Positions 1 through 64,000 of a DNA stretch of 64,000 nucleotides are shown piece by piece. How positions within the stretch are numbered: the stretch's first letter is position 1; each line of letters opens with the position of its first letter. The notes below the pieces were generated by a model. That model saw nothing but the letters and a program-made list of their open reading frames with translations, was not told the DNA's origin and did not search any database. The stretch is from Liolophura sinensis (Eukaryota > Mollusca > Polyplacophora > Chitonida > Chitonidae). The DNA lies in contig NC_088303.1 in assembly GCF_032854445.1 (NCBI RefSeq), positions 21,707,501 through 21,771,500 on the forward strand. The letters run 5' to 3'. Position numbers and translations under genes: made by a program.

Positions 1-536
1 GTATGCATTCCTCGCAGGTGCATGCCATAAAAAATTCTTATATGTACCTCAAGATGATAAATTACAAATAAAGTCAGCGTCAACATCCGCAGTGGGCGAC
101 TCCATTTTGCCTAAGAACTAGTCCTGAAGTCTTCTGGTTAGGAGGAGAATTGCCGTCAGAAACCGCCGAAGTGCAGTTCGTATATTTCCGGTAGAACTCT
201 TCTTCTCAGAAGGTAGCGAGCAGTACAGTTCGTTTTCCGCTTGACAATTGGGAAACAGGAATGTTGGACGTAGGTTCCTAGTTTACACGAACAAGCCGGC
301 AGTTTTAACGACTCTCATTGGTTGAGAGGCAACACAACCCCAGCATAAATTACAGGGTGTTAAAGAAGAAGGGCGCGATGAACTCAGCGATTTATGCCAG
401 CTTTGCCGTATTCAGGCTTTACGTGTATGTTGAGGAAAAATCGCAAAATTATGCAGCAGGCACCACCAGATAGAAAGAAATGTGCTCTTTTCAGCCCATA
501 GTGTCATGTTTTTAAGTTTTCTTCTCCTTTAAGAGT

Positions 537-1668
537 CCACTTTTACAGACTGTGACCAATGGGGTGGCATATTACAACCAACTTTTACAGAGAGTGACCA
601 GTGGGGTGGCATTTTACAATCCACTTTTACAGACTGTGACCAATGGGGTGGCATATTACAATCCATTTTTACACACTGTGACCAATGAGTTTATGTGTTA
701 GAATTAACTTCTAAAGACCATGATTACTTGGTAACCTGTTAAAATCTACCACTGCAGCCTGTGGTCAAGGGTGGGCAGTTGGAAAAACTAGGGTTACCCT
801 ACTGTTAGTCAATGAGCTCCTCAGATGTTTATTGTGAAAAGCTGCTTCTCCAATGAAATGACGTCACACTACCCTCAAGTTTAAAAGTCCCCAATGATGT
901 AATGTGTTAGAAGATACAAGTACCTCTGCATACTGGGGCCAGTCATGTTATGTAGTTAAGCTGTTTGCCTTTCAGTCGCAATGGTTCAGGAGACGGGAGT
1001 TTTGCATAAAGTTAGGCCCTATTACTTCTATCAGTATGACAAATGTCACGTGTGAAAGTTTGCCAATTACTTGCCAAAGTTCGGTAGTTTTCACTCCGGC
1101 TGTATCTGGTTTTCTCAACCCATAATAGTGTCCGTCATCGTACATGTATAAGTGAACAATTCTTGAGTATGACATTCAAATAAACCTGATAACTATCTCT
1201 ACAAAGCGCACATTGCTGACCCGGGTCAAAGCTAAATTGACCATGATTCTCTTGCTGTGAGTGAATACTACATGTACATGTACATGACTAGTCTTGCCAC
1301 TAAAAATTAAACACTGAAGTGAACAACAGACTACACGGCTTATGCTCAAGTTACTTTAGGCGGGAAAGGTTCCTAAGTTGTACCTACTGGGATGACATGT
1401 TAGAATGTATATCTGCTTATGATGTCTTATGAGGAGACGTGTTATAATTCACCTCCTTAGACCCTGATCAGTGGGGTGACGTATTACCTTGAGTAGACGT
1501 GTTAGAATCCAGCTTATCAAATATTGACCAGTGGGGTGTATTAAGTTTGCTAACCGAGACCAGTGGGGTGACGTGTTAGAATTCATCCTTACACGCCGTA
1601 ACCAATGAGGGGACGTTTTAGACCAACGGGGTTACGTGTTTGAATCCACCTCTACAGACCATTCATTA
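537..1668. repeat. Degenerate 42-bp tandem repeat array
   Basis: Four clear head-to-tail units lie at about 537-703, each built on CTTTTACAGACTGTGACCAA followed by a GGGGTGGCAT block and TTACAATCCA, with a spacing of about 42 bp. Worn units with the same GACCAGTGGGGTGACGTGTTAGAATCC core recur to about 1668, with unrelated sequence between. No coding potential was recognised. It reads as an old minisatellite that has diverged outward from its best-preserved core. Confidence 0.75.
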
Positions 1669-1939
1669 CCGGTAGCAATTATGGTGATCGACCTCCACAT
1701 ATCGTGGGTTAAGATTTATTTATCTGTTTGGTCCTGTATACATCCATTCTCAATAATATTTCAATTGTATACTGCAGTGGCCATGTTTATAGTCGACTGA
1801 AACCTGTCAGCGTGCACCCAGAGTAACCTGGCGATGTTAAAGGCCATACTGATGTATGGTTACGTGTCTATATCGACTGGGTATAATAGCGGTTTCCTGA
1901 ACGGATGTAAGGTTTACTTCAAGGATTCACTAAGCGAAA

Positions 1940-2380
1940 ATTGTCACTAGGCTATGCAGCATGGCACTAGAACTTTTATGTAGAGCACAAAAAGGTGCCA
2001 TACGGCACAGGACCGGTTCTTGGAGGTACCGGAGACGTTGTGGAATAACTGAAAAATAATGAACGTGTCAGTCCCAGATGGTACGGAACCATAGCACGTC
2101 GTTCTCCTTAAAGTTGGACAGGCTATATGCGTGTCTGTAGTACGAACAGTAAAGCGCGTAACTGAACGGATTAATGCTATACCGGTACTTAAGCACTTGG
2201 TTATGCAGGATGGTTCTAGCACTTACACAGGGCACTGGAAGATGCAGGGCGGTGCAGGACGGTACTGAGAGATACAGCTAAGGTAATGTTAGATCTGACA
2301 AATAATGTACGTTAGTTCCGAACGGTACGGAGCTATAACACACGTTGGATTCCAGAGATGCTTGATTTGCCAGGCGCTTC
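1940..2380. repeat. Two diverged copies of a ~260-bp tandem unit
   Basis: The blocks CTATGCAGCATGGCACTAG, an AATAATGAACGT segment and ACGGAACCATAGCACGT, starting near 1952, are echoed about 260 bp later as TTATGCAGGATGGTTCTAG, AATAATGTACGT and ACGGAGCTATAACACACGT. Identity is moderate, so this is an old duplication. No gene was seen here; the short open frames fall in the repeat. Confidence 0.45.
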
Positions 2381-2481
2381 AGAGATGAAAGTGTCTATAT
2401 TGCACTAGGCCGCACTATAGGCCAACCCAGTTGGGTCGTACAACAACAGGCCCATTATGTAACTGACTATGTTAAACTTAT

Positions 2482-2672
2482 ATGACTGGAATTTTACGCC
2501 GTACTCAAAAATATTTCACGTTTACGACGGCGGGCAGCATTGTAGTTGCAGGAAGAGCCCGCGGGAAGCCCACGACCATCCGCAGGTTGTTGCAACACCT
2601 TCTCAGGTATGGCCGGAGAGGAGGCCAGCATGACGTGAGCTTCAGCTCACTCATTTTGATCAAGATCCAGGG
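2482..2672 (-). mobile_element. SINE family A copy, partial
   Basis: Contains the family's central block TTTTACGCCGTACTCAA..AATATTTCAC, then a CGGCGGGCAGCATT block, the CCGCGGGAAGCCCACGACCATCCGCAGG block and a GGCCGGAGAGGAGGCCAGCATGA block. In this family the tRNA-like head is on the right when the element is read on the given strand, so its sense strand is minus. The head itself is missing or unrecognisable. Short frames here are by-products of the element. Confidence 0.7.
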
Positions 2673-3529
2673 CGTACCTGGCATTAAAAAACAGAGGTAA
2701 ACCATACGTATCATTTCCAATAAGAATATATCTGGTCAAATTCTGGGGTTGCTCAGATATATTTTGCATATAAAAAGCAAGCATCCACGATTACTTCCGC
2801 TCCACGTATCTTATCAAATGAAGCAAAAGAAGGCAAAACCCATCACAAGAGCAGTATTTTCCAAAGAAAACATAAATTTGCAATTCATAGTGCCACATAC
2901 TGTCGTGTTGAATGACTACCATATCAGACCTGATAAGGCCTCCCAGAAGAGCAAAAAAGCGCCACCTATGGCCCTCCGTATAAAGAGAACATAATTTCTC
3001 TCTAATTCGTCCCTCAGCCGAGAGAAATTATGGTTTTATCCACTGTAACATAAACAGTGTGAAAGAACAACATGAAAAAAATGCATTGAATCTGCACGAT
3101 ATGGTCTTTCACATGATACGTACTGTATTCAACGGTAACACGGTATTAAGTGACAGACATCCGTCGTTGATTGTTTTTTTTTTCTGCCAGACAATCTGCG
3201 CTAGGTTAGCCGTAATTGAAGGTGTTCTGACACACCCGTCTCATTTATTCTGAGCATGCATTCGGTATGAGCAAAGTTAATGGGTTTTTTATCCAAGGAT
3301 CTCCTGCCTCTACTTTCAGCCAGTCAGCATCGATCTTGTGTATGGTGTATTCCTGGTACACAGTTGGCTTTTCTTTGCGTCGACCCGTTGTAAGTTTCAT
3401 CAACCAAGCCGTGAATACCGTTGTATAATAACGTGATGCACAGATTCGTAATCTATATGGACATTGAACAGCTTTCCCAGAGCAGCATATGTATACGACT
3501 ATGGACGTGTGACATTTGTGAACTGTCTG

Positions 3530-3735
3530 AAAAAGAATGAAGTAATTTTTATTTGTGCATATGACAGCGGTCAGGGTTATTAGTGGAGGAAGCCTGAGGG
3601 TTTGGAATAAACCACGGACATCCTCCTGACACCGCTCCCCTGACTTGAAGCCACAGCCGAAACAACGAGAGCTGGATTTGAACACGCGACCTTTTTGGTT
3701 AAACGCGCTCTACGGTCTGAGCCAAATGACCGTCA
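3530..3735 (-). mobile_element. Old tRNA-headed SINE
   Basis: Read on the minus strand, about 3735 to 3640 forms a worn tRNA-like head with an A-box-like GGCTCAGACCGTAGAGCGCG and a B-box-like GTGTTCAAATCC. It is followed by a body that weakly matches SINE family A (a CCTCCACTAATAACCCTGACCGC stretch in place of CCTCCCACCATAATGCTGGCCGC). It is too eroded for a working tRNA. A 146-codon open frame running through it is taken as chance. Confidence 0.5.
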
Positions 3736-4199
3736 TGGTATAAGTGAAAATGTCTTGACAATATCATTAAAGAAGAATCGAATCAATAAATAAATCATTC
3801 ATCCAGCAAATCAATCTCAGAACTGACTCTTTCATTCGTGATGCCCTTATTTGTCAGCAACGCACAAAAAATACAGCGATAGCTTGTGTTGCGATATTTG
3901 ATGTCTGTGTTCACCAAACCGCTGTCTTGGAATTCTGTGCAATAAACAGAAGATATGGTCCTGTTGGTATTGTACTCACTGAATGGTTTTCCACCTGGTA
4001 CTGTGTTCTACAAGATTATTAAAGTGGATGTGTAAATTAAGTACATTTACCCGTCATTTTATCTCGCAACATCAACCACAAACTCTCCGAAAACTTGCAG
4101 GGATTCATCCATCACACTCGGCGCGTGAGGACTTGGGCTATAGAGTCAACTGGGGATTTCTGTATTTTATAACAGACTCAACATATTCGTGAAAACATT

Positions 4200-7100
4200 A
4201 AACCCCGAAACATGAAATCTACAGCAACCCGTGAACATTATGAAGAATAACCATATAAGAACCCATGCCATGTAAAAACAATGAAATTATAGACTGTACA
4301 GCTTAGCATTTATACATGCAAAGGGCGTATCCGTGTACTAAGCGCCACAAGTTTCAAGGGTAGGCTGGCGTGTTAGTCACACAACAGCCACCCCCACAAA
4401 TATCTTCATGCATGAATGAATCGCTAAATCTTTTTGCGCTTAAATGCCTGACAGCATAATAAATATCAACAAAGATGGAACTATGATAGGCGTGCCAGAT
4501 CTGTCATAAGCGAACATCTAATAAATTGCAGCGTAGGCTTCCGCAGCTGTGCCTGGTTACTAATCAGCAGGGTAGCCTTAGTCCTTCTCTCTTGCCATAC
4601 TGAAATATGCCATCTGACTATTGATTTATTTCTCTACTTTTTTGTATTTTTTCTGGTGGCAGGAATATTTTCATTTATTTATTTATTTTCGTATTTTTCT
4701 GTTTCCTGTGACAGGAGTAAATAGGCATGTGGCTAGCAAATTCCCTGATTTAAAGTTGCAGCCTAGAGCTAGATTCGAGCCTGTTACTTCGGTGAGAACA
4801 ACTCGTATATGTTAAACGAGCCAACAATGTCCCTGGTCTAATTTGGAGAAGGTGCAATATAAGCTTTGCTTAACTCATACATTCGTATTTGAACATTATA
4901 AATAGGTGGCTTTGGAAAATTGATTTGGATGTTGCGAATGGTCGGAAATTAACTGTCTTAATTCTCGAAAATGACTTCCGTCCTCTAAAATGCAACCAAG
5001 TTTATCTTTTACCTAAACGGTATTAGATTGTGAGGTGATGCCTACTTTCCCCACCCATAACCTTGCCGCCATTACATAATCGACATATTTCTGAGTATAG
5101 CGTAAAACGCCAAATAAATAAATGCACATGTAAATAAATATATGCCTGATTGGGTGTTAGTAAACAAATGTCCGAGTTTGTCACAAAACTATAAGTTTTC
5201 CTCAACAATAAAGCCTATGTCAGAATATAAGATCAACTTATGTAATGTGTACATTTGATTCGAAGCAAATATATAGGCCTACATTTGCATTCCGTGAATG
5301 CAAATATATACTCTCAATTAAAGTTACTGTGGCTCAAAGCTGACATTTCACTTTGTAAATGTTGTATCTTTTATTTTGGCTTTAACTCGTTAGAAATACT
5401 CCCCATCTGGTGGAAATGGTTTCAACCTAGATAGCAATTGACGTGCTAGCGGAAACCGCTAATTGTTTCCGAGTCCACGGAGTGAAGATGGCGGTGGAAT
5501 ACATTGGATTAGAAAAAGAAAACAAATATCTACATCATTAGCATGAATATATAACTCTATGATGTCAAAAGACTTAGCAAATCAACATTGTGTTCCCTAG
5601 ATGTGGACTCCATCGAACCGCAACGAGACCTCTGATGTCTCATTAGTGTTCACTTGCTTGGGTGAAATCAGTTATACATTTGACGAGAGCGTTTCCACCC
5701 AAATGTATATTGTTCGAGTTGATATCAAAATATAGCCATTATAATCATATATAATTTATGATGTATTTTGGGGGATCTAGTACATTTTTGTAGACTGAGT
5801 TGTTGTCATGTGAGACAACGAAAACTTTTTTGTGACAGATACAGACTGATGGTTCTTGAAATTTCACTGAAGCGCTCGAAAATTTTTCATTATTCCAGAT
5901 TCAAATTTTCCCACAATAATAATTTTTAACTTGGAAGCGGGTAATGTATAAAGAAAACATAATGCAAACGAGGCAAAGTAATTTGAAAATTAATGTACCG
6001 TTGGATATTAAACAATTGGAAACCAAAAACTTACCTGGAAATGTCTTTGGATGTTTAGAATTTTTAGAACATATTTATAAGAGAAATAGTCACTATATGG
6101 CGAAATACTCGGTTTGAGATTATGATTATGATTTGATGAATTGATTGTCTGAATGGTTGGTTTTTAACGCTATGTTCAAGAATATTTGCAACACTGTTTG
6201 TTTTGGGTCACGCGTCAAATGTTCTACTAAAAAATTCAGTATTAAATTAAGAATTGTTTGTTTATGTTTTATCTTTGTAATGTGTATATAGTTTCCAGGT
6301 TTGTTTTATATTTCTTTGGCATGCTTATCATCAAAGTTCATTTAGTGTGATCACACTGGGGACTATTGACTGAAGAGGATGTTGGGACTATTGATTTTGG
6401 TCGTCGATTTATCGTCAAAAGGCCTGGCCGAAATCCTTCACTGATACACGACAAACAATTTGTTGTTATAATTCTAAACCGCTGTAATGAATCCTTGCGT
6501 GTAAATCTGATCACACTGAACACATTTGATTTTAATTTCATGTTTGGGAAATGTTAATGTGAACAGCTATATTGAATACACAGAGTCCAGCAAAATTCGC
6601 GCATGTATATTTCATATACAAAATATACAATGTATTAAATAGTATAGGATATAGGTCTCTTGCATAATCATATTACAAGTAAAAACGATTGTGATTGGTG
6701 GAATAATAATTGAGTTTTGACAGGCGCGTCATCAGTGACGTTATCCCCATACGTCACTCATTTCTGCTGCGTCACGCCCGTCTCATTACTTATCCTTCAC
6801 CCTGAGGGAACGTAGGGTGAGGGACAACGAGGCTAAGGGTAGGGGCCTAATCCTGGAAGCATTACGGGTTGATATTAATGTAAGCTACCTGTGAGGCCAG
6901 TGCGAAATATTCAAGGTATGTGCAGTAACTGGTCCGGAACACCCCAGATAACATCACCGACGAGACTCGCTTATGGCTGGATAATAAATTGGTAAATAAT
7001 TGCTCAAAATATGATAGCCTTTCAAAAGTGAAATTTTTTAGCGATGACGGTCTGTTTAACGCATTAATTATTGGTCATGCTTCGTTGTGAATAAGCCTGT

Positions 7101-8570
7101 TTAATTAGCATAGCATGAAATAACCGACACCACTCATAAATCTACAACTTTACTACAAGCCTTGCAGGCCTATGTAACCTACACACGGGGGCACATATAT
7201 ACATGTAACAATTGGATGGAGTATTTTCTTTGAATTCGATCAACGGAAGAAAAATAGGACAAACTTTTGCATAATACCTTTCGTAATTTTCGATTAAAAT
7301 CCCCTGACACTTTGATTTTCGTTAAGTTTACCAGTTGGCACCACATCGCGCACTATTTTTAACTTTTCCAAAATTTTCCTGTATGGAATATCATATTGTG
7401 AGAACATATTTCTCCTATTTATGTGAGGGGAGGATAATGGAGGCAATCATACAGTTAATTTCAAATACTATACGAATCAAGTCACTCGTAATATCAGAAA
7501 CATTTCAAGCTAATTTTATTTGGTGCGAAAATATAAATAATACATTGAAAATAATACTGGCTCGTTCGAGGATGCTGTTTACATTGGCTTCCGTTTCACC
7601 TCATCATATGTTCATATGTTTTTTGTTACATCACTCATTAAGAAACCTGTCTACACGTTCACAAAAACTTTGTCTGAGGATCGAGCGGCGTAGGTATTTC
7701 TTCACGAAAGTTCATCTTCTACCGGATGCCCTCCTGGTCCTGAAAAGCGAAACTGGGCAATTCGTTCATCTGTCAAGCCATATTTATTTGGTATGTGTGG
7801 AATTGACGCTATTCATACACGCTGAGACAGTCAATAAATTATCCCTGCCTTCTTCATCCTGTTAGGCGTTGATACACTGATCCATCTGTCTGAATTACCC
7901 GCTCCATGTGAACGGGTATGCCGAGCGGTGCGGTCCAAAAAAATGTGTAAAATCCGAATTCTCGTGTCAACTTCTATGTTTTTATAATTACACTTCTTGA
8001 ACTGGTGGTTTCACAGGGTGAGATAGACAGGGAAAATTCCAGCGACTGATTTGGTAACAGTTTTCTTATAACACCGACGTCGGATGGGGGAGGCCTGTCC
8101 CCCGAGGGTGTATTGCTTGAATGACTGAGCCGATGGCTAAGAGTGCGAGGTGTAGGCGAGATCGCCATGGTGAATACTGGTGCACAGTTACAGATAGGAA
8201 GCACTATTATTAGTGCCAGGTGCCTGAAATAACTGGAGGAATTCTGCGCCAATTAGATGGACGGGGCAGACCACTTAAATCTGGAGTATGAGAGATTAGA
8301 TACATTTATGAATGGTCGAACATTTCAAAGCAGACAAACCATGCGCAGCTGAGTTGAAACAGAAGGGTCCTCTGCGCGCAAAACACGGCGATTACGTAAC
8401 TCTCTCTGGCAGACCAAATCAACCAATCGGCGGTCAGCTATCAACTTCCGAGTACGCCTCAAGATTGCTTCACGAGTCTCACAGTGCTAATTGCCTGAAT
8501 GCTGTCCTACCTTATGAAGCTATTAAAACAGCCAGAACTGCCGTCATCATCATTTGAGGCAGAGTACACG
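4200..8570. other. Intergenic, no gene recognised
   Basis: About 4.4 kb of AT-rich sequence. The longest open frame (7335-7865, 176 codons) has no recognisable domain, no repeat of any motif and a composition like its surroundings, so it is left as chance. Near 6735-6790 several CRE-like half sites (GTGACGT, TACGTCAC, CGTCACGC) cluster in a more GC-rich patch followed by a CCTCACCCT-type stretch; this could be regulatory but nothing downstream supports a gene. Confidence 0.4.
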
Positions 8571-8575
8571 CCCTG

Positions 8576-8680
8576 CATGGATAAAAGCGTTTTCGTTCGT
8601 CCAATGGAGACTTAAAGCATAGAGCTCGTCTTAGATCGGAGCTTGGCGGAAGGAAAGTGGAACAGGATCTTTTACCTACT
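8576..8680 (+). promoter_or_regulatory. Possible promoter and 5' UTR of the 8681 gene
   Basis: A TATA-like GGATAAAAG at about 8579 lies about 100 bases ahead of the ATG at 8681, leaving room for a start site near 8610 and a short leader. It is placed only from this motif and from the signal-peptide exon that follows. Confidence 0.3.
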
Positions 8681-9532
8681 ATGGCAACAGAATTTGAATT
8701 TGTACGGAAAATATTCTTCTGCGCTGTAATTGTTTTGTCAACAATACTTTGGAGTATAGGGTAAGTGAATTGTCTAATTTTTATTCACAGTTGGTCTCAG
8801 TCGTGATATCACGCCTCAAGTCTTTTGAATAGCCTTCAGTATGATGCTAATACAAATCAAACAATGATTTGGAAGAAGAAATTAACTTGTCAATAAAGCA
8901 CTTATATTACAGTCAAACTCGTATATATGGGGTTATACATAATATAGCAACATATGAAATAAACAAGCAGAACAAGCTATACATAGGCCTACATTCGACG
9001 GTCGAGTATGTTATGCACCTGTATTTCCAATTCCCTATTTTGAATCAGTTTCCACAGTAGGGCCTTGGTTCCCAGATCCTGTTCCAGAACATTTTGTTCT
9101 AAGAAATGCCAACGGAGAGTACAGACAATGTTGAGGTTTTTCTCGTACTTTAATATCCGTTGGCTTTAGAAAGATTCGGTAATGAAACGAATGTCATTGC
9201 TGCCTTTGCCACATTTCTTCATTTCTCCTAAAGAAAAAGAAACATACACTTTCGTGAAAATGTCACTATAAAGTTGAATACATTATCGATTATAATTCAA
9301 TTAGTTCACAACGTTACTTGTTCTGTTCTGTCATATAATAACATTTAGCCGATACTGTTGTGTAGCCATGCACACCGAAGACTATACCTGTCAGTTCCTG
9401 ACCAATGTGTCCCTGTATGCTGATCGCTTTTTATTCAAGAGCCAAGGCTGGATTATTACACAAGGTATAACAGGGTCTACTGTGCTGGACACCGTAACCA
9501 GCCGCTCTATAAAATTCAACTACAAAGTCTGA
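8681..9532 (+). CDS. Signal-peptide exon plus cysteine-containing exon (8681-8760, 9349-9532)
   Basis: The first exon (8681-8760, 26 codons plus 2 nt) starts at an ATG and encodes a charged N-terminus and a hydrophobic stretch (about residues 11-26, FFCAVIVLSTILWSI), typical of a signal peptide or anchor. It ends at a strong donor GG|GTAAGT. An acceptor ACATTTAG precedes 9349 and the phase fits. The second exon reads GRYCCVAMHTEDYTC.. with one N-glycosylation motif (NVS). If read through it stops at TGA 9530-9532, giving 87 residues. A weaker donor AAG|GTATAA lies near 9468 and would allow further splicing. The family is not recognised. It may be the 5' end of the furin-like gene downstream (phase does not join directly, so an exon would be missing) or an independent small secreted protein. 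Confidence 0.45.
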
Positions 9533-10869
9533 ACAGCTTTTTGAAGAGAGAAAACATATAATAACATATATTTCTCGTTATTAATGATATTTTGCAACAT
9601 TTGCATGAGAGAGGATTTATTGTAGAAAACTGAACTGCAACATAAATGATTATACCGTGAGCTATTTAACAACAGTTAAACACTTATGCAATATCACTGA
9701 CATCAGTATATGTAAGTACATGTTACTTGATCTACTTATTTGATGTTACAGTGATGCAAATATATCATTGAAATTCACACTTGATGGTATAAGGTGTAAA
9801 AATACGATTGTGAACTTATTATTACAGATATATTGGCTTTAGGCTTACTACGACTAAATTGAAATTATAACAAACTTGAATTCCACAAATGTTATAAGCC
9901 TGATGAACTTGTAGAAAAATTCAAATATTTCCTTATGGTTTTGCATTTTATGCATATATAGCATCCGTGTTCAGTTTGATCTTGGCGTTCATTAGTCGGA
10001 TAATTTGATACTTGAAAATTCAAGTTAATGGAAAGGAGGAATTTTGCTTTTCCAGTTAGGGAATTATTCAATCGTGTTTGACGAATATTGTTCGTTTTGT
10101 GGGAAACAGGATTTCCTCGTCTGCTATGTAGTCTTAATGCATTTAAACAAATATCTATAGTATTTTTAGTGTGAAACATTATGGACTAGTTTCTCTGCAA
10201 AATGAAGAATCCAGGATGAATTAATTGCATTGCGGATATTTCATATTTTATGCAAAAAATAAATTCATATGTTCGGTCTTAAATGGACTAGAATCACACG
10301 TCACCTAAATGAGTGCTTATATATATATAAGATACAAGTTATTCAAGAAAAAAGTATGAAGTTTGAAAATGGTTACGATTATGTTTTCAAAACTGTAGTC
10401 GTGAAAAATAGATATATACATAACTGATTTTTTAAATCAGCCTGTAATCTCTTGCAACAACTACGTTCATTTCATAACCAGGCAGATATAATCGCATTCA
10501 GTGCATTTTCATCTCTTAAGGCCCACTCATGCAGAGATGTTCACGTTGACGTCATGGTTTCCACATGGTCTATCTGTTTGGTTAACGTACTTACATGTGA
10601 TGTTTCTTCTAGAAAGTGTGCGATAGCTAAAAACACTGACAAATTACGTCTGTGGGCAAGTAACACGGGAAGTTCCACTCCACGGAAATGGTTTTCTTAA
10701 CCAGTGATATTAATCCGACAGCCACATTCAGTTATTAAACGGTAACATTATGTAGTGTATTACAGAAAAGATATACCTGTTACGAAAAAGTGCTTCATTT
10801 CAATTTCATTAGCACCTTTGGTCAGAACCCTTTTCTACACTTCATTTGTGTAGGCCAACTTTACATTTC

Positions 10870-11105
10870 ACTGAACAATATTACATTGCATTACGTCACT
10901 ATATTACATTACATTGTATTACATTACATCACTATTTTACATTACATTTGTTTCCTCCCACCATAATGTTGGCCGCCGTCGTGTAGGTGAAATATTCTTT
11001 TGAGTACGGCGTACTCAAAATAAATAAATAAATAAATACATTACATTTTACTACATCACATCACTCTATATCACATTACATTATATTACACGACATCACA
11101 TCCCA
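10870..11105. repeat. TTACA-rich simple repeat
   Basis: A run of TACATTACATT, ATTACATCACT and similar words, split by a short SINE insertion at 10950-11036. No coding content. Confidence 0.7.
10950..11036 (+). mobile_element. 5'-truncated SINE family A with target duplication
   Basis: Only the 3' end of the element is present: CCTCCCACCATAATG, GGCCGCCGTCGT, GTGAAATATTC, GAGTACGGCGTACTC and an (AAAT)n tail. It is flanked by the perfect 12-bp direct repeat TACATTACATTT at 10938-10949 and 11037-11048. This shows target-primed retrotransposition with 5' truncation and fixes the orientation and tail of the whole family. Confidence 0.85.
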
Positions 11106-11136
11106 TCCAGTTTTAATATTAAGCCCTTTATTCCAG

Positions 11137-13664
11137 TGACTGCTTTACCTTGGTAGAAGAATTTCGGCCTAATTGTGGGTCCAGAAGATTTTATGAGAAC
11201 GGTCGATGTCGGCTTTGTTATCATTTTTGTGGAAGAACTGGGTAAGTATAACGGTTACAGTGACAGATCGTTGACAGAAATAGATATGTATTTATATGTA
11301 ACGTCCAGTATTCAGCTTCCTCTACACTGTGTTTACATTACATTTTATGATAAACAGTGAATGTTGTTAGGATTTCAGGTGCCTGAACCTTGTGAATTAT
11401 AATTTTTTGTCTCATAGATTTTGATATCCTATATACAGTCTCGAACTTATTACAGAAAAAAACGATTCATACTATGAGTGTCATTTGGCTACACTGGCTA
11501 TAAGGTATATGGTTACATTTTATCATAGTCTGGGGATTTAAGCGCTTATATAAGATATCAGTTACTAAAGGAATATATATATATTCGTCTATAAACTGTG
11601 AAGGGTTATTCCAAGTCAATAATCACAAGACCGATTTCCAAAACAACTGAAAGCACCAGTTTCTAAATGAATGTGTAGAAAAAAATCTGTACATACTGAA
11701 ACAAGTCGGTAACATGAGATAGAGAAGCATCCGTTTTCAATTTTCAGTTGTTTCTGGATGACAGTTCTTGTTTTAGGCATGACATCCAAATCAAATTTCA
11801 AACTCCTTGTCCGTAGATAATTCCTAGGTCGAATACAAATATAGGTATATTCACCGCACTTTGATTTCAGCTGTTCATAACAGCAACATGTTGAGTTATT
11901 CAACATGAGAATGGATGCTTATACAGATCCTAGCCCCGGTCAGGCGGATCACTAAAGTTTCTGAAGGCTTATTATACTCACAGTAAAATTTTTGAAACTT
12001 AAATTGAAGGTGTTTGATAGAGTGCCCTTGACATACTAGTTTTTGTTAATCAATAACTTGTGATGCAGATTTAAAACTCTCATAATTCGCGATTGTTAGA
12101 CTATATTTATTTAAGCCTTTTCTTACAGCAATAATTCCGAGGAAAGGTAAAGTTAACAATTCTAAAAGTTTCTATTATGTTGTTATTGTTGTCATCTATC
12201 CTTAGGTGCACAGGTCCTGGACGTCATGTAGGCCCGGGGGGTTGTAACTCGTGCATCCGAGGGAAAGAGCTTCCCCACGACCCGTCGGTCATCCACTGCA
12301 TCTCCAACTTCACCCCGTGTCAAACAGGGTCTTACTTGAGGAGGGTGCCAGTCACTGACCCGGGTCCACTAGCTGGGTTTATGGTAAGTTATACATGACT
12401 GGCATGAGAATCGCACAGATTCCATCCTAGCTGGGACCGAAAGATGATGGAATCGCGGGAAAATTGTAGAAAGGGCAAGGGACTGATCTTAGAGGCCGTG
12501 TTGATCATCAGAGCAAAATCGGTCGTCGCAAGGGCGATTGTCATGTTCTGACCTGCGTCTACAAATCGTAAGAGGTCGTAGACAATCTTACATGGTCGTA
12601 CTATCAGTAGCAGTACGATCAATAAGGCCCGTGACTTAATAAACGCAAATCAGATATTCTCTTCCTTAAGCTACCACAGTACTTAAGGACGGATTTGGCG
12701 CGGATTTCATCAGTGTCAGATGTCTGTCAGAAATTTCTGAGAGACGTTATGCACGGAGTTCGATGAAACTTTGGTACAAGCACTAATTTGTTTCATTTTG
12801 ATCCGGATCTTTATCCAGATCCAGGAATTTAACGTTATGCAACTTTGTGCATAGCTTATTCTTGACACAAGCACTAATCCGTTACATTTTGGCGCTTATC
12901 TGTACCTGGACCTAGAAACCGAATTTTTCAAAACGATTTTTCAGCATGTCTCTCCGTCAATAAGTTTACGGAAGGAGTTGGGCACGAATTTTTTATAAAG
13001 CTTTGTGTAGAGCTTGGCTTTGGCTCATCTACCACGTCATTACATCTTGGTGGTGATCTGAATACAGAAATATCCTAAATGATTAGTGACTATTTGCTGC
13101 TACGGCACAAATTTAGATTATTGTCTCGTGTCTGTAATGGGAGATTTGTGTATTTATCTGTGGCGGAGCACAGTGTACTTTCGGAAAGTCTTCTATCGGT
13201 AATAACTCAGTTCATTGACATGAACCAGTGTGTCCTATTTCAATAACATATTATTATATTTTAATATTTATTTGATTGGTGTTTTACGCCGTACTCAAGA
13301 ATATTTCATGTCCTATTTTAATAACAGGATAATATATATTAACAGTATTGTGAAGTGTTGCCAATAACACTGGAGTATCCTGATTGACATATTCTGCCCA
13401 ATCCATGGAAGTTTTCTGACTTTGTTTTCCTCGTGTATGTTTCAGCTGTGTAAGTTGTGCCATCCTCTGTGCGCCACGTGCTCTGGTCGTGGGGCACCGT
13501 ACTGCCTTACCTGTAAGTTCTACAAGCTGGAGGGTCGTTGTGTACGACACTGTCCCCCAGGGGCCGAGGTAGACGAAATTATGCGGACTTGTATCTACAG
13601 AAACGGTCGTCACAGGCGGCGACATACGTCATCCTACGACTATTCTGACGTCACCGATATGTGA
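11137..13664 (+). CDS. Furin-like / EGFR-domain-IV-like cysteine-rich protein, 3' exons
   Basis: Three exons join in one open frame: 11137-11241 (ends GG|GTAAGT, phase 2), 12206-12383 (after CCTTAG, ends ATG|GTAAGT, phase 0) and 13446-13664 (after TTTCAG, stop TGA 13662-13664). Together they hold about 19 cysteines in the CxxC, CHPLCATC and GRC..C patterns of furin-like repeats; CSGRGAPYCLTC and GRCVRHCPPG in the last exon closely resemble domain IV of EGFR/ErbB receptors. The protein ends with a basic stretch (RNGRHRRRH) and an acidic tail. There is no transmembrane segment or kinase, so this looks like a soluble ectodomain-type protein. Upstream exons must exist because the first exon begins in phase 2; the 8681 exon is a candidate start. 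The family call is from motifs seen here; the exact ortholog is unknown. Confidence 0.7.
11610..11760 (-). repeat. Copy of the RT-element 3' segment in an intron
   Basis: On the minus strand GGATGCTTCTCTATCTCATG, TTACCGACTTGTTTCAG and GCTTTCAGTTGTTTTGGAAA, TCGGTCTTGTGATTATTGAC are homologous to the 25.9-kb and 21.8-kb segments. It lies between two furin-like exons. Confidence 0.45.
13264..13308 (-). mobile_element. Very short SINE family A insertion in an intron
   Basis: ATTTGATTGGTGTTTTACGC, CGTACTCAAGAATATTTCA is the extreme 3' end of family A. It is flanked by an 18-bp direct repeat (TGTCCTATTTCAATAACA at 13231-13248; same with one mismatch at 13309-13326). It lies in the last intron of the furin-like gene. 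Confidence 0.75.
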
Positions 13665-13808
13665 CGAGACCATGTCGACATCTCAATGTCCAGGACATTG
13701 GTTATCGCATAGCCACTCTGATATCATCGTGATGTCATCATTGTAGCCTTTCGATGAATGTGAAATGTGTGACGTCACATTACGGCCCAGGCAAAGGTCC
13801 TGACGTCA
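13646..13808 (+). promoter_or_regulatory. Three perfect CRE palindromes
   Basis: TGACGTCA occurs at 13646-13653 (inside the last codons), 13770-13777 and 13801-13808, with further GACGTC-like and GCGTCA words close by. CREB/ATF factors bind this octamer. Its role at the 3' end of a gene is unknown. Confidence 0.4.
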
Positions 13809-14843
13809 CTGAACTATCTCACAACGGAATGGAGAACGAAAAATGTGTGGCGTCAAAGTGGTCAGGGCAAACTTGGCCTACTTTTAGAACGGATACTTAG
13901 CCGTTCAGTGAACCTTACACGCCTGATAACCTCTCAGATGAAAGGCGATTGGGAGACTGAATGATAAGGATTACAACGCTGCTGCCCACGCCATGGTCAT
14001 CTGGAATGCAGTTTCTTGTTGCTGTAAATCTTCAGCTATCTTTATGTGGCGTGAAACTCCTGCATGGTATCGTCGGGTTGGCGTTTCAAGAAGCCCACTT
14101 CGGCTTCGGGCTCCTTATTGCCCCTTTCAATAAAATTCAGGAAGTGTGGACGCCTGAGAGAGTGTATGCAATTGGAAGTATTCCAGCAATTAGTATGCCA
14201 TTGAGTAGCTTATACAATAACAAGCAAATTGTTATGTGTACTTTTTACAGATGCCGTCATCCCCTCTGTTCCAAGGGCGTGGGGAGGGGAGAGAGCACGG
14301 TCAAAATAGTACCTTCCCCGTAACAAACGGCGTTGAGCTAAGTTTTGTTACACAAGATCTCTACAATCGCCATTCAGTTTCATGAACCCATATGCCAGAT
14401 GAACTACAATGTAATGAGATCGATTCCAAAGTGTCGTAAAATGATTCGAAATGATTACCATAATTAATATTTATTGTGATATTACAGAATCCTGGTTTCT
14501 GTTTTATTGGTGGAATTTGGAAAAGTTTTTTTTAAAAGCAATGGACTACTTATTAATGTGGATATTGCTTCTTTGTCCAAACTACAAATGTTTGCACAAG
14601 TATATGATGTATCGCTGTAGATGGTTGAGATATTCAACCTCCACGCTGATGTCAAGAGCGTGTAAAATACACTTATTCTCTGTAATAAGTACGACGTAGA
14701 CGAGTAGATAAATGTATGTGTAATTTTTACATATTAAATGACTTTATTGGTCTCTAAATATAGATGAATATTAAATTTCTGTGATAGGCAAGCTTGCAAA
14801 GAATAACAATTATGAAATATAACAAATTTAGTTTGGTGTAAAT
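13665..14843 (+). other. Probable 3' UTR of the furin-like gene
   Basis: Between the stop and AATAAA signals there is no competing gene structure. AATAAA occurs within TTTCAATAAAATTC (about 14129) and GTAAATAAAGTTG (about 14838). Either could end the transcript. The short open frames at 13961 and 14451 have no recognisable content. Confidence 0.35.
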
Positions 14844-14899
14844 AAAGTTGTTGTTTTTGGAAAATTTTGTGTCAATGCAGGGAAATGCATACTTTTAAC

Positions 14900-16430
14900 T
14901 GACTTCGTAAGCCCAAGGGTGTCATATTTACCGGTAAATTTCATCAATTCGGCTCCCTATTTTCTCAAATCTAGCAAAAGTCACCTTGATATGAAGGTTC
15001 TAATCGGTATTTGCCTTTATGTATCTTTTGAAATGTAAGGCCTTTATTTAAATGTTCTTGCAATTTACAAGTTTTATATGAAAATTGATATTGGCTAAGG
15101 CGAATAATTTGACAACACCATGAAGATAAACGACTGGCTGAATACTGTCGGTATAATGCATCTCACAAATGTGTAGGATGCACTTTAAGCTTACATTTTA
15201 CCATGTTTGGTGTGAATTCCATAAATCACTTTTGTTGTCAACGTAAATTCAATGTGACAAAAAGGCTGTATTTTGTTTATGCGCCTTAGCTTTCTGTAAT
15301 TTGTTTGTGGGTGTACATATGATCAATACTGTTATAAAGTTTGATAATTTACTTCGGTGAAAATGTTCATATAAAGTTTTTATATTCCATTATAAAGTTT
15401 GAGATATGTGCAAATTATTGCGGTTTTAGAAACGATTGTTTACATTTTTGATGTAAACAGGAATAAAGATAGACAAAAATACATCGAATTCAACTATTAT
15501 TGTTATTACTCGTTATATTTATGTAATAATACATATTGAGCCGCTAGTCTTAAGCATGGCCAGATGAATTGGATGTTTTACGGGCTATTACTGAGGAATT
15601 ATTTATTTCTCTCCATATGGATTCATATCATATCAAGCTTTAATAACAACATCAGCCATAAACTTCCAAACTTGTTTTGTAAGGCTATCATTAGCAAAAA
15701 CTGGCAAGTTCTGATGAACCACAAACTTATATATGGATGTGTGGAATGCGAATAATGGCATACAGGTTAAACACTTTGGCCAGGAGTTCTTTTCAGCAGG
15801 GGCCCGTTTTCCAAAGAGGAAGTTTCGGTTAGAAGTAACTGCCGTGGTGATACATACGTTAGACGCCATGCAGTATTTACGTTTGATGTATAAGCTACAC
15901 CCTACTAGTGAAAGGGGCCTAAGAAATTCCAGGATAATAGACCTATGTATGAGAGCCTGGCGTGTTATGTTGAAGGTGTAAATTGGCATCTTTTAGAAGC
16001 ATTGACGAACCACCTCAGCAGATGTTAAAACACCATACTGGAATAAACTGAATAAAACCAAAACTGAAACGAACAGAAACAACAACAGAAACTTCAAAGT
16101 ATATAGATATTAATCTTCCTAAGGCAGGTCATAAAACTTTCTCAGCAAAAATATTTAATCAGTTTGTGGGCATAAATAGAAACATTTCGACTAGTATATG
16201 TATATACCCTTCTCGCATCACTGAAAACTGTTAGCACTATTTGTTTTAACTGATTATCAATCGTCCACATTGTAGATATACTCTTCTTACGAGTTGTGTG
16301 CATGGATTGTGGAAATAGATAAAATGGACTTTGACATTAATTCTTTTTTATTTTTAAATAGTTATTTTCTATACACATCTGGTTTTTAAACAATGCGTGT
16401 ATGGTTAGCAATCTGGCGTCAAATTTTGTG
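14900..16430. other. Intergenic, nothing recognised
   Basis: AT-rich sequence with no splice-framed coding segment, no recognisable transposon and only short chance open frames on both strands around 15560-15990. Confidence 0.4.
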
Positions 16431-16437
16431 TCTTTAT

Positions 16438-16765
16438 CTGGTATGTAAATAATACATCAAAAATAAGTTACCCCCAAAACAATGTTCGACATTTACCAAG
16501 ATATTTCCCCAAATCGTTGTGAAATTTTGCACACAGCATTTCAGTAAACAAGTCAACATCAAACCGACAGTGCATTTGAGCGTGCTCATTGGAGCACATC
16601 TGTGTCTACAGGGTAATCCTTGCTACAGTGTGTTGACATGGTTACTGAAATACTGTGTGCAAAATTTCCCAACGATTGGGAAAATATCTTGGTAAATGTC
16701 GAACACAGTTTTGGGGGGATCTTATTTTTGATGCCATGTTTACATGTACCTCGAAGCATATGGTT
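16438..16765. repeat. Large foldback (inverted repeat)
   Basis: The left arm (about 16438-16562: CATCAAAAATAAG, CCCCCAAAAC, TTCGACATTTACCAAGATAT, GAAATTTTGCACACAG) is repeated in reverse complement at about 16622-16765 (CTGTGTGCAAAATTTC, ATATCTTGGTAAATGTCGAA, GTTTTGGGGGG, CTTATTTTTGATG). Arms are about 110-140 bp with few mismatches and a 60-bp loop. It could be a foldback or MITE-type DNA element. It has no coding capacity. Confidence 0.75.
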
Positions 16766-17120
16766 ATTTCTCCTTGGTGATCTACACTGTAGAGTAGTAT
16801 TTGACATTTACATACAGCTGTATTTAGATTAACGACAACTTATGCACTGTCATTCTGACACTCGATTTGGATCCTGATTAAATTTGTGTACACAGAATAG
16901 GCCTTGCATGTCGTAGACAACTGTTGACAGTTTCTTTTTTCTCGAATCCGCCCTAATTTCATACTTTATAGAATTTTTTATTTTGTTGGGTTCTGCATGT
17001 TGGATGTTGTTTCGTTTTGGAAACTGGTCTGGTGATTACTGACTCGAAACGTCTATTATGGTTACGATTGGTATACAAATCTTTGCTTTGACAACTTTAT
17101 TCCAAATTGAAAATTATAAC

Positions 17121-17187
17121 CGCAGTTGTATAAGTGAAATGTTCTTGAGTAGGGCGTAAAACAAATAAATAAATAAATAAATAAATC
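17121..17187 (+). mobile_element. SINE family A, 3' fragment
   Basis: CAGTTGTATAAGTGAAATGT, TCTTGAGTAGGGCGTAAAAC and an (AAAT)n tail match the 3' end of family A. Confidence 0.65.
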
Positions 17188-17189
17188 GG

Positions 17190-19260
17190 TCATCATTTTG
17201 GTTTAAAGAAAGCAAGACAGCTTTGTATGAAACTTAAGTGAAACATAGAAACGTGGACCTAAACGTTAACACGCTAATGTGTATCTATTTCCCTAAGGTA
17301 TATATCAAGACCAAAAGATTGTGAGAAAATCTTTATGACACTTTCCTTAGGGGTGACCTTGTCCTAGATGTGAAACTGATATTTATAATCCGTCGAATGA
17401 AGTGAAAAATCCCATTCCAATCCCATTTCTATATTGTCAGGTTGGAATCTCCATTCTCGTTACTTGCTGAAAGACATGAGACCAATGCAGGCGTGTTGCA
17501 TACATGTTCATGTACGTGTTGATGTTTTGCTCTCCCGCGATATGGTTTTCTCGTTGCTTTGTCAGATCCGAGATTATTATCTCGGCCAAAGGAATGTCTC
17601 AATGAAGAGAACGTTCTGAATGGGAAGTGGAAAACAAATTTCTTTCTGACCCAAAGTGATTTGTAATGAACGGTTCATATGTGCCAGAGAGAGCGTTGAC
17701 AGGTGGGATACACGATCCATACCGAGTATTTGAGGAATTTCTATAACGTCTTTGGAATGTCCGCCGTTATTTCTATTGGCCTGCGCGTATATTGTAGGAT
17801 ATGTCAGTCGCATATAGCTTTATAATCCAAATTATACTTCGACGTGCTTTTGCTTATTAAGCAATCTTTAATCTACACATTTATAAATCAGAATTACACT
17901 TCTGTGCGTTGAATGACCTTGGATTTCTGAGTATGACAAGTGGAATGTTAGTGGAGTGTTGAGGTTTCCAGTTTTATGCACTAAACAAGATCATTAAAAT
18001 TTCAATGGCGGAGCTGCATAACACGAGTTTATTGCCCAGTCGCTTTGTCGATGGTCAAAATTATCAACTGCGAGACTTAAAAAACAAAACTGACAACTCT
18101 TAATCGCCATTATAGTCCCCAAGAGGCCTGTATGCTTCTAAAAGCTAGTGGTGTCAGAGTTTAGAAATGATTATCTGTTAACAACTGTTGTATGAGCGGT
18201 TCCGTGAGTAAAACCTTAGTCAAGCACTCCTGTTGTGATTCTACAGGAAAGGTGAAAAGCTGTGAATGATTGAAAGTGGGTAATTTGTCTACATGTGTTT
18301 GTGGTTAACCGATGTTCCAGCGACAGGGCTTGGTTTGAAGGTATACCATATAGTCCATTCACTGAAACTCTCCTGCATTACTGACATACCAAAGTGACCA
18401 CATAGCTCGTCGGCTTCAGAAGAAGCAATTTTAAACTGCGTTCAGAGATGCTGGATGGTATACCGAAATACATACATGTACTTTGTTGCAGATAGCATCT
18501 TCAGCACTGGCGGTTGTGTATGGACTGGATTTGTAGCATTGTTTGTGTAGTATATTTATACCACACACATACGTATATGAGGGAAGTTCAGCCAGCCGAT
18601 TTATACTAAACGAAAGAAAAATGAAATAAATAAAAATAAAAAAAATAAAAATAAATATGTAGCTTAACGATGACTGATTATTCTTACTCTGTGGTAAATG
18701 GAAAAAACCTTGGTATCAGTTTTCAGTTTTCTCAAGTGTGAGATAGTTTTAAGACAATCGCGCAGAAAGGATCACGAGGTGAAATTTTTAGTGATAAATT
18801 GATGATACTTGGACCACAGTAAGTAGACCTCAAAAACGGAATATGTGAGACATATTGCCGTTCGTGTAGATGCTTAAATAATACTATGTTACACAAAGAT
18901 AAACATTCGTCAACCTTCTTTTCGACTCGGGTGACTGCGTTGGCCTGCTCGGTAAATCTTTCCAGAATCAAGACCGTTTTCTGCTTTTCATAATGCGTCT
19001 TGATAACCTTTCTATTACGAATACCTGATGTTCAGACAACCTTATCATATATTTTGCAATGCTAAATAACAGGACTAAATTGATGTACATAAAGCATTAG
19101 TCCGAGTTATCCCCTAAAATGCCCGTTACACTGTGTCGACAATTGTTATTGACGTGTTCAGCTTTGGATTGGATGTCATGCCTAGAGAATATCTGCTGTC
19201 TCTTTGCATAGCATGAACTTCTGTTGATAGTTTCTCCCCTTACATGCTACCAGCTTTGTT
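17190..19260. other. Intergenic, nothing recognised
   Basis: No gene, element or conserved repeat could be supported. An A-rich stretch with AAATAAA words lies at about 18613-18660. Open frames at 17434, 17577 and 18732 are short and uninformative. Confidence 0.4.
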
Positions 19261-19267
19261 TACTATA

Positions 19268-19515
19268 TCGACGGCTTCGATGGCCTAGTGGTAAGAGCAT
19301 CTGCCTCGAAGTCGGAAGACCTGGGATGAAACCAAGGTCAGGTCATACCAAAAACTTTAAAAATGGTTCTTAGGGCTGTCTCACATGGTGCTCAGCATTG
19401 AGAGGTTTAGAGCAAGGAATAATGCGTCAGTGGCGTTTAGGCCGCAAGACTCATCCTGCCTCAAGAATACAGAATATTTACACATACATAGAATGACTCC
19501 TCGACGTCATACATG
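19268..19515 (+). mobile_element. SINE family C (tRNA-headed)
   Basis: The head has an A box GATGGCCTAGTGGTAAGAGC and a worn B box GGGATGAAACC, with CTCGAAGTCGGAAGACC between them, followed by TCATACCAAAAACTTTAAAA and CTCAGCATTGAGAGG. Related copies lie at 31392 and 48541. The tRNA-like part lacks a convincing acceptor stem, so it is called a SINE and not a tRNA gene. Confidence 0.6.
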
Positions 19516-19519
19516 TATG

Positions 19520-21255
19520 ACTGAAAAATTTGTAAAGAAAAAAAGGACGACGTAAATACCATAAATACATGGATACTATATACAATTTATATATTATTTC
19601 ATTAGGAAATGGTATTTTAAGTTGTTTAAGTCTTGCAGATGTCGATTTGGAACTCCCACTGATAGTTTACCAGCCTCCAACCTCGATAGTATGGACTCGG
19701 TGCGGCCTCTGTAAACAAATAGTATCTGAATGTAGCAACGGAGATTTGAATGAACAAAATGTAAAACGTCTGATTATATGTAGGCATTTTCGATATGTAT
19801 GACGTAAAAGCATTTTTCTTTAAGTGAGGAGAAGGGTAGAGGACAGGAGTAACGATGATTCTAGAAATTACTTGGATGGAAAATTTAAAACTTCTGATTA
19901 TATTTGGCAAAATTATTGACATTTTCAATATGTATGACGTACAAGCAATTTTCTTTTCACTAAGGAGGAAGGTAGGCGAGTGAACATTTTTTTCTTTAGG
20001 AATGTAGCAATGCCTTAAATTTCAAAATTGTGCTCTATCTACACGCTTCTCTTCACATCATTTAAATAAATGTAATTAGTGGAATGGGTTTTGCTCTGAG
20101 CGCAGTGACAGGAGTAACGATGATTCTAGAAATTACTTGGAAGGATGAGGGTGACATTCGTGCCATTGCTATCAGATTTATTGCGGACATTTAACCACCT
20201 AAGCTACAGTTCTGTGGTGTTTATGATATGTATGGGAAGCAAGAAGTTGGCAGGATAAACTCAAACCTAAATATGTTTGACAAGATGTTGGAGATGGTGT
20301 TCAGTGATGGTATCTCGTGCAAAGTGTTAGACTTGCTGCTGGTTACTTTTTTATCTCTCAAAAGTTCTAACTGCGGCCATTCGCGATAAAGGCGTTTATT
20401 TTTGAGCGTGGTAGCTTCTTGGATTAGAAGGAAGATTCGCTTTTTCGTCCTCGAATTCCACCTGTTGGCTACGGAAGTGTTGTTCTTATACTTCTCTGGG
20501 TTATTTTCAGTTTATTTTGGCACTGTCAGTGTTGAAATATTTGCAAAAACTGTTTCGCTTTATCGTACATAGCTGGGATGTCTGGACGCATTTAGCTGCG
20601 TCTGTCTTATTTCAGTGAGCAGTCCGCCGTGGGGGAGCTAGTCACGTGATCTCACACCTCCCTCGCAATCAACACAAGACGGAGATTTTCCCAGTACTTA
20701 TGATGTAGATAACAAACTACAAGATGGTTGCTGTATCCTGTTAACAGGAAACCAATTAGCAAGAATGTTCTCACCAAGATGACAACAAAATAATTTATAC
20801 GTTTATTTGTCAGATAATTCTAAATTTTCCCGCATCATATATACCCGCGCCTGTTTAGGTAAGCGCCAGGACACATAAATACCAAAGTGCAAAAGATGTT
20901 TTTTTTATGTGAATCATCTCATGTCTTTTCGAAGAACATACTGTAAATCCGCTAATGATGTCCTATACGACTAATTACCAGAGACATTCCGTAGATATGG
21001 TGTTGATATTTTATCTAATTAATTGCGAGACATATTCTTTAAATTCAGTGTTGCTGTTCTGTAGGACAAAATGAGGAGAGATTCTCTAAATCCTATGTTT
21101 TTGTCTTCTCTGACGAACTGCGATACACATTCGACGGGAATATCTGCCCTCGGAAAAATAAAGCGTTTTAAAAAATAAAGCTGGAAAGGCTTAATGACTT
21201 TAGTGTGACATTCAGTCTATAAAACATTATTATTTGAACTCACATAGAACGACTA
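19520..21255. other. Intergenic with a short internal duplication
   Basis: The phrase GACAGGAGTAACGATGATTC.TAGAAATTACTTGGA occurs at about 19839 and again at about 20107, and a TATGACGTA.AAGCA.TTTTCTTT phrase occurs twice near 19797 and 19930. No gene was recognised. Confidence 0.4.
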
Positions 21256-21261
21256 TACTTA

Positions 21262-21575
21262 TATGAGTGAGTGCTTGAGGTTTAACGTCGTGCTCCACGA
21301 AGGAATCCTTAGGGTGTATGTAATGTACCTCCTTGTTGCAGGACGGATTTCCACCGCTCTTTTATCTAGTGCTGCTTCACTGAGACGACTTACCGAAGGT
21401 AAGTAAGCCGCCCAGCCCGAGCCATTATACTGATACGGGTCAACCAGTCGTTGCACAATCCACTTCATGCTGAACGCAAAGCGAGGAAGTTCCTCTTTTA
21501 AAGTCTTAGGTCTGACTCGACCTAGGATTGATCCTGGATCTACCGCTCCCCCAACTGTGCTATCCGGGTCGGTCT
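21262..21575 (-). mobile_element. SINE family B, near full length
   Basis: Shows the family order on the given strand: GAGTGAGTGCTTGAGGTTTA, TTGCAGGACGGATTTCCACC, TAGTGCTGCTTCACTGAGAC, CGAAGGTAAGTAAG, TCAACCAGTCGTTGCAC, AAGCGAGGAAG, then a tRNA-like end ATTGATCCTGGATCTACCGC..GTGCTATCCGGGTC. The tRNA-like head reads on the minus strand. Other copies lie at 35037 (opposite strand), 40930, 44366, 45237, 52160 and 55715. Confidence 0.8.
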
Positions 21576-21699
21576 ACTATACTTACATACAGAACATCTG
21601 AATGACGCTGGAAGAGAAAATTCAATTTGCCGTTAAGTATACGTATTATAGATGTACAGCATAGAGAGTAATCTATGCGTCGAAACAGACATTCATTAG

Positions 21700-22606
21700 C
21701 CAGCCGTCAACCACTAAGGACGTTCAATAATTGTAAGGTCAGTTCCCAAACCGAGTTTTAACACAAACTGCAAAAGAACTAAGGAAGTATATTACGTACG
21801 AAAATAGCACGGAATCATACAAAGAGAAGCGGTCAACAGTTTTCAATGATGTAGGATAGACGCAAGGTATCTTCTAACCAACTGAGTGAAATCAGTGCTC
21901 AAAACGTGTACCATTCTGGAATATAAGTTGTCAATAATAAAGTATGTATCTCAGTTGCGCTTTGATTGCAACTGTCCACATATCCAAAGTGGCGATCTAA
22001 TTCAACACGATAAATATAAAGCCTCTAGTCCCGTGTTAAGCGGAATTAGACACACTCATGAAGCATAACGCCAGAGATTCTGAACGCTGTCCGTATTTAC
22101 TTAGAAGAGAGTTATTCTCATTGTAAAACTTAAGAAACTTGGAGGGAAAAAGCGTTTGATGGTATAACATTGACACACTAGTTTTTTTCAGTAATAACTT
22201 ATGACGTTGACATAAACCATTACACGTCACACAGGATCTAACAAATGCTACAAAACGAGATATGTTCACGCCATATGCAGAACCCTTCGATATATTGCTG
22301 TCCAAGAAAGGATAATTTACAATGTCACAATTGAGGAAAGCGTTTTGGTCTTTGTACAAAGATAGGTCTAGATAAGATGAACCACCTGGAGAGCCTGCGG
22401 TTTCCTTTAAATCCGGCGAAGGTGGGTAAATATCTTTCACAGCCTTTGCTATATACGGATTGTTTAAAGATAGCAGATCATCAATATACCGTTTAATGAA
22501 CGAGAAAGATCGGCCCAGGTGAGGATTACTCCTTAATAGTTTTTTCATGCAGTCGTATTCGTAGGAGAACAATTATAGGGCAACGAAAAGGCGTGGGTTT
22601 ATGTGT

Positions 22607-22637
<31 letters not shown>

Positions 22638-22830
22638 GGGTGGAGCACAATTGGTACCCATTGGAATACCTATACACTGTTGGTATATGCTGTCCCTGAA
22701 TTTCACATAGATGTTATTAATGAGAAACTCAAACAACTCGATGAACAACGAAACATCCCATGAATGATAATCCTTGTATGTAGTGGAACTGAAAAAGGCT
22801 TTGTTGCCTTTGAAGTACTTTTTCCAAAAT
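21700..22830 (-). pseudogene. Decayed reverse transcriptase of a non-LTR/Penelope-like element
   Basis: The frame 22572-22036 encodes the RT active-site region: KRYIDDLLSL (catalytic YIDD), then a SYLDL strand and NYPFLDSNIS..AYGVNISRF, typical of a group of invertebrate reverse transcriptases. Upstream on the minus strand (22830-22640) the preceding RT motifs continue (KGNKAFF, FRDSIYQQCIGIPMGTNCAP). Exactly after that motif a (C)20 and (CA)n run at 22605-22640 breaks the frame. A 3' segment at 21860-21700 (GCAGTTTGTGTTAAAACTCG and neighbours) recurs elsewhere. No endonuclease was seen. It is dead. The subclass (Penelope-like or other) is not settled. Confidence 0.7.
22605..22640. repeat. 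(GT)n followed by (G)20
   Basis: A short GT microsatellite runs into twenty consecutive G at 22621-22640. It sits inside the reverse-transcriptase frame, where the coding strand reads poly-C. Long homopolymers are also prone to sequencing error, so the exact length is uncertain. Confidence 0.85.
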
Positions 22831-22924
22831 GACTGTACGTCTTACATACAAGTTTCGTACTACAACTTCTCGATCCCGCAACAAAGCGCGCTTTGCATGG
22901 AGATTAAGACATTTTTGGAATCCA

Positions 22925-24335
22925 ATGAACCCTAACTGGGGTAAACTGACCAGAGGCCGTATCCCACTGGCTAAGCGTGACCCATTTGTTACTAGTCGTC
23001 GCCACTACTTTGACTTTGCCCCCTTTGATGTCGTATTTTATATTCTCTCTAACTAATTTCGAGAAATTGGCCGTATATCGGATATGGTGGTCTGTCAAAG
23101 TCATGTGTTACTATTTATACATTTACATGAACCTTTAGAATAAAAGGATAACTGTGTTAAACTGACAAGAGGCCGTATTCCGTCGGTTACATGTGATCAT
23201 CTGTCAGCTAACACACTGTCGACACTACTCTGGTTTTGCTCACTGTGATGTACTGCTTGATATTCTCCCCAACTACTTACAAAAAATTGTACGTAAATAC
23301 GATAGTTATATTCTGTCTGACTAATTTGAGAACTTTGATGTTATTTGAATTATTACCAGACATAGTCTGTAAATGTGATATTGATGTTTAAGCTAATTAA
23401 TTGGCAGACATAATCTGTAATCCGATATTACCGCTCTGTCTGATTAATTACAAGACATACTTCGTAAATCCGAAACTGATATTCTGTCTAATTAATTACA
23501 AAACATGTTCCGTTAACCCGGAATTTATGGTCTGTCAGACTAATTATAAGACATTTTCCGTGAATCCCATTTTGAATGGTGTTCTGTCTGAGTAATCACA
23601 AGGTGTATTACGTATATCCGATACTGATGTTCTTTCTGACTAGTTACGAGACATAGCAATAATCCAGGAATTACATAGCATATATGCTGTGGTAGGTTTA
23701 ATCATTTAAAATGAACGACTGCTTCTCTCTCACATTATCTCTCTCCTTATCTTATGCAATTATTATTGTCTCTATGGCAACTGTTGCTAATGGGCCTCGT
23801 GATGGTAAACTTTTTCTCGTTTCCATGTGATTTGCGCATGTCAACTTGAATTCACGGTTGTAGATTTTACTTAAAAGAAAAGAGTTATGTTATCATATAC
23901 ATGTATAGTTGTCTCTGGGTCCTATTTCATGATTTAATCGACGGTAAAATCCATATATGCAAGATTTATCTCAATATATTATCTTTATACGAAAGCTGTC
24001 TCACATCGCACTATTTGTGGTATAATCTTAACTGGACAGCTGACGCTGAAGACTTGTACATAGAGACTAGTCCAGTGATGTCTCATAAATTGCAATTAAC
24101 ATCACTGCATTTTTTTCTGAAGTCTGCTTAACCCATGGTGCGAGGGTGAGTGTGTAAGTTGCTACAATTCATGCGTTTACGTGAGGGTCAGAATGAAAGC
24201 CTGACTCAGGTAAAGTGACTGAGGTAAAAGTAAGAGACCGTACTTCACAGGTTACTTGTGGCCATTGCTGATTATCACACTGTCGTCGATGTTCTGGTTT
24301 TTACTTTCTATGCTGTACGTCTTTAATTGGGATAT
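22925..24335. repeat. Satellite-like repeats: ~48-50 bp array and a dispersed ~150 bp unit
   Basis: From about 23318 to 23650 units start with CTGTCTGACTAATTACAAGA and continue CAT.TTCCGTAAATCCGATATTGATG, period about 48-50 bp. A longer unit (AACTGAC.AGAGGCCGTATCC, then CGTCG.CACTACT.TG) appears near 22937, 23160 and 24213. Weaker relatives of the short unit lie near 20940-21070. No gene was seen. Confidence 0.6.
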
Positions 24336-24369
24336 AAGATACATAATTCTGAACAACAACAACTTTAGG

Positions 24370-24613
24370 TGCCGCCATCATCGGGCTCATCTTTAGTCTT
24401 GAGCCCAATTGATCAATGCGGTCGTTGTGAGTTCAAGTCCAACTCATGCTGGCTTTCTCTCCGGCCGTACTGGAAAGGCCGGCCAGCAATCTGCAGATGA
24501 TCTTGGGTTTCCCCCGGGCTCTGCCCGGTTTCCACCCACCATAATGCTGGCCGCCGTTGTATAAGTGAAATATTCTTGAGTACGGCGTAAAATACCAATC
24601 AGATAAATAAGTA
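24370..24613 (+). mobile_element. SINE family A, near full length, + sense
   Basis: Degraded tRNA-like head with B-box-like GAGTTCAAGTCC, then CTGGCTTTCTCTCCGGCC, GGTTTCCCCCGGGCTCTGCC, CACCATAATGCTGGCCGCC, GTGAAATATTCTTGAGTACG and a 3' end AATACCAATCAGATAAATAA. Confidence 0.8.
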
Positions 24614-25439
24614 AACAAATACATTTTTGTTCCTATAAACATGTACATGTATTAGGTGGATGTCTCTACTGACCACTATACTCGCCCAACCGTTTAGAGA
24701 GGGCACACAAATAATAATCATGAAGGCAAATGCAAAGTAAACGAGACGGGTTTTGAAAACCTAGATGTGCTTAGGTCACGTGATACATGTCCTCAACGCT
24801 GGGCTCAGACGTTAACTACGGGTATTGTCACACTGGGAAGAAGTTGTTGGATATGATCGGAGTCCCCCTCATATATATTGACCTATCACTGTGGGCTGTC
24901 AGTCACGTTATTTGTTCACAAAATAACTTTTTTGGCTAATCTGATCTGAAAATGCATCTCAACGTACAGCGTTAGGCATTCAAAGCCCTATAGCAACTTC
25001 ACAGAGATTAACCATCAAAGGCGAAGGCACAATTAAAAAAGGCTATGGCATGCAAGATGCATAAAAAAGGCACCCAGAATTCCATGCACGGTCTTGCGTT
25101 TGATATTTTTGATCTTGATGATGGTTAGTGCTAAATTTCTCATGGTCTAAAGTTCATGGTTCATGATTTAACTGTCCATTTGAGTTTTTCCACAAAACAT
25201 TGGCTCTCGAGAATTCACTGTATAGATTTGACCATCGTCGTATATATTAAAATTTCTTTGGTATACAGGTAAAAAAAAAACCACGATCGTGTGGATTACC
25301 CCTTTCCATGATCTCTTTGTTAACATGCAACTTGTAATGTTTGCCCTACATGTGTATAACAGGCATTCTCATCACAGTAAAGGGTGTACAATATATACAA
25401 TCCGCGTAGTGCTGAGGGTAAGCGGTTTACCCTACATAT

Positions 25440-26010
25440 TCGGGTCTGTACACAAAGAAGTGTCGATCATATAAGTAGGCCATTTAGATATAAAGATAAA
25501 CTATATGTATGAACTTGAAGTCTGAAGAGGGATGTACTGTGTGGTTAACCCAAGGTTACCATCTTTTTAGCAATCAAGGTGGTGAGTTCGAATCTACCCT
25601 CTGTCCTTTTTGATTTAGGTCTATATTTTTTGAAGATTGTTATATATGTGTGTAAAATCCTGTCCGATTTCACATACCCATATACCCGGTTACTATAGCA
25701 AATATATAATGGAATTGTTGACAACTTATCGCTGAGTCCAGATTTTGAATGTATAAACTGTGCCTTTACTTTGGGAAGACTCATTAATTCAGATAATTTC
25801 TTCGGCAGGTACATAAATATAAGCGTCAAGTCCGACATTCCTATACCATTCGTAGTCCGTAAAGGGCGTTCCAAGTCGATAATCGCAAGACCCATTTCCA
25901 CAACAACGTTTAACACTAACTCCCGAAGACAAAGGTATGTAAGAAATTATACAAATAAGAAATAAAGCCGGTAACACACAAGAGAGAAGCGGTCATCAGT
26001 TTTCAATGAT
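25440..26010 (-). repeat. Copy of the RT-element 3' segment
   Basis: On the minus strand, GACCGCTTCTCTC..TTGTGTGTTACCGGC and GTGTTAAACGTTGTTGTGGA, AATGGGTCTTGCGATTATCG match the segment downstream of the reverse transcriptase at 21700-21860 and copies at 11610-11730, 38770, 44650 and 51570. Small open frames here, one with a signal-like start (25977-25789), are therefore treated as part of a repeat. Confidence 0.5.
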
Positions 26011-26019
26011 GCCGGGCAG

Positions 26020-26990
26020 AAAATGAATATTCCAGGCATGAATTCCATATCAGTTCAAAGCCTAAATAAACGTTAAAATCCAAGACGACTGTCTAGAAGA
26101 GGTTGTTTAACAAGCAGCATTGAGATCGGCTATTTGTAAAGTCTCAGAAATTTGTGGTAAGCCATCAGTTGCAAACTACCATTCCAAAGAATGCATGGTA
26201 TAGAAGCCTGTTAAGCCATTAAGGCCATCATAGTGTCATAGTACAATCTTCCCTTGGCAAGAACCGAGGGCACGATGATGCGCAGCGTAGCGCGAAGGGG
26301 TGGCACGATAACACGAGGGATGATACACGATTTCTATCGAACTTTCAGTTCGCAAATTCGCCTCAATCTTTAACTGCTTCGTTTTTTCGTGTGATTTTCT
26401 GGCTTAAATATTCTGTAATAAGGATTTAGGGCTTGGATGGTATGAACCTACTTTCCTACATCACAAGTGATTGATTACGTCGCGGTAAAGTTTGTGCTAA
26501 TTAAAAATCTACTTCATCTTCGAGTCGGATGTAAAGCTTTCACTCAATAAATATTCCATGTATATATATCTCTTGTATTTGTTTATTTCTTTTCGGGCTA
26601 TTTTCGAACAATATATAGCCTCATAAGTGAGTTGAGGTATCTCTCAGAAATGACTGAACCTGTTCTACATTAACAGAGTTTGACACAAATACACATCCAC
26701 TTGTCATGAAGAATGCTATAGGCCTGCAGAACATATCTACTAACAAGAAGGCAAAAACTTATAACCTGTTGGCAGACGGTGGTTCCCTGCGGTTTATGGA
26801 AACATCGAAATACCACCTTGTGTAAGGAGTGAGTTGGTCACATATGAACATGTACCAATATGAAAAGTGCATAAAAGTAATAATTAGCCAAAACTGAAGG
26901 ATCCTACGAAACATCTTGGCTCCTTGCATCAGTAGTTTAAAAGCTGTAATAAAAGTGCAACTAAAATGTCTGTTAAACGTTTTAACTAGA
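26020..26990. other. Intergenic, nothing recognised
   Basis: AT-rich, without a supported gene or repeat. A small GC-richer patch at 26260-26330 (ACGATGATGCGCAGCGTAGC) has no recognised function. Confidence 0.35.
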
Positions 26991-27099
26991 GTGACATTGT
27001 AAAGGATAGTGTTACGGTATTGAAAACAGCAACAGAAAACAGACTCAGTGACTCAATATTACAATGTAAACAATGCTTTATATATAAAATGAGACGTAC

Positions 27100-27985
27100 A
27101 GTTTTACAGACAGTTCAACAACAACAACAACACACACATCAGTATTACCGATCTTTACAAGTTTCCAGTTCACCTTTGCATCCCAAGGAATGTATTCCAG
27201 GAAATCCAACGTAAAGACCATGGGATAAACACACAATTCACACAAGTCACAAATTGTCCTAGACAGGTACTTCGCCAGGTTAGCGAACACGAACACAGGT
27301 TACACAGAACTGGAACAGTCAAGCCTTTGAATGACGTCACACCCGCAGAGCACAACACAGGGTAAATACAGACATGGAGGTATAATCCACTTTTAGAACA
27401 GTCAGCTCCCGCAGAAACTCACAAACGAGCCGTTCAGAGACGTAGAGTAATGTCACCTTGTGGCAGAACGAACGTCCTTTGCAAAACCGAAAACTTCAGT
27501 TTAGAGTCCTTGACGACCTTGTCGGTCAGGTGAGGTCAGCGTGTTAAACAAATTACACAGTCCACACTGTATAATCATAATAAAGATCCGAACACCAATA
27601 AACGTGACTTCCGCAGAAATTCACATAAACCAGACATCAGTACTACTGTGGTACACAAACGGTGCCGGCATAAAAAACTGTCCTCCCAAATGAAACTGGC
27701 ATCACCAGCTCATATAAACATAATGGACTCTACACGAGAGCGTCGCACACTCTCCTGGCTCCCAGTGGATGCAGCAAAAATACCTCCCCTCTGCACAGAA
27801 AACACGGCTTATATACGTGCCAGGTGGATTCAACTATTCTTAGACACAGAATTAACAGCCAATGAACAGCCAGTTAAATAAACAGAGCATTGAACAAGGT
27901 GCTTTCGGCCAGGTCCGCACTGTACATATATAACAGGGCCTGTTATGCTTATAACATACAACACAAAGGTCCGCAGACTAACAGT
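27100..27985 (-). promoter_or_regulatory. LTR-like or promoter-like stretch with TATA box
   Basis: On the minus strand the stretch begins TGTTAGTCTGCGGACC near 27980 and contains a strong TATA element, CACGTATATAAGCCG (about 27808-27822), followed by a compact, more GC-rich leader with GTGTGCGACGCTCTC. This arrangement (TG start, TATA, GC-rich leader, several hundred bases) is typical of a solitary LTR, but the matching CA end and a target duplication were not found, and no gag or pol is present. It could instead be a host promoter. Confidence 0.3.
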
Positions 27986-28750
27986 ACATGAAGACGTTAA
28001 ACAGTCATACATAACAATAGGCAAGCAAATATGTCACAAAAGCTGTCTAGATGTCAAATCTTGTAACGACATTTGTTTTGATAGTGACAACGGTTGCAGT
28101 TATCTGTCGTAGAGAAATCCTCAATGTCCCTAATAGTGGAGTTGCATGCAAAGATAGTTGGCAAGTCACACGGCAACAGCGGTATTTTTTTTTACCTTTA
28201 GAAATAAAAGAGCGAACTTGTCAACTGCTTTTGTTTACATTTACTATATCATAGGCGTCGGAAAAAAACCTTTCACAAAATGATATCGAGAGACGACAAA
28301 CGAGGGAGAAAATTGAGAAATAGAGAGTTTTTATGGGATACAGAAGAAAAAGTGTGTCATTTGTCTCTCCGTAACATAAAGCTACCGATGACAGGTAAAT
28401 TAATTTCAATAAAAGCAAAGATTGTCACACTATGCAGCTTAGGGCAAAATCAGTGCGATGTACAAATATCTCGCCAGTTTGGAAGCTCTCATTTTACACA
28501 GGATCTTGGTTTGAAACATTTTACAAATTTTAAACAGATATTACCGTGGATGACGTTAAAGTGTGCGTACGTTATAATTAGCTGCTTCATCTCTACGATC
28601 TAATTTTTGTATGGTAATACTAGATCCCACTGGTGCTGTCAACATTATATAATACCGTAAATAACGTCCGAATATAAACAGGTCCATAGGGTTGTCCCCA
28701 TTGTGAATCAACCTATATAGGCCAATCCCAGAGGAAACGTTGCCGAAAGT

Positions 28751-30772
28751 TCACACTTTTGTGAAATACGCCAGTTCATCGAGAGCTACAGAGTAGTTTC
28801 GGTGCCACTGTCCGCCGTCAAGTTCGCCCCCTCTTAAATTGTCCTTCCATCTTCCGTCTGGGAGGTAAATGTCTCTGTTGCGGGCATTGCGCTCTAAAAT
28901 TGGAGCCACTATTAAATCGTCACCCAACAGAAATTCTGTGTCAATTGTTTGGGCGTCTTCATCGTTAGGAGCTATCCACCACAACGGTCGAATGATTGGG
29001 GCCCCCGTCTCATTGAACTTCCGGGCCAAGTGGATAATTTTCGGGGAATATTCTTCATGAAGTTTGATGTATCGACGCGATATGTTAATAACTTCGTCAT
29101 CATAATTCCAAGGCACAATAGAAAATTGCATGCTTGGTAGAAAGGCGTTCAGCTCTAGCCACCGAATGAAGAGTTCTTTTTCAGGGTATGCACGTCCTTC
29201 TAGACTGCCATTATAAGCGTTTCCTCCAATCATATCGGGCAAAACAAAAGGATATCCCAATAAACCGAATGTGAATGTCACGGGAATGAGAGTCTTTAGG
29301 CCGTTGTCATAATCCCAGTTAGAGTCTCTGTCGAGCATCCGCACGAATATAGGCAGGTGTTGAGATCTGCTTCCAACCCTGACTTCCTGATGTCGGACTT
29401 CCGTATCGGCCTGATACGCCAGCTCCGCCCAAAGAGTAGTGTAGTCGTCGGGGTTACGGTACGTCTGGTTTGTCTTGTAAGCCGCCGGAAGCCACGGTAC
29501 TTCGCCTGCATCGAACTTAAATGAGCTTATGTTATATTTGTCTCTCAGCATCTTCAAGTCGTTCAAATACCATTGAAAAGCGGTTGGGTTTGTAACATCC
29601 AAAATACCGGAAGCGTTTCCACGCCACCATGATACTAAAGCTGGAATTTTGCCTCTTGGTTCCGTGACAAAATATCTCTCGACGGATCCGGTAGCAAACG
29701 CCATCGAGTCAATGTTTGCGAAAGGGTGAACCCAAATTGTTGTCCTGAAACCCATATCCGTGAGGTTTTTTACCATGCCAGCCGGATCTGGAAACTTAGC
29801 TCTGTTGAAGTCCATGTCACCGTAATGTACTGTCCAGTCATCATCGATTTCGATCTGAGAATGTGGAAAGTTATTAGATAAAATGTCGTTGGCAAATTCC
29901 ATGACGGTTGACTGATTAATGTCTTTTTTATACTGAGCCCATGTTGACCAGATTGGACTTGTAAAAAGCCGTTCATCAGGTATTTTGTCGGGCCGTTTAA
30001 AGTACTTGTTTGACATGTACTCGTGTATTATTTTTACGTTTCTCGCCCTGCATACCGTATAGTTAAGATGCGGTAAACTGTTGTCGAAGTTGTTGTATGG
30101 TGGGGCGTACTTTGACGCCAGGCAAAGTTCGTTGTCTCCTGTGTTATTAATGCTTACGTACAGGGGAACTTCTTTATCGATATATATACCAAAACCATTC
30201 GTGTTGAAAAAATAACGTTCCATGACGCCTCCTATGTCACGAGCGTAAGAATCGCCGGCAACATATGGTGATTCAGCTCTACTCCACAATTCTAGTGGCC
30301 AGTACTGATACCAGTCCTCAGCACCGCCGTACCAATGCGCCTTAGCCATCTGAACACAGTCCCGGAGAGTTTGAGACACGCACCTCGTGGCTTGCCAGCT
30401 GACCTCATAACATTGCACGTCATTGACGTCACGTCGTTTTATGGTCAACTTGGCGCGGTCAGTCCATTCTCTACACAAGCTACTGTCGTCATCAGACTCA
30501 CACTTCTCAGCTTTCGATCCTAAGGTTTGGCCAATCCCGGCCAGAAGCAAACCGCGACCATCGTTGCCCTTGAACTGCAGGAAGTAGTCCGAGTCTTCCT
30601 TGACCAGGTCTAGCCCTGGCAGTGACCCTCCCTGGGCTGAGACAACGCTGGTGGTGGGGTCAGTTGAGTTTCTCAGCCCCGTCTGGTAGATAATGACACC
30701 AATTAAACCGCCCACAATACATATGCCCACGATTACCAGACCCGCCGTCGCTCTGCCGCTCAGCTTTGCCAT
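28751..30772 (-). CDS. Membrane-anchored family 31 glycoside hydrolase (MYORG-like)
   Basis: An intact 673-residue frame without introns. Residues 1-9 are short and basic, residues 11-28 form a membrane segment (GLVIVGICIVGGLIGVII), so the protein is a type II membrane protein with its catalytic part in the secretory lumen or outside. The GH31 barrel follows: WSTWAQYKKD near 275-284, a DDDW loop at about 310-313 (IEIDDDW), the nucleophile Asp421 in SFKFDAGE, the acid/base region Asp481/Asp483 in RMLDRDSNWDY, and LLGYPFVLPDMIGGNAY at 504-520. A beta-sandwich follows (EFLLGDDLIVAPIL, 613-626). Several NxT/NxS sites suggest glycosylation. This matches the animal myogenesis-regulating glycosidase group, whose human member is an alpha-galactosidase encoded in one coding exon; the substrate here is inferred. 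An acceptor TTTCCAG at about 30803 indicates an upstream non-coding exon. Confidence 0.9.
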   Translation of the reverse strand: MAKLSGRATAGLVIVGICIVGGLIGVIIYQTGLRNSTDPTTSVVSAQGGSLPGLDLVKEDSDYFLQFKGNDGRGLLLAGIGQTLGSKAEKCESDDDSSLCREWTDRAKLTIKRRDVNDVQCYEVSWQATRCVSQTLRDCVQMAKAHWYGGAEDWYQYWPLELWSRAESPYVAGDSYARDIGGVMERYFFNTNGFGIYIDKEVPLYVSINNTGDNELCLASKYAPPYNNFDNSLPHLNYTVCRARNVKIIHEYMSNKYFKRPDKIPDERLFTSPIWSTWAQYKKDINQSTVMEFANDILSNNFPHSQIEIDDDWTVHYGDMDFNRAKFPDPAGMVKNLTDMGFRTTIWVHPFANIDSMAFATGSVERYFVTEPRGKIPALVSWWRGNASGILDVTNPTAFQWYLNDLKMLRDKYNISSFKFDAGEVPWLPAAYKTNQTYRNPDDYTTLWAELAYQADTEVRHQEVRVGSRSQHLPIFVRMLDRDSNWDYDNGLKTLIPVTFTFGLLGYPFVLPDMIGGNAYNGSLEGRAYPEKELFIRWLELNAFLPSMQFSIVPWNYDDEVINISRRYIKLHEEYSPKIIHLARKFNETGAPIIRPLWWIAPNDEDAQTIDTEFLLGDDLIVAPILERNARNRDIYLPDGRWKDNLRGGELDGGQWHRNYSVALDELAYFTKV

Positions 30773-30803
30773 AACGTCAGCAATGGGGTCACCACACGAC
30801 CCT
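30773..30803 (-). promoter_or_regulatory. 5' UTR piece with splice acceptor of the GH31 gene
   Basis: On the minus strand TTAGTTCTGTTTCCAG precedes GGTCGTGTGGTGACC and the ATG at 30772. The pyrimidine-rich acceptor suggests that the leader starts in an exon further to the right, which was not identified. Confidence 0.5.
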
Positions 30804-30804
30804 G

Positions 30805-33170
30805 GAAACAGAACTAATGAAAACAGTAGATTAACGTATTGATACCAGGGCCCGGTTGCTCAAAAGTGTATAAGCTAATACCCGTATTATTTCATATTAC
30901 ATATTTACAATTTAAACAAAACCCAGCAATCAGTATAGTTGTACAGAGACCAATGAACAGCAGCAGCAGATTTAGTTCATATATTTAATATACTATCAGA
31001 CAATTATGAGCAGGGTACAAAACTGAAGACTCAAAATTGAGTTAAATTTGGTGCTAAGTCTTAAGACAGGTTTGAACAACTTGGCATAGCTATGGTTTAT
31101 TAAACTGTTAATTATTGAGTAGATAGTTTAGATTTGGGGCTGTGGTTGATTGTATGATGGTTTGGCTGCTTAGATTAGATTGATTGATTTATTTGAGAGT
31201 TCCTTCCCATTGGGTTTATGAATGACTGAGATTATACCGTTAACAACGATGATGATTTTGTTGTAAATAACTTAATTATTCTGAGGAATGTTGCCATATT
31301 TATTATTGCCGTAACATGAAAGGGTATGGGTTGGGGATGGGTGTTTAGGATAGGAAACAACTCAAAGCCAGACGGAAATAAATTTAGGACGGATTAGGGA
31401 GCCTAATGGTTAGAACATGTGCCTTAAGTCGTGAGACTGGGGATCAAACCAGGGTTGGGTTATACCAAAAAATGATACTTATTGTACTCGATCAAGTAGG
31501 TAGTTATTTTAGTTCATTTTATTGACCAGTCATGTAATAAAACAGTGCCTGTTTTAGTCGGTTAGTGCGGTAGACGTTAAATAATATGCTAAACCATACG
31601 CGACTGGCAGCAACTAAAATGACCATTTCCGCCCTAATTTGGAACGAGAGAGGTGTTAATAGCTCCTGTATTCTCAGACACCCGGCGAATTCACGGTAAT
31701 TTAGATTTTACGGCGCATGCAGTAATGGAGAACATATATTGCATATCTACAATTGACAGCTTCACAACAGATTTAATATTAGGATTTTTTGACGACTCAT
31801 CATCCACATATCACATATATACACATCAATCAAAGCCTTGTACTATTCAATGAGCTGAGTGAACAGGCCATGTTTTCAATTTACAACGTGTTTTCATTCC
31901 TTAAGCAAATACATCACGCACATGGTGTGCTACTTTCCTTGTGCCCGCGGCTATGTGCCCAACTGTTTTTGCTTTTCAACTGTCTTCAACGCAACAGTTT
32001 TAAAAGACCATATTAAACACATTCAATGTTCCTGGTTCAAAATTCTAAAAGGCAGAAATATATTAACCCAATTTGGTAGTCATCAAATGATGTAGGTTGT
32101 CGACAGACACCTGATAAATTATTCCAGCACAAATGTGTATACATTAGGTATAATAAGGTAGTATGAGCTTTATGGTATCATGACCAGTAGTTATACGGGA
32201 CATAAGCCCTTTGACATACTATCACTACTTCTCCCTCACGAACCAAAGTGCCAGTTTCTTACCGACGATTCAGTGACTGTCACCAAAACAAGATTTCTTC
32301 ATGGCTCTACCTGTGACACTATAATACACTTGCAGATTTATTAAAATTACCTCATATTAAGCTGGCAATGAGGTGGCAGTCTTAATGTGTTTCGCATGTG
32401 ATTACATTTTTTAAACTAAATGCCAGAATGATGCCGGAGAGACATTTTTCTGATGATCGTCACAGCTGACCAGTATTTATATGCAATACTACACGGTCAT
32501 GTTTTAAGCACTTTTTTAGATAACCAGCCTGACATTATTTTAGTCTCGCAGAATGATGCATTTGGAACCAGAAAGAGAGAGTCGCGGATGTATCCTATGT
32601 TTATACTAAGACTTCTTACAACATTTTTCAGTAAACAGGCCGGATTGGTTGAAAACTTTCAAGAACAAATGCTTGATTCTATACACATCTACCAAAAACA
32701 TTTGCACATAGTGTTGGAATACACATCTGGCTACTGGCTTGCCAAGCATCCCAACAAAATTTGTTTTGTCTATGCCCTGCGATGTTTAACGTTTTAAGAC
32801 GCCTGTTAAGTTTATGTCTAGAAGAAATCAGAATGTCTAAAGAAAACCGTCATCCTTCCTCATTTGTACCTGACTTAAAGCCCCAGTCAAATTAACGAGA
32901 TCTCGGGGCCTCACTGGCCAGAGCCGGTTAAACCAACGCTTTATCGAACAGGTTATCCATGCATGTAATGTCCAATCCCATTAATGTAACGCATTAGTTT
33001 TGCAACAAGTCCTGCTCTTCAGACGGCTTAATCTCAAAACTGTTAACTACACAGCACAAGGCTACAGTCCTAAAGTTATTTGTGCTACTCGGCCATGACT
33101 CCCCTAAGAATAATTATAACAGAAAATATAATGCAGCAATCAATTCATGTTTGATAAGGAAAGTTTATTA
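30805..33170. other. Intergenic, two worn SINE pieces
   Basis: No gene was recognised. A family C SINE relic lies at about 31392-31590 (GGGAGCCTAATGGTTAGAAC, GGGGATCAAACCAGGGTTGG, TATACCAAAAAATGATACT). A tRNA-headed relic on the minus strand lies at about 32840-32960. The 114-codon frame at 32453-32797 has no recognisable feature. Confidence 0.4.
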
Positions 33171-33180
33171 CAAATGCCAA

Positions 33181-33302
33181 CTGTGGGTTCCCCCCGCGCT
33201 CTGCCCAATTTTCTCACACCATAGTTTTGACCAACGTCATATAAGTGAAATATTCTTGAGTATGGAGTAAAATTGTAATAATAAAAATGAAATAAATAAA
33301 AA
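33181..33302 (+). mobile_element. SINE family A, 3' half, diverged
   Basis: GGGTTCCCCCCGCGCTCTGC, CACACCATAG, ATATAAGTGAAATATTCTTG and an A-rich AAATAAAT tail. Confidence 0.65.
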
Positions 33303-33799
33303 CAAGTGTCAACGGATTACCGGTGTTCCAGAGCATGTACATTACACACATGCAATGCTGGCTAACCAGTAGCCGGGGTGTGATTTGGCTATGGGCGGTC
33401 ACGATACGAGATTTACATCATCAGCTCCGTTTTTTGTATAGCTTACATGATCAGTGAAAATTTTCGGCTTACCTGCGAAACCTATAAGACGGTCCCTCCG
33501 ACTGTGGTCTTTTCTGTATGAAATGAGCCATAAACGTGCAGATATCAGGCCGCGTCCGCTGAATTATAAAGAGTATTGAGACCCGCTCTGACACACTTAC
33601 GAGCCAGTAATACAAACAACAGCATTCACAACTGTTGACAATAACACACGTCTACAGAGCATGCATATCTTAGGTCAGTTTTTAGCACGCTTTCAGTTAT
33701 GGCTTTCAAGCAGTAGCAGAGACACCAGTTTAGGACGCGCCTTCTGAAATAGCTCTCCCACGAGGCCGATCTATCTTAAGACTAGAGGCGGACTAAACC

Positions 33800-35035
33800 G
33801 TAACAAAAATCGGGAAAACCCCTGTTGTTGTCGTGTATAGTCCTACTGCTGTCCTGTTTAATCGGGGGGTTGTCTTGGTTGGTGGGGAATGAAAGAGGAC
33901 CTAGGTACGAGCAAATCAGGACTGCAGTAGGACTACAGGAAGATACTCCCACGACTCGTTCCGGACTAGCCCGACCTTTCTACGACCGGACCGAGTGAAG
34001 GAAGAGTGCAGTAGAATAGAGGCACGACCTGTACGACCGCTCCACCAGTAGTAGGACTTCTCAATGATATTAAACATTAGTTATGTGATCATTTTTATTC
34101 AGAATGTCTACTGTTAACATGTTGACAGAATCAGATGAGGAAGAGAGGATGATGCCCCAGGTATTTTAGAACTTGCCACGCGAAACTTCCCCTTCCTTCA
34201 TAGAGGCATTTTTAAGACTGAATGATAAATTCACTTCATTCCCTTTTTAATTTATTTATTTGATTGGTGTTTTACGCCGTACTCAAGAATATTTCATTTA
34301 TAAGATGGCGGCCAGCATTGTGGTGGGAGAAAACCGGGCAAGGCCCGGGGGAAACCCACGAAAATCCGCAGGTTGCTGGAAGACCTTCCCATGTACGACC
34401 GGAGAGAAAGCCAGCATGAGCTGGACTTGAACTCATAGCAACCGCCTTGGTGAGAGGCTTCTGGGTCATTACGCTGCGCTAGCGCGCTAACCAACTGAGC
34501 CACGGAGGCCCCCTCCCCTTTTAAATGCAAATGTCTGATCATGTGATTATGAGATTCTACGATAGACACGCGAGTATTGTACGACAGCAGTAGGACATGA
34601 CGACGACAACAATACGACTAATCCAAGAGTGTTCAACGAGTATACAGGAGTGTATACGACTTTACTACGACAATGTCACGACTGTTCTTGGTCTAACACA
34701 AGCTTCCCCCGATCGACAAACGATTTAGACAATACGACTGTACTACGACAACAGTAACACTGCAGCACGACTTGTACGACAGAGTCCCGAATACAACGAC
34801 TGCTCTACGTCTACACCACGATATATTTTCGCACGTGTACTAAAAATTTGCAACATGTTAAAAAAAAACCGACGTACCAGGACTGGGCCAGATCAACACG
34901 ACAAGTCACGACAACTCCACGACCTTTCGCCGACAACGCCCGAGTCTCCTCGACATTTTACGAATTTAACACGTGGCGCACTCGGCACTAAAAATCGGCC
35001 GAACTCGGCTCCGTGTGAGAGCCCCTTAATGCACT
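33800..35035. repeat. ACGAC-rich element with inverted segments, split by a SINE
   Basis: Two flanks on either side of the SINE at 34250-34513 share a peculiar vocabulary (CGAC, TACGAC, AGTAGGAC). A segment near 33824-33853 (GTTGTTGTCGTG, GTCCTACTGCTGTC) is repeated in reverse complement at 34583-34610 (GACAGCAGTAGGAC, GACGACAACAA). The right flank to about 34975 is dense in ACGACT/ACGACA words. No long frame is present. It looks like a non-autonomous DNA element or foldback of unknown family. Confidence 0.45.
34250..34513 (-). mobile_element. SINE family A, full length
   Basis: Complete element: (TTTA)n tail, GATTGGTGTTTTACGCCGTA, GATGGCGGCCAGCATTG, CAAGGCCCGGGGGAAACCC, CGCAGGTTGCTGG, AAGCCAGCATGAGCTGGAC, then a tRNA-like head whose minus-strand reading contains GTGGCTCAGTTGGTTAGCGC (A box) and GAGTTCAAGTCC (B box). 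Flanked by near-identical TCCCTTTTTAA / TCCCCTTTTAA, a likely target duplication. Confidence 0.9.
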
Positions 35036-35036
35036 T

Positions 35037-35310
35037 TACCCGTCCCGATGGCTCCGTTGGTAGAGCCCTACCTCCGTAGGGTAGATCCAGGGTCAATTCT
35101 GGGTCGGGTCACGCCTTAGATCTTAAAAGAAGGAAAGCTTCCTCGCTTGGCGGTCAGCATTAAGGGGATTGTGCAACGACTGGTTGACCCGTATTAGTAT
35201 AATGACTGGGGTGGGACGGCTAACTTGCCTTAGGTAGTGAAGCAGCACTAGATAAAAGAGCGGCTGAAAAATTGTTAAGTATGACCTTAAACCCGAAGCA
35301 CTCACTCACT
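35037..35310 (+). mobile_element. SINE family B, + sense
   Basis: The tRNA-like head leads on this strand (CCCGATGGCTCCGTTGGTAG A box; CCAGGGTCAATTCTGGGTC B-box region), followed by GAAAGCTTCCTCGCTTGGCG, TGCAACGACTGGTTGACCCG, CTAGATAAAAGAGCGGCTG and a final CACTCACTCGC. It is the reverse orientation of the 21262 copy. Confidence 0.8.
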
Positions 35311-35392
35311 CGCTCTAATACACGTAGTTTTAAATATTTTTTTCGAGGAGAAAAGGGTGTTAATAATTATTTGACTAATAGGTATTTGACTT

Positions 35393-35490
35393 ACTTATTT
35401 ATTCCATTGGTGTTTATACACTACTTAGGGATATTTCACTTATACAACGGCGGCCAGCATTATGGAGGGAGGAAATGCTGGACATGTGGG
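35393..35490 (-). mobile_element. SINE family A, 3' portion
   Basis: TTATTTATTCCATTGGTGTT, AGGGATATTTCACTTATACA and CGGCGGCCAGCATTATGGAG match the family A 3' end; the head is absent. Confidence 0.65.
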
Positions 35491-36772
35491 ACCATCTTTC
35501 CGTAGATATTGTCTTTGTATAATAATGTTCTAATTAAGGATGTAATACATGACTAATAAATTTATTTGAAGGTAAATTGTCTGTTTTCATCCATTCACAT
35601 GCATTTAATCAGAATTATGATAATATAAATAAGATCAAAATCCTGAATGATCACGTTTGATAGCTGAACAGACCAAATTCTAGTGCAAATATATTTATTA
35701 AACATGTGCTACATCATCATATAAAACATTATTGGTATCATTCAATATCACTGTCCATGCCTTAGACACAACGGCAAAGTTTCTACGAAAATATATCATC
35801 TTTCACGGAGAGAAAGTGCAATTTCCTTACACTTAGGATTAATATAAGGTCACCCGATATATTATAAGCATCTTGTCCTGTGTACTTGAGTAGTGTGACA
35901 GAGGATTAAATTTGTCCTCAGATTGATAATATTTCAAAAGATCAATGAACTGTATTAGTTACGGTTTTCTTTTGTGTTGTCTGTAAACAATGAAGAAATA
36001 AATAAAGATGTTGGTACTCGTTATTTGATCATATCACTAGTGGATTAATTTGGAAAAATACACCGGAAAATGTAGTTATATGTAGTTATTATAAGGTGTA
36101 TGCGGTACGATTTTCTTAAGTGTTGTATGTAAAGATGTAAATAAAGATATTGGTACGAGCTAATACATAAATAGCAACCGTTGCAAAACGTAGCTTGGGT
36201 TCAGATATATCGCGGTTGTCTCATTTTCACAACCACAAAAACTGAACCTGAACCGATAGCCAATAGACCACCACACGTTGTTCCCTTCCACGTGGAACTG
36301 CTGCGTTCCACATGTCAACGCTGTTTATCAGAAAAACAGGGTTGCATGAAACCTTAATTAAACGGGGGAACAATTAAAAACTGCTAACAGGTTTTCTGGC
36401 ACCATGGAAATGCCGTATAGTGGAATAGTCTCGATTGTGAAATTCATACTTTGGGCGATTAGTTTGTGAAGATGCAGAGTGCTGTCCACTCAAACCTAGC
36501 AACGTAGTCAAGTGACGCAAAATTGGCAGTTCGCGAAGTTCAGATGGTGTCCGACTGAAAGCGCTGGTTACATTTCTGTTGACTCGGAAAGTGTAGACTG
36601 TATATTAATTATTCAGAATTACTTGCAATCCTGATGCCGGGAACCAGGTTTGCAAGAACAGAGACGTGTAAGTGTGGAAGCTAAAGAGCGAAAATTGAAA
36701 TAATTCTTAGCCAACATTATACCTTTTTCTTCTTCCCTCTTGCCAAAAAGTCACCATATTTTTACGTTTAAG

Positions 36773-37395
36773 TTTGCCCTGAGGACTGGAATACTGTATG
36801 TTCAAGAACTCTGGATGACTTCACTGTAAATCGCCCACGAAGATACTGCAAACGAACCGATAGCGGATTTGAGTCCAGTGGGCAGTGTATTACTTGTGAG
36901 TACCCACACACGGGATATAATGTGACATCACAATGTGTGACAGAACACAGCAGGTATTCCAAACCGGCTATTGCTGGATGGATTACAGCTTTACAAACCT
37001 TAATATTGTGATTTAAGTATTCTTAGTAAGTTGAGTATAGCGACAAAAAAACCCAAACAAGAACAACAAAAAAAGAACAAACAATCAAAAGCAACACACC
37101 AATAGTACGCTTCCTGCTTTAACTTTGTATCTGATCCTTCGCCGTTAAAGTGGTGCAGACAGCAACGCTTTATGACGATTTGGAATGCGGAAATAAGATG
37201 TTTACCTGTAAAAATATTTCCCAGCCATAAACTTTATCCTTTTTAAAGTCCCATTGATATAAATAGTTTTCAGCTGTCTAGTTAGCACTGTGATTTAATG
37301 AAATCCTATCATAGCTTGTGTTATACTTAATGCACGTTTTTCCTTCAGCCCCCATGGACATTTCTGGCAATGGATGCTGTGAGTTCGGCCGTTAA
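36773..37395 (+). pseudogene. 5'-truncated copy of the secreted Cys-rich peptide gene (exons 36773-36895, 37349-37395)
   Basis: The cysteine exon (acceptor TTTAAG, 123 nt, donor T|GTGAGT) and last exon (acceptor CCTTCAG, stop TAA 37393-37395) are open and keep all six cysteines with the family spacing x7, x15, x12, x11, 0. The C-terminus reads CCEFGR. The poly(A) signal AATAAA is at 37481-37486. The promoter block, non-coding exon and signal-peptide exon found in the second copy are missing because the 2.1 kb holding them is absent upstream. Compared with the second copy, the cysteine exon has nine substitutions, all changing amino acids. Either it is a dead fragment or it uses a distant first exon not recognised here. 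Confidence 0.7.
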
Positions 37396-37682
37396 ATTGG
37401 AAAATCAAAAACCTCATATCGGTTCAACATGATCGACAAATGGCCTTTCCAACTTTCCTTTTTTCAGCGTCACACCATGTAATAAAGTTATTCATACAAC
37501 AAAGACTAATGTTTTTCGATTTTAATTAATCGGCACTACTGACACCTTCGCTAAAACATAATGAATTATTATGTGAGTGATGTCTTGATAAATGGCGCAT
37601 ATAATAATAATTGATTGATTGCTTGACTGATATGCTGATTGATAGGTTCATTGATTTTTTAACTGCTCCACTGTTTTATTGA

Positions 37683-37913
37683 TTGACGTATTCATGGAGG
37701 ACAATGGTATACAATCTGAAAGGAGATAAATCTCTATCTTACTATTATCCATTTGGAAGGCCTGATCATGGTCTACGAATGTTAAAGCCTACGAATGACG
37801 AACGCTTACATTTACATCAGAGGTATGTATCGTGCTTAACTGAACGTGAAATATTTGAGGACCGTCTGATACATAACAGACGCGATGCTGATGATTATGG
37901 TGATATTGTTTAA
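37683..37913 (+). other. Small open frame shared by both duplicates
   Basis: 76 codons; its last ~57 residues (YYPFGRPDHGLRML.. to RRDADDYGDIV) are also open in the second copy at 50514-50699, with only a few differences. The last codons run into the 3' end of a SINE relic at 37934. No family was recognised, and recent duplication alone could keep both frames open. Confidence 0.25.
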
Positions 37914-37933
37914 TTGGAGTATTCAAGAACTCT

Positions 37934-38095
37934 TCACTTATACGACGATGACCAGCATTTTGATCTGAGCTCAGAGGAAATCCACGACCCTTCTACGTAC
38001 GACTGGAACTCAAAGCAGTTGTACTGGTGAGAGGTTCTTGTGACATTGTGCTGCGCTATTACACTAAGCACCAGAACACGGAGGTCTCGATGTTG
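37934..38095 (-). mobile_element. Worn SINE family A (first duplicate)
   Basis: CTTATACGACGATGACCAGC, GAAATCCACGACC, GTGAGAGGTTCTTGTGACAT and GCTGCGCTATTACACTAAGC follow the family A order, ending in a head-like CACGGAGG. The same relic is at 50716-50878, so it predates the duplication. Confidence 0.6.
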
Positions 38096-38669
38096 AATCT
38101 GTAGCAGAGTTTTGTCAATGTCTGAGCCCACAGATAGTGTGTGATCGTATACCGTTTTAACACAGCGATCTCTGGGGTTTTTTGACTTACCTTTTAAATA
38201 ATTTTAGACACTACCAATTGCGTTAATATTTTATCAAAAATTTCCATAAAAACTCAGACTTAAGGGTACCAACAAATTTTTGGAGGCCCATGACCGAGTT
38301 TATAATTAGATGAAAGGACCCACTATGGCGGGTACCAAGGTGTTTCACTTTTATGTCGTTCAATAGTTCTGTTTTAGTCTGTCCAGATTATTGTCTTCTT
38401 GTCAATGCTCTGTTTTACAAACGATTCACTTTAACACCGATAAGTCAAACGAAATTTCCATTTGATCTCAGATAACAGAGCAGGAACAATTTAATCAGAT
38501 GACACGCCTGGAGTCATGTCTAGTGCTATGGCCTCTTATTTATTCAGCACTGTGTATTTGTGTTGAGTCAATGGACTCGCCCTGCAGCCAGATAGCATGA
38601 CAAATGTGGATGGGAGTGACGTCAAACAAACTAAAACAATCACAAATTCATCAGAAAGATCCTCTGTAT

Positions 38670-39350
38670 TGTCAGATAATGCAGGCGGGAAACACACACT
38701 GCATGGATTTAGGGCATACAGCCCGAATCCTTCGCCTACCAGTTGTCAACCGTAATGGACGCCCGGGTCAATAAACAAGACCAATTTCCAAAACAACTTT
38801 CAACACAAACCATCAAAGAACTTAGAAAGTGTAAAGAGTATAAGAAATTAGGTCGGAGAGGCATGAAGAGAAACATTCAGCACTTTTAAAAAATGCTGGG
38901 AAGAAGAGAAAGAAATGTTTTATATGATGTTTTTATATAATGTTTTACTTAGTACTATCCTGGTATATAAGTTTATCACATGTACAACTCTTCATATATC
39001 CCAGGAGGAGATTTTATTCAGCAGAATGCGTATTTGTTCCCTAGCTTTTACAAGGCGATATTTGTACACGCCATATACACTGCCCATATAGTTATCCAAT
39101 TTTAGGATAAATAAAAATTTGTCAGAATTAAACAGGCTGTACCAGTTTGAATATCTAGTCACTTTTAATAAATGGTTTCCGCGAATTTTAAATACATGTT
39201 ACTGGAACAACTCAGTGAGCGACGAGACACCCTATGAATGGTAACTCAAGTGTGTAGGGGGCCTGAAAAAGGCTTTGTTGCCTTTCACGTCAATGTGACC
39301 GTGCAAGCCCTTTTAATTAAGCACACATCATGATGGGATTCTGTCAATTA
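38670..39350 (-). repeat. Fragment related to the RT element (copy 1 of 3)
   Basis: Contains on the minus strand GAAAGGCAACAAAGCCTTTT, which matches the RT-upstream region at 22790, and GTTTGTGTTGAAAGTTGTTT, which matches its 3' segment. Frames are broken. Sister copies lie at 44537-45230 and 51470-52150; each is followed by a SINE family B copy and a GGCCATTTTA-type block. Confidence 0.6.
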
Positions 39351-39365
39351 TAAGATAGTGATATA

Positions 39366-40916
39366 TACTACCAGGCAAAAGAAAGGTTTCACCCACTTCT
39401 TGAGCCCATAAAACAAAAACAAAGGCAGATATAAGAATTAAGAAGATTGGTTTATAAACAAGAATCATTGTGAAATATTCTCTCAAAAAGGCTTTAAAAT
39501 ATTGGCATTCAATTGGCCACAAAACGCAATGAAAGAGACAAGGGGTCAGAAGAAAAAATTACACAAATGTAAAGTTAACTGGCAAGTGCATGTAAAGTCA
39601 CAGTATCCACAGAAATGAAGGACTACAGTCATCAGTAGCGAGTGTGGCCATCCTAGGCATCAATGCAAGCAAGCACACGCCTCCGCATTGACGTCGTCAG
39701 TCGCCGGATGACGTCAACAGGGATAACGTTCCATAGGTTTAACAGAGCTTGCTCAAGTTCCTGTTGGTTAGTTGAAGGAGGCACCAGCTGTCTCAAACGG
39801 CGGTCAAGGTGATCCAAGAGATGCTCAATGGGGTTCATGTCTGTTGAGTTGGCTGGCCAGGGCAACACGATGACGTTTGCGGTCTCGAGGTAGTCTGTAA
39901 CAATGCGGGCAGTGTGAGGTCTTGCGTTGTCGTGTTGCAAGATCGATCCTCTTGGCTGTCGTTGGAGGAAAGGAACGACGACAGGTCTCAGTACCTCATC
40001 AACGTATCGCTGGCCAGTCAGATTACCTTGCACAATAACCAGCTGCGTCTTCATTTGGTCACAAATCCCTCCCCAAACCATGACGCCTCCGCCTCCAAAC
40101 GGATAAACCTCTCTTACGCAGTTTGGCGCGAGACGCTCGCCTCTTCGTCGGAAAATTCGAACTCTGCCATCGTTCCTGAATAGACAGAACCTGCTCTCGT
40201 CTGTAAACAGCACTCTCGCCCAGTCACGTCGCTGCCACCGACGTACAATACGTGCCCATCGCAATCTGCGTTGACGGTGTAAAAGGGTCAAGGCCATCCC
40301 ACGGAAGGGGCGGTAAAGTCGTAAACCAGCTGAACGAAGACGACGCAGTGTTGTTCTGGGGCTGATGACATGGCCTAGTGCCGTCGCCGCTGTTGACGTC
40401 GCCGTGACGAATCGGTTTCGGAGGTGGATCTGCCGGATGTAGCGATCTTCAGCCGCAGTTGTTACCCTCGGTCTTCCCGATCTTGGTCTGTCTTGGGTCT
40501 GGCCTGTCTGCTGATAGCGTATCAACAACCTCCTGATGGTGGTTTGGCTGCAGTTGAACGTTCTTGCAATGTGACGTTGCGAGACTCCCATGGTGGACAT
40601 ACCGATGGCCTGGTCTCGTTGCGCTTGCGTTGTCTTGGCATACTGTTTGTGTTTTTTCTGTCACTGAATGTCTGCTCTTTCGAGCAAGAGTATTTATGCA
40701 ACATTACTGCACGTGCATCACGAGCCATGCATCAAAAGGACGTTTTGCATGTGGTCGCAATTTCACATTTCCAATTGCTGCGTTCGTGACGATGCGTTCT
40801 GGTAGAGGAAACGATGCAGTCATACACTAAGTCCTGCTTAGAATCAAACCCGGAACCGCGCTTTTACTGTTTTTATGACAAAAAATACGGCGAAACCTTT
40901 CTTTTGCCTGGTAGTT
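39366..40916 (-). mobile_element. Tc1-like DNA transposon
   Basis: Perfect 23-bp terminal inverted repeats (CTACCAGGCAAAAGAAAGG then TTTC) lie at 39368-39390 and 40892-40914. They enclose the DD34E transposase at 39653-40600. The second duplicate has the empty site GTGATATAGTATGG at 52143-52156. Comparison places the insertion at a TA: TA at 39364-39365 on the left and CA (a mutated TA) at 40917-40918 on the right. Total length is about 1.55 kb, usual for the family. Confidence 0.92.
39653..40600 (-). CDS. Tc1-family transposase (DD34E)
   Basis: 315 residues. An N-terminal helix-turn-helix (SQRHIARTFNCSQTTIRRLL, then a second DNA-binding helix region with the RPRSGRPR hook) is followed by the catalytic triad: Asp in LFTDESRF, Asp in LQHDNARPH, and Glu in MNPIEHLL, with 34 residues between the second Asp and the Glu. 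A GGGGVMVWGG motif lies between. The frame's first ATG is at 40600, but an out-of-frame ATG at 40641 begins the usual basic start (PRQRKRN). A missing base near 40613-40618 would explain the split. The protein as it stands lacks about 15 N-terminal residues, so activity is doubtful. Confidence 0.9.
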   Translation of the reverse strand: MSTMGVSQRHIARTFNCSQTTIRRLLIRYQQTGQTQDRPRSGRPRVTTAAEDRYIRQIHLRNRFVTATSTAATALGHVISPRTTLRRLRSAGLRLYRPFRGMALTLLHRQRRLRWARIVRRWQRRDWARVLFTDESRFCLFRNDGRVRIFRRRGERLAPNCVREVYPFGGGGVMVWGGICDQMKTQLVIVQGNLTGQRYVDEVLRPVVVPFLQRQPRGSILQHDNARPHTARIVTDYLETANVIVLPWPANSTDMNPIEHLLDHLDRRLRQLVPPSTNQQELEQALLNLWNVIPVDVIRRLTTSMRRRVLACIDA

Positions 40917-40929
40917 CAGTATGGTATAT

Positions 40930-41180
40930 AGAGTGAGTAATTGTTTGTTTAACGTCATATTTAAAATTTCTTCAGCCATATGACGACGAAGGAATTCTTG
41001 CAGTGCGTGTAATGTGACTCCTTGTTGCAGGACGGATTTCCACCGTTCTTTAATCTAGTGCTGCTTCACTAAGAAGACTTGCCGAAGGCAAGTATACTGA
41101 TTTGGGTCAACCAGTCGTTGACCTTTAATGCTGAATGCCAAGCGAGGAAGTTGTAACCTCTTTTTTAAGGTCTTAGGTAC
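40930..41180 (-). mobile_element. SINE family B (first duplicate)
   Basis: GAGTGAGTAATTGTTTGTTT, CCATATGACGACGAAGGAAT, TTGCAGGACGGATTTCCACC, TAGTGCTGCTTCACTAAGA and GTCAACCAGTCGTTGACC; the tRNA-like end is cut off after TAAGGTCTTAGGT. The equivalent copy is at 52160. Confidence 0.75.
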
Positions 41181-41394
41181 CTGATAGCGGCCATTTTAGA
41201 ACGCAAACTTGGCGACCTCCATGCTTGCAGTTTAATTAAAACCGCGCCCTCCCCCATATTCTTGCCACCCCCGAACACGCGAAACCGTGCCCTCTGTGAC
41301 CTTCGTGTTCAAAATCCATTACGATTTAGGGAATAAATGTCAGTAATCCCGATTTAAAAATTCACAAAATATTTGTATATCTTGCATTGAAAAC

Positions 41395-42458
41395 TTTATT
41401 ACATCACGTGATGGAGATAGGAAGGAAACATATTATGGTCTTTTGTCGATTATGTTGAGCCGATATCAGGTTTTTCATTATCCAGCAATACAGCATCCAT
41501 TGCCAGAAATGTCCACGGGGGCTGAAAGAAATGCACATGAAATATAATAGATGTCATGGAAGTTTTCATTTCATCGATAGCTCTGTAAACTAGGAAGGAA
41601 AAGAATATTTACTGAAACCGAAAGCCTGTTTTTTGGTCCGTTAAATAACTTAACAGACTAAACAAGCAATACAAATATCTCCTTAAAGTATCGTTGTTTA
41701 ATACCCCAACAAAGAGGTCTAACAACACCAAGTCAAGGCAGTAAATGGTTGTACTGTTTTTGGATTGTGTGTTGTTTGTCGTCATACTAAGACAACAGTC
41801 AGGTTTTATGAAAGAATATATCAACTACCGCACCTTTACATTCTAGATGCCATTACGCGCGGTACCCTTAAAGCTGCAGTGTACCGATCCAGAGGATTTG
41901 GAATACCAGGTATTATACGATACTTGTGAAGGACTCGTTCGTTTGTAGTCAAGGATATGGCACTGCCCATATAACACTAGACGGCAGTGCGAGCTGATTT
42001 AGTTTGGCTGCCACACAAGGTGTCATGTTATATCCCGGGTTTTGAGTACTCACATGCAATACAATTCCCTTTGGCCACAAATCCGTCAAGGGTTCGTTTG
42101 CAATATCTTCGTGCACGATTTACGGTGAACTCATCCAGATCTCTTGAACACACCGTTGTCCATCCGTCCGGGCATCCGCCTGAAAGTAAAAATATGGCGA
42201 CTTTAGTAAAGAAAGAATGTATAAGTAAACATGAAAAAGAGCATACAATTCATTTAAAAAACATTTCCATTCCTTATTCGTAAACGGCGCAGACCATGTC
42301 CAAATCAACACAAATGCAACCGACCATGGAGTGAAAATTACTTTAGCCGTGACTGCCCATAAATGTGCGCCAATAAGTTAGACACACTAACCAGAACTCT
42401 CTGCCCACGTCATGGCAAGCACGCATACCAAAAGGGCCAAAAGGATCAGAGATCGCAT
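41395..42458 (-). CDS. Secreted six-cysteine peptide gene, minus copy 1 (exons 42458-42392, 42179-42054, 41521-41478)
   Basis: Predicted 78-residue precursor. The ATG exon (67 nt, MRSLILLALLVCVLAMTWAESS) is a clear signal peptide. After donor G|GTTAGT the cysteine exon (126 nt, acceptor TTTCAG, donor T|GTGAGT) carries four Cys. The last exon (acceptor TTTCAG) carries adjacent CC and ends IAG then TAA at 41478-41480. The poly(A) signal AATAAA (reverse) is at 41395-41400. All joins keep phase 1. Cys are at residues 25, 33, 49, 62, 74, 75, giving spacing x7, x15, x12, x11, 0. A leader exon ends at 42813 and the ATG exon starts at 42469. The last Gly suggests C-terminal amidation. No known family matches by eye; an immune, venom-like or signalling peptide are all possible. 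Confidence 0.82.
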
Positions 42459-42812
42459 CTTGGAGGATTCTGCAATGAAAGAAGGAAATTAAATACTGTC
42501 ATAGTTGGAAAACCGCTAATAAATCATTAAATTCTCTAAGCCCAAGAACTGTCTATTTGAGATCATTATTTAGTCACCGATGTCTTAAAAATAGTGTGTT
42601 TAAACCAATTTTAGACTAAGTATTTATCATTTACAGGTATCTTAACTTAAGTTCAGTGTTCAAAACACCCATTCATTCGATTGGTATTTAAAATAAACTA
42701 GACATATTTGTGCACAAGAGGGCAAATATGAATGGAACTTGATGTTTACATTAATATAAATGTTTAAAAATAACAAAGAAAATAAATATAAATTACAAGG
42801 TAAGATACTTAC

Positions 42813-42928
42813 GTGTGAGCTGTAGGACTTCTTGTCTGGCGAGGTCTGACGACAGGTGTCAGTGGATACCAAGAGACATCTTCACATTCGGTTATATCTA
42901 CCTGAAAACCGGATATTGCTCCTCCCAC
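42813..42928 (-). promoter_or_regulatory. Promoter and non-coding exon of minus copy 1
   Basis: The 38-bp block 42928-42891 reads GTGGGAGGAGCAATATCCGG, TTTTCAGGTAGATATAAC on the minus strand and ends in a TATA-like element. The leader exon runs from about 42865 to 42813 and ends at donor CACAC|GTAAGT. The intron to the ATG exon is 343 nt. Confidence 0.7.
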
Positions 42929-42929
42929 T

Positions 42930-44250
42930 CTCGACCTCTTAAATTAAATCTTTAAAATAAAAGGCCATTTAACTCCCCATGTTCCCAAAGGTCATCAGTA
43001 TCTAAGATCACAGCAATATTGCTTTTGTTTGTGGGTTTATCAGTCTCGACTCCTGTTTATGTCTTGGTACATATGTTTATCAAGATTTCAAGGAGGAGAT
43101 TATCTATCTATTCATCCTTTAGCTAAGGTGGTATATAAACATATTGTGGATTGCAGTAAAGATTAGGGGCACTCTCATATCCGAAGAAACAAAACAATTT
43201 CTCAGGTTAAATAAAATTTTTGCAAATTTTGAAACAGTAATTTATATACGTCTAAATCTTAAAACCATACTTCTGCAAAGGTTTAAGAAATATAACTTTA
43301 GAGATGGCTGTTTTTACACTGAGCCTATCTATTACAGACATCCATCTTTTCTTAAAACGTAGATGCAGTTTTGTTTGTGTATTTTCTCAAATAAATGCGT
43401 TCATGATATGAGACACGGGTATGAACTTTTCTATTTATGTTTTCATTCTTTATATATAACAAGAAAGAAATTCGGGATAAATGACACAGTTCTGTAGCAC
43501 GAAGAATCTTTGAAATATCTCCAAAGTGAGGACGTTTTTAGGCCATAGAAGGTTTGTTTTTCTCCCTCAGAATAAAAACACACAACATTGATGTAGAGAA
43601 ACTCATTTTTGCAAAGAACTTGTCCAGTAGATATCAATTATTTGCACTGTGTGGTGTTATCGTCTGATACAAGTGCGAGATGAAAACATTCATAGAATAG
43701 CTATATTGGCCTCTTGTGGAAATTTGATCCATGTCTGATACGACTGCATCAGTCTATCTAGGCCACACTTACTGCTAGCTGTGACCTTGTATTAATCATA
43801 AGTATCAGGAAATTGCACTTTTTTCTTCCTGTGAAGAAAGGCTTTCTATTCAAAGGAACACATTGTCACTTTACGTAAATTCGATTGTTACGCTCCAGCC
43901 AGATTACTGTTACGCTCAGACAATAATTTGTACATGAAGAAAATCACAATTGTTGACTGCATTAAATGGCATGTTTATATATCTGTTTTTAGATACGCGA
44001 AGACAAATTTCTTTTTGACAGCTGACGTAAATATCAAAATCAGCGCTTATTATGGATATATGGCACTAATAAAACTTGATTTCCGGGTACATGGAAGATA
44101 TTCAGAAGATCCAATGCAACAAGTCGATAAAATATCGATACTTGAAAACTGATGGTTACAGCTGTCGAGTGGCAATAACAAAGAACAGCTAGAGCATAAC
44201 GTAAAACAAACCTACCGGATCTCTACTGAAGGAACGTCATTGTTAATTTA
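42930..44250. other. Upstream region, duplicated, no further gene
   Basis: This 1.3 kb is repeated at 54251-55600. No second peptide exon was found. Short open frames are AT-rich and not conserved as frames between the copies. Confidence 0.45.
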
Positions 44251-44254
44251 TTTA

Positions 44255-44362
44255 CTTTTTTTATTAATTTATTTATTTTGTATTTTATGCCGCACTAAAG
44301 AATATTTCACTTACACGATTGCGGTCAGCATTGTCGTTGAAGGAAACCCTGCAGAAACCTGG
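44255..44362 (-). mobile_element. SINE family A, 3' portion (first duplicate)
   Basis: TTTTATGCCGCACTAAAGAA, TATTTCACTTACACGATTGC and GGTCAGCATTGTCG; the equivalent piece is at 55600-55712. Confidence 0.6.
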
Positions 44363-44365
44363 GGA

Positions 44366-44530
44366 GTGAGTGAGTGAGTGCTTGGGGTGCTCTTTTATCT
44401 AATGCTGCTTTACTGAGACGACTTACCGAAGGCAAGAAAGCGGCACCACCCGAGCGATTATACTGTTACGGGTCGTTGCACTTTCCCGTAGTGCTGAACG
44501 CCAAGCGAGGAAGCCCCAATTTCCTCTTAA
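44366..44530 (-). mobile_element. SINE family B, truncated (first duplicate)
   Basis: GTGAGTGAGTGAGTGCTTGG, TTTTATCTAATGCTGCTTTA, CCGAAGGCAAGAAAGCGGCA and AACGCCAAGCGAGGAAG, then it joins the RT-related fragment. Confidence 0.7.
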
Positions 44531-44536
44531 AGGAAG

Positions 44537-45230
44537 CTGTATTGTCACATAATGCAGGCGGGAAACACACACTGCATAAGTTTGGGGCATACAGCCGGAA
44601 TCCTTCGCATACCATTCGTCAACCGTAAATCCATCCGGGTCAATAAACAAGAACAATTTGCAAAACAACTTTCCACACAAACCACCAAAGAACTTTAGAA
44701 AGTATATAATGTATAAGAAATTAAGTCGGAGATATATGAAGGGAAACATTCAGCACTTTTAGAAAATGCTGGGAAGAAGCGCAAGGAATGTTTTATGCGC
44801 ATAAATGTAATTAGTGCAATGCTGGTATATAAGTTTATCACATACACATTCCAGTTGTACTTTGAATGCAACTCCTTATATATCAGCATAATGCGTATTG
44901 GTTCCTACGTTTTACAAGGCGATATTTGTACACGCCGTATACACGACCCATATTGCTATCCAATTAAAGACAATTAAAATATATCAGAATTGCACAGACT
45001 GTACTAATTGGAATACCTGGTCACTTTTAATAAATGGTTTCCGCGAAGTTTAAATACATGTTACTGGAACAACAGTGAACGACGAGACAACCTATGAATG
45101 ATAACTCAAGTGTGGAGTGGACCTGAAAAAGGCTTTGTTGCCTTTCACGTCTATGTGATTGTGCAAACCGTTTTTAATAAGCACAAATCATGATTGAATT
45201 CTGACAATTATAACATAGTAATATGGTATG
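44537..45230 (-). repeat. Fragment related to the RT element (copy 2 of 3)
   Basis: Same segment as at 38670 and 51470 (CATAATGCAGGCGGGAAACA to GGCTTTGTTGCCTTTCACG). More diverged than the other two from each other, so it dates from an older duplication. Confidence 0.6.
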
Positions 45231-45236
45231 GTATAT

Positions 45237-45725
45237 AGAGCGAGTGAGAAAGTGAGAGAGTGAGTAAGTGAGTACTTAACAAATTTGTCAGTCATATGAC
45301 GACGGGGAGTCCTTTTATCTGGTGCTGCTTCAATGAGACCACTTGCCGAAGGCAAGTATACTTATACAGGTCAACCAGTCGTTGGCCCTTAATGCTGAAC
45401 GTCAAGCGACGAAGTTGTAACTTCCTCTTTTTTAAGGTCTTAGGTGTGACCCGACCCATAATTGACCCTGGATCTACTTCCTCCGAAACGGACGCTCTAC
45501 CATCTGTGTTATCGGGGTAGGTGGTATATAGAAATCTAGTGCGGTAACTGATAACGGCCATTTTAAAAGGTAACCTTGGCGACCTCGATAAATTCGTGGC
45601 TTTGTTAAAACGCTGAGGGCACGAATGGCACGGAGGGCACGGGCTGCGGTTAATTAAAACCGCGTCCTCCGCGATATTCGCACCACTGCGGAACTACCTC
45701 TGTGATTCTCTGCAGTGTCGCAAGC
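45237..45725 (-). mobile_element. SINE family B plus adjoining GGCCATTTTA block
   Basis: A SINE B with a fuller tRNA-like end (GGATCTACTTCCTCCGAAAC, TCTACCATCTGTGTTATCGG) spans 45237-45530. It is followed to about 45725 by the block GATAACGGCCATTTTA..AACCGCG also found at 41180-41300 and 52420-52570, where it precedes the 3' end of a peptide gene. No peptide gene follows here. Confidence 0.65.
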
Positions 45726-46900
45726 CAGAAAGATAATCACAACGCGGCTATAACGGGGTTTATATATGTAGTTGTCTCCCTTTATAAATCTCAGATACGC
45801 CCTGATCTGGAGGTCTTAGGGTAGACTGTTCAAAGATGGAAGCAAATTGGTAACACGCGGTTTCTATAACTAATGTTTATTTGCAATAATTGCATGTTGT
45901 GACTATGGCCTGACGGGTAATTGCAATTATTGGTGTCATTCAATGGGCCATATCATTATGTAATAAGCTATATCGCTGTGTAATGGGCGATATCAACGTG
46001 TAATGAGCTATATCACTCAGTTACCTTCACTCAGACAACATTCAACTAGATAATTTCCCCATTAAATGCAATTTTTTTGTCTTTTGATAATACATCAAAT
46101 AGTTTCTATTCATCACTATAACACATCTAAAAATGCAAAACTTGGAAGTGTGGATGAATATCAGAGAGACTGAAGTCGCTCCTCGGGTTCCTTCGACTTG
46201 GTGTATTAGTCGAAGACTGGTGTCCTACACCGACCACTGATCCACGTCCCGGTCCCTTTTGCGTTGGGATAGATCACACAGGAGTTCGTGTAGACATAAC
46301 TTACCACTCTGGAACATTTCCCAGTGTTTTTGCTCTGTCTCCGTTGTTACAACACATTAGCTAATATTTGGCCGAGTTGTTTTTGTTCACTTAAAAGCTA
46401 CATGCAGTTTCAACGGATAGATTGTGCATCATAAAGTGGACCCACCTTGGGACAGCACAATGGCGTAACTTAGAGAGGTTAGGTAACTCTATCCACGTTT
46501 TGCTTGGGGCGGTATCCTTTATTTTTTCTTCTAAACCGATCCTACAGATAAGCATCACTTAATTCCAGAATAACTTTTTGCCAGCAAAATAATATTTGAT
46601 CAGATAAATCTGAATCGCACGAAAGTTCACAAATTTCATATAGGATCCATCGTTCAAACGGCGATCAAAATTTTACACATTTCTTGTATTATACGTTTTA
46701 TGTATTCCACGTATCCAAGTTTTATTAAAACTATATATCAATGATAATAGTTGATATTGGGTAGTTCTTCATCAGTAGACAGGAAATTTGTCTTCGCTTA
46801 TCTGAAACACTTGCAGTTAAGGTGTGAACATTGGGTAACTTAAGTCTAAAAGTATATCAATCAAATTTAAACACACTGTCAATGTTTTTATGAATATATA
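45726..46900. other. Intergenic, nothing recognised
   Basis: AT-rich spacer between the duplicates. Short internal repetition of AT.ATCACTGTGTAATGGGC-like words lies at about 45950-46015. No exon of the peptide family was found on either strand. Confidence 0.4.
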
Positions 46901-47129
46901 TCATTTGTCACGGAGAGAAAGTGCAATTTCCTTACACTTAGGATTAATATAAGGTCACCCGATATATTATAAGCATCTTGTCCTGTGTACTTGAGTAGTG
47001 TGACAGAAAATTAAACTTGTCTACGTATAAATGTCCTCAGATTGATAATATTTCAAAAGATCAATGAGCTGTATTAGTTACGGTTTTCTTTTATGTTGTG
47101 TGTAAAGAAGAAAGACATAAACAAAGATG

Positions 47130-48370
47130 TTGGTACTCAAATGCCAAAGGTCAACTGTACAACGCAAAGTTTACAACGTGTCAAATATGTAAAGTTAAGT
47201 GTACAACGTTTAATGTACAACGCCATGCAAAGAACGTTATACAAACATCATCAAATGAACTGCGATACCTTGTTCTAAAACTCCTCCATATTTGCTGTGC
47301 TGATTTAAGCAACAGGACATGTAGACAACATCAAGTGTACAGCTATAAGTAAACACCAAGTGTAGACCACTTAATATACAACATCAAATATACAACAGTG
47401 AACAGTACTAAGGCCAAGTTTCCATCCAAATCGTTCGGTTTCTGAGCGAACACACAACAATAGCATTTAGTTGTTTAGTGTACACACCGTAATAACTAAT
47501 GAATTCATAAGTACTGAGAAGAGAATAACAATAATAAAATAACAAATAGAAACAAAAACATCGGAAAAGCCTAAACAGATAGCTTACATATCAGTCTACT
47601 TTGGAGCGCAGTGTATTCAAGCTGGAACTGATGTGGTTTTCCCGATGTATTCTAATGCAACAGCAGTAAAACATTCATCGAGAGTCCATGGTAACAAGAA
47701 TCAGCCTATTCTTTCATCACCTTATTGCTCCATACGATTTAGTTATACAGTAGATTTGGTGTACTACGCAGTACGTAAAAATTGATATTAAAAGTACTAT
47801 ATTTGGAATAATAATTTTTCTGTTATCATATAGGATTGTGGACGTTTTCTTTGAGAAAATATTTCATTAAATATTTTAAATACAAGCCAATAGTTGTCAA
47901 AAAGCTCTTCAAAACAACCCGGCATTACGCTATGGAATAGAATGGAACACTCGTCTTATTGCGCTTATGGTTGTTGCCACTGTGGGACAAACCATTAGAC
48001 AGGGGTGCTTCATAAAAGCTATCTATAACTTGTAGAACATAAGTCATCATAGCAGTATCTGTAATATTTACGCAAAGTACTAGACACACTGACCTGAGAG
48101 ATAGATCTGTTTCTTTTGATATGAATTTTTTCCTATCCTTCCTGCAATCGACAAATCACTAACACTGTTTTGATACACAACGTTAGCTGAAAAATAAATA
48201 GATAGAAAATCAGGTCATTGAAATGTTGTCAGACATCGGAACCAAGGCATGATCTGAGATGTGCTTGATAAATCCAAAACCAAGAACTATTTTGCTGTGA
48301 TCCCAAAGCCAGATGACCTTAAATGTGAGATATTAATGGCATTTTATTTCAAACATTTAATACAAGTGGT
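47130..48370. other. Region unique to the second duplicate, upstream of the peptide gene
   Basis: About 1.2 kb with no recognised gene. Near 47150-47400 the words TACAACG, TACAAC and GTGTAC recur irregularly, hinting at a very worn short tandem repeat. The frames 47093-47278 and 47098-47352 are products of it. Confidence 0.35.
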
Positions 48371-48375
48371 ATAGA

Positions 48376-48480
48376 GTGGAAGAAGCAATATCCGGTATTC
48401 GGGTATATATAACTACGTGGGAAGATGTCCTTTGGTCATTGACACTTCTTCAGACGTATCCAGACAACGAGTCCCACATT
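48376..48480 (+). promoter_or_regulatory. Promoter and non-coding exon of the + strand peptide gene
   Basis: The 38-bp block at 48376-48413 reads GTGGAAGAAGCAATATCCGG, TATTCGGGTATATATAAC, with the TATA box TATATATAA at 48404-48412. The leader exon probably starts near 48435 and ends at 48480 before donor GTAAGT. A GAAGATGTC..TTGG..TGACAC phrase follows the TATA box and is shared with the minus-strand copies. Confidence 0.75.
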
Positions 48481-48540
48481 GTAAGTATCTTACATTTACA
48501 TTTATACTTCATGTACTTGCATAGTTTTGAAACATTTTTG

Positions 48541-48760
48541 ATCGCCTTAGTGGCCTAATGGTTAGAGACATTTTTGATCGCTTTAGTGGCCTAATGGTTA
48601 GAGCACTGGCCTCGAAGTCGGAAGATCCGGGATCAAGTGATATTTGGTGCTGCCTCGCACGAGTTTGAGACTAGAGCACGAAAATCGATTGAACAGTGCC
48701 TCCTTTCCCTGGAGCATGTCGTTAAACAGCGATCAAAGAGATCAAATTTCCTTGAAATAT
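48541..48760 (+). mobile_element. SINE family C with doubled A box, in the leader intron
   Basis: The phrase CTTAGTGGCCTAATGGTTAG with TTTTTGATCGC before it occurs twice, 36 bp apart (about 48536 and 48572). The second is followed by CACTGGCCTCGAAGTCGGAA and GATCCGGGATCAAG. This is a tRNA-like SINE head duplicated in tandem. Confidence 0.55.
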
Positions 48761-49072
48761 CACGACTACATTTCGCCAATGACGGGAAATTCTTTTACTG
48801 TTTACAATAGCTTTGTCTGTCGCATAAAATTTTTGGAATGTAATGTATTAATTCCTTACGAATGGATATTTCATATCTGCAAAGAGATGAACCAATTATG
48901 AAAATAATTTGAGCAAATAAATGTCGCACGTTTTTTAATCAGGTTTCAATTGTTACAAGTAATTACCATCAATTAAAAGACCGCTCACACAGGCCATTGT
49001 CAGTATTTATACAGACTGTTTTCCAAAGATGACAGTATTTAATTATCTTGTTTCATTCCAGAATCCTTCAAC

Positions 49073-50391
49073 ATGCGATCTCTGATCCTTTTCACCCTCT
49101 TCGCATGCGTCGTTGCCTTAGCGTTGGCAGAGAGTTCCAGTGAGTTACTTTATCTTATTATAAACATCCATCTATAGGCCGTAAAAAGTTAAACAATTCT
49201 TTTCTCTTTTTTAAAGAATTGGATTATATTGTCTATATAAGGAAAATAATACATATATTAGCACGAGCATATATAAATAGCAACCGTTGCAAAACGTAGT
49301 TTGGGATCAGATATTTCGCGGTTGTCTCATTTTCACAACCACAAAAAACTGAACCTGCACCGATAGACACACATAAACCACCACACGTTGTTCACTTCCA
49401 CGTGAAATTGCTGCGTTCACTATCCTCGTATGTAGTGTTATCCACATGTCAACGCTGTTTATCAGAAAAACAGGGTTGCATGAAACCTTAATTAAACGGG
49501 GCAACAATTTAAGACTGCTAACAGGTTTTCTAGCACCATGGAAATGGCGTTTAGTGGAATAGTCTCGATTGTGAAATTCATACTTTGGGCGATTAGTTTG
49601 CGAAGATGCAGAGTGCTGTCCACTCAAACCTATCAACGTAGTCAAGTGACGCAAAATTGGCAGTTCGCGAAGTTCAGATGGTGTCCAACAGGATGCGCAT
49701 TTCTGTTGACTGGGAACGTTTTGACTATATATCATGAATTCAGAATTACTTGCAAACCTGATGTCGGGAACCAGGTTTGCAAGAATACAGAGGTGTAAGT
49801 GTGGAAGCTAAAGAGCGAAAATTGAAATAATTCTTAGCCAACATTATACCTTTTTCTTCTTCCTACTTACCAAAAAGTCACCATATTTTTACGTTTAAGG
49901 TTGCCCTGAGGACTGGAATACTGTATGTTCAAAAGCTCTGGATGACTTCACTGTAAATCGCCCACAAAGATACTGCAAACGAACCCTTGGCGGATTTGTG
50001 TCCAATGGGCAGTGTATTACTTGTGAGTACTAACACACAAAAAAAACCCCAAAACAAAACAAAAAAAAACAACAAATAATCAAAAGCAACACACTAATAG
50101 TACACTTCCTGCTTTAACTTTGTATATGGATCCTTCGCCGTTGAAGTGGTGCAGACAGCAACGCTTTATGACGATTTGGAATGCGGTAATAAGATGATTA
50201 CCTGTAAAAATATTTCCCAGCCATAAATTTTATCCCTCTTAAAGTCCCATTGATATAAATAGTTTTCAGCTGTCTAGTTAGTAATGTGATTTAATGAAAT
50301 CCTATCATAGCTTGTGTTATACTTAATGCACGTTTTTCCTTCAGCCCCGGTGGACATTTCTGGTAATGGATGCTGTAAGTTCGGCCGTTAA
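49073..50391 (+). CDS. Secreted six-cysteine peptide gene, + copy (exons 49073-49139, 49900-50022, 50345-50391)
   Basis: Predicted 78-residue precursor, the best-preserved + strand member. The ATG exon (67 nt; acceptor TTCCAG before 49062) encodes MRSLILFTLFACVVALALAE.., a signal peptide probably cut after ALA or AES. Donor A|GTGAGT, acceptor TTTAAG; the cysteine exon has 123 nt and ends T|GTGAGT; the last exon follows CCTTCAG and stops at TAA 50389-50391. Phase is 1 at every join. Mature Cys are at residues 24, 32, 48, 61, 73, 74 (x7, x15, x12, x11, 0). The C-terminus CCKFGR offers Gly-Arg for trimming and amidation. The poly(A) signal AATAAA is at 50477-50482. The mature peptide of about 55 residues with three possible disulfides resembles antimicrobial or venom-type peptides in general form only; no named family fits the spacing. 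Confidence 0.85.
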
Positions 50392-50513
50392 ATTGGACCA
50401 TCAAAAACCAGATATCGGTTCAAAATGATCAACAAATGTCCTTTCCGACTTTCCTTTTTTCTGCGTCACACCATGTAATAAAGTTATTCATAAAACAATA
50501 AATCTTTGTCATT

Positions 50514-50699
50514 ATGCATTATCTCTACCATTATCCATTTGGAAGGCCTGATCATGGTTTACGAATGTTAAAGCCTACGAATGACGAACGCTTAGATTTA
50601 CATCAGACGCATATAACGTGCTTAATTGAACGTGAAATATTTGAGGACCGTCTGATACATAACAGACGCGATGCTGATGATTATGGTGATATTGTTTAA
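50514..50699 (+). other. Small open frame, partner of 37683
   Basis: 61 codons, sharing YPFGRPDHGLRMLKPTNDER and the ending RRDADDYGDIV with the first duplicate. It lies directly 3' of the peptide gene's poly(A) signal on the same strand. Unknown; possibly a chance frame kept by recent duplication. Confidence 0.25.
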
Positions 50700-50715
50700 T
50701 TAGAGTGTCCAAGAA

Positions 50716-50878
50716 TTTTTCACTTATACGACGATGACCAGCATTTTGATCTGAGCTCAGAGGAAATCCACGACCTTTCTACGCACGACTGGAACTCAAA
50801 GCAGTTGTACTGGTGAGAGGTTCTTGTGACATTGTGCTTCGCTATTACACTAAGCACCAGAACACGGAGGTCTCGATG
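50716..50878 (-). mobile_element. Worn SINE family A (second duplicate)
   Basis: Same relic as 37934-38095 (CTTATACGACGATGACCAGC and GTGAGAGGTTCTTGTGACAT). Confidence 0.6.
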
Positions 50879-51469
50879 TTGAATCTGTAGCAGAGTTTTG
50901 TCAATGATAAAACGCCTAGGGCGCAAATAGTGATAGTGTGTGATCGTATACCATTTTAACACAGTGATCTCTGGAGGCTTTTTGGACTCACCTTTTAAAT
51001 AATTTTAGACACTACCAATTGCGTTAATATTTTATCAAAAATTTCCATGAACACTAGGAACTAAGGGTACCAACAAATTTTTGGAGGCCCATGACCGAGT
51101 TTATAGTTAGATCAATGGGCCCACTATGGCGGGTACCAAGGTGTTTCACTTTTATGTCGTTCAATAGTTCTGTTTTAGTCTGTCCAGATTATTGTCTTCT
51201 TGTCAATGCTCTGTTTTACAAACGATTCACTTTAACACCGATGAGTCAAAGGAAATTTCCATTTGATCTCAGAATAACAGAACAGGAACAATGTAATCAT
51301 ATGACACGCCTGGAGTCATGTCTAGTGCTATGGCCTCTTATTTATTCAGCACTGTGTATTTGTGTTGAGTCAATGGACTCGCCCTGCAGCCAGATAGCAT
51401 GACAAAATGTGGATGGGAGTGACGTCAAACAAACTAAAACAATCACAAATTCATCAGAAAGATCCTCTG

Positions 51470-52150
51470 AATTGTCAGATAATGCAGGCGGGAAACACAC
51501 ACTGCATGGATTTAGGGCATACAGCTTGAATCCTTCGCATACCAGTCGTCAATGGACGTCCGGGTCAATAAACAAGACCAATTTCCAAAACAACTTTCAA
51601 CACAAACCATCAAAGAACTTTAGAAAGTATATAAAGTATAAGAAATTAGGTCGGAGAGGCATGAAGAGAAACATTCAGCACTTTTAAAAAATGCTGGGAA
51701 GAAGAGAAAGAAATGTTTTATTGAGGTTTTTATATAATGTTTTACTTAGTACTATCCTGGTATATAAGTTTATCACATGTACAACTCTTCATATATCCCA
51801 GGAGGAGATTTTATTCAGCAGAATGCGTATTTGTTCCCTAGCTTTTACAAGGCAATATTTGTACACGCCATATACACTGCCCATATAGCTATCCAATTAA
51901 GGATAAACAAAAATATGTCAGAATTGCACAGACTGTACCAGTTTGAATATCTAGTCACTTTTAATAAATGGTTTCCGCGAATTTTAAATACATGTTACTG
52001 GAACAACTCAGTGAGCGACGAGACACCCTATGAATGGTAACTCAAGTGTGTAGGGGGCCTGAAAAAGGCTTTGTTGCCTTTCAATGTGACTGTGCAAGCC
52101 CTTTTAATTAATTCATGATGGAATTCTGTAAATTATAAGACAGTGATATA
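51470..52150 (-). repeat. Fragment related to the RT element (copy 3 of 3)
   Basis: Near-identical to 38670-39350, ending at the empty Tc1 target. Frames are broken. Confidence 0.6.
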
Positions 52151-52159
52151 GTATGGTAT

Positions 52160-52413
52160 ATGGGGTGAGTAAGTGCTTGTCGCTTAACGTCATACTTAAC
52201 ATTTCTTCAGTCATATGACGACGAAGGAATTCTTGGAGTGCGTGTAATGTGACTCCTTGTTGCAGGACGGATTTTCACCGTTCTTTAATCTAGTGCTGCT
52301 TCACTGAGACGACTTGCCGATGCAAGTATACTGATACGGGTCAACCAGTCGTTGACCCTTAATGCTGAATGCCAAGCGAGGAAGTTGTAACCTCTTTTTT
52401 AAGGTCTTAGGTA
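52160..52413 (-). mobile_element. SINE family B (second duplicate)
   Basis: Equivalent of 40930-41180: CATATGACGACGAAGGAATT, TTGCAGGACGGATTTTCACC, TAGTGCTGCTTCACTGAGAC. Confidence 0.75.
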
Positions 52414-52702
52414 ACTGATAGCGGCCATTTTAGAACGCAACCTTGGCGACTTCCATATGGTCGTAGCTTTGTTAAAACGCCTAGGGCGCAAATGGCACGG
52501 GTTGCAGTTTAGTTAAAACCGCGCCTTCCGCCATATTCCTGCCATTCCGGAACACGCGGAACCGCGCCTTCTGTGACCTTCGTGCTCACGTGGAGAGCGC
52601 GCAACACCTAAAGGGCGTCATAATCCGTTATGATTTAGGGAATAAATGTCAATAATCCAGATTTTAAAATTCACAAAATATTGTATATCTTGCATCGAAA
52701 AC

Positions 52703-53784
52703 TTTATTACATCACGTGATGGAGATAGGAAACATATTATGAACAAATATATTATGATCATCTGTCGATTATGTTGAGCCGATATCTGTTTTTTCATTAT
52801 CCAGCAATACAACATCCATTGCTAGAAATGTCCACGGGGGCTGAAAGAAATGCAAATGAAATATAATAGATGTCCTGGAAGTTTTCACTTCATCGATACC
52901 TCTGTTAACTAGGATGGAAAATAATATTTACTGAAACCGAAGCTTAAAAAGCCTGTTTTTTATCCGTTAAATAACTTAACAGACGAAACGAGCAATACAA
53001 ATATCTCCTTAAAGTATCGTTGTTTAATACCCTAACAACGAGGTCTAACAACACCAAGTCAAGGCAGTAAATGGTTGTACTGTTTTTGGATTGTGTGTTG
53101 TTTGTCGTCATACTAAGACAACGGTCAGGTTTTATGAAAGAATATATCAACTACCGCACATTTACATTCTAGATGCCATTACGCGCGGGTACCAGTAAAG
53201 TTGCCGTACACCGATTCAGTGATAGAAGATTTATGTATTATACGTTACTTGTGAAGGACTCGTTCGTTTGTAGTCAAGCATATGGCACTGCCCATATAAC
53301 ACTAGACGGCAATGTGAGCTGATTTAGTTTGGCTGCCACACAAGGTGTCATACTACATCCCGGGTTTTGAGTACTCACATGCAATGCAATTCCCTTTGGC
53401 CACAAATCCGTCAAGGGTTCGTTTGCAATATCTTCGTGCACGATTTACAGTGAACTCATCCAGATCTCTTGAACACACCGTTGTCCATCCGTCCGGGCAT
53501 CCGTCTTAAAAGTTAAAACATGGCGACTTCAGTAATGAAAGAATGTACAAGTAAAAATGAAAAAGAGCATACAATTCATTTAAAAAACATTTCCACTCCT
53601 TATTCGTAAACGGCGCAGACAATGTTCAAATCAACACAAATGTAACCGACCGTGAAGTGAAAATTATTATAACCGTGACTGTCCATAGATGTGCGCCAAT
53701 AAGTTAGACACACTAACCAGAACTCTCTGCCCACGTCATGGCAAGCACGCATACCAAAAGGGCCAAAAGGATCAGAGATCGCAT
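52703..53784 (-). CDS. Secreted six-cysteine peptide gene, minus copy 2 (exons 53784-53718, 53504-53379, 52840-52797)
   Basis: Duplicate of the 41395-42458 gene, also 78 residues with the same signal peptide and the same cysteine spacing. The coding exons differ by five substitutions, three of them silent; the replacements are one Gly to Asp at the exon junction and one Gly to Ser in the last exon. The cysteine exon uses acceptor TTTTAAG in place of TTTCAG. Stop TAA is at 52797-52799 after IAG, and the reverse poly(A) signal is at 52703-52708. It is convergent with the + strand gene at 49073. Few replacement changes suggest that both minus copies are still under constraint. Confidence 0.8.
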
Positions 53785-54133
53785 CTTGCGGGATTCTGCA
53801 ATAAAAGAAGGAAGTTAAATACTGTTTGGAAAACCGCTAAAAAGTCGGTAAATTCTCTAAGCCCCAGGGCTGCCTATTTGAGATCATCATTTAGTCACCG
53901 ATGTCTTAAAACTAGTGTGTTTAAACCAATTTTAGACTAAGTATTTATCATTTACAAGTATCTTAACTTAAGTTCAGTGTTTAAACCACCTATTCACTTC
54001 GATAGGAATCTGAAATAACTACACATTTATGTGCACAAGAGGACAAATATGAATGGAACTTGATGTTTACATTAATATAAATGTTTAAAAACAACAAAGA
54101 AAATAAATATAAATTACAAGGTAAGAAACTTAC

Positions 54134-54249
54134 GTGTGAGCTGTAGGACTTCTTGTCTGGCCAGGTCTGGCGACAGGTGTCAGTGGATACCAAGAGACAT
54201 CTTCACATTCGGTTATATCTACCTGAAAACCGGATATTGCTCCTCCCAC
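54134..54249 (-). promoter_or_regulatory. Promoter and non-coding exon of minus copy 2
   Basis: The 38-bp block at 54249-54212 appears identical to that of minus copy 1. The leader exon ends at 54134 with donor CACAC|GTAAGT. Confidence 0.7.
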
Positions 54250-55599
54250 TCTCGACCTCTCAAATTAAATCTTTAAAATAAAAGGCCATTTAACTTCCCA
54301 AGCCCCTAAAGGTCATCAGCATCTAAGATCACAGCAATATTGCTTTTGTTTGTGGGTTTATCAGTCTCGACTCCTGTTTATGTCTTGGTACATATGTTTA
54401 TCAAGATTTCAAGGAGGAGATTATCTATCTATTCATCCTTTAGCTAAGGTGGTATATAAACATATTGTGGATTGCAGTAAAGATTAGGGGCACTCTCATA
54501 TCTGAAGAAACAAAACAATTTCTCAGGTCAAATAAAATTTTTTGCAAATTTTGAAACAGCAATTTATATACGTCATACTTCTTGAAATCATACTTCTGCA
54601 AAGGTTTAAGAAATATAACTTTAGAGATGGCTGTTTTTTTCACTGCGCGTAACTATTACTGACATCCATCTTTTCTTTAAACGTAGATGCAGTTTTGTTT
54701 GCATATTTTTCCCAAATAAATGCGTTCATGATATAGTCAGACACGGGCATGAAGTTTTCTATTTATGTTTTCATTCTTTATATATAACAAGAAAGAAATT
54801 CGGTATCACTGACACAGTTCTACAGCCCAAAGAATCTTTGAAATATCTCCAAAGTGAGGACGTTTTTAGGTCATAGAAAGGTTTGTTGTTCTCCCTCAGA
54901 ATAAAAAAACACAATATTGATGAAGAGAAACTCATTATTGCAAAGAGCTTGTCCAGTAGATATCAATTATTTGCACTGTGTGGTGTTATCGTCTGATACA
55001 AGTGCGAGATGAAAACATTCATAGAATAGCTATATTGGCCTCTTGTAGAAATTTGATCCATGCCTGATACGACTGCATCAGTCTATCTAGGTCACACTTA
55101 CTGCAGGCTGTGACCTTGTATTAATCATAAGTATCAGGAAATTGCATTTTTTTCTTCCTGTGAAGAAAGGCTTTCTATTCAAAGGAACACATTGTCACTT
55201 TACGTAAATTCGATTGTTACGCTCCAGCCAGATTTGTGACTCTTCAAATCTTGGGGAGCTCAATAATTTGTACATGAAAAAAATCACAATTGTTGACTAC
55301 ATTGAATGGCACGTTTATATGTCTGTTTCCAAAAGATATGCAGACCAGATCAATAAACAATAGTGTTTGTCAAAAGATTAATTCAAATTTTTAGATACGC
55401 GAGGACAGATTTCTTTTCGACAGCACTAATAAAACTTGATTTCCGGGTACATGGAAGATATTCAGAAGATCCAACGCAACAACTCGATCAAATATTGACA
55501 CTTGAAAACTGATGGTTACAGCTTTCGAGTGGCAATAACAAAGAACAGCTAGAGCATAACGTAAAACAAACTTACCGGATCTCTACTGAAGGAACGTCA

Positions 55600-55962
55600 T
55601 TATTGATTTATTGATTTATTGATTTATTTAATTATTTATGCCGCGCTCAAAAATATTTCACTTATACGACTGCGGTCAGCATTGTCGTTGAAGGAAACCC
55701 TGCAGACCCCTGGGGAATGAGTGAGTGCTTGGGGTGCTCTTTTATCTAATGCTGCTTCACTGAGACGACTTGCCAAAGGCAAGTAAGCGGCACCGCCCGA
55801 GCCATTATACTGTTACGGGTCGTTGCACTTTCCCGTAATGCTGAACGCCAAGCGAGGAAGCTGCAACTTCCTCTCAAAGGTCTTAGGTGTGACCTGATTC
55901 AGTATTGATCCTGGGTGTACCGCCCGAAAGGCCTCTGAGGGGGGGGGGGGGGGGGGGGGGGG
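55600..55962 (-). mobile_element. SINE A fragment, SINE family B and (G)24
   Basis: A family A 3' piece (about 55600-55712) abuts a family B copy (about 55715-55938) that ends at its tRNA-like part in a run of 24 G (55939-55962). The first duplicate has the same SINE junction but not the G run. Confidence 0.65.
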
Positions 55963-55964
55963 TG

Positions 55965-56840
55965 GTAATTACAATCCGCGGATTGCTCCAACTCCTCCCC
56001 AAGTACAACTGGCTCTAGCCCTCCGTGTCCAAGCTTGCGAAAGTTAAAGGGTTACCCCCTCCCAAAAAAATCGTTGGACTTCACGTTGGCAATAAATTAT
56101 CCTAGAAAGTGTACATCTGCTTAAAATTCAATAATATATTAGCAAAATACATACATAAGTTGTGACAACGTAGGTGGATGTGCCAGAGAAACAAATTGCA
56201 GGTGTCGGGGCAGTGGTAATCGTGGGTCGGGATGACAGAGTAGTCTCCTCTGTCCTAGGAGGATAACCTATTGTGATGGTTCCCGTGGGTGCCAAGAATA
56301 AGATCTAAGCTTACTAGGTAAACTTGACGTAAAAGACGACGGACGTATAGATATAATAGGTTTATCGCACAATGCCCGATGTGATGTTCAACCAACCTAT
56401 ATTGGTCACCTCTGTTCACTTTGTCCATGTTTGCTGAAGCCTCTTCCCACTTGACAGTCAAGTTTGACAACAGAGCATATTGAAGAATATTGTTTACAAA
56501 CTGTATATTTAATGTGGTGTTTGAATTTTTCTTTCTTTTTTTGTCCTAATATTTGATGATATTGTTTTATATTATAAAATCTTTCACTATTTTCGAGCTG
56601 ATGATCTGTACCAAGAGTACATTTGGAAATTTGGTAAATTTATCCTGAAATACACATCGTGAAGAGCAAGAACAATGCCAAGGTTACCAGCTTCACAGTG
56701 ACACTACCACTGATTTGGAAGAGGAGTGATATATGCCGCCATCCCTATTCTTTTACCCTTTACTGAACGCACAGTGGGTGTCGTCAAGACTACAACGACA
56801 TAACCAATATATTAAGACTCCACAAAACATCCCATGTCTT
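55965..56840. other. Intergenic, nothing recognised
   Basis: No gene or known repeat. The 71-codon minus frame at 56255-56470 has no recognisable features. Confidence 0.35.
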
Positions 56841-56849
56841 CAGTGCACA

Positions 56850-58491
56850 ACTTTATTGTACATGATGTGCTGGAGAAAATGGAATGATGTGGAGAAAATG
56901 GAGAAAATGGATGAAATAAAAAATATTCCATTCCGTTGCGGTGCTAAAGTAAGAAGAAAAGAAGTAGAATTTTACGTCTATATACGTATTTTTATGAAAA
57001 AGGTTGCTTACTGTGTTTCGAAAACTGGATCACCATATAACCAGTGATAAATCGATGTCATTTTTTAAAATCATATTAAACTTACGTATATAGAGAGTCA
57101 TACACCGTGCGTAGACCATCATGCATGTCTCAAGTGATCAAGAATACCCAACCATTTGTTCATTTTCAGAACTTGCGGAGGGGCGCTCTCCGCAACAAAA
57201 GCAGGTTTCCATTCACTTTGAAGTAATTCTAAATTCAAATCACGACCAATTATACGGACAAGAAGGCGCAAGAAGCCATAATCATCTAAAGTTTCATATA
57301 ACCTGGTTTTCCTGAAACATAACTTTGACATGGTAAGGATCGCACTGTCGAAACCATGGGGTTCCATTCAAGTGAAAGTGAAACGGAAGCTGAGAACATG
57401 GTCAAGCCTGTAATACATCACCATTCATACATGGACGTTAACCGGAAGTTTGTGACCAAGCCATGGCGACAACGTACGCGAAGAGGGCGAAGTGTATCAG
57501 ACATAGCATCTTCAAAGATTCTGGAAAGGAAAAAGATAATTAAACTCTGTTATTCTTACCATGCGACTTAATTTTTTCAGTGATTTTCAGATGAAATATG
57601 TTTGAAAGATGTTTCTTCTTTTCGCAAAGTACAAAAAAAAATTTCTTGATAAGGAATTAATAAACATTCGGTATGTTTTAGATGACAGACAAAATTCGAT
57701 TTAAACGAGTGAACGTTTATTTCATTGGCGAAATGTATTCAACATTTTCCAAGAAAGTATGCAACGCGTGGATTTATGTAGGTTACAGCGTATCCAATGT
57801 CTTATCTCAAAATGTATTTGTAGGTTATAACTATGCATGGTGTTCATTGTAAACTTAATTGCTTTATAAATAAAGATTATAATTCAAAAGAATAACTAAT
57901 CTCAGTCAACCAAGTCACTTAATTTAAGTGTACACTCTGGAAAGGACGCCTGAAGTTACTAGACAATTGAGACCTCTATTGGCACCATGTAAGCTATCAG
58001 TTACCCACATGTGTTTTTGACACTGTTGTATCTTAAATCAGGAATAGAGGAATATTAATTTAATCCTAGGTCAGTAAACATACACCCCCTTCCATTACAC
58101 TGCAATTTGAAATACGCTACATTCACATGTATTTCCAAACTAGGTGGGCGCTAAGGCATACACGGAACGTGATGTTTACAATTATGTGCTTAAAAAAGGT
58201 AAATTATCAGATTTTGAAGACAAAACTACATTTATTGGGTTTGCCAATTTCAGGGCTTTCATACAGTACAGTTTTATCAGTCTACACAAAACAATGCCCT
58301 TAGAATATGCTTGGATAAACACCTTGACAACATGCGAAAAGGTTCAGGAATTACAGTGTGTATACTATGTAATATAGGATCCGTACGTTGCAGGGTTTGT
58401 TTTTGGGATCTACCTCTGTGGGTATTAAGACATTTTGTGAATCAAGTTGTACATGTATATATACCCGAATACCGCATATTGCTTCTTCCAC
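56850..58491 (-). pseudogene. Decaying fifth member of the Cys-rich peptide family
   Basis: The promoter block is well preserved at 58491-58454 (GTGGAAGAAGCAATATGCGG, TATTCGGGTATATATACA). The ATG exon (57509-57443) has the family length of 67 nt, an acceptor TTTCCAG and donor G|GTTAAC, and encodes a signal-like MLCLIHFALFAYVVAMAW... At the expected cysteine-exon position an acceptor GTTTCAG (57312) leads to a sequence that, in phase, stops after about nine codons and has no cysteines. A worn last-exon candidate after CTTTAG (56944) also lacks CC. A poly(A) signal in the family context (CATGTACAATAAAG) is at 56857-56852. It may be dead, or now make a different short secreted product. Confidence 0.6.
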
Positions 58492-58899
58492 TCGGCTCAA
58501 CCTAGATTTAATCTTTGAAACTGAAGGCCAATTACTTCTCATATTTAAGGCCATCAGCGTCTCGGATCACAGAAAATTGCTTATCGAAGATCATGGTATC
58601 CAAAAATCAAATTACCAGCATGGACGTTCTTACAACTGGACCAATTAACATCGCGTTAGCACTTATGTTTCGGTTTTTAGTTATTGCTTTTCCGATTCTG
58701 CAAAACGGAAAAATCTAGTGATACAATCTGGTTATATCCTGTTAACATTACCGTTATAAGACAATCTAGAATTTTCTGCAATAGAATCAGGTGACCGAGT
58801 AACACAATTGTTAAGTCCCTTCCCACCCATTTAGATATCTTTAATTGCCTCTTTTGTATCAGTTGATTATTGGTGAATACCATACTCAGACTAATCATT

Positions 58900-59010
58900 G
58901 TTCAGTTATACGATGGCGGTCAGTTTTATGAGTGAAAGACCCCGCAATGCCTGGAGTAATCCACCGACCTTTGGCAATTATGACATTAAACAGCAGTTAA
59001 ATAAATAAAT
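58900..59010 (-). mobile_element. SINE family A fragment
   Basis: CAGTTATACGATGGCGGTCA, GAAAGACCCCGCAATGCCTG; ends in an AAATAAATAAAT stretch. Confidence 0.5.
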
Positions 59011-59444
59011 AAATAGATCAGCAATTTGCAAAAATATGTTTGCATATTACAGAATGGTGACTAATGTTTGACAAGGGTGTGTATCACACCAAAGAGTTCA
59101 CCAGTTCAAAAGTGATGAATTTATAACATTGAATACATGAGTTTTTCACTTAAACAAGTAAAAGCTGCCGTACCCACTACTGGATATCCGAATACGATCA
59201 ACAAATATTGTACAATTTTGCCTAGAATGCCAGACGAGCCTTCCGCAACATAAGAAAAATTGACAAAAATATATCTTCCCACTGGGCCGGAAAATGTGAG
59301 AGTACGGAAGTTGTGCAAGTTGATTATAACACAAGAGAAGAATAAATACAAGGCCGCAAGTTTGTCAACATCTGGATACTGCATACTCAAGTTAATCACG
59401 AGCTACATTGATAACGAGTTTTGGATTGAATTTTGTAGTTATTT

Positions 59445-59650
59445 ATATGACTGCTGTTTCACGCCATTCTATAAATATTTTACTTACACATGTATTACGG
59501 CGGCCAGCATTGTGGTGGAAAAAACACATGACCACGCACAGACCTTCCAAGAAAGGGCCAGAGAGGAAATCAGCATGAGCTGGACTTAAAACTCTCAGTG
59601 ATGACCTTGGTGACAGTCTTCCGAGTACTGACATAATACGCTATAAACCA
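59445..59650 (-). mobile_element. SINE family A, diverged
   Basis: TTTCACGCCATTCTATAAAT, CGGCGGCCAGCATTGTGGTG, CAGCATGAGCTGGACTTAAA and TGACCTTGGTGACAG follow family A order with a decayed head. Confidence 0.65.
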
Positions 59651-59654
59651 TCCC

Positions 59655-61200
59655 TTAATTTTCTGGGTATAAACAAACTTTATACGATATCTAACAAAGA
59701 AAACAGAACTCAAGCATAAGAAAGAACTATAAAAAGTTTATTAAGATATGGAGGTTTTTTTTTAATTGCAATAAGGTAGACACGTTCATGTACATAAGCT
59801 TTGAAATCTCAACATTTATGAAATGTACAAAATACTGATGTCTTATAACTTAAAGAACATCAAAATATACAAACAAATAACCCAATATAATTTTCATAAA
59901 AAAATATATCCAGTGCATCCTATCAAAATAAAACTTAACCATTACTGAATGCCGTTCTACAATCAAACAATAGAAATGAACACCAAAATCTGTTGCCTTG
60001 GTTTCAATAACTGATCATTTTTTTTCATATGCCTATAATGAAAATTTAAAGGATTTAAAAGAATTGTTAATATTCAATTATTCACTGCGGTCTGAAAGAC
60101 ATGTACAAAATATGTCATAATTCTGGAAGCTAAACTGTGTCAAAAACAGCTCTGTAATCCGACACATTCTTTGACCCGGTCTTGGGTCAGTAAAAAAAAT
60201 GAACGCCATATATCATTAAGCAGGGTTTCCTCTGGGTCAGTATTTTTTTTAGCCAGTCACTTCTGCCACTCATCAGATTTTGTAGTAAATACTATTTGTG
60301 TTTAGCCATACTTCCTTAGCGGCCATGGCTCTTGTAGGTCTCCTTCTGTAATTCGTTTTTATCTGCCTTGGTGTAGCTGCTAGAATCAGTTTGGTCTCTT
60401 CCAGCTATATCTGGAGTTTATCAAAAGTTACATTTAGAACAATAGCCCTCAAAATTATGGACCAATGCTTGGCAGCATGTTTTTTTTTTAAATCAATCCT
60501 TTTTTTCAACCTATCTGTAGGATCCTAGTAAAATGTAATTTCCTCTATCAGCAAAAAATTGTTACGAAATTAATTTGTAAATTCAGTTCATTTAAATGCA
60601 ACATTATGATCAGTACATTGGATTAACACAGTCTGAGAGGAGAAAACCATATGGTGTACACATTTATTTAAGTGGAAAAGTTTAAATTTTTCGTGGGAGG
60701 TAACTTCATTTACAGGTGTAACTCTACCTTGATTTATTTCCCTTGATATTTTTTTTACAATTGGCGATGAAAGGCATCCCCCAATATGCCACGATTTTCA
60801 TTCGTTAGTGAACTAAATTATTTCAAGCGTTATTTGCTGAAACCCCTTTGTAGATTTCCGTCAAGTAATCGCCATACAACTGTGTTGTTGTTGTTTCGCA
60901 GAGATGGGGCCGTTTGAAATGAAAGTAAGTGGATTATTTTTATCAAAAATTGCGAAAATCTGCTAAAAACCCCAGACAACTCTCATGATAGATGTTGTAT
61001 AACGTTTGTATTTTTTCTTGAGTAAATAAATTTGTCGCCAAAAACATTCGCTTTTTTTCAAATTTTATCGCCATTTCAAAAAATTGTTCTAAATTTGCGA
61101 CAATGGCGAGTGCCAGTGGAAGCCCGGAATACGGGAGAATTATCAGTGAGTTCCCGACATACAGACTTGGCGGCTAGCAGACAATATTTAAGTTCTTAAT
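59655..61200. other. Intergenic, AT-rich
   Basis: No gene recognised. A reverse AATAAA (TTTATT) near 59735 could be the end of a minus-strand transcript entering from the right, but no coding exon was found. Short poly-T runs are common here. Confidence 0.35.
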
Positions 61201-61219
61201 ACTATGTTTAACACTAAGA

Positions 61220-61345
61220 TTTTTAAGGAGTTTCCAGGAGCATTTGTCTTTTTAAAGTACCTTCCAAGTACTTGAAAATGAAGTCGTATTTTTCAAGCAC
61301 TTTCAAGGAGATTCAAGGACTGTGCGCACCCTGCATAATGACCTT
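61220..61345. repeat. Possible DNA-transposon end
   Basis: TTTCAAGCACTTTCAAGGAG, ATTCAAGGACTGTGCGCACC with CAAGTACTTGAAAATG just before it. Repeated CTTTCAAGGA..CTTTCAAGGAC words leading to GTGCGCACCCTG resemble ends of hAT-like elements known from aquatic animals. No partner end was seen. Confidence 0.3.
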
Positions 61346-62199
61346 TTAAGTTAGAAGGAGAAAGTTCATTATAACGTTCTCCCAAAACGCATATGTTGTG
61401 TATAGCACTCTGAATGTGTATTAATGAACAACCAAGTCTAACTCTCTACGTGCCATGAAAATGAATCTACGCAAATGAACATTGCTTCTTGATTCACTAC
61501 TACCAGATGTTAAACCGACAAAACCGTCAAATACATAGGTTCGTCACAGATACACGCAGTGAGCGGTGAGAACTTGTTATCTGCATAAAAAGACCTCAGA
61601 AGATCAAAACTTCCCTCCACTCGAATAAAACAAAATGTTACCTAAATAACGTGTAGTTAGTTCAGCGGCTGTTTCAGACCGTAAGAGAAATTCTTACAAT
61701 CAAAGAAGTCCTTGGAAACATTACACATTCACACAACTAATCATTTTATACCGACGTTGATTTACATAATAAATCACATATTCAAACAGACAAAGATGTC
61801 CTCATATACAGATATAGACCTCGAGAGGTCTTCAGTTACAGAAACATTCACATATTAAAGGTGCTATATTGGAATCCTTTGGCAAAAAATTGACTAGCGC
61901 AAATCGTAGCTAATTTTTGCAATTATTTTGGAATATCCCAAATAAATATCTTTTCACAAAATACTATCATCGTCTGTGCAAAATCAAAATCGGTTCCTAA
62001 GTTCCTAAACTTCATAAAACAGGTCGCAATATAACCTTTTCAAACCGCAGAATCAGAGGGTGTACTTAGTACAGGTCCATTTGCTAAATGGCACTGAATA
62101 TAGCTATTCTTGGTGAATACGGAAAATTTGATTTGACTAGACAATATGGATTTTTCTCAAAAAAAAAAAAGAAAAAAGAAATCTGGTATAGCATCTTTT

Positions 62200-62860
62200 A
62201 AAGTAATCAACTATAGAAACAGACAATCATGCAGAGAAGTAAACATTTACAGATATAGACTTTGGGATAAGTAATCAATTACAGAAAGAGACACTCAGAG
62301 AAGTAATCATTTTGAGACATACACATTGAGATAAACAACCAATAACAGACACAGACACTCAAAGAAGTAATTATTTTAGATATATACATTGAGATAAGTA
62401 ATCAATTACAGAAATAGACACTCAGACAAGTAATGATTTACAGATATATACATTGAGATAAGTACATTGTAATCAATTACAGAAACAGACAAAGAAGGAA
62501 ACATTTGCAGATATAGACACTGAGATAAGTAATCAATTACAATAACAGACACTCAGAGAAGTAATAAATTACTGATATACACATTCAGATGAGTAATCAA
62601 TTATGGAAACAGACACTAAGAGAAGTAATCAATTATAGATATATACATTGAGATAAGTATTCAATTACAGAAACAGACAGAGAAGTAATGATTTGCAGAT
62701 ATAGACATCGCGATAAGTAATCAATTACAGAAAAAGGCAACCAGAGAAGTAATCAATTACAGATATAGACGTTCAGAATAGCCATCAATTACAGAAATAG
62801 ACAAAGGCGGAAGTCCTTATTTACAGGCAAATATTTTGACAGTATAAGGTGATGTAATCA
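62200..62860. repeat. Minisatellite, 64-bp unit made of two 32-bp halves
   Basis: The alternation GATAAGTAATCAATTACAG, AAACAGACACTCAGAGAAGT, AATCATTTACAGATATAGAC, ATTGA recurs about nine times. Each 64-bp unit contains two related 32-bp halves (TAATCAATTACAGAAA.AGACACTCAGA and TAATGATTTACAGATATA.ACATTGAGA). Related worn units begin near 61780. Confidence 0.8.
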
Positions 62861-63133
62861 TTTACAGGCAAATGGAAAAGTAACAACAGGCATAGGCACC
62901 AAGAGATGGTTACTCTCCTACAAACGACACAGTAAATACTGAAACACCTGCCATACAACACCACAAATACTGATGTATTGGAGAAGAGCAAAGATCCTTT
63001 ACACATACCAAAGTACAGGAAAGATCAGAAAGGACAGTTCATGGGGCCAAAACATTTGCATGTATGTGCACCCTCTTCCAGCATTTCAATGTTATACTGT
63101 ATTGAGCACCCACTACAATTCTGACCAGGAATA

Positions 63134-63408
63134 GCATTTATTTATTTATTTATTTGATTGGTGTTTTACGCCAAACTCAAGAATATTTCACTTATACGAT
63201 GGCAGCCAGCATTATGGTAGGTGGAAACCGGGCAGGGCCCGGGGGAAACTCACAACCATCCGCAGGTTGCTGACAGACCTTCCAAAGTACAGCCGGAGAG
63301 GAAGCCAGCATGAGCTGGACTTGAACTCACAGCAACCGCATTGGTGAGAGACTCCTGGGTAATTACGCTGTGCTAGCGAGCTAACCAACTGAGCCACGGA
63401 TGCCCCCA
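63134..63408 (-). mobile_element. SINE family A, full length with perfect target duplication
   Basis: Complete element from the (TTTA)n tail through GATTGGTGTTTTACGCC, GCAGGGCCCGGGGGAAACTC and GAGGAAGCCAGCATGAGCTG to the tRNA-like head (minus strand GTGGCTCAGTTGGTTAGCTC; GAGTTCAAGTCC). Flanked by the perfect 11-bp repeat GACCAGGAATA at 63123-63133 and 63409-63419. Confidence 0.93.
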
Positions 63409-63493
63409 GACCAGGAATACAATAAGTAAAAGATATATGCCAGAACATGGCATATACATTTAGCTACAAGTACATACAGCTATGAATGATGTG

Positions 63494-63702
63494 TTATTCA
63501 CATTAAAAAGATTTCTAAAGTGAAAAGTTATTGGTAAACAATAAAAATTTGCTTAATGTTTTGTTGTTGTGTTTTTTTGTTGTAAAAGTGGTGCATGGGT
63601 TATTCACATTAAAAAGATTTCTAAAGTGAAAAGTTATTGGTAAACAATAAAAATTTGCTTAATGTTTTGTTGTTGTGTTTTTTTGTTGTAAAAGTGGTGC
63701 AT
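63494..63702. repeat. Perfect tandem duplication, 106-bp offset
   Basis: The 103 bases from TTATTCACATTAAAAAGATT to AAAAGTGGTGCAT occur at 63494-63596 and again at 63600-63702 with no difference seen. It is either a very recent duplication or an assembly artefact. Confidence 0.9.
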
Positions 63703-64000
63703 TTGTGGTGTGGCATTTTATATTATTGTGGCTTTTAACCTTGAGAGGGGTCATCAATCTCACTCCTTATATAGACATTAATGTGCAAGGTTTTACTTAA
63801 CCTGCTCGAATTTGTATATAATACGCAGTATACACAATGTGTGACTCTCTTTACATGTTCATTGTTGGGCGAGCTGTGCAGCAACTTTGAACAACTGGGC
63901 AATAAATTCCTCATTAAGTTAACTGAAAGTGCACATGTACAAAATTTGGATGTTAATACTGACTGTAGTGTACACAAAGTTTGGCAAGCTTGGCAAGTAG

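Follow-up and report, generated by a model that had tools for sequence, protein, structure and literature searches.

Split genes predicted to encode six-cysteine, amidated secreted peptides in the chiton Liolophura sinensis

The cysteines of beta-defensins are separated by loops of about 4-8, 3-5, 9-13 and 4-7 residues, G-x-Cys4 is a defensin feature, and the CS-alpha-beta (cis-) defensins carry the motifs C-x3-C and C-x-C. Beta-defensins and big defensins (trans-defensins) pair their cysteines 1-5, 2-4 and 3-6. The cysteine order described for defensins is C-C-C-C-CC (PMC4364940). Most big defensin genes are reported to begin with a non-coding exon, and a phase-1 intron, amidation at the C-terminus and a big defensin transcript from another chiton have also been reported (PMC7203481). 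The order C-C-C-C-CC likewise occurs in as25a, a cone-snail peptide of conotoxin framework XXV (PMC4278219). Chiton peptides have been little studied: according to a 2019 survey, chitons had lacked systematic work on peptide signalling (PMC6425005). RNA-seq has been published for five tissues of Liolophura sinensis, namely digestive gland, foot, gill, gonad and heart (PRJNA973839; PMC11068029).

The stretch of L. sinensis DNA analysed here (the window, 64,000 nucleotides of the chromosome designated C9) contained three complete predicted genes, B, C and D. Each had a TATA box, a leader exon, a 67-nt signal exon, an exon encoding four cysteines, an exon encoding a CC pair, and an AATAAA signal, at the following window positions:

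42892..42902, minus strand, gene B TATA-like box (GGTAGATATAA), lying in the conserved block that B, C, D and E share
42813..42870, minus strand, gene B non-coding leader exon; approximate at its 5' end and bounded 3' by a GTAAGT donor
42392..42469, minus strand, gene B second exon; 11 nt of leader, then 67 nt that encode the signal peptide from the ATG at 42458
42054..42179, minus strand, gene B Cys exon; 126 nt, encoding Cys 1-4
41478..41521, minus strand, gene B last coding exon; CC, I-A-G, stop, with AATAAA 78 nt past the stop
48402..48412, plus strand, gene C TATA box (GGTATATATAA)
48434..48480, plus strand, gene C non-coding leader exon; approximate at its 5' end, with a GTAAGT donor
49062..49139, plus strand, gene C signal exon; 67 nt coding, from the ATG at 49073
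49900..50022, plus strand, gene C Cys exon; 123 nt
50345..50391, plus strand, gene C last coding exon; CC, K-F-G-R, stop, with AATAAA 86 nt past the stop
54213..54223, minus strand, gene D TATA-like box (GGTAGATATAA)
54134..54191, minus strand, gene D non-coding leader exon; approximate at its 5' end, with a GTAAGT donor
53718..53795, minus strand, gene D signal exon; 67 nt coding, from the ATG at 53784
53379..53504, minus strand, gene D Cys exon; 126 nt
52797..52840, minus strand, gene D last coding exon; CC, I-A-G, stop, with AATAAA 89 nt past the stop

At the predicted joins, the introns of all three genes were GT-AG and in phase 1. The coding nucleotides of B, C and D numbered 67 in each signal exon, 126, 123 and 126 in the Cys exons, and 44, 47 and 44 in the last coding exons, and each gene encoded a single open predicted precursor of 78 amino acids. 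These models, splicing included, are predictions, and they bear out the exon lengths (67 and 123-126 nt), the last exon with CC and a stop, and the phase given in a preliminary description of this cluster. B, on the minus strand, and C, on the plus strand, stand head to head. The two were 81% identical in the signal and Cys exons (142 and 160 nt), 74% identical in the last exon and its 3' flank (157 nt), and 71% identical across the leader and promoter (464 nt), whereas their remaining intron sequence gave no match of at least 40 nt at E ≤ 1e-3. This conservation of exons but not introns, together with the related Cys exons on two other chromosomes described below, takes the observation beyond chance.

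Two further copies, A and E, were incomplete:

36773..36895, plus strand, copy A Cys exon; 123 nt, cysteines retained
37349..37395, plus strand, copy A last coding exon; CC, E-F-G-R, stop, with AATAAA 86 nt past the stop
58387..58465, minus strand, remnant E TATA-like box and leader; TATA-like box at 58465-58455, donor altered to GTACGG
57443..57520, minus strand, remnant E signal exon; open over 67 coding nt, ATG at 57509

Leader and signal exons of copy A were not found upstream of 36773. Relative to its sister unit, copy A lacked approximately 2.1 kb that included both of these exons; the edges of the gap were marked by 35762-36019, which matched 46867-47138, and by 36140 onward, which matched 49248 onward. 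The alignment thus indicates that copy A is a deletion form of that unit. Remnant E shared with B, C and D a conserved block that begins at GAGTGG and holds the TATA-like box. No CC exon was found for E, and a search of 55881-57441 for its Cys exon gave a best match score of 31, compared with 25-44 in 20 shuffled sequences. The preliminary description had five loci sharing one design, a count that was too generous since A is reduced to its Cys and CC exons and E to its TATA-like box, leader and signal exon; the design holds for B, C and D. It had also placed three intact copies in convergent pairs. The three intact copies were recovered and the convergent pairs are A/B and C/D, but only in C/D are both members intact. 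The split-gene cluster as first described was therefore partly confirmed.

The broken state of A and E, together with mature-region dN/dS of 1.46 for A-C and 0.42 for B-C, could suggest that the window cluster is a dying outpost whose copies are unexpressed, function being confined to the genes on chromosome C12 described below. We regard this as very improbable, as B, C and D still have their TATA boxes, splice sites and AATAAA signals, with the full set of cysteines in frames that remain open, and the mature parts of B and D differ by three synonymous changes and one nonsynonymous change (dN/dS 0.10, a value resting on these four changes).

Related Cys exons were found outside the window chromosome, five on C12 (F1-F5, within 14.383-14.441 Mb) and one on C11 (within 32.179-32.183 Mb). 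They were 36-53% identical to that of B, the best relative showing 45% identity at E 2.3e-9. All five C12 copies and the C11 copy could be completed with a signal exon and a CC exon that fit. Phase 1, a hydrophobic start and CC were conditions of this search and the models were picked among several candidates, so phase and CC are not independent evidence in those six. Ten copies on three chromosomes thus had both a Cys exon and a CC exon. Decayed copies of the family were also present elsewhere in the genome. Across the models the precursors were 76-92 amino acids long and the cysteines followed the pattern C-x7-C-x15..17-C-x10..12-C-x11..12-CC. Loops 2, 3 and 4 varied in copies outside the window, and the constant 7-15-12-11-0 spacing first described, which was recovered in A, B, C and D, is limited to window copies. 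All ten models ended in CC-x2-G, followed by K, R or nothing and then the stop. This G-(K/R)-stop ending, a feature absent from the preliminary description, is an amidation signal, and a mature amide is predicted. The G-x-Cys4 motif was present in eight of the ten. Net charge was between -1 and +1 in seven of the nine copies counted, the others being F1 (+7) and F2 (+5), and F2-F5 have a predicted N-terminal Gln that would cyclise, likely leaving a blocked N-terminus. BLAST of upstream stretches identified no promoter common to C9 and C12; the lone upstream match between them, B with F2, was located at the signal exon. Mature dN/dS on C12 was 0.05 for F4-F5 and 0.02 and 0.03 for the F3 pairs, in which dS was saturated, and these estimates indicate that the three copies F3, F4 and F5 are under purifying selection.

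The reading that we favour, though tentatively and at somewhat below even chances, is that these genes form an undescribed chiton family of secreted, disulfide-rich, amidated peptides, which would be defensin-like defence effectors with longer loops. Each split gene would give a spliced precursor consisting of a signal peptide, a six-cysteine core and an amidation tail. The signal peptide would be cleaved and the product secreted to act outside the cell, the six core cysteines would be joined in three disulfides, Lys or Arg would be trimmed from the tail with Gly as the amide donor, and the N-terminal Gln of F2-F5 would cyclise, yielding a mature peptide that would act in defence. A product with a signal peptide, a disulfide core and an amidated end would be secreted; secretion, signal cleavage, the three disulfides and amidation are all predictions from sequence. 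The proposed defence role draws on the defensin-like cysteine order, G-x-Cys4 in most copies, the way copies have duplicated locally while others were lost or decayed, and the positive charge of two copies. Several observations run against it: classical cationic defence peptides are unlike the other seven copies counted, whose charge is near neutral; a beta-defensin would have shorter loops 2 and 4; Pfam defensin models were unmatched; and the strong purifying selection on C12 would also suit a hormone.

The main rival to a defence function, less probable and in our judgment rather unlikely, is that the peptides are signals (hormones, pheromones or egg-associated attractants) that bind a receptor, perhaps via the amidated CC-x2 end. 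The amidation signal in every model, the probably blocked N-terminus of F2-F5, the prevalence of near-neutral charge and the low mature dN/dS on C12 (0.02-0.05) would all be expected of such molecules. Recent duplication, a truncated copy, a remnant and decayed copies elsewhere would be unusual for a hormone, however, and the precursors contain no peptides flanked by dibasic sites; nor did the sections consulted of two molluscan neuropeptide surveys include a similar precursor.

The family gave no match at E ≤ 10 in a set of 5.8 billion proteins; given the uncertain share of spliced animal proteins in the set, this absence is weak evidence. No credible match was obtained in Pfam (E ≤ 10, up to nine members, with filters that drop most weak matches) or among PDB sequences, nothing credible was found by Rfam in the window, and none of 11 peptide strings was found in the papers searched. 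The proposal that the family may be undescribed therefore stands, and its reading as a six-cysteine secreted family is supported and now extends to the ten copies, with purifying selection on C12. Among the weak Pfam matches, Glyco_hydro_4 matched two of nine members (best E 0.0054) and Ground-like, Allexi_40kDa, zf-CGNR, Phage_holin_3_3 and Ac76 matched at most two each; since none fitted more than two members, all were taken as chance. Four PDB matches to the first profile (E 0.13-1.3) fell mostly in the signal peptide or involved an unrelated trafficking protein, and a structure model of the Cys exon alone (pLDDT 58.6, pTM 0.28, two short strands) was too poor for use. Secreted effectors of other kinds, for example protease inhibitors, structural peptides of eggs or mucus, or toxin-like deterrents, would also be small, disulfide-rich, duplicated and, as predicted here, secreted, and a cone-snail peptide has the same cysteine order (PMC4278219), but Pfam and PDB sequences gave no match to any such family, and we consider this improbable. 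If several genes share one cysteine order and a conserved amidation signal, and match nothing in the databases examined, they would represent a new peptide scaffold.

The N-terminal half of the peptides shows a weak hint of a link to C-type lectin domains. Two other PDB profile searches gave a C-type lectin as the sole match (E 3.8 and 2), and hhalign against lectin exons of the same genome scored 19.7, compared with at most 16.2 in 30 column shuffles, at a probability of just 8.5%. The likeness to the N-terminal hairpin and first helix of the lectin domain consists of a C-P-x-G-W opening and three cysteines in register. In contrast, the chiton precursors lack the second half of the domain and end after the CC exon, and their first loop, at 7 residues, is shorter than in the lectin exons shown; Pfam Lectin_C was not among matches at E ≤ 10. 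It is a long shot that the genes form an undescribed chiton superfamily derived from the first hairpin and helix of a C-type lectin domain, pared down to a free six-cysteine peptide with a new CC exon and amidation, which spread to three chromosomes as a defence arsenal and gained its defensin-like order independently.

The likeness to conotoxin framework XXV is that as25a is also a mollusc peptide with C-C-C-C-CC (PMC4278219). However, as25a is a cone-snail venom peptide, the comparison covers the cysteine order, and a shared order by itself does not indicate kinship.

With up to nine members compared against Pfam, under filters that drop most weak matches, no defensin model was matched at E ≤ 10, and neither C-x3-C nor C-x-C was present in the mature part of the ten models. 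A search of the L. sinensis genome for the big defensin model PF14862 gave no match and was uninformative, as control genomes gave none either. Unlike big defensins, the chiton peptides lack both a hydrophobic N-terminal domain and a prodomain ending in a dibasic site; under the assumed signal cuts only 2-15 residues precede Cys1, with no dibasic site among them. The chiton genes also differ from those of beta- and big defensins in an extra phase-1 intron ahead of CC, and the mostly neutral peptides differ from classical cationic defence peptides. The earlier view that the spacing is not beta-defensin-like holds for loops 2 (15-17 residues) and 4 (11-12), both above the beta-defensin ranges, whereas loops 1 and 3 fit those ranges and G-x-Cys4 recalls both beta- and big defensins. 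Yet all ten copies have six cysteines in the order C-C-C-C-CC, which is the defensin order (PMC4364940). With big defensins, genes B, C and D further share a non-coding first exon and a phase-1 intron, and the ten models share, as predicted, amidation (PMC7203481).

Three complete predicted genes of the six-cysteine, putatively secreted peptide family, B, C and D, were found in the window (G000:C9:21707501-21771500; the genome has 632 contigs totalling 609,464,459 bases), together with a truncated copy, A, and a remnant, E.

Complete predicted genes, and the conserved block preceding each of them and remnant E
42469-41478, minus strand: gene B, signal exon to stop, complete prediction
49062-50391, plus strand: gene C, signal exon to stop, complete prediction
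53795-52797, minus strand: gene D, signal exon to stop, complete prediction
42892-42950, minus strand: conserved upstream block of B
48355-48412, plus strand: conserved upstream block of C
54213-54270, minus strand: conserved upstream block of D
58455-58510, minus strand: conserved upstream block of E

Each signal exon, which codes for the predicted signal peptide, contributed 67 coding nt and was followed by a Cys exon carrying cysteines 1 to 4 (126, 123 and 126 nt in B, C and D) and a CC exon carrying the final cysteine pair and the stop (44, 47 and 44 nt). The introns were GT-AG and in phase 1, the predicted precursors were 78 aa each, with 2 of 78 residues differing between B and D, and AATAAA began 78, 86 and 89 nt past the stop in B, C and D, respectively. 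Upstream of all three genes lay a TATA-like box and a non-coding leader exon with a GTAAGT donor, inside a stretch conserved in B, C, D and E. The upstream block of these four, GAGTGG(A/G)AG(A/G)AGCAATAT(C/G)CGGT(A/T)TTC(A/G)GGTA(G/T)ATATA, was better kept than the leader and may be a binding site for a common regulator. Elsewhere in the window, on the minus strand, an open frame of 702 aa with glycosyl hydrolase family 31 domains ran as one intron-free stretch (28751-30859), and a 178-aa open frame (22036-22572) had no Pfam match and by eye resembled a retroelement protein.

When the window was compared with itself, one unit (36140-44533) proved to be followed by a second (49248-55880) in the same orientation, the two sharing long blocks that were 89-94% alike. 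The first contained A and B, and the second D and, from within its intron 1, C. A match at 87% between 35762-36019 and 46867-47138 indicates that the duplication extended further upstream than the two units, and that about 2.1 kb, including the leader and signal exons, is absent before A. A and C differed by 10 nonsynonymous and 2 synonymous changes, which is consistent with relaxed constraint. A Tc1-like element (39366-40917), with matching ends (ACTACCAGGCAAAAGAAAGGTTTC) and an open transposase frame of 335 aa (39653-40660, minus strand), was present in the first unit and not in the second, so it was either inserted after the duplication or cleanly lost from the second unit. About two dozen consecutive G (55940-55963) adjoined the end of the second unit. 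Locus E (57443-58465, minus strand) retained a TATA-like box, a leader whose donor is altered and a signal exon that is still open, with no recognisable Cys exon. This signal exon is in phase 1 and precedes D, which is likewise on the minus strand (D Cys exon, 53379-53504), and one might speculate that E could provide gene D with an alternative beginning.

Paralogues were found on two other contigs, in counts that are lower bounds because the genome search scores best candidates only. The Cys exon of B, as a 50-aa query, gave at least 10 matches: A to D, five on contig C12 (14.385-14.440 Mb; identity 45-53%, E 2.3e-9 to 0.0016), plus a single match on contig C11 (36% identity, E 2.5). A C12 query returned at least 16 match rows, with the C11 copy improved to E 0.0039, and added decayed or partial copies on C12 at 21.04, 21.17, 21.22 and 21.28 Mb, as well as at 9.55 Mb, where two neighbouring rows differed in frame. 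A third query gave at least 10 rows, every one at known places. The four decayed or partial Cys exons between 21.04 and 21.28 Mb were closely alike and spread across 240 kb (C12:21038397-21277048), a pattern that suggests that dead copies, too, have undergone segmental duplication.

The five C12 copies at 14.4 Mb were each assigned an upstream signal exon and a downstream CC exon, giving models F1 to F5 with precursors of 84, 76, 82, 81 and 81 aa. The C11 model, G1, was 92 aa; it joined the CC exon LGTLIDANECCRFG, ending in the stop, to a signal exon that was the second of four candidates listed and had a weak donor, GTAATG. Phase 1, a hydrophobic start and CC were search conditions for these six models, and most exons had at least two candidates, picked on splice site and likeness among copies; phase and CC are therefore partly built in.

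In a nine-row alignment (A-D and F1-F5) the invariant columns were the six Cys, a Trp four past Cys1, Phe-Thr, the Lys following Cys3, one Gly, an Asn two ahead of CC and the terminal Gly. G1 retained the Cys, Trp, Lys, Asn and terminal Gly, and was without Phe-Thr. Cysteine spacing across the 10 copies was C-x7-C-x15..17-C-x10..12-C-x11..12-CC, and G-x-Cys4 occurred in eight of them (not F4 or G1). All 10 models had x2-G or x2-G-(K/R) directly before the stop: CCIAG (B, D), CCKFGR (C), CCEFGR (A), CCTLGK (F1), CCYVGK (F2), CCEYGK (F3-F5) and CCRFG (G1). The Gly ending was no search condition, and likeness-based choice may favour it in F1-F5 and G1; in A-D it is independent of candidate choice. 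C-terminal amides usually derive from such a Gly or Gly-(K/R) before the stop. F2-F5 would have an N-terminal Gln, given the assumed signal cut. As proposed, transcription would start from TATA promoters and the transcripts would be spliced; the signal peptide would direct export of the product, which would form three disulfides and lose Lys or Arg before being amidated.

The likeliest role of such a product, put forward tentatively, would be defence, whether in the haemolymph or at the surface of the body, which is favoured by local duplication, loss and decay, by the charge of F1 (+7) and F2 (+5), and by the cysteine order. Signalling, which ranks second and seems rather unlikely, would fit the near-neutral charge of seven of the nine copies counted and the strong purifying selection on the C12 copies. 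By Nei-Gojobori counts over the mature part, dN/dS was 0.05 for F4-F5, and 0.02 and 0.03 for F3-F4 and F3-F5, with dS saturated in both F3 pairs. Values were 0.10 for B-D, based on four changes, 0.42 for B-C, 0.39 for C-D and 1.46 for A-C; synonymous sites were saturated in most pairs between the window contig and C12.

Searches of known families gave no match at E ≤ 10 among 5.8 billion proteins, a set of uncertain animal content, and scattered weak matches only in Pfam. The family was not found in the literature searched, which covered few subscription journals. In the PDB, the exon-2 and nine-row profiles hit one sequence only, the opening part of a C-type lectin-like chain, at non-significant E values of 3.8 and 2. 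When nine members (D omitted as near-identical to B) were compared as a profile with 14 lectin exons selected from 120 matches in the same genome, the probability was 8.5%, with cysteines 1-3 in register. The score of 19.7 exceeded all 30 column-shuffled controls (top 16.2), these being shuffles rather than other cysteine-rich profiles, and at most hints at a likeness to C-type lectin exons. Big defensins are comparable in gene layout and amidation (PMC7203481), but the chiton family was not placed among them because it has other loop lengths and another charge, has no prodomain and gave no profile match. Its cysteine order is that of the defensins (PMC4364940).
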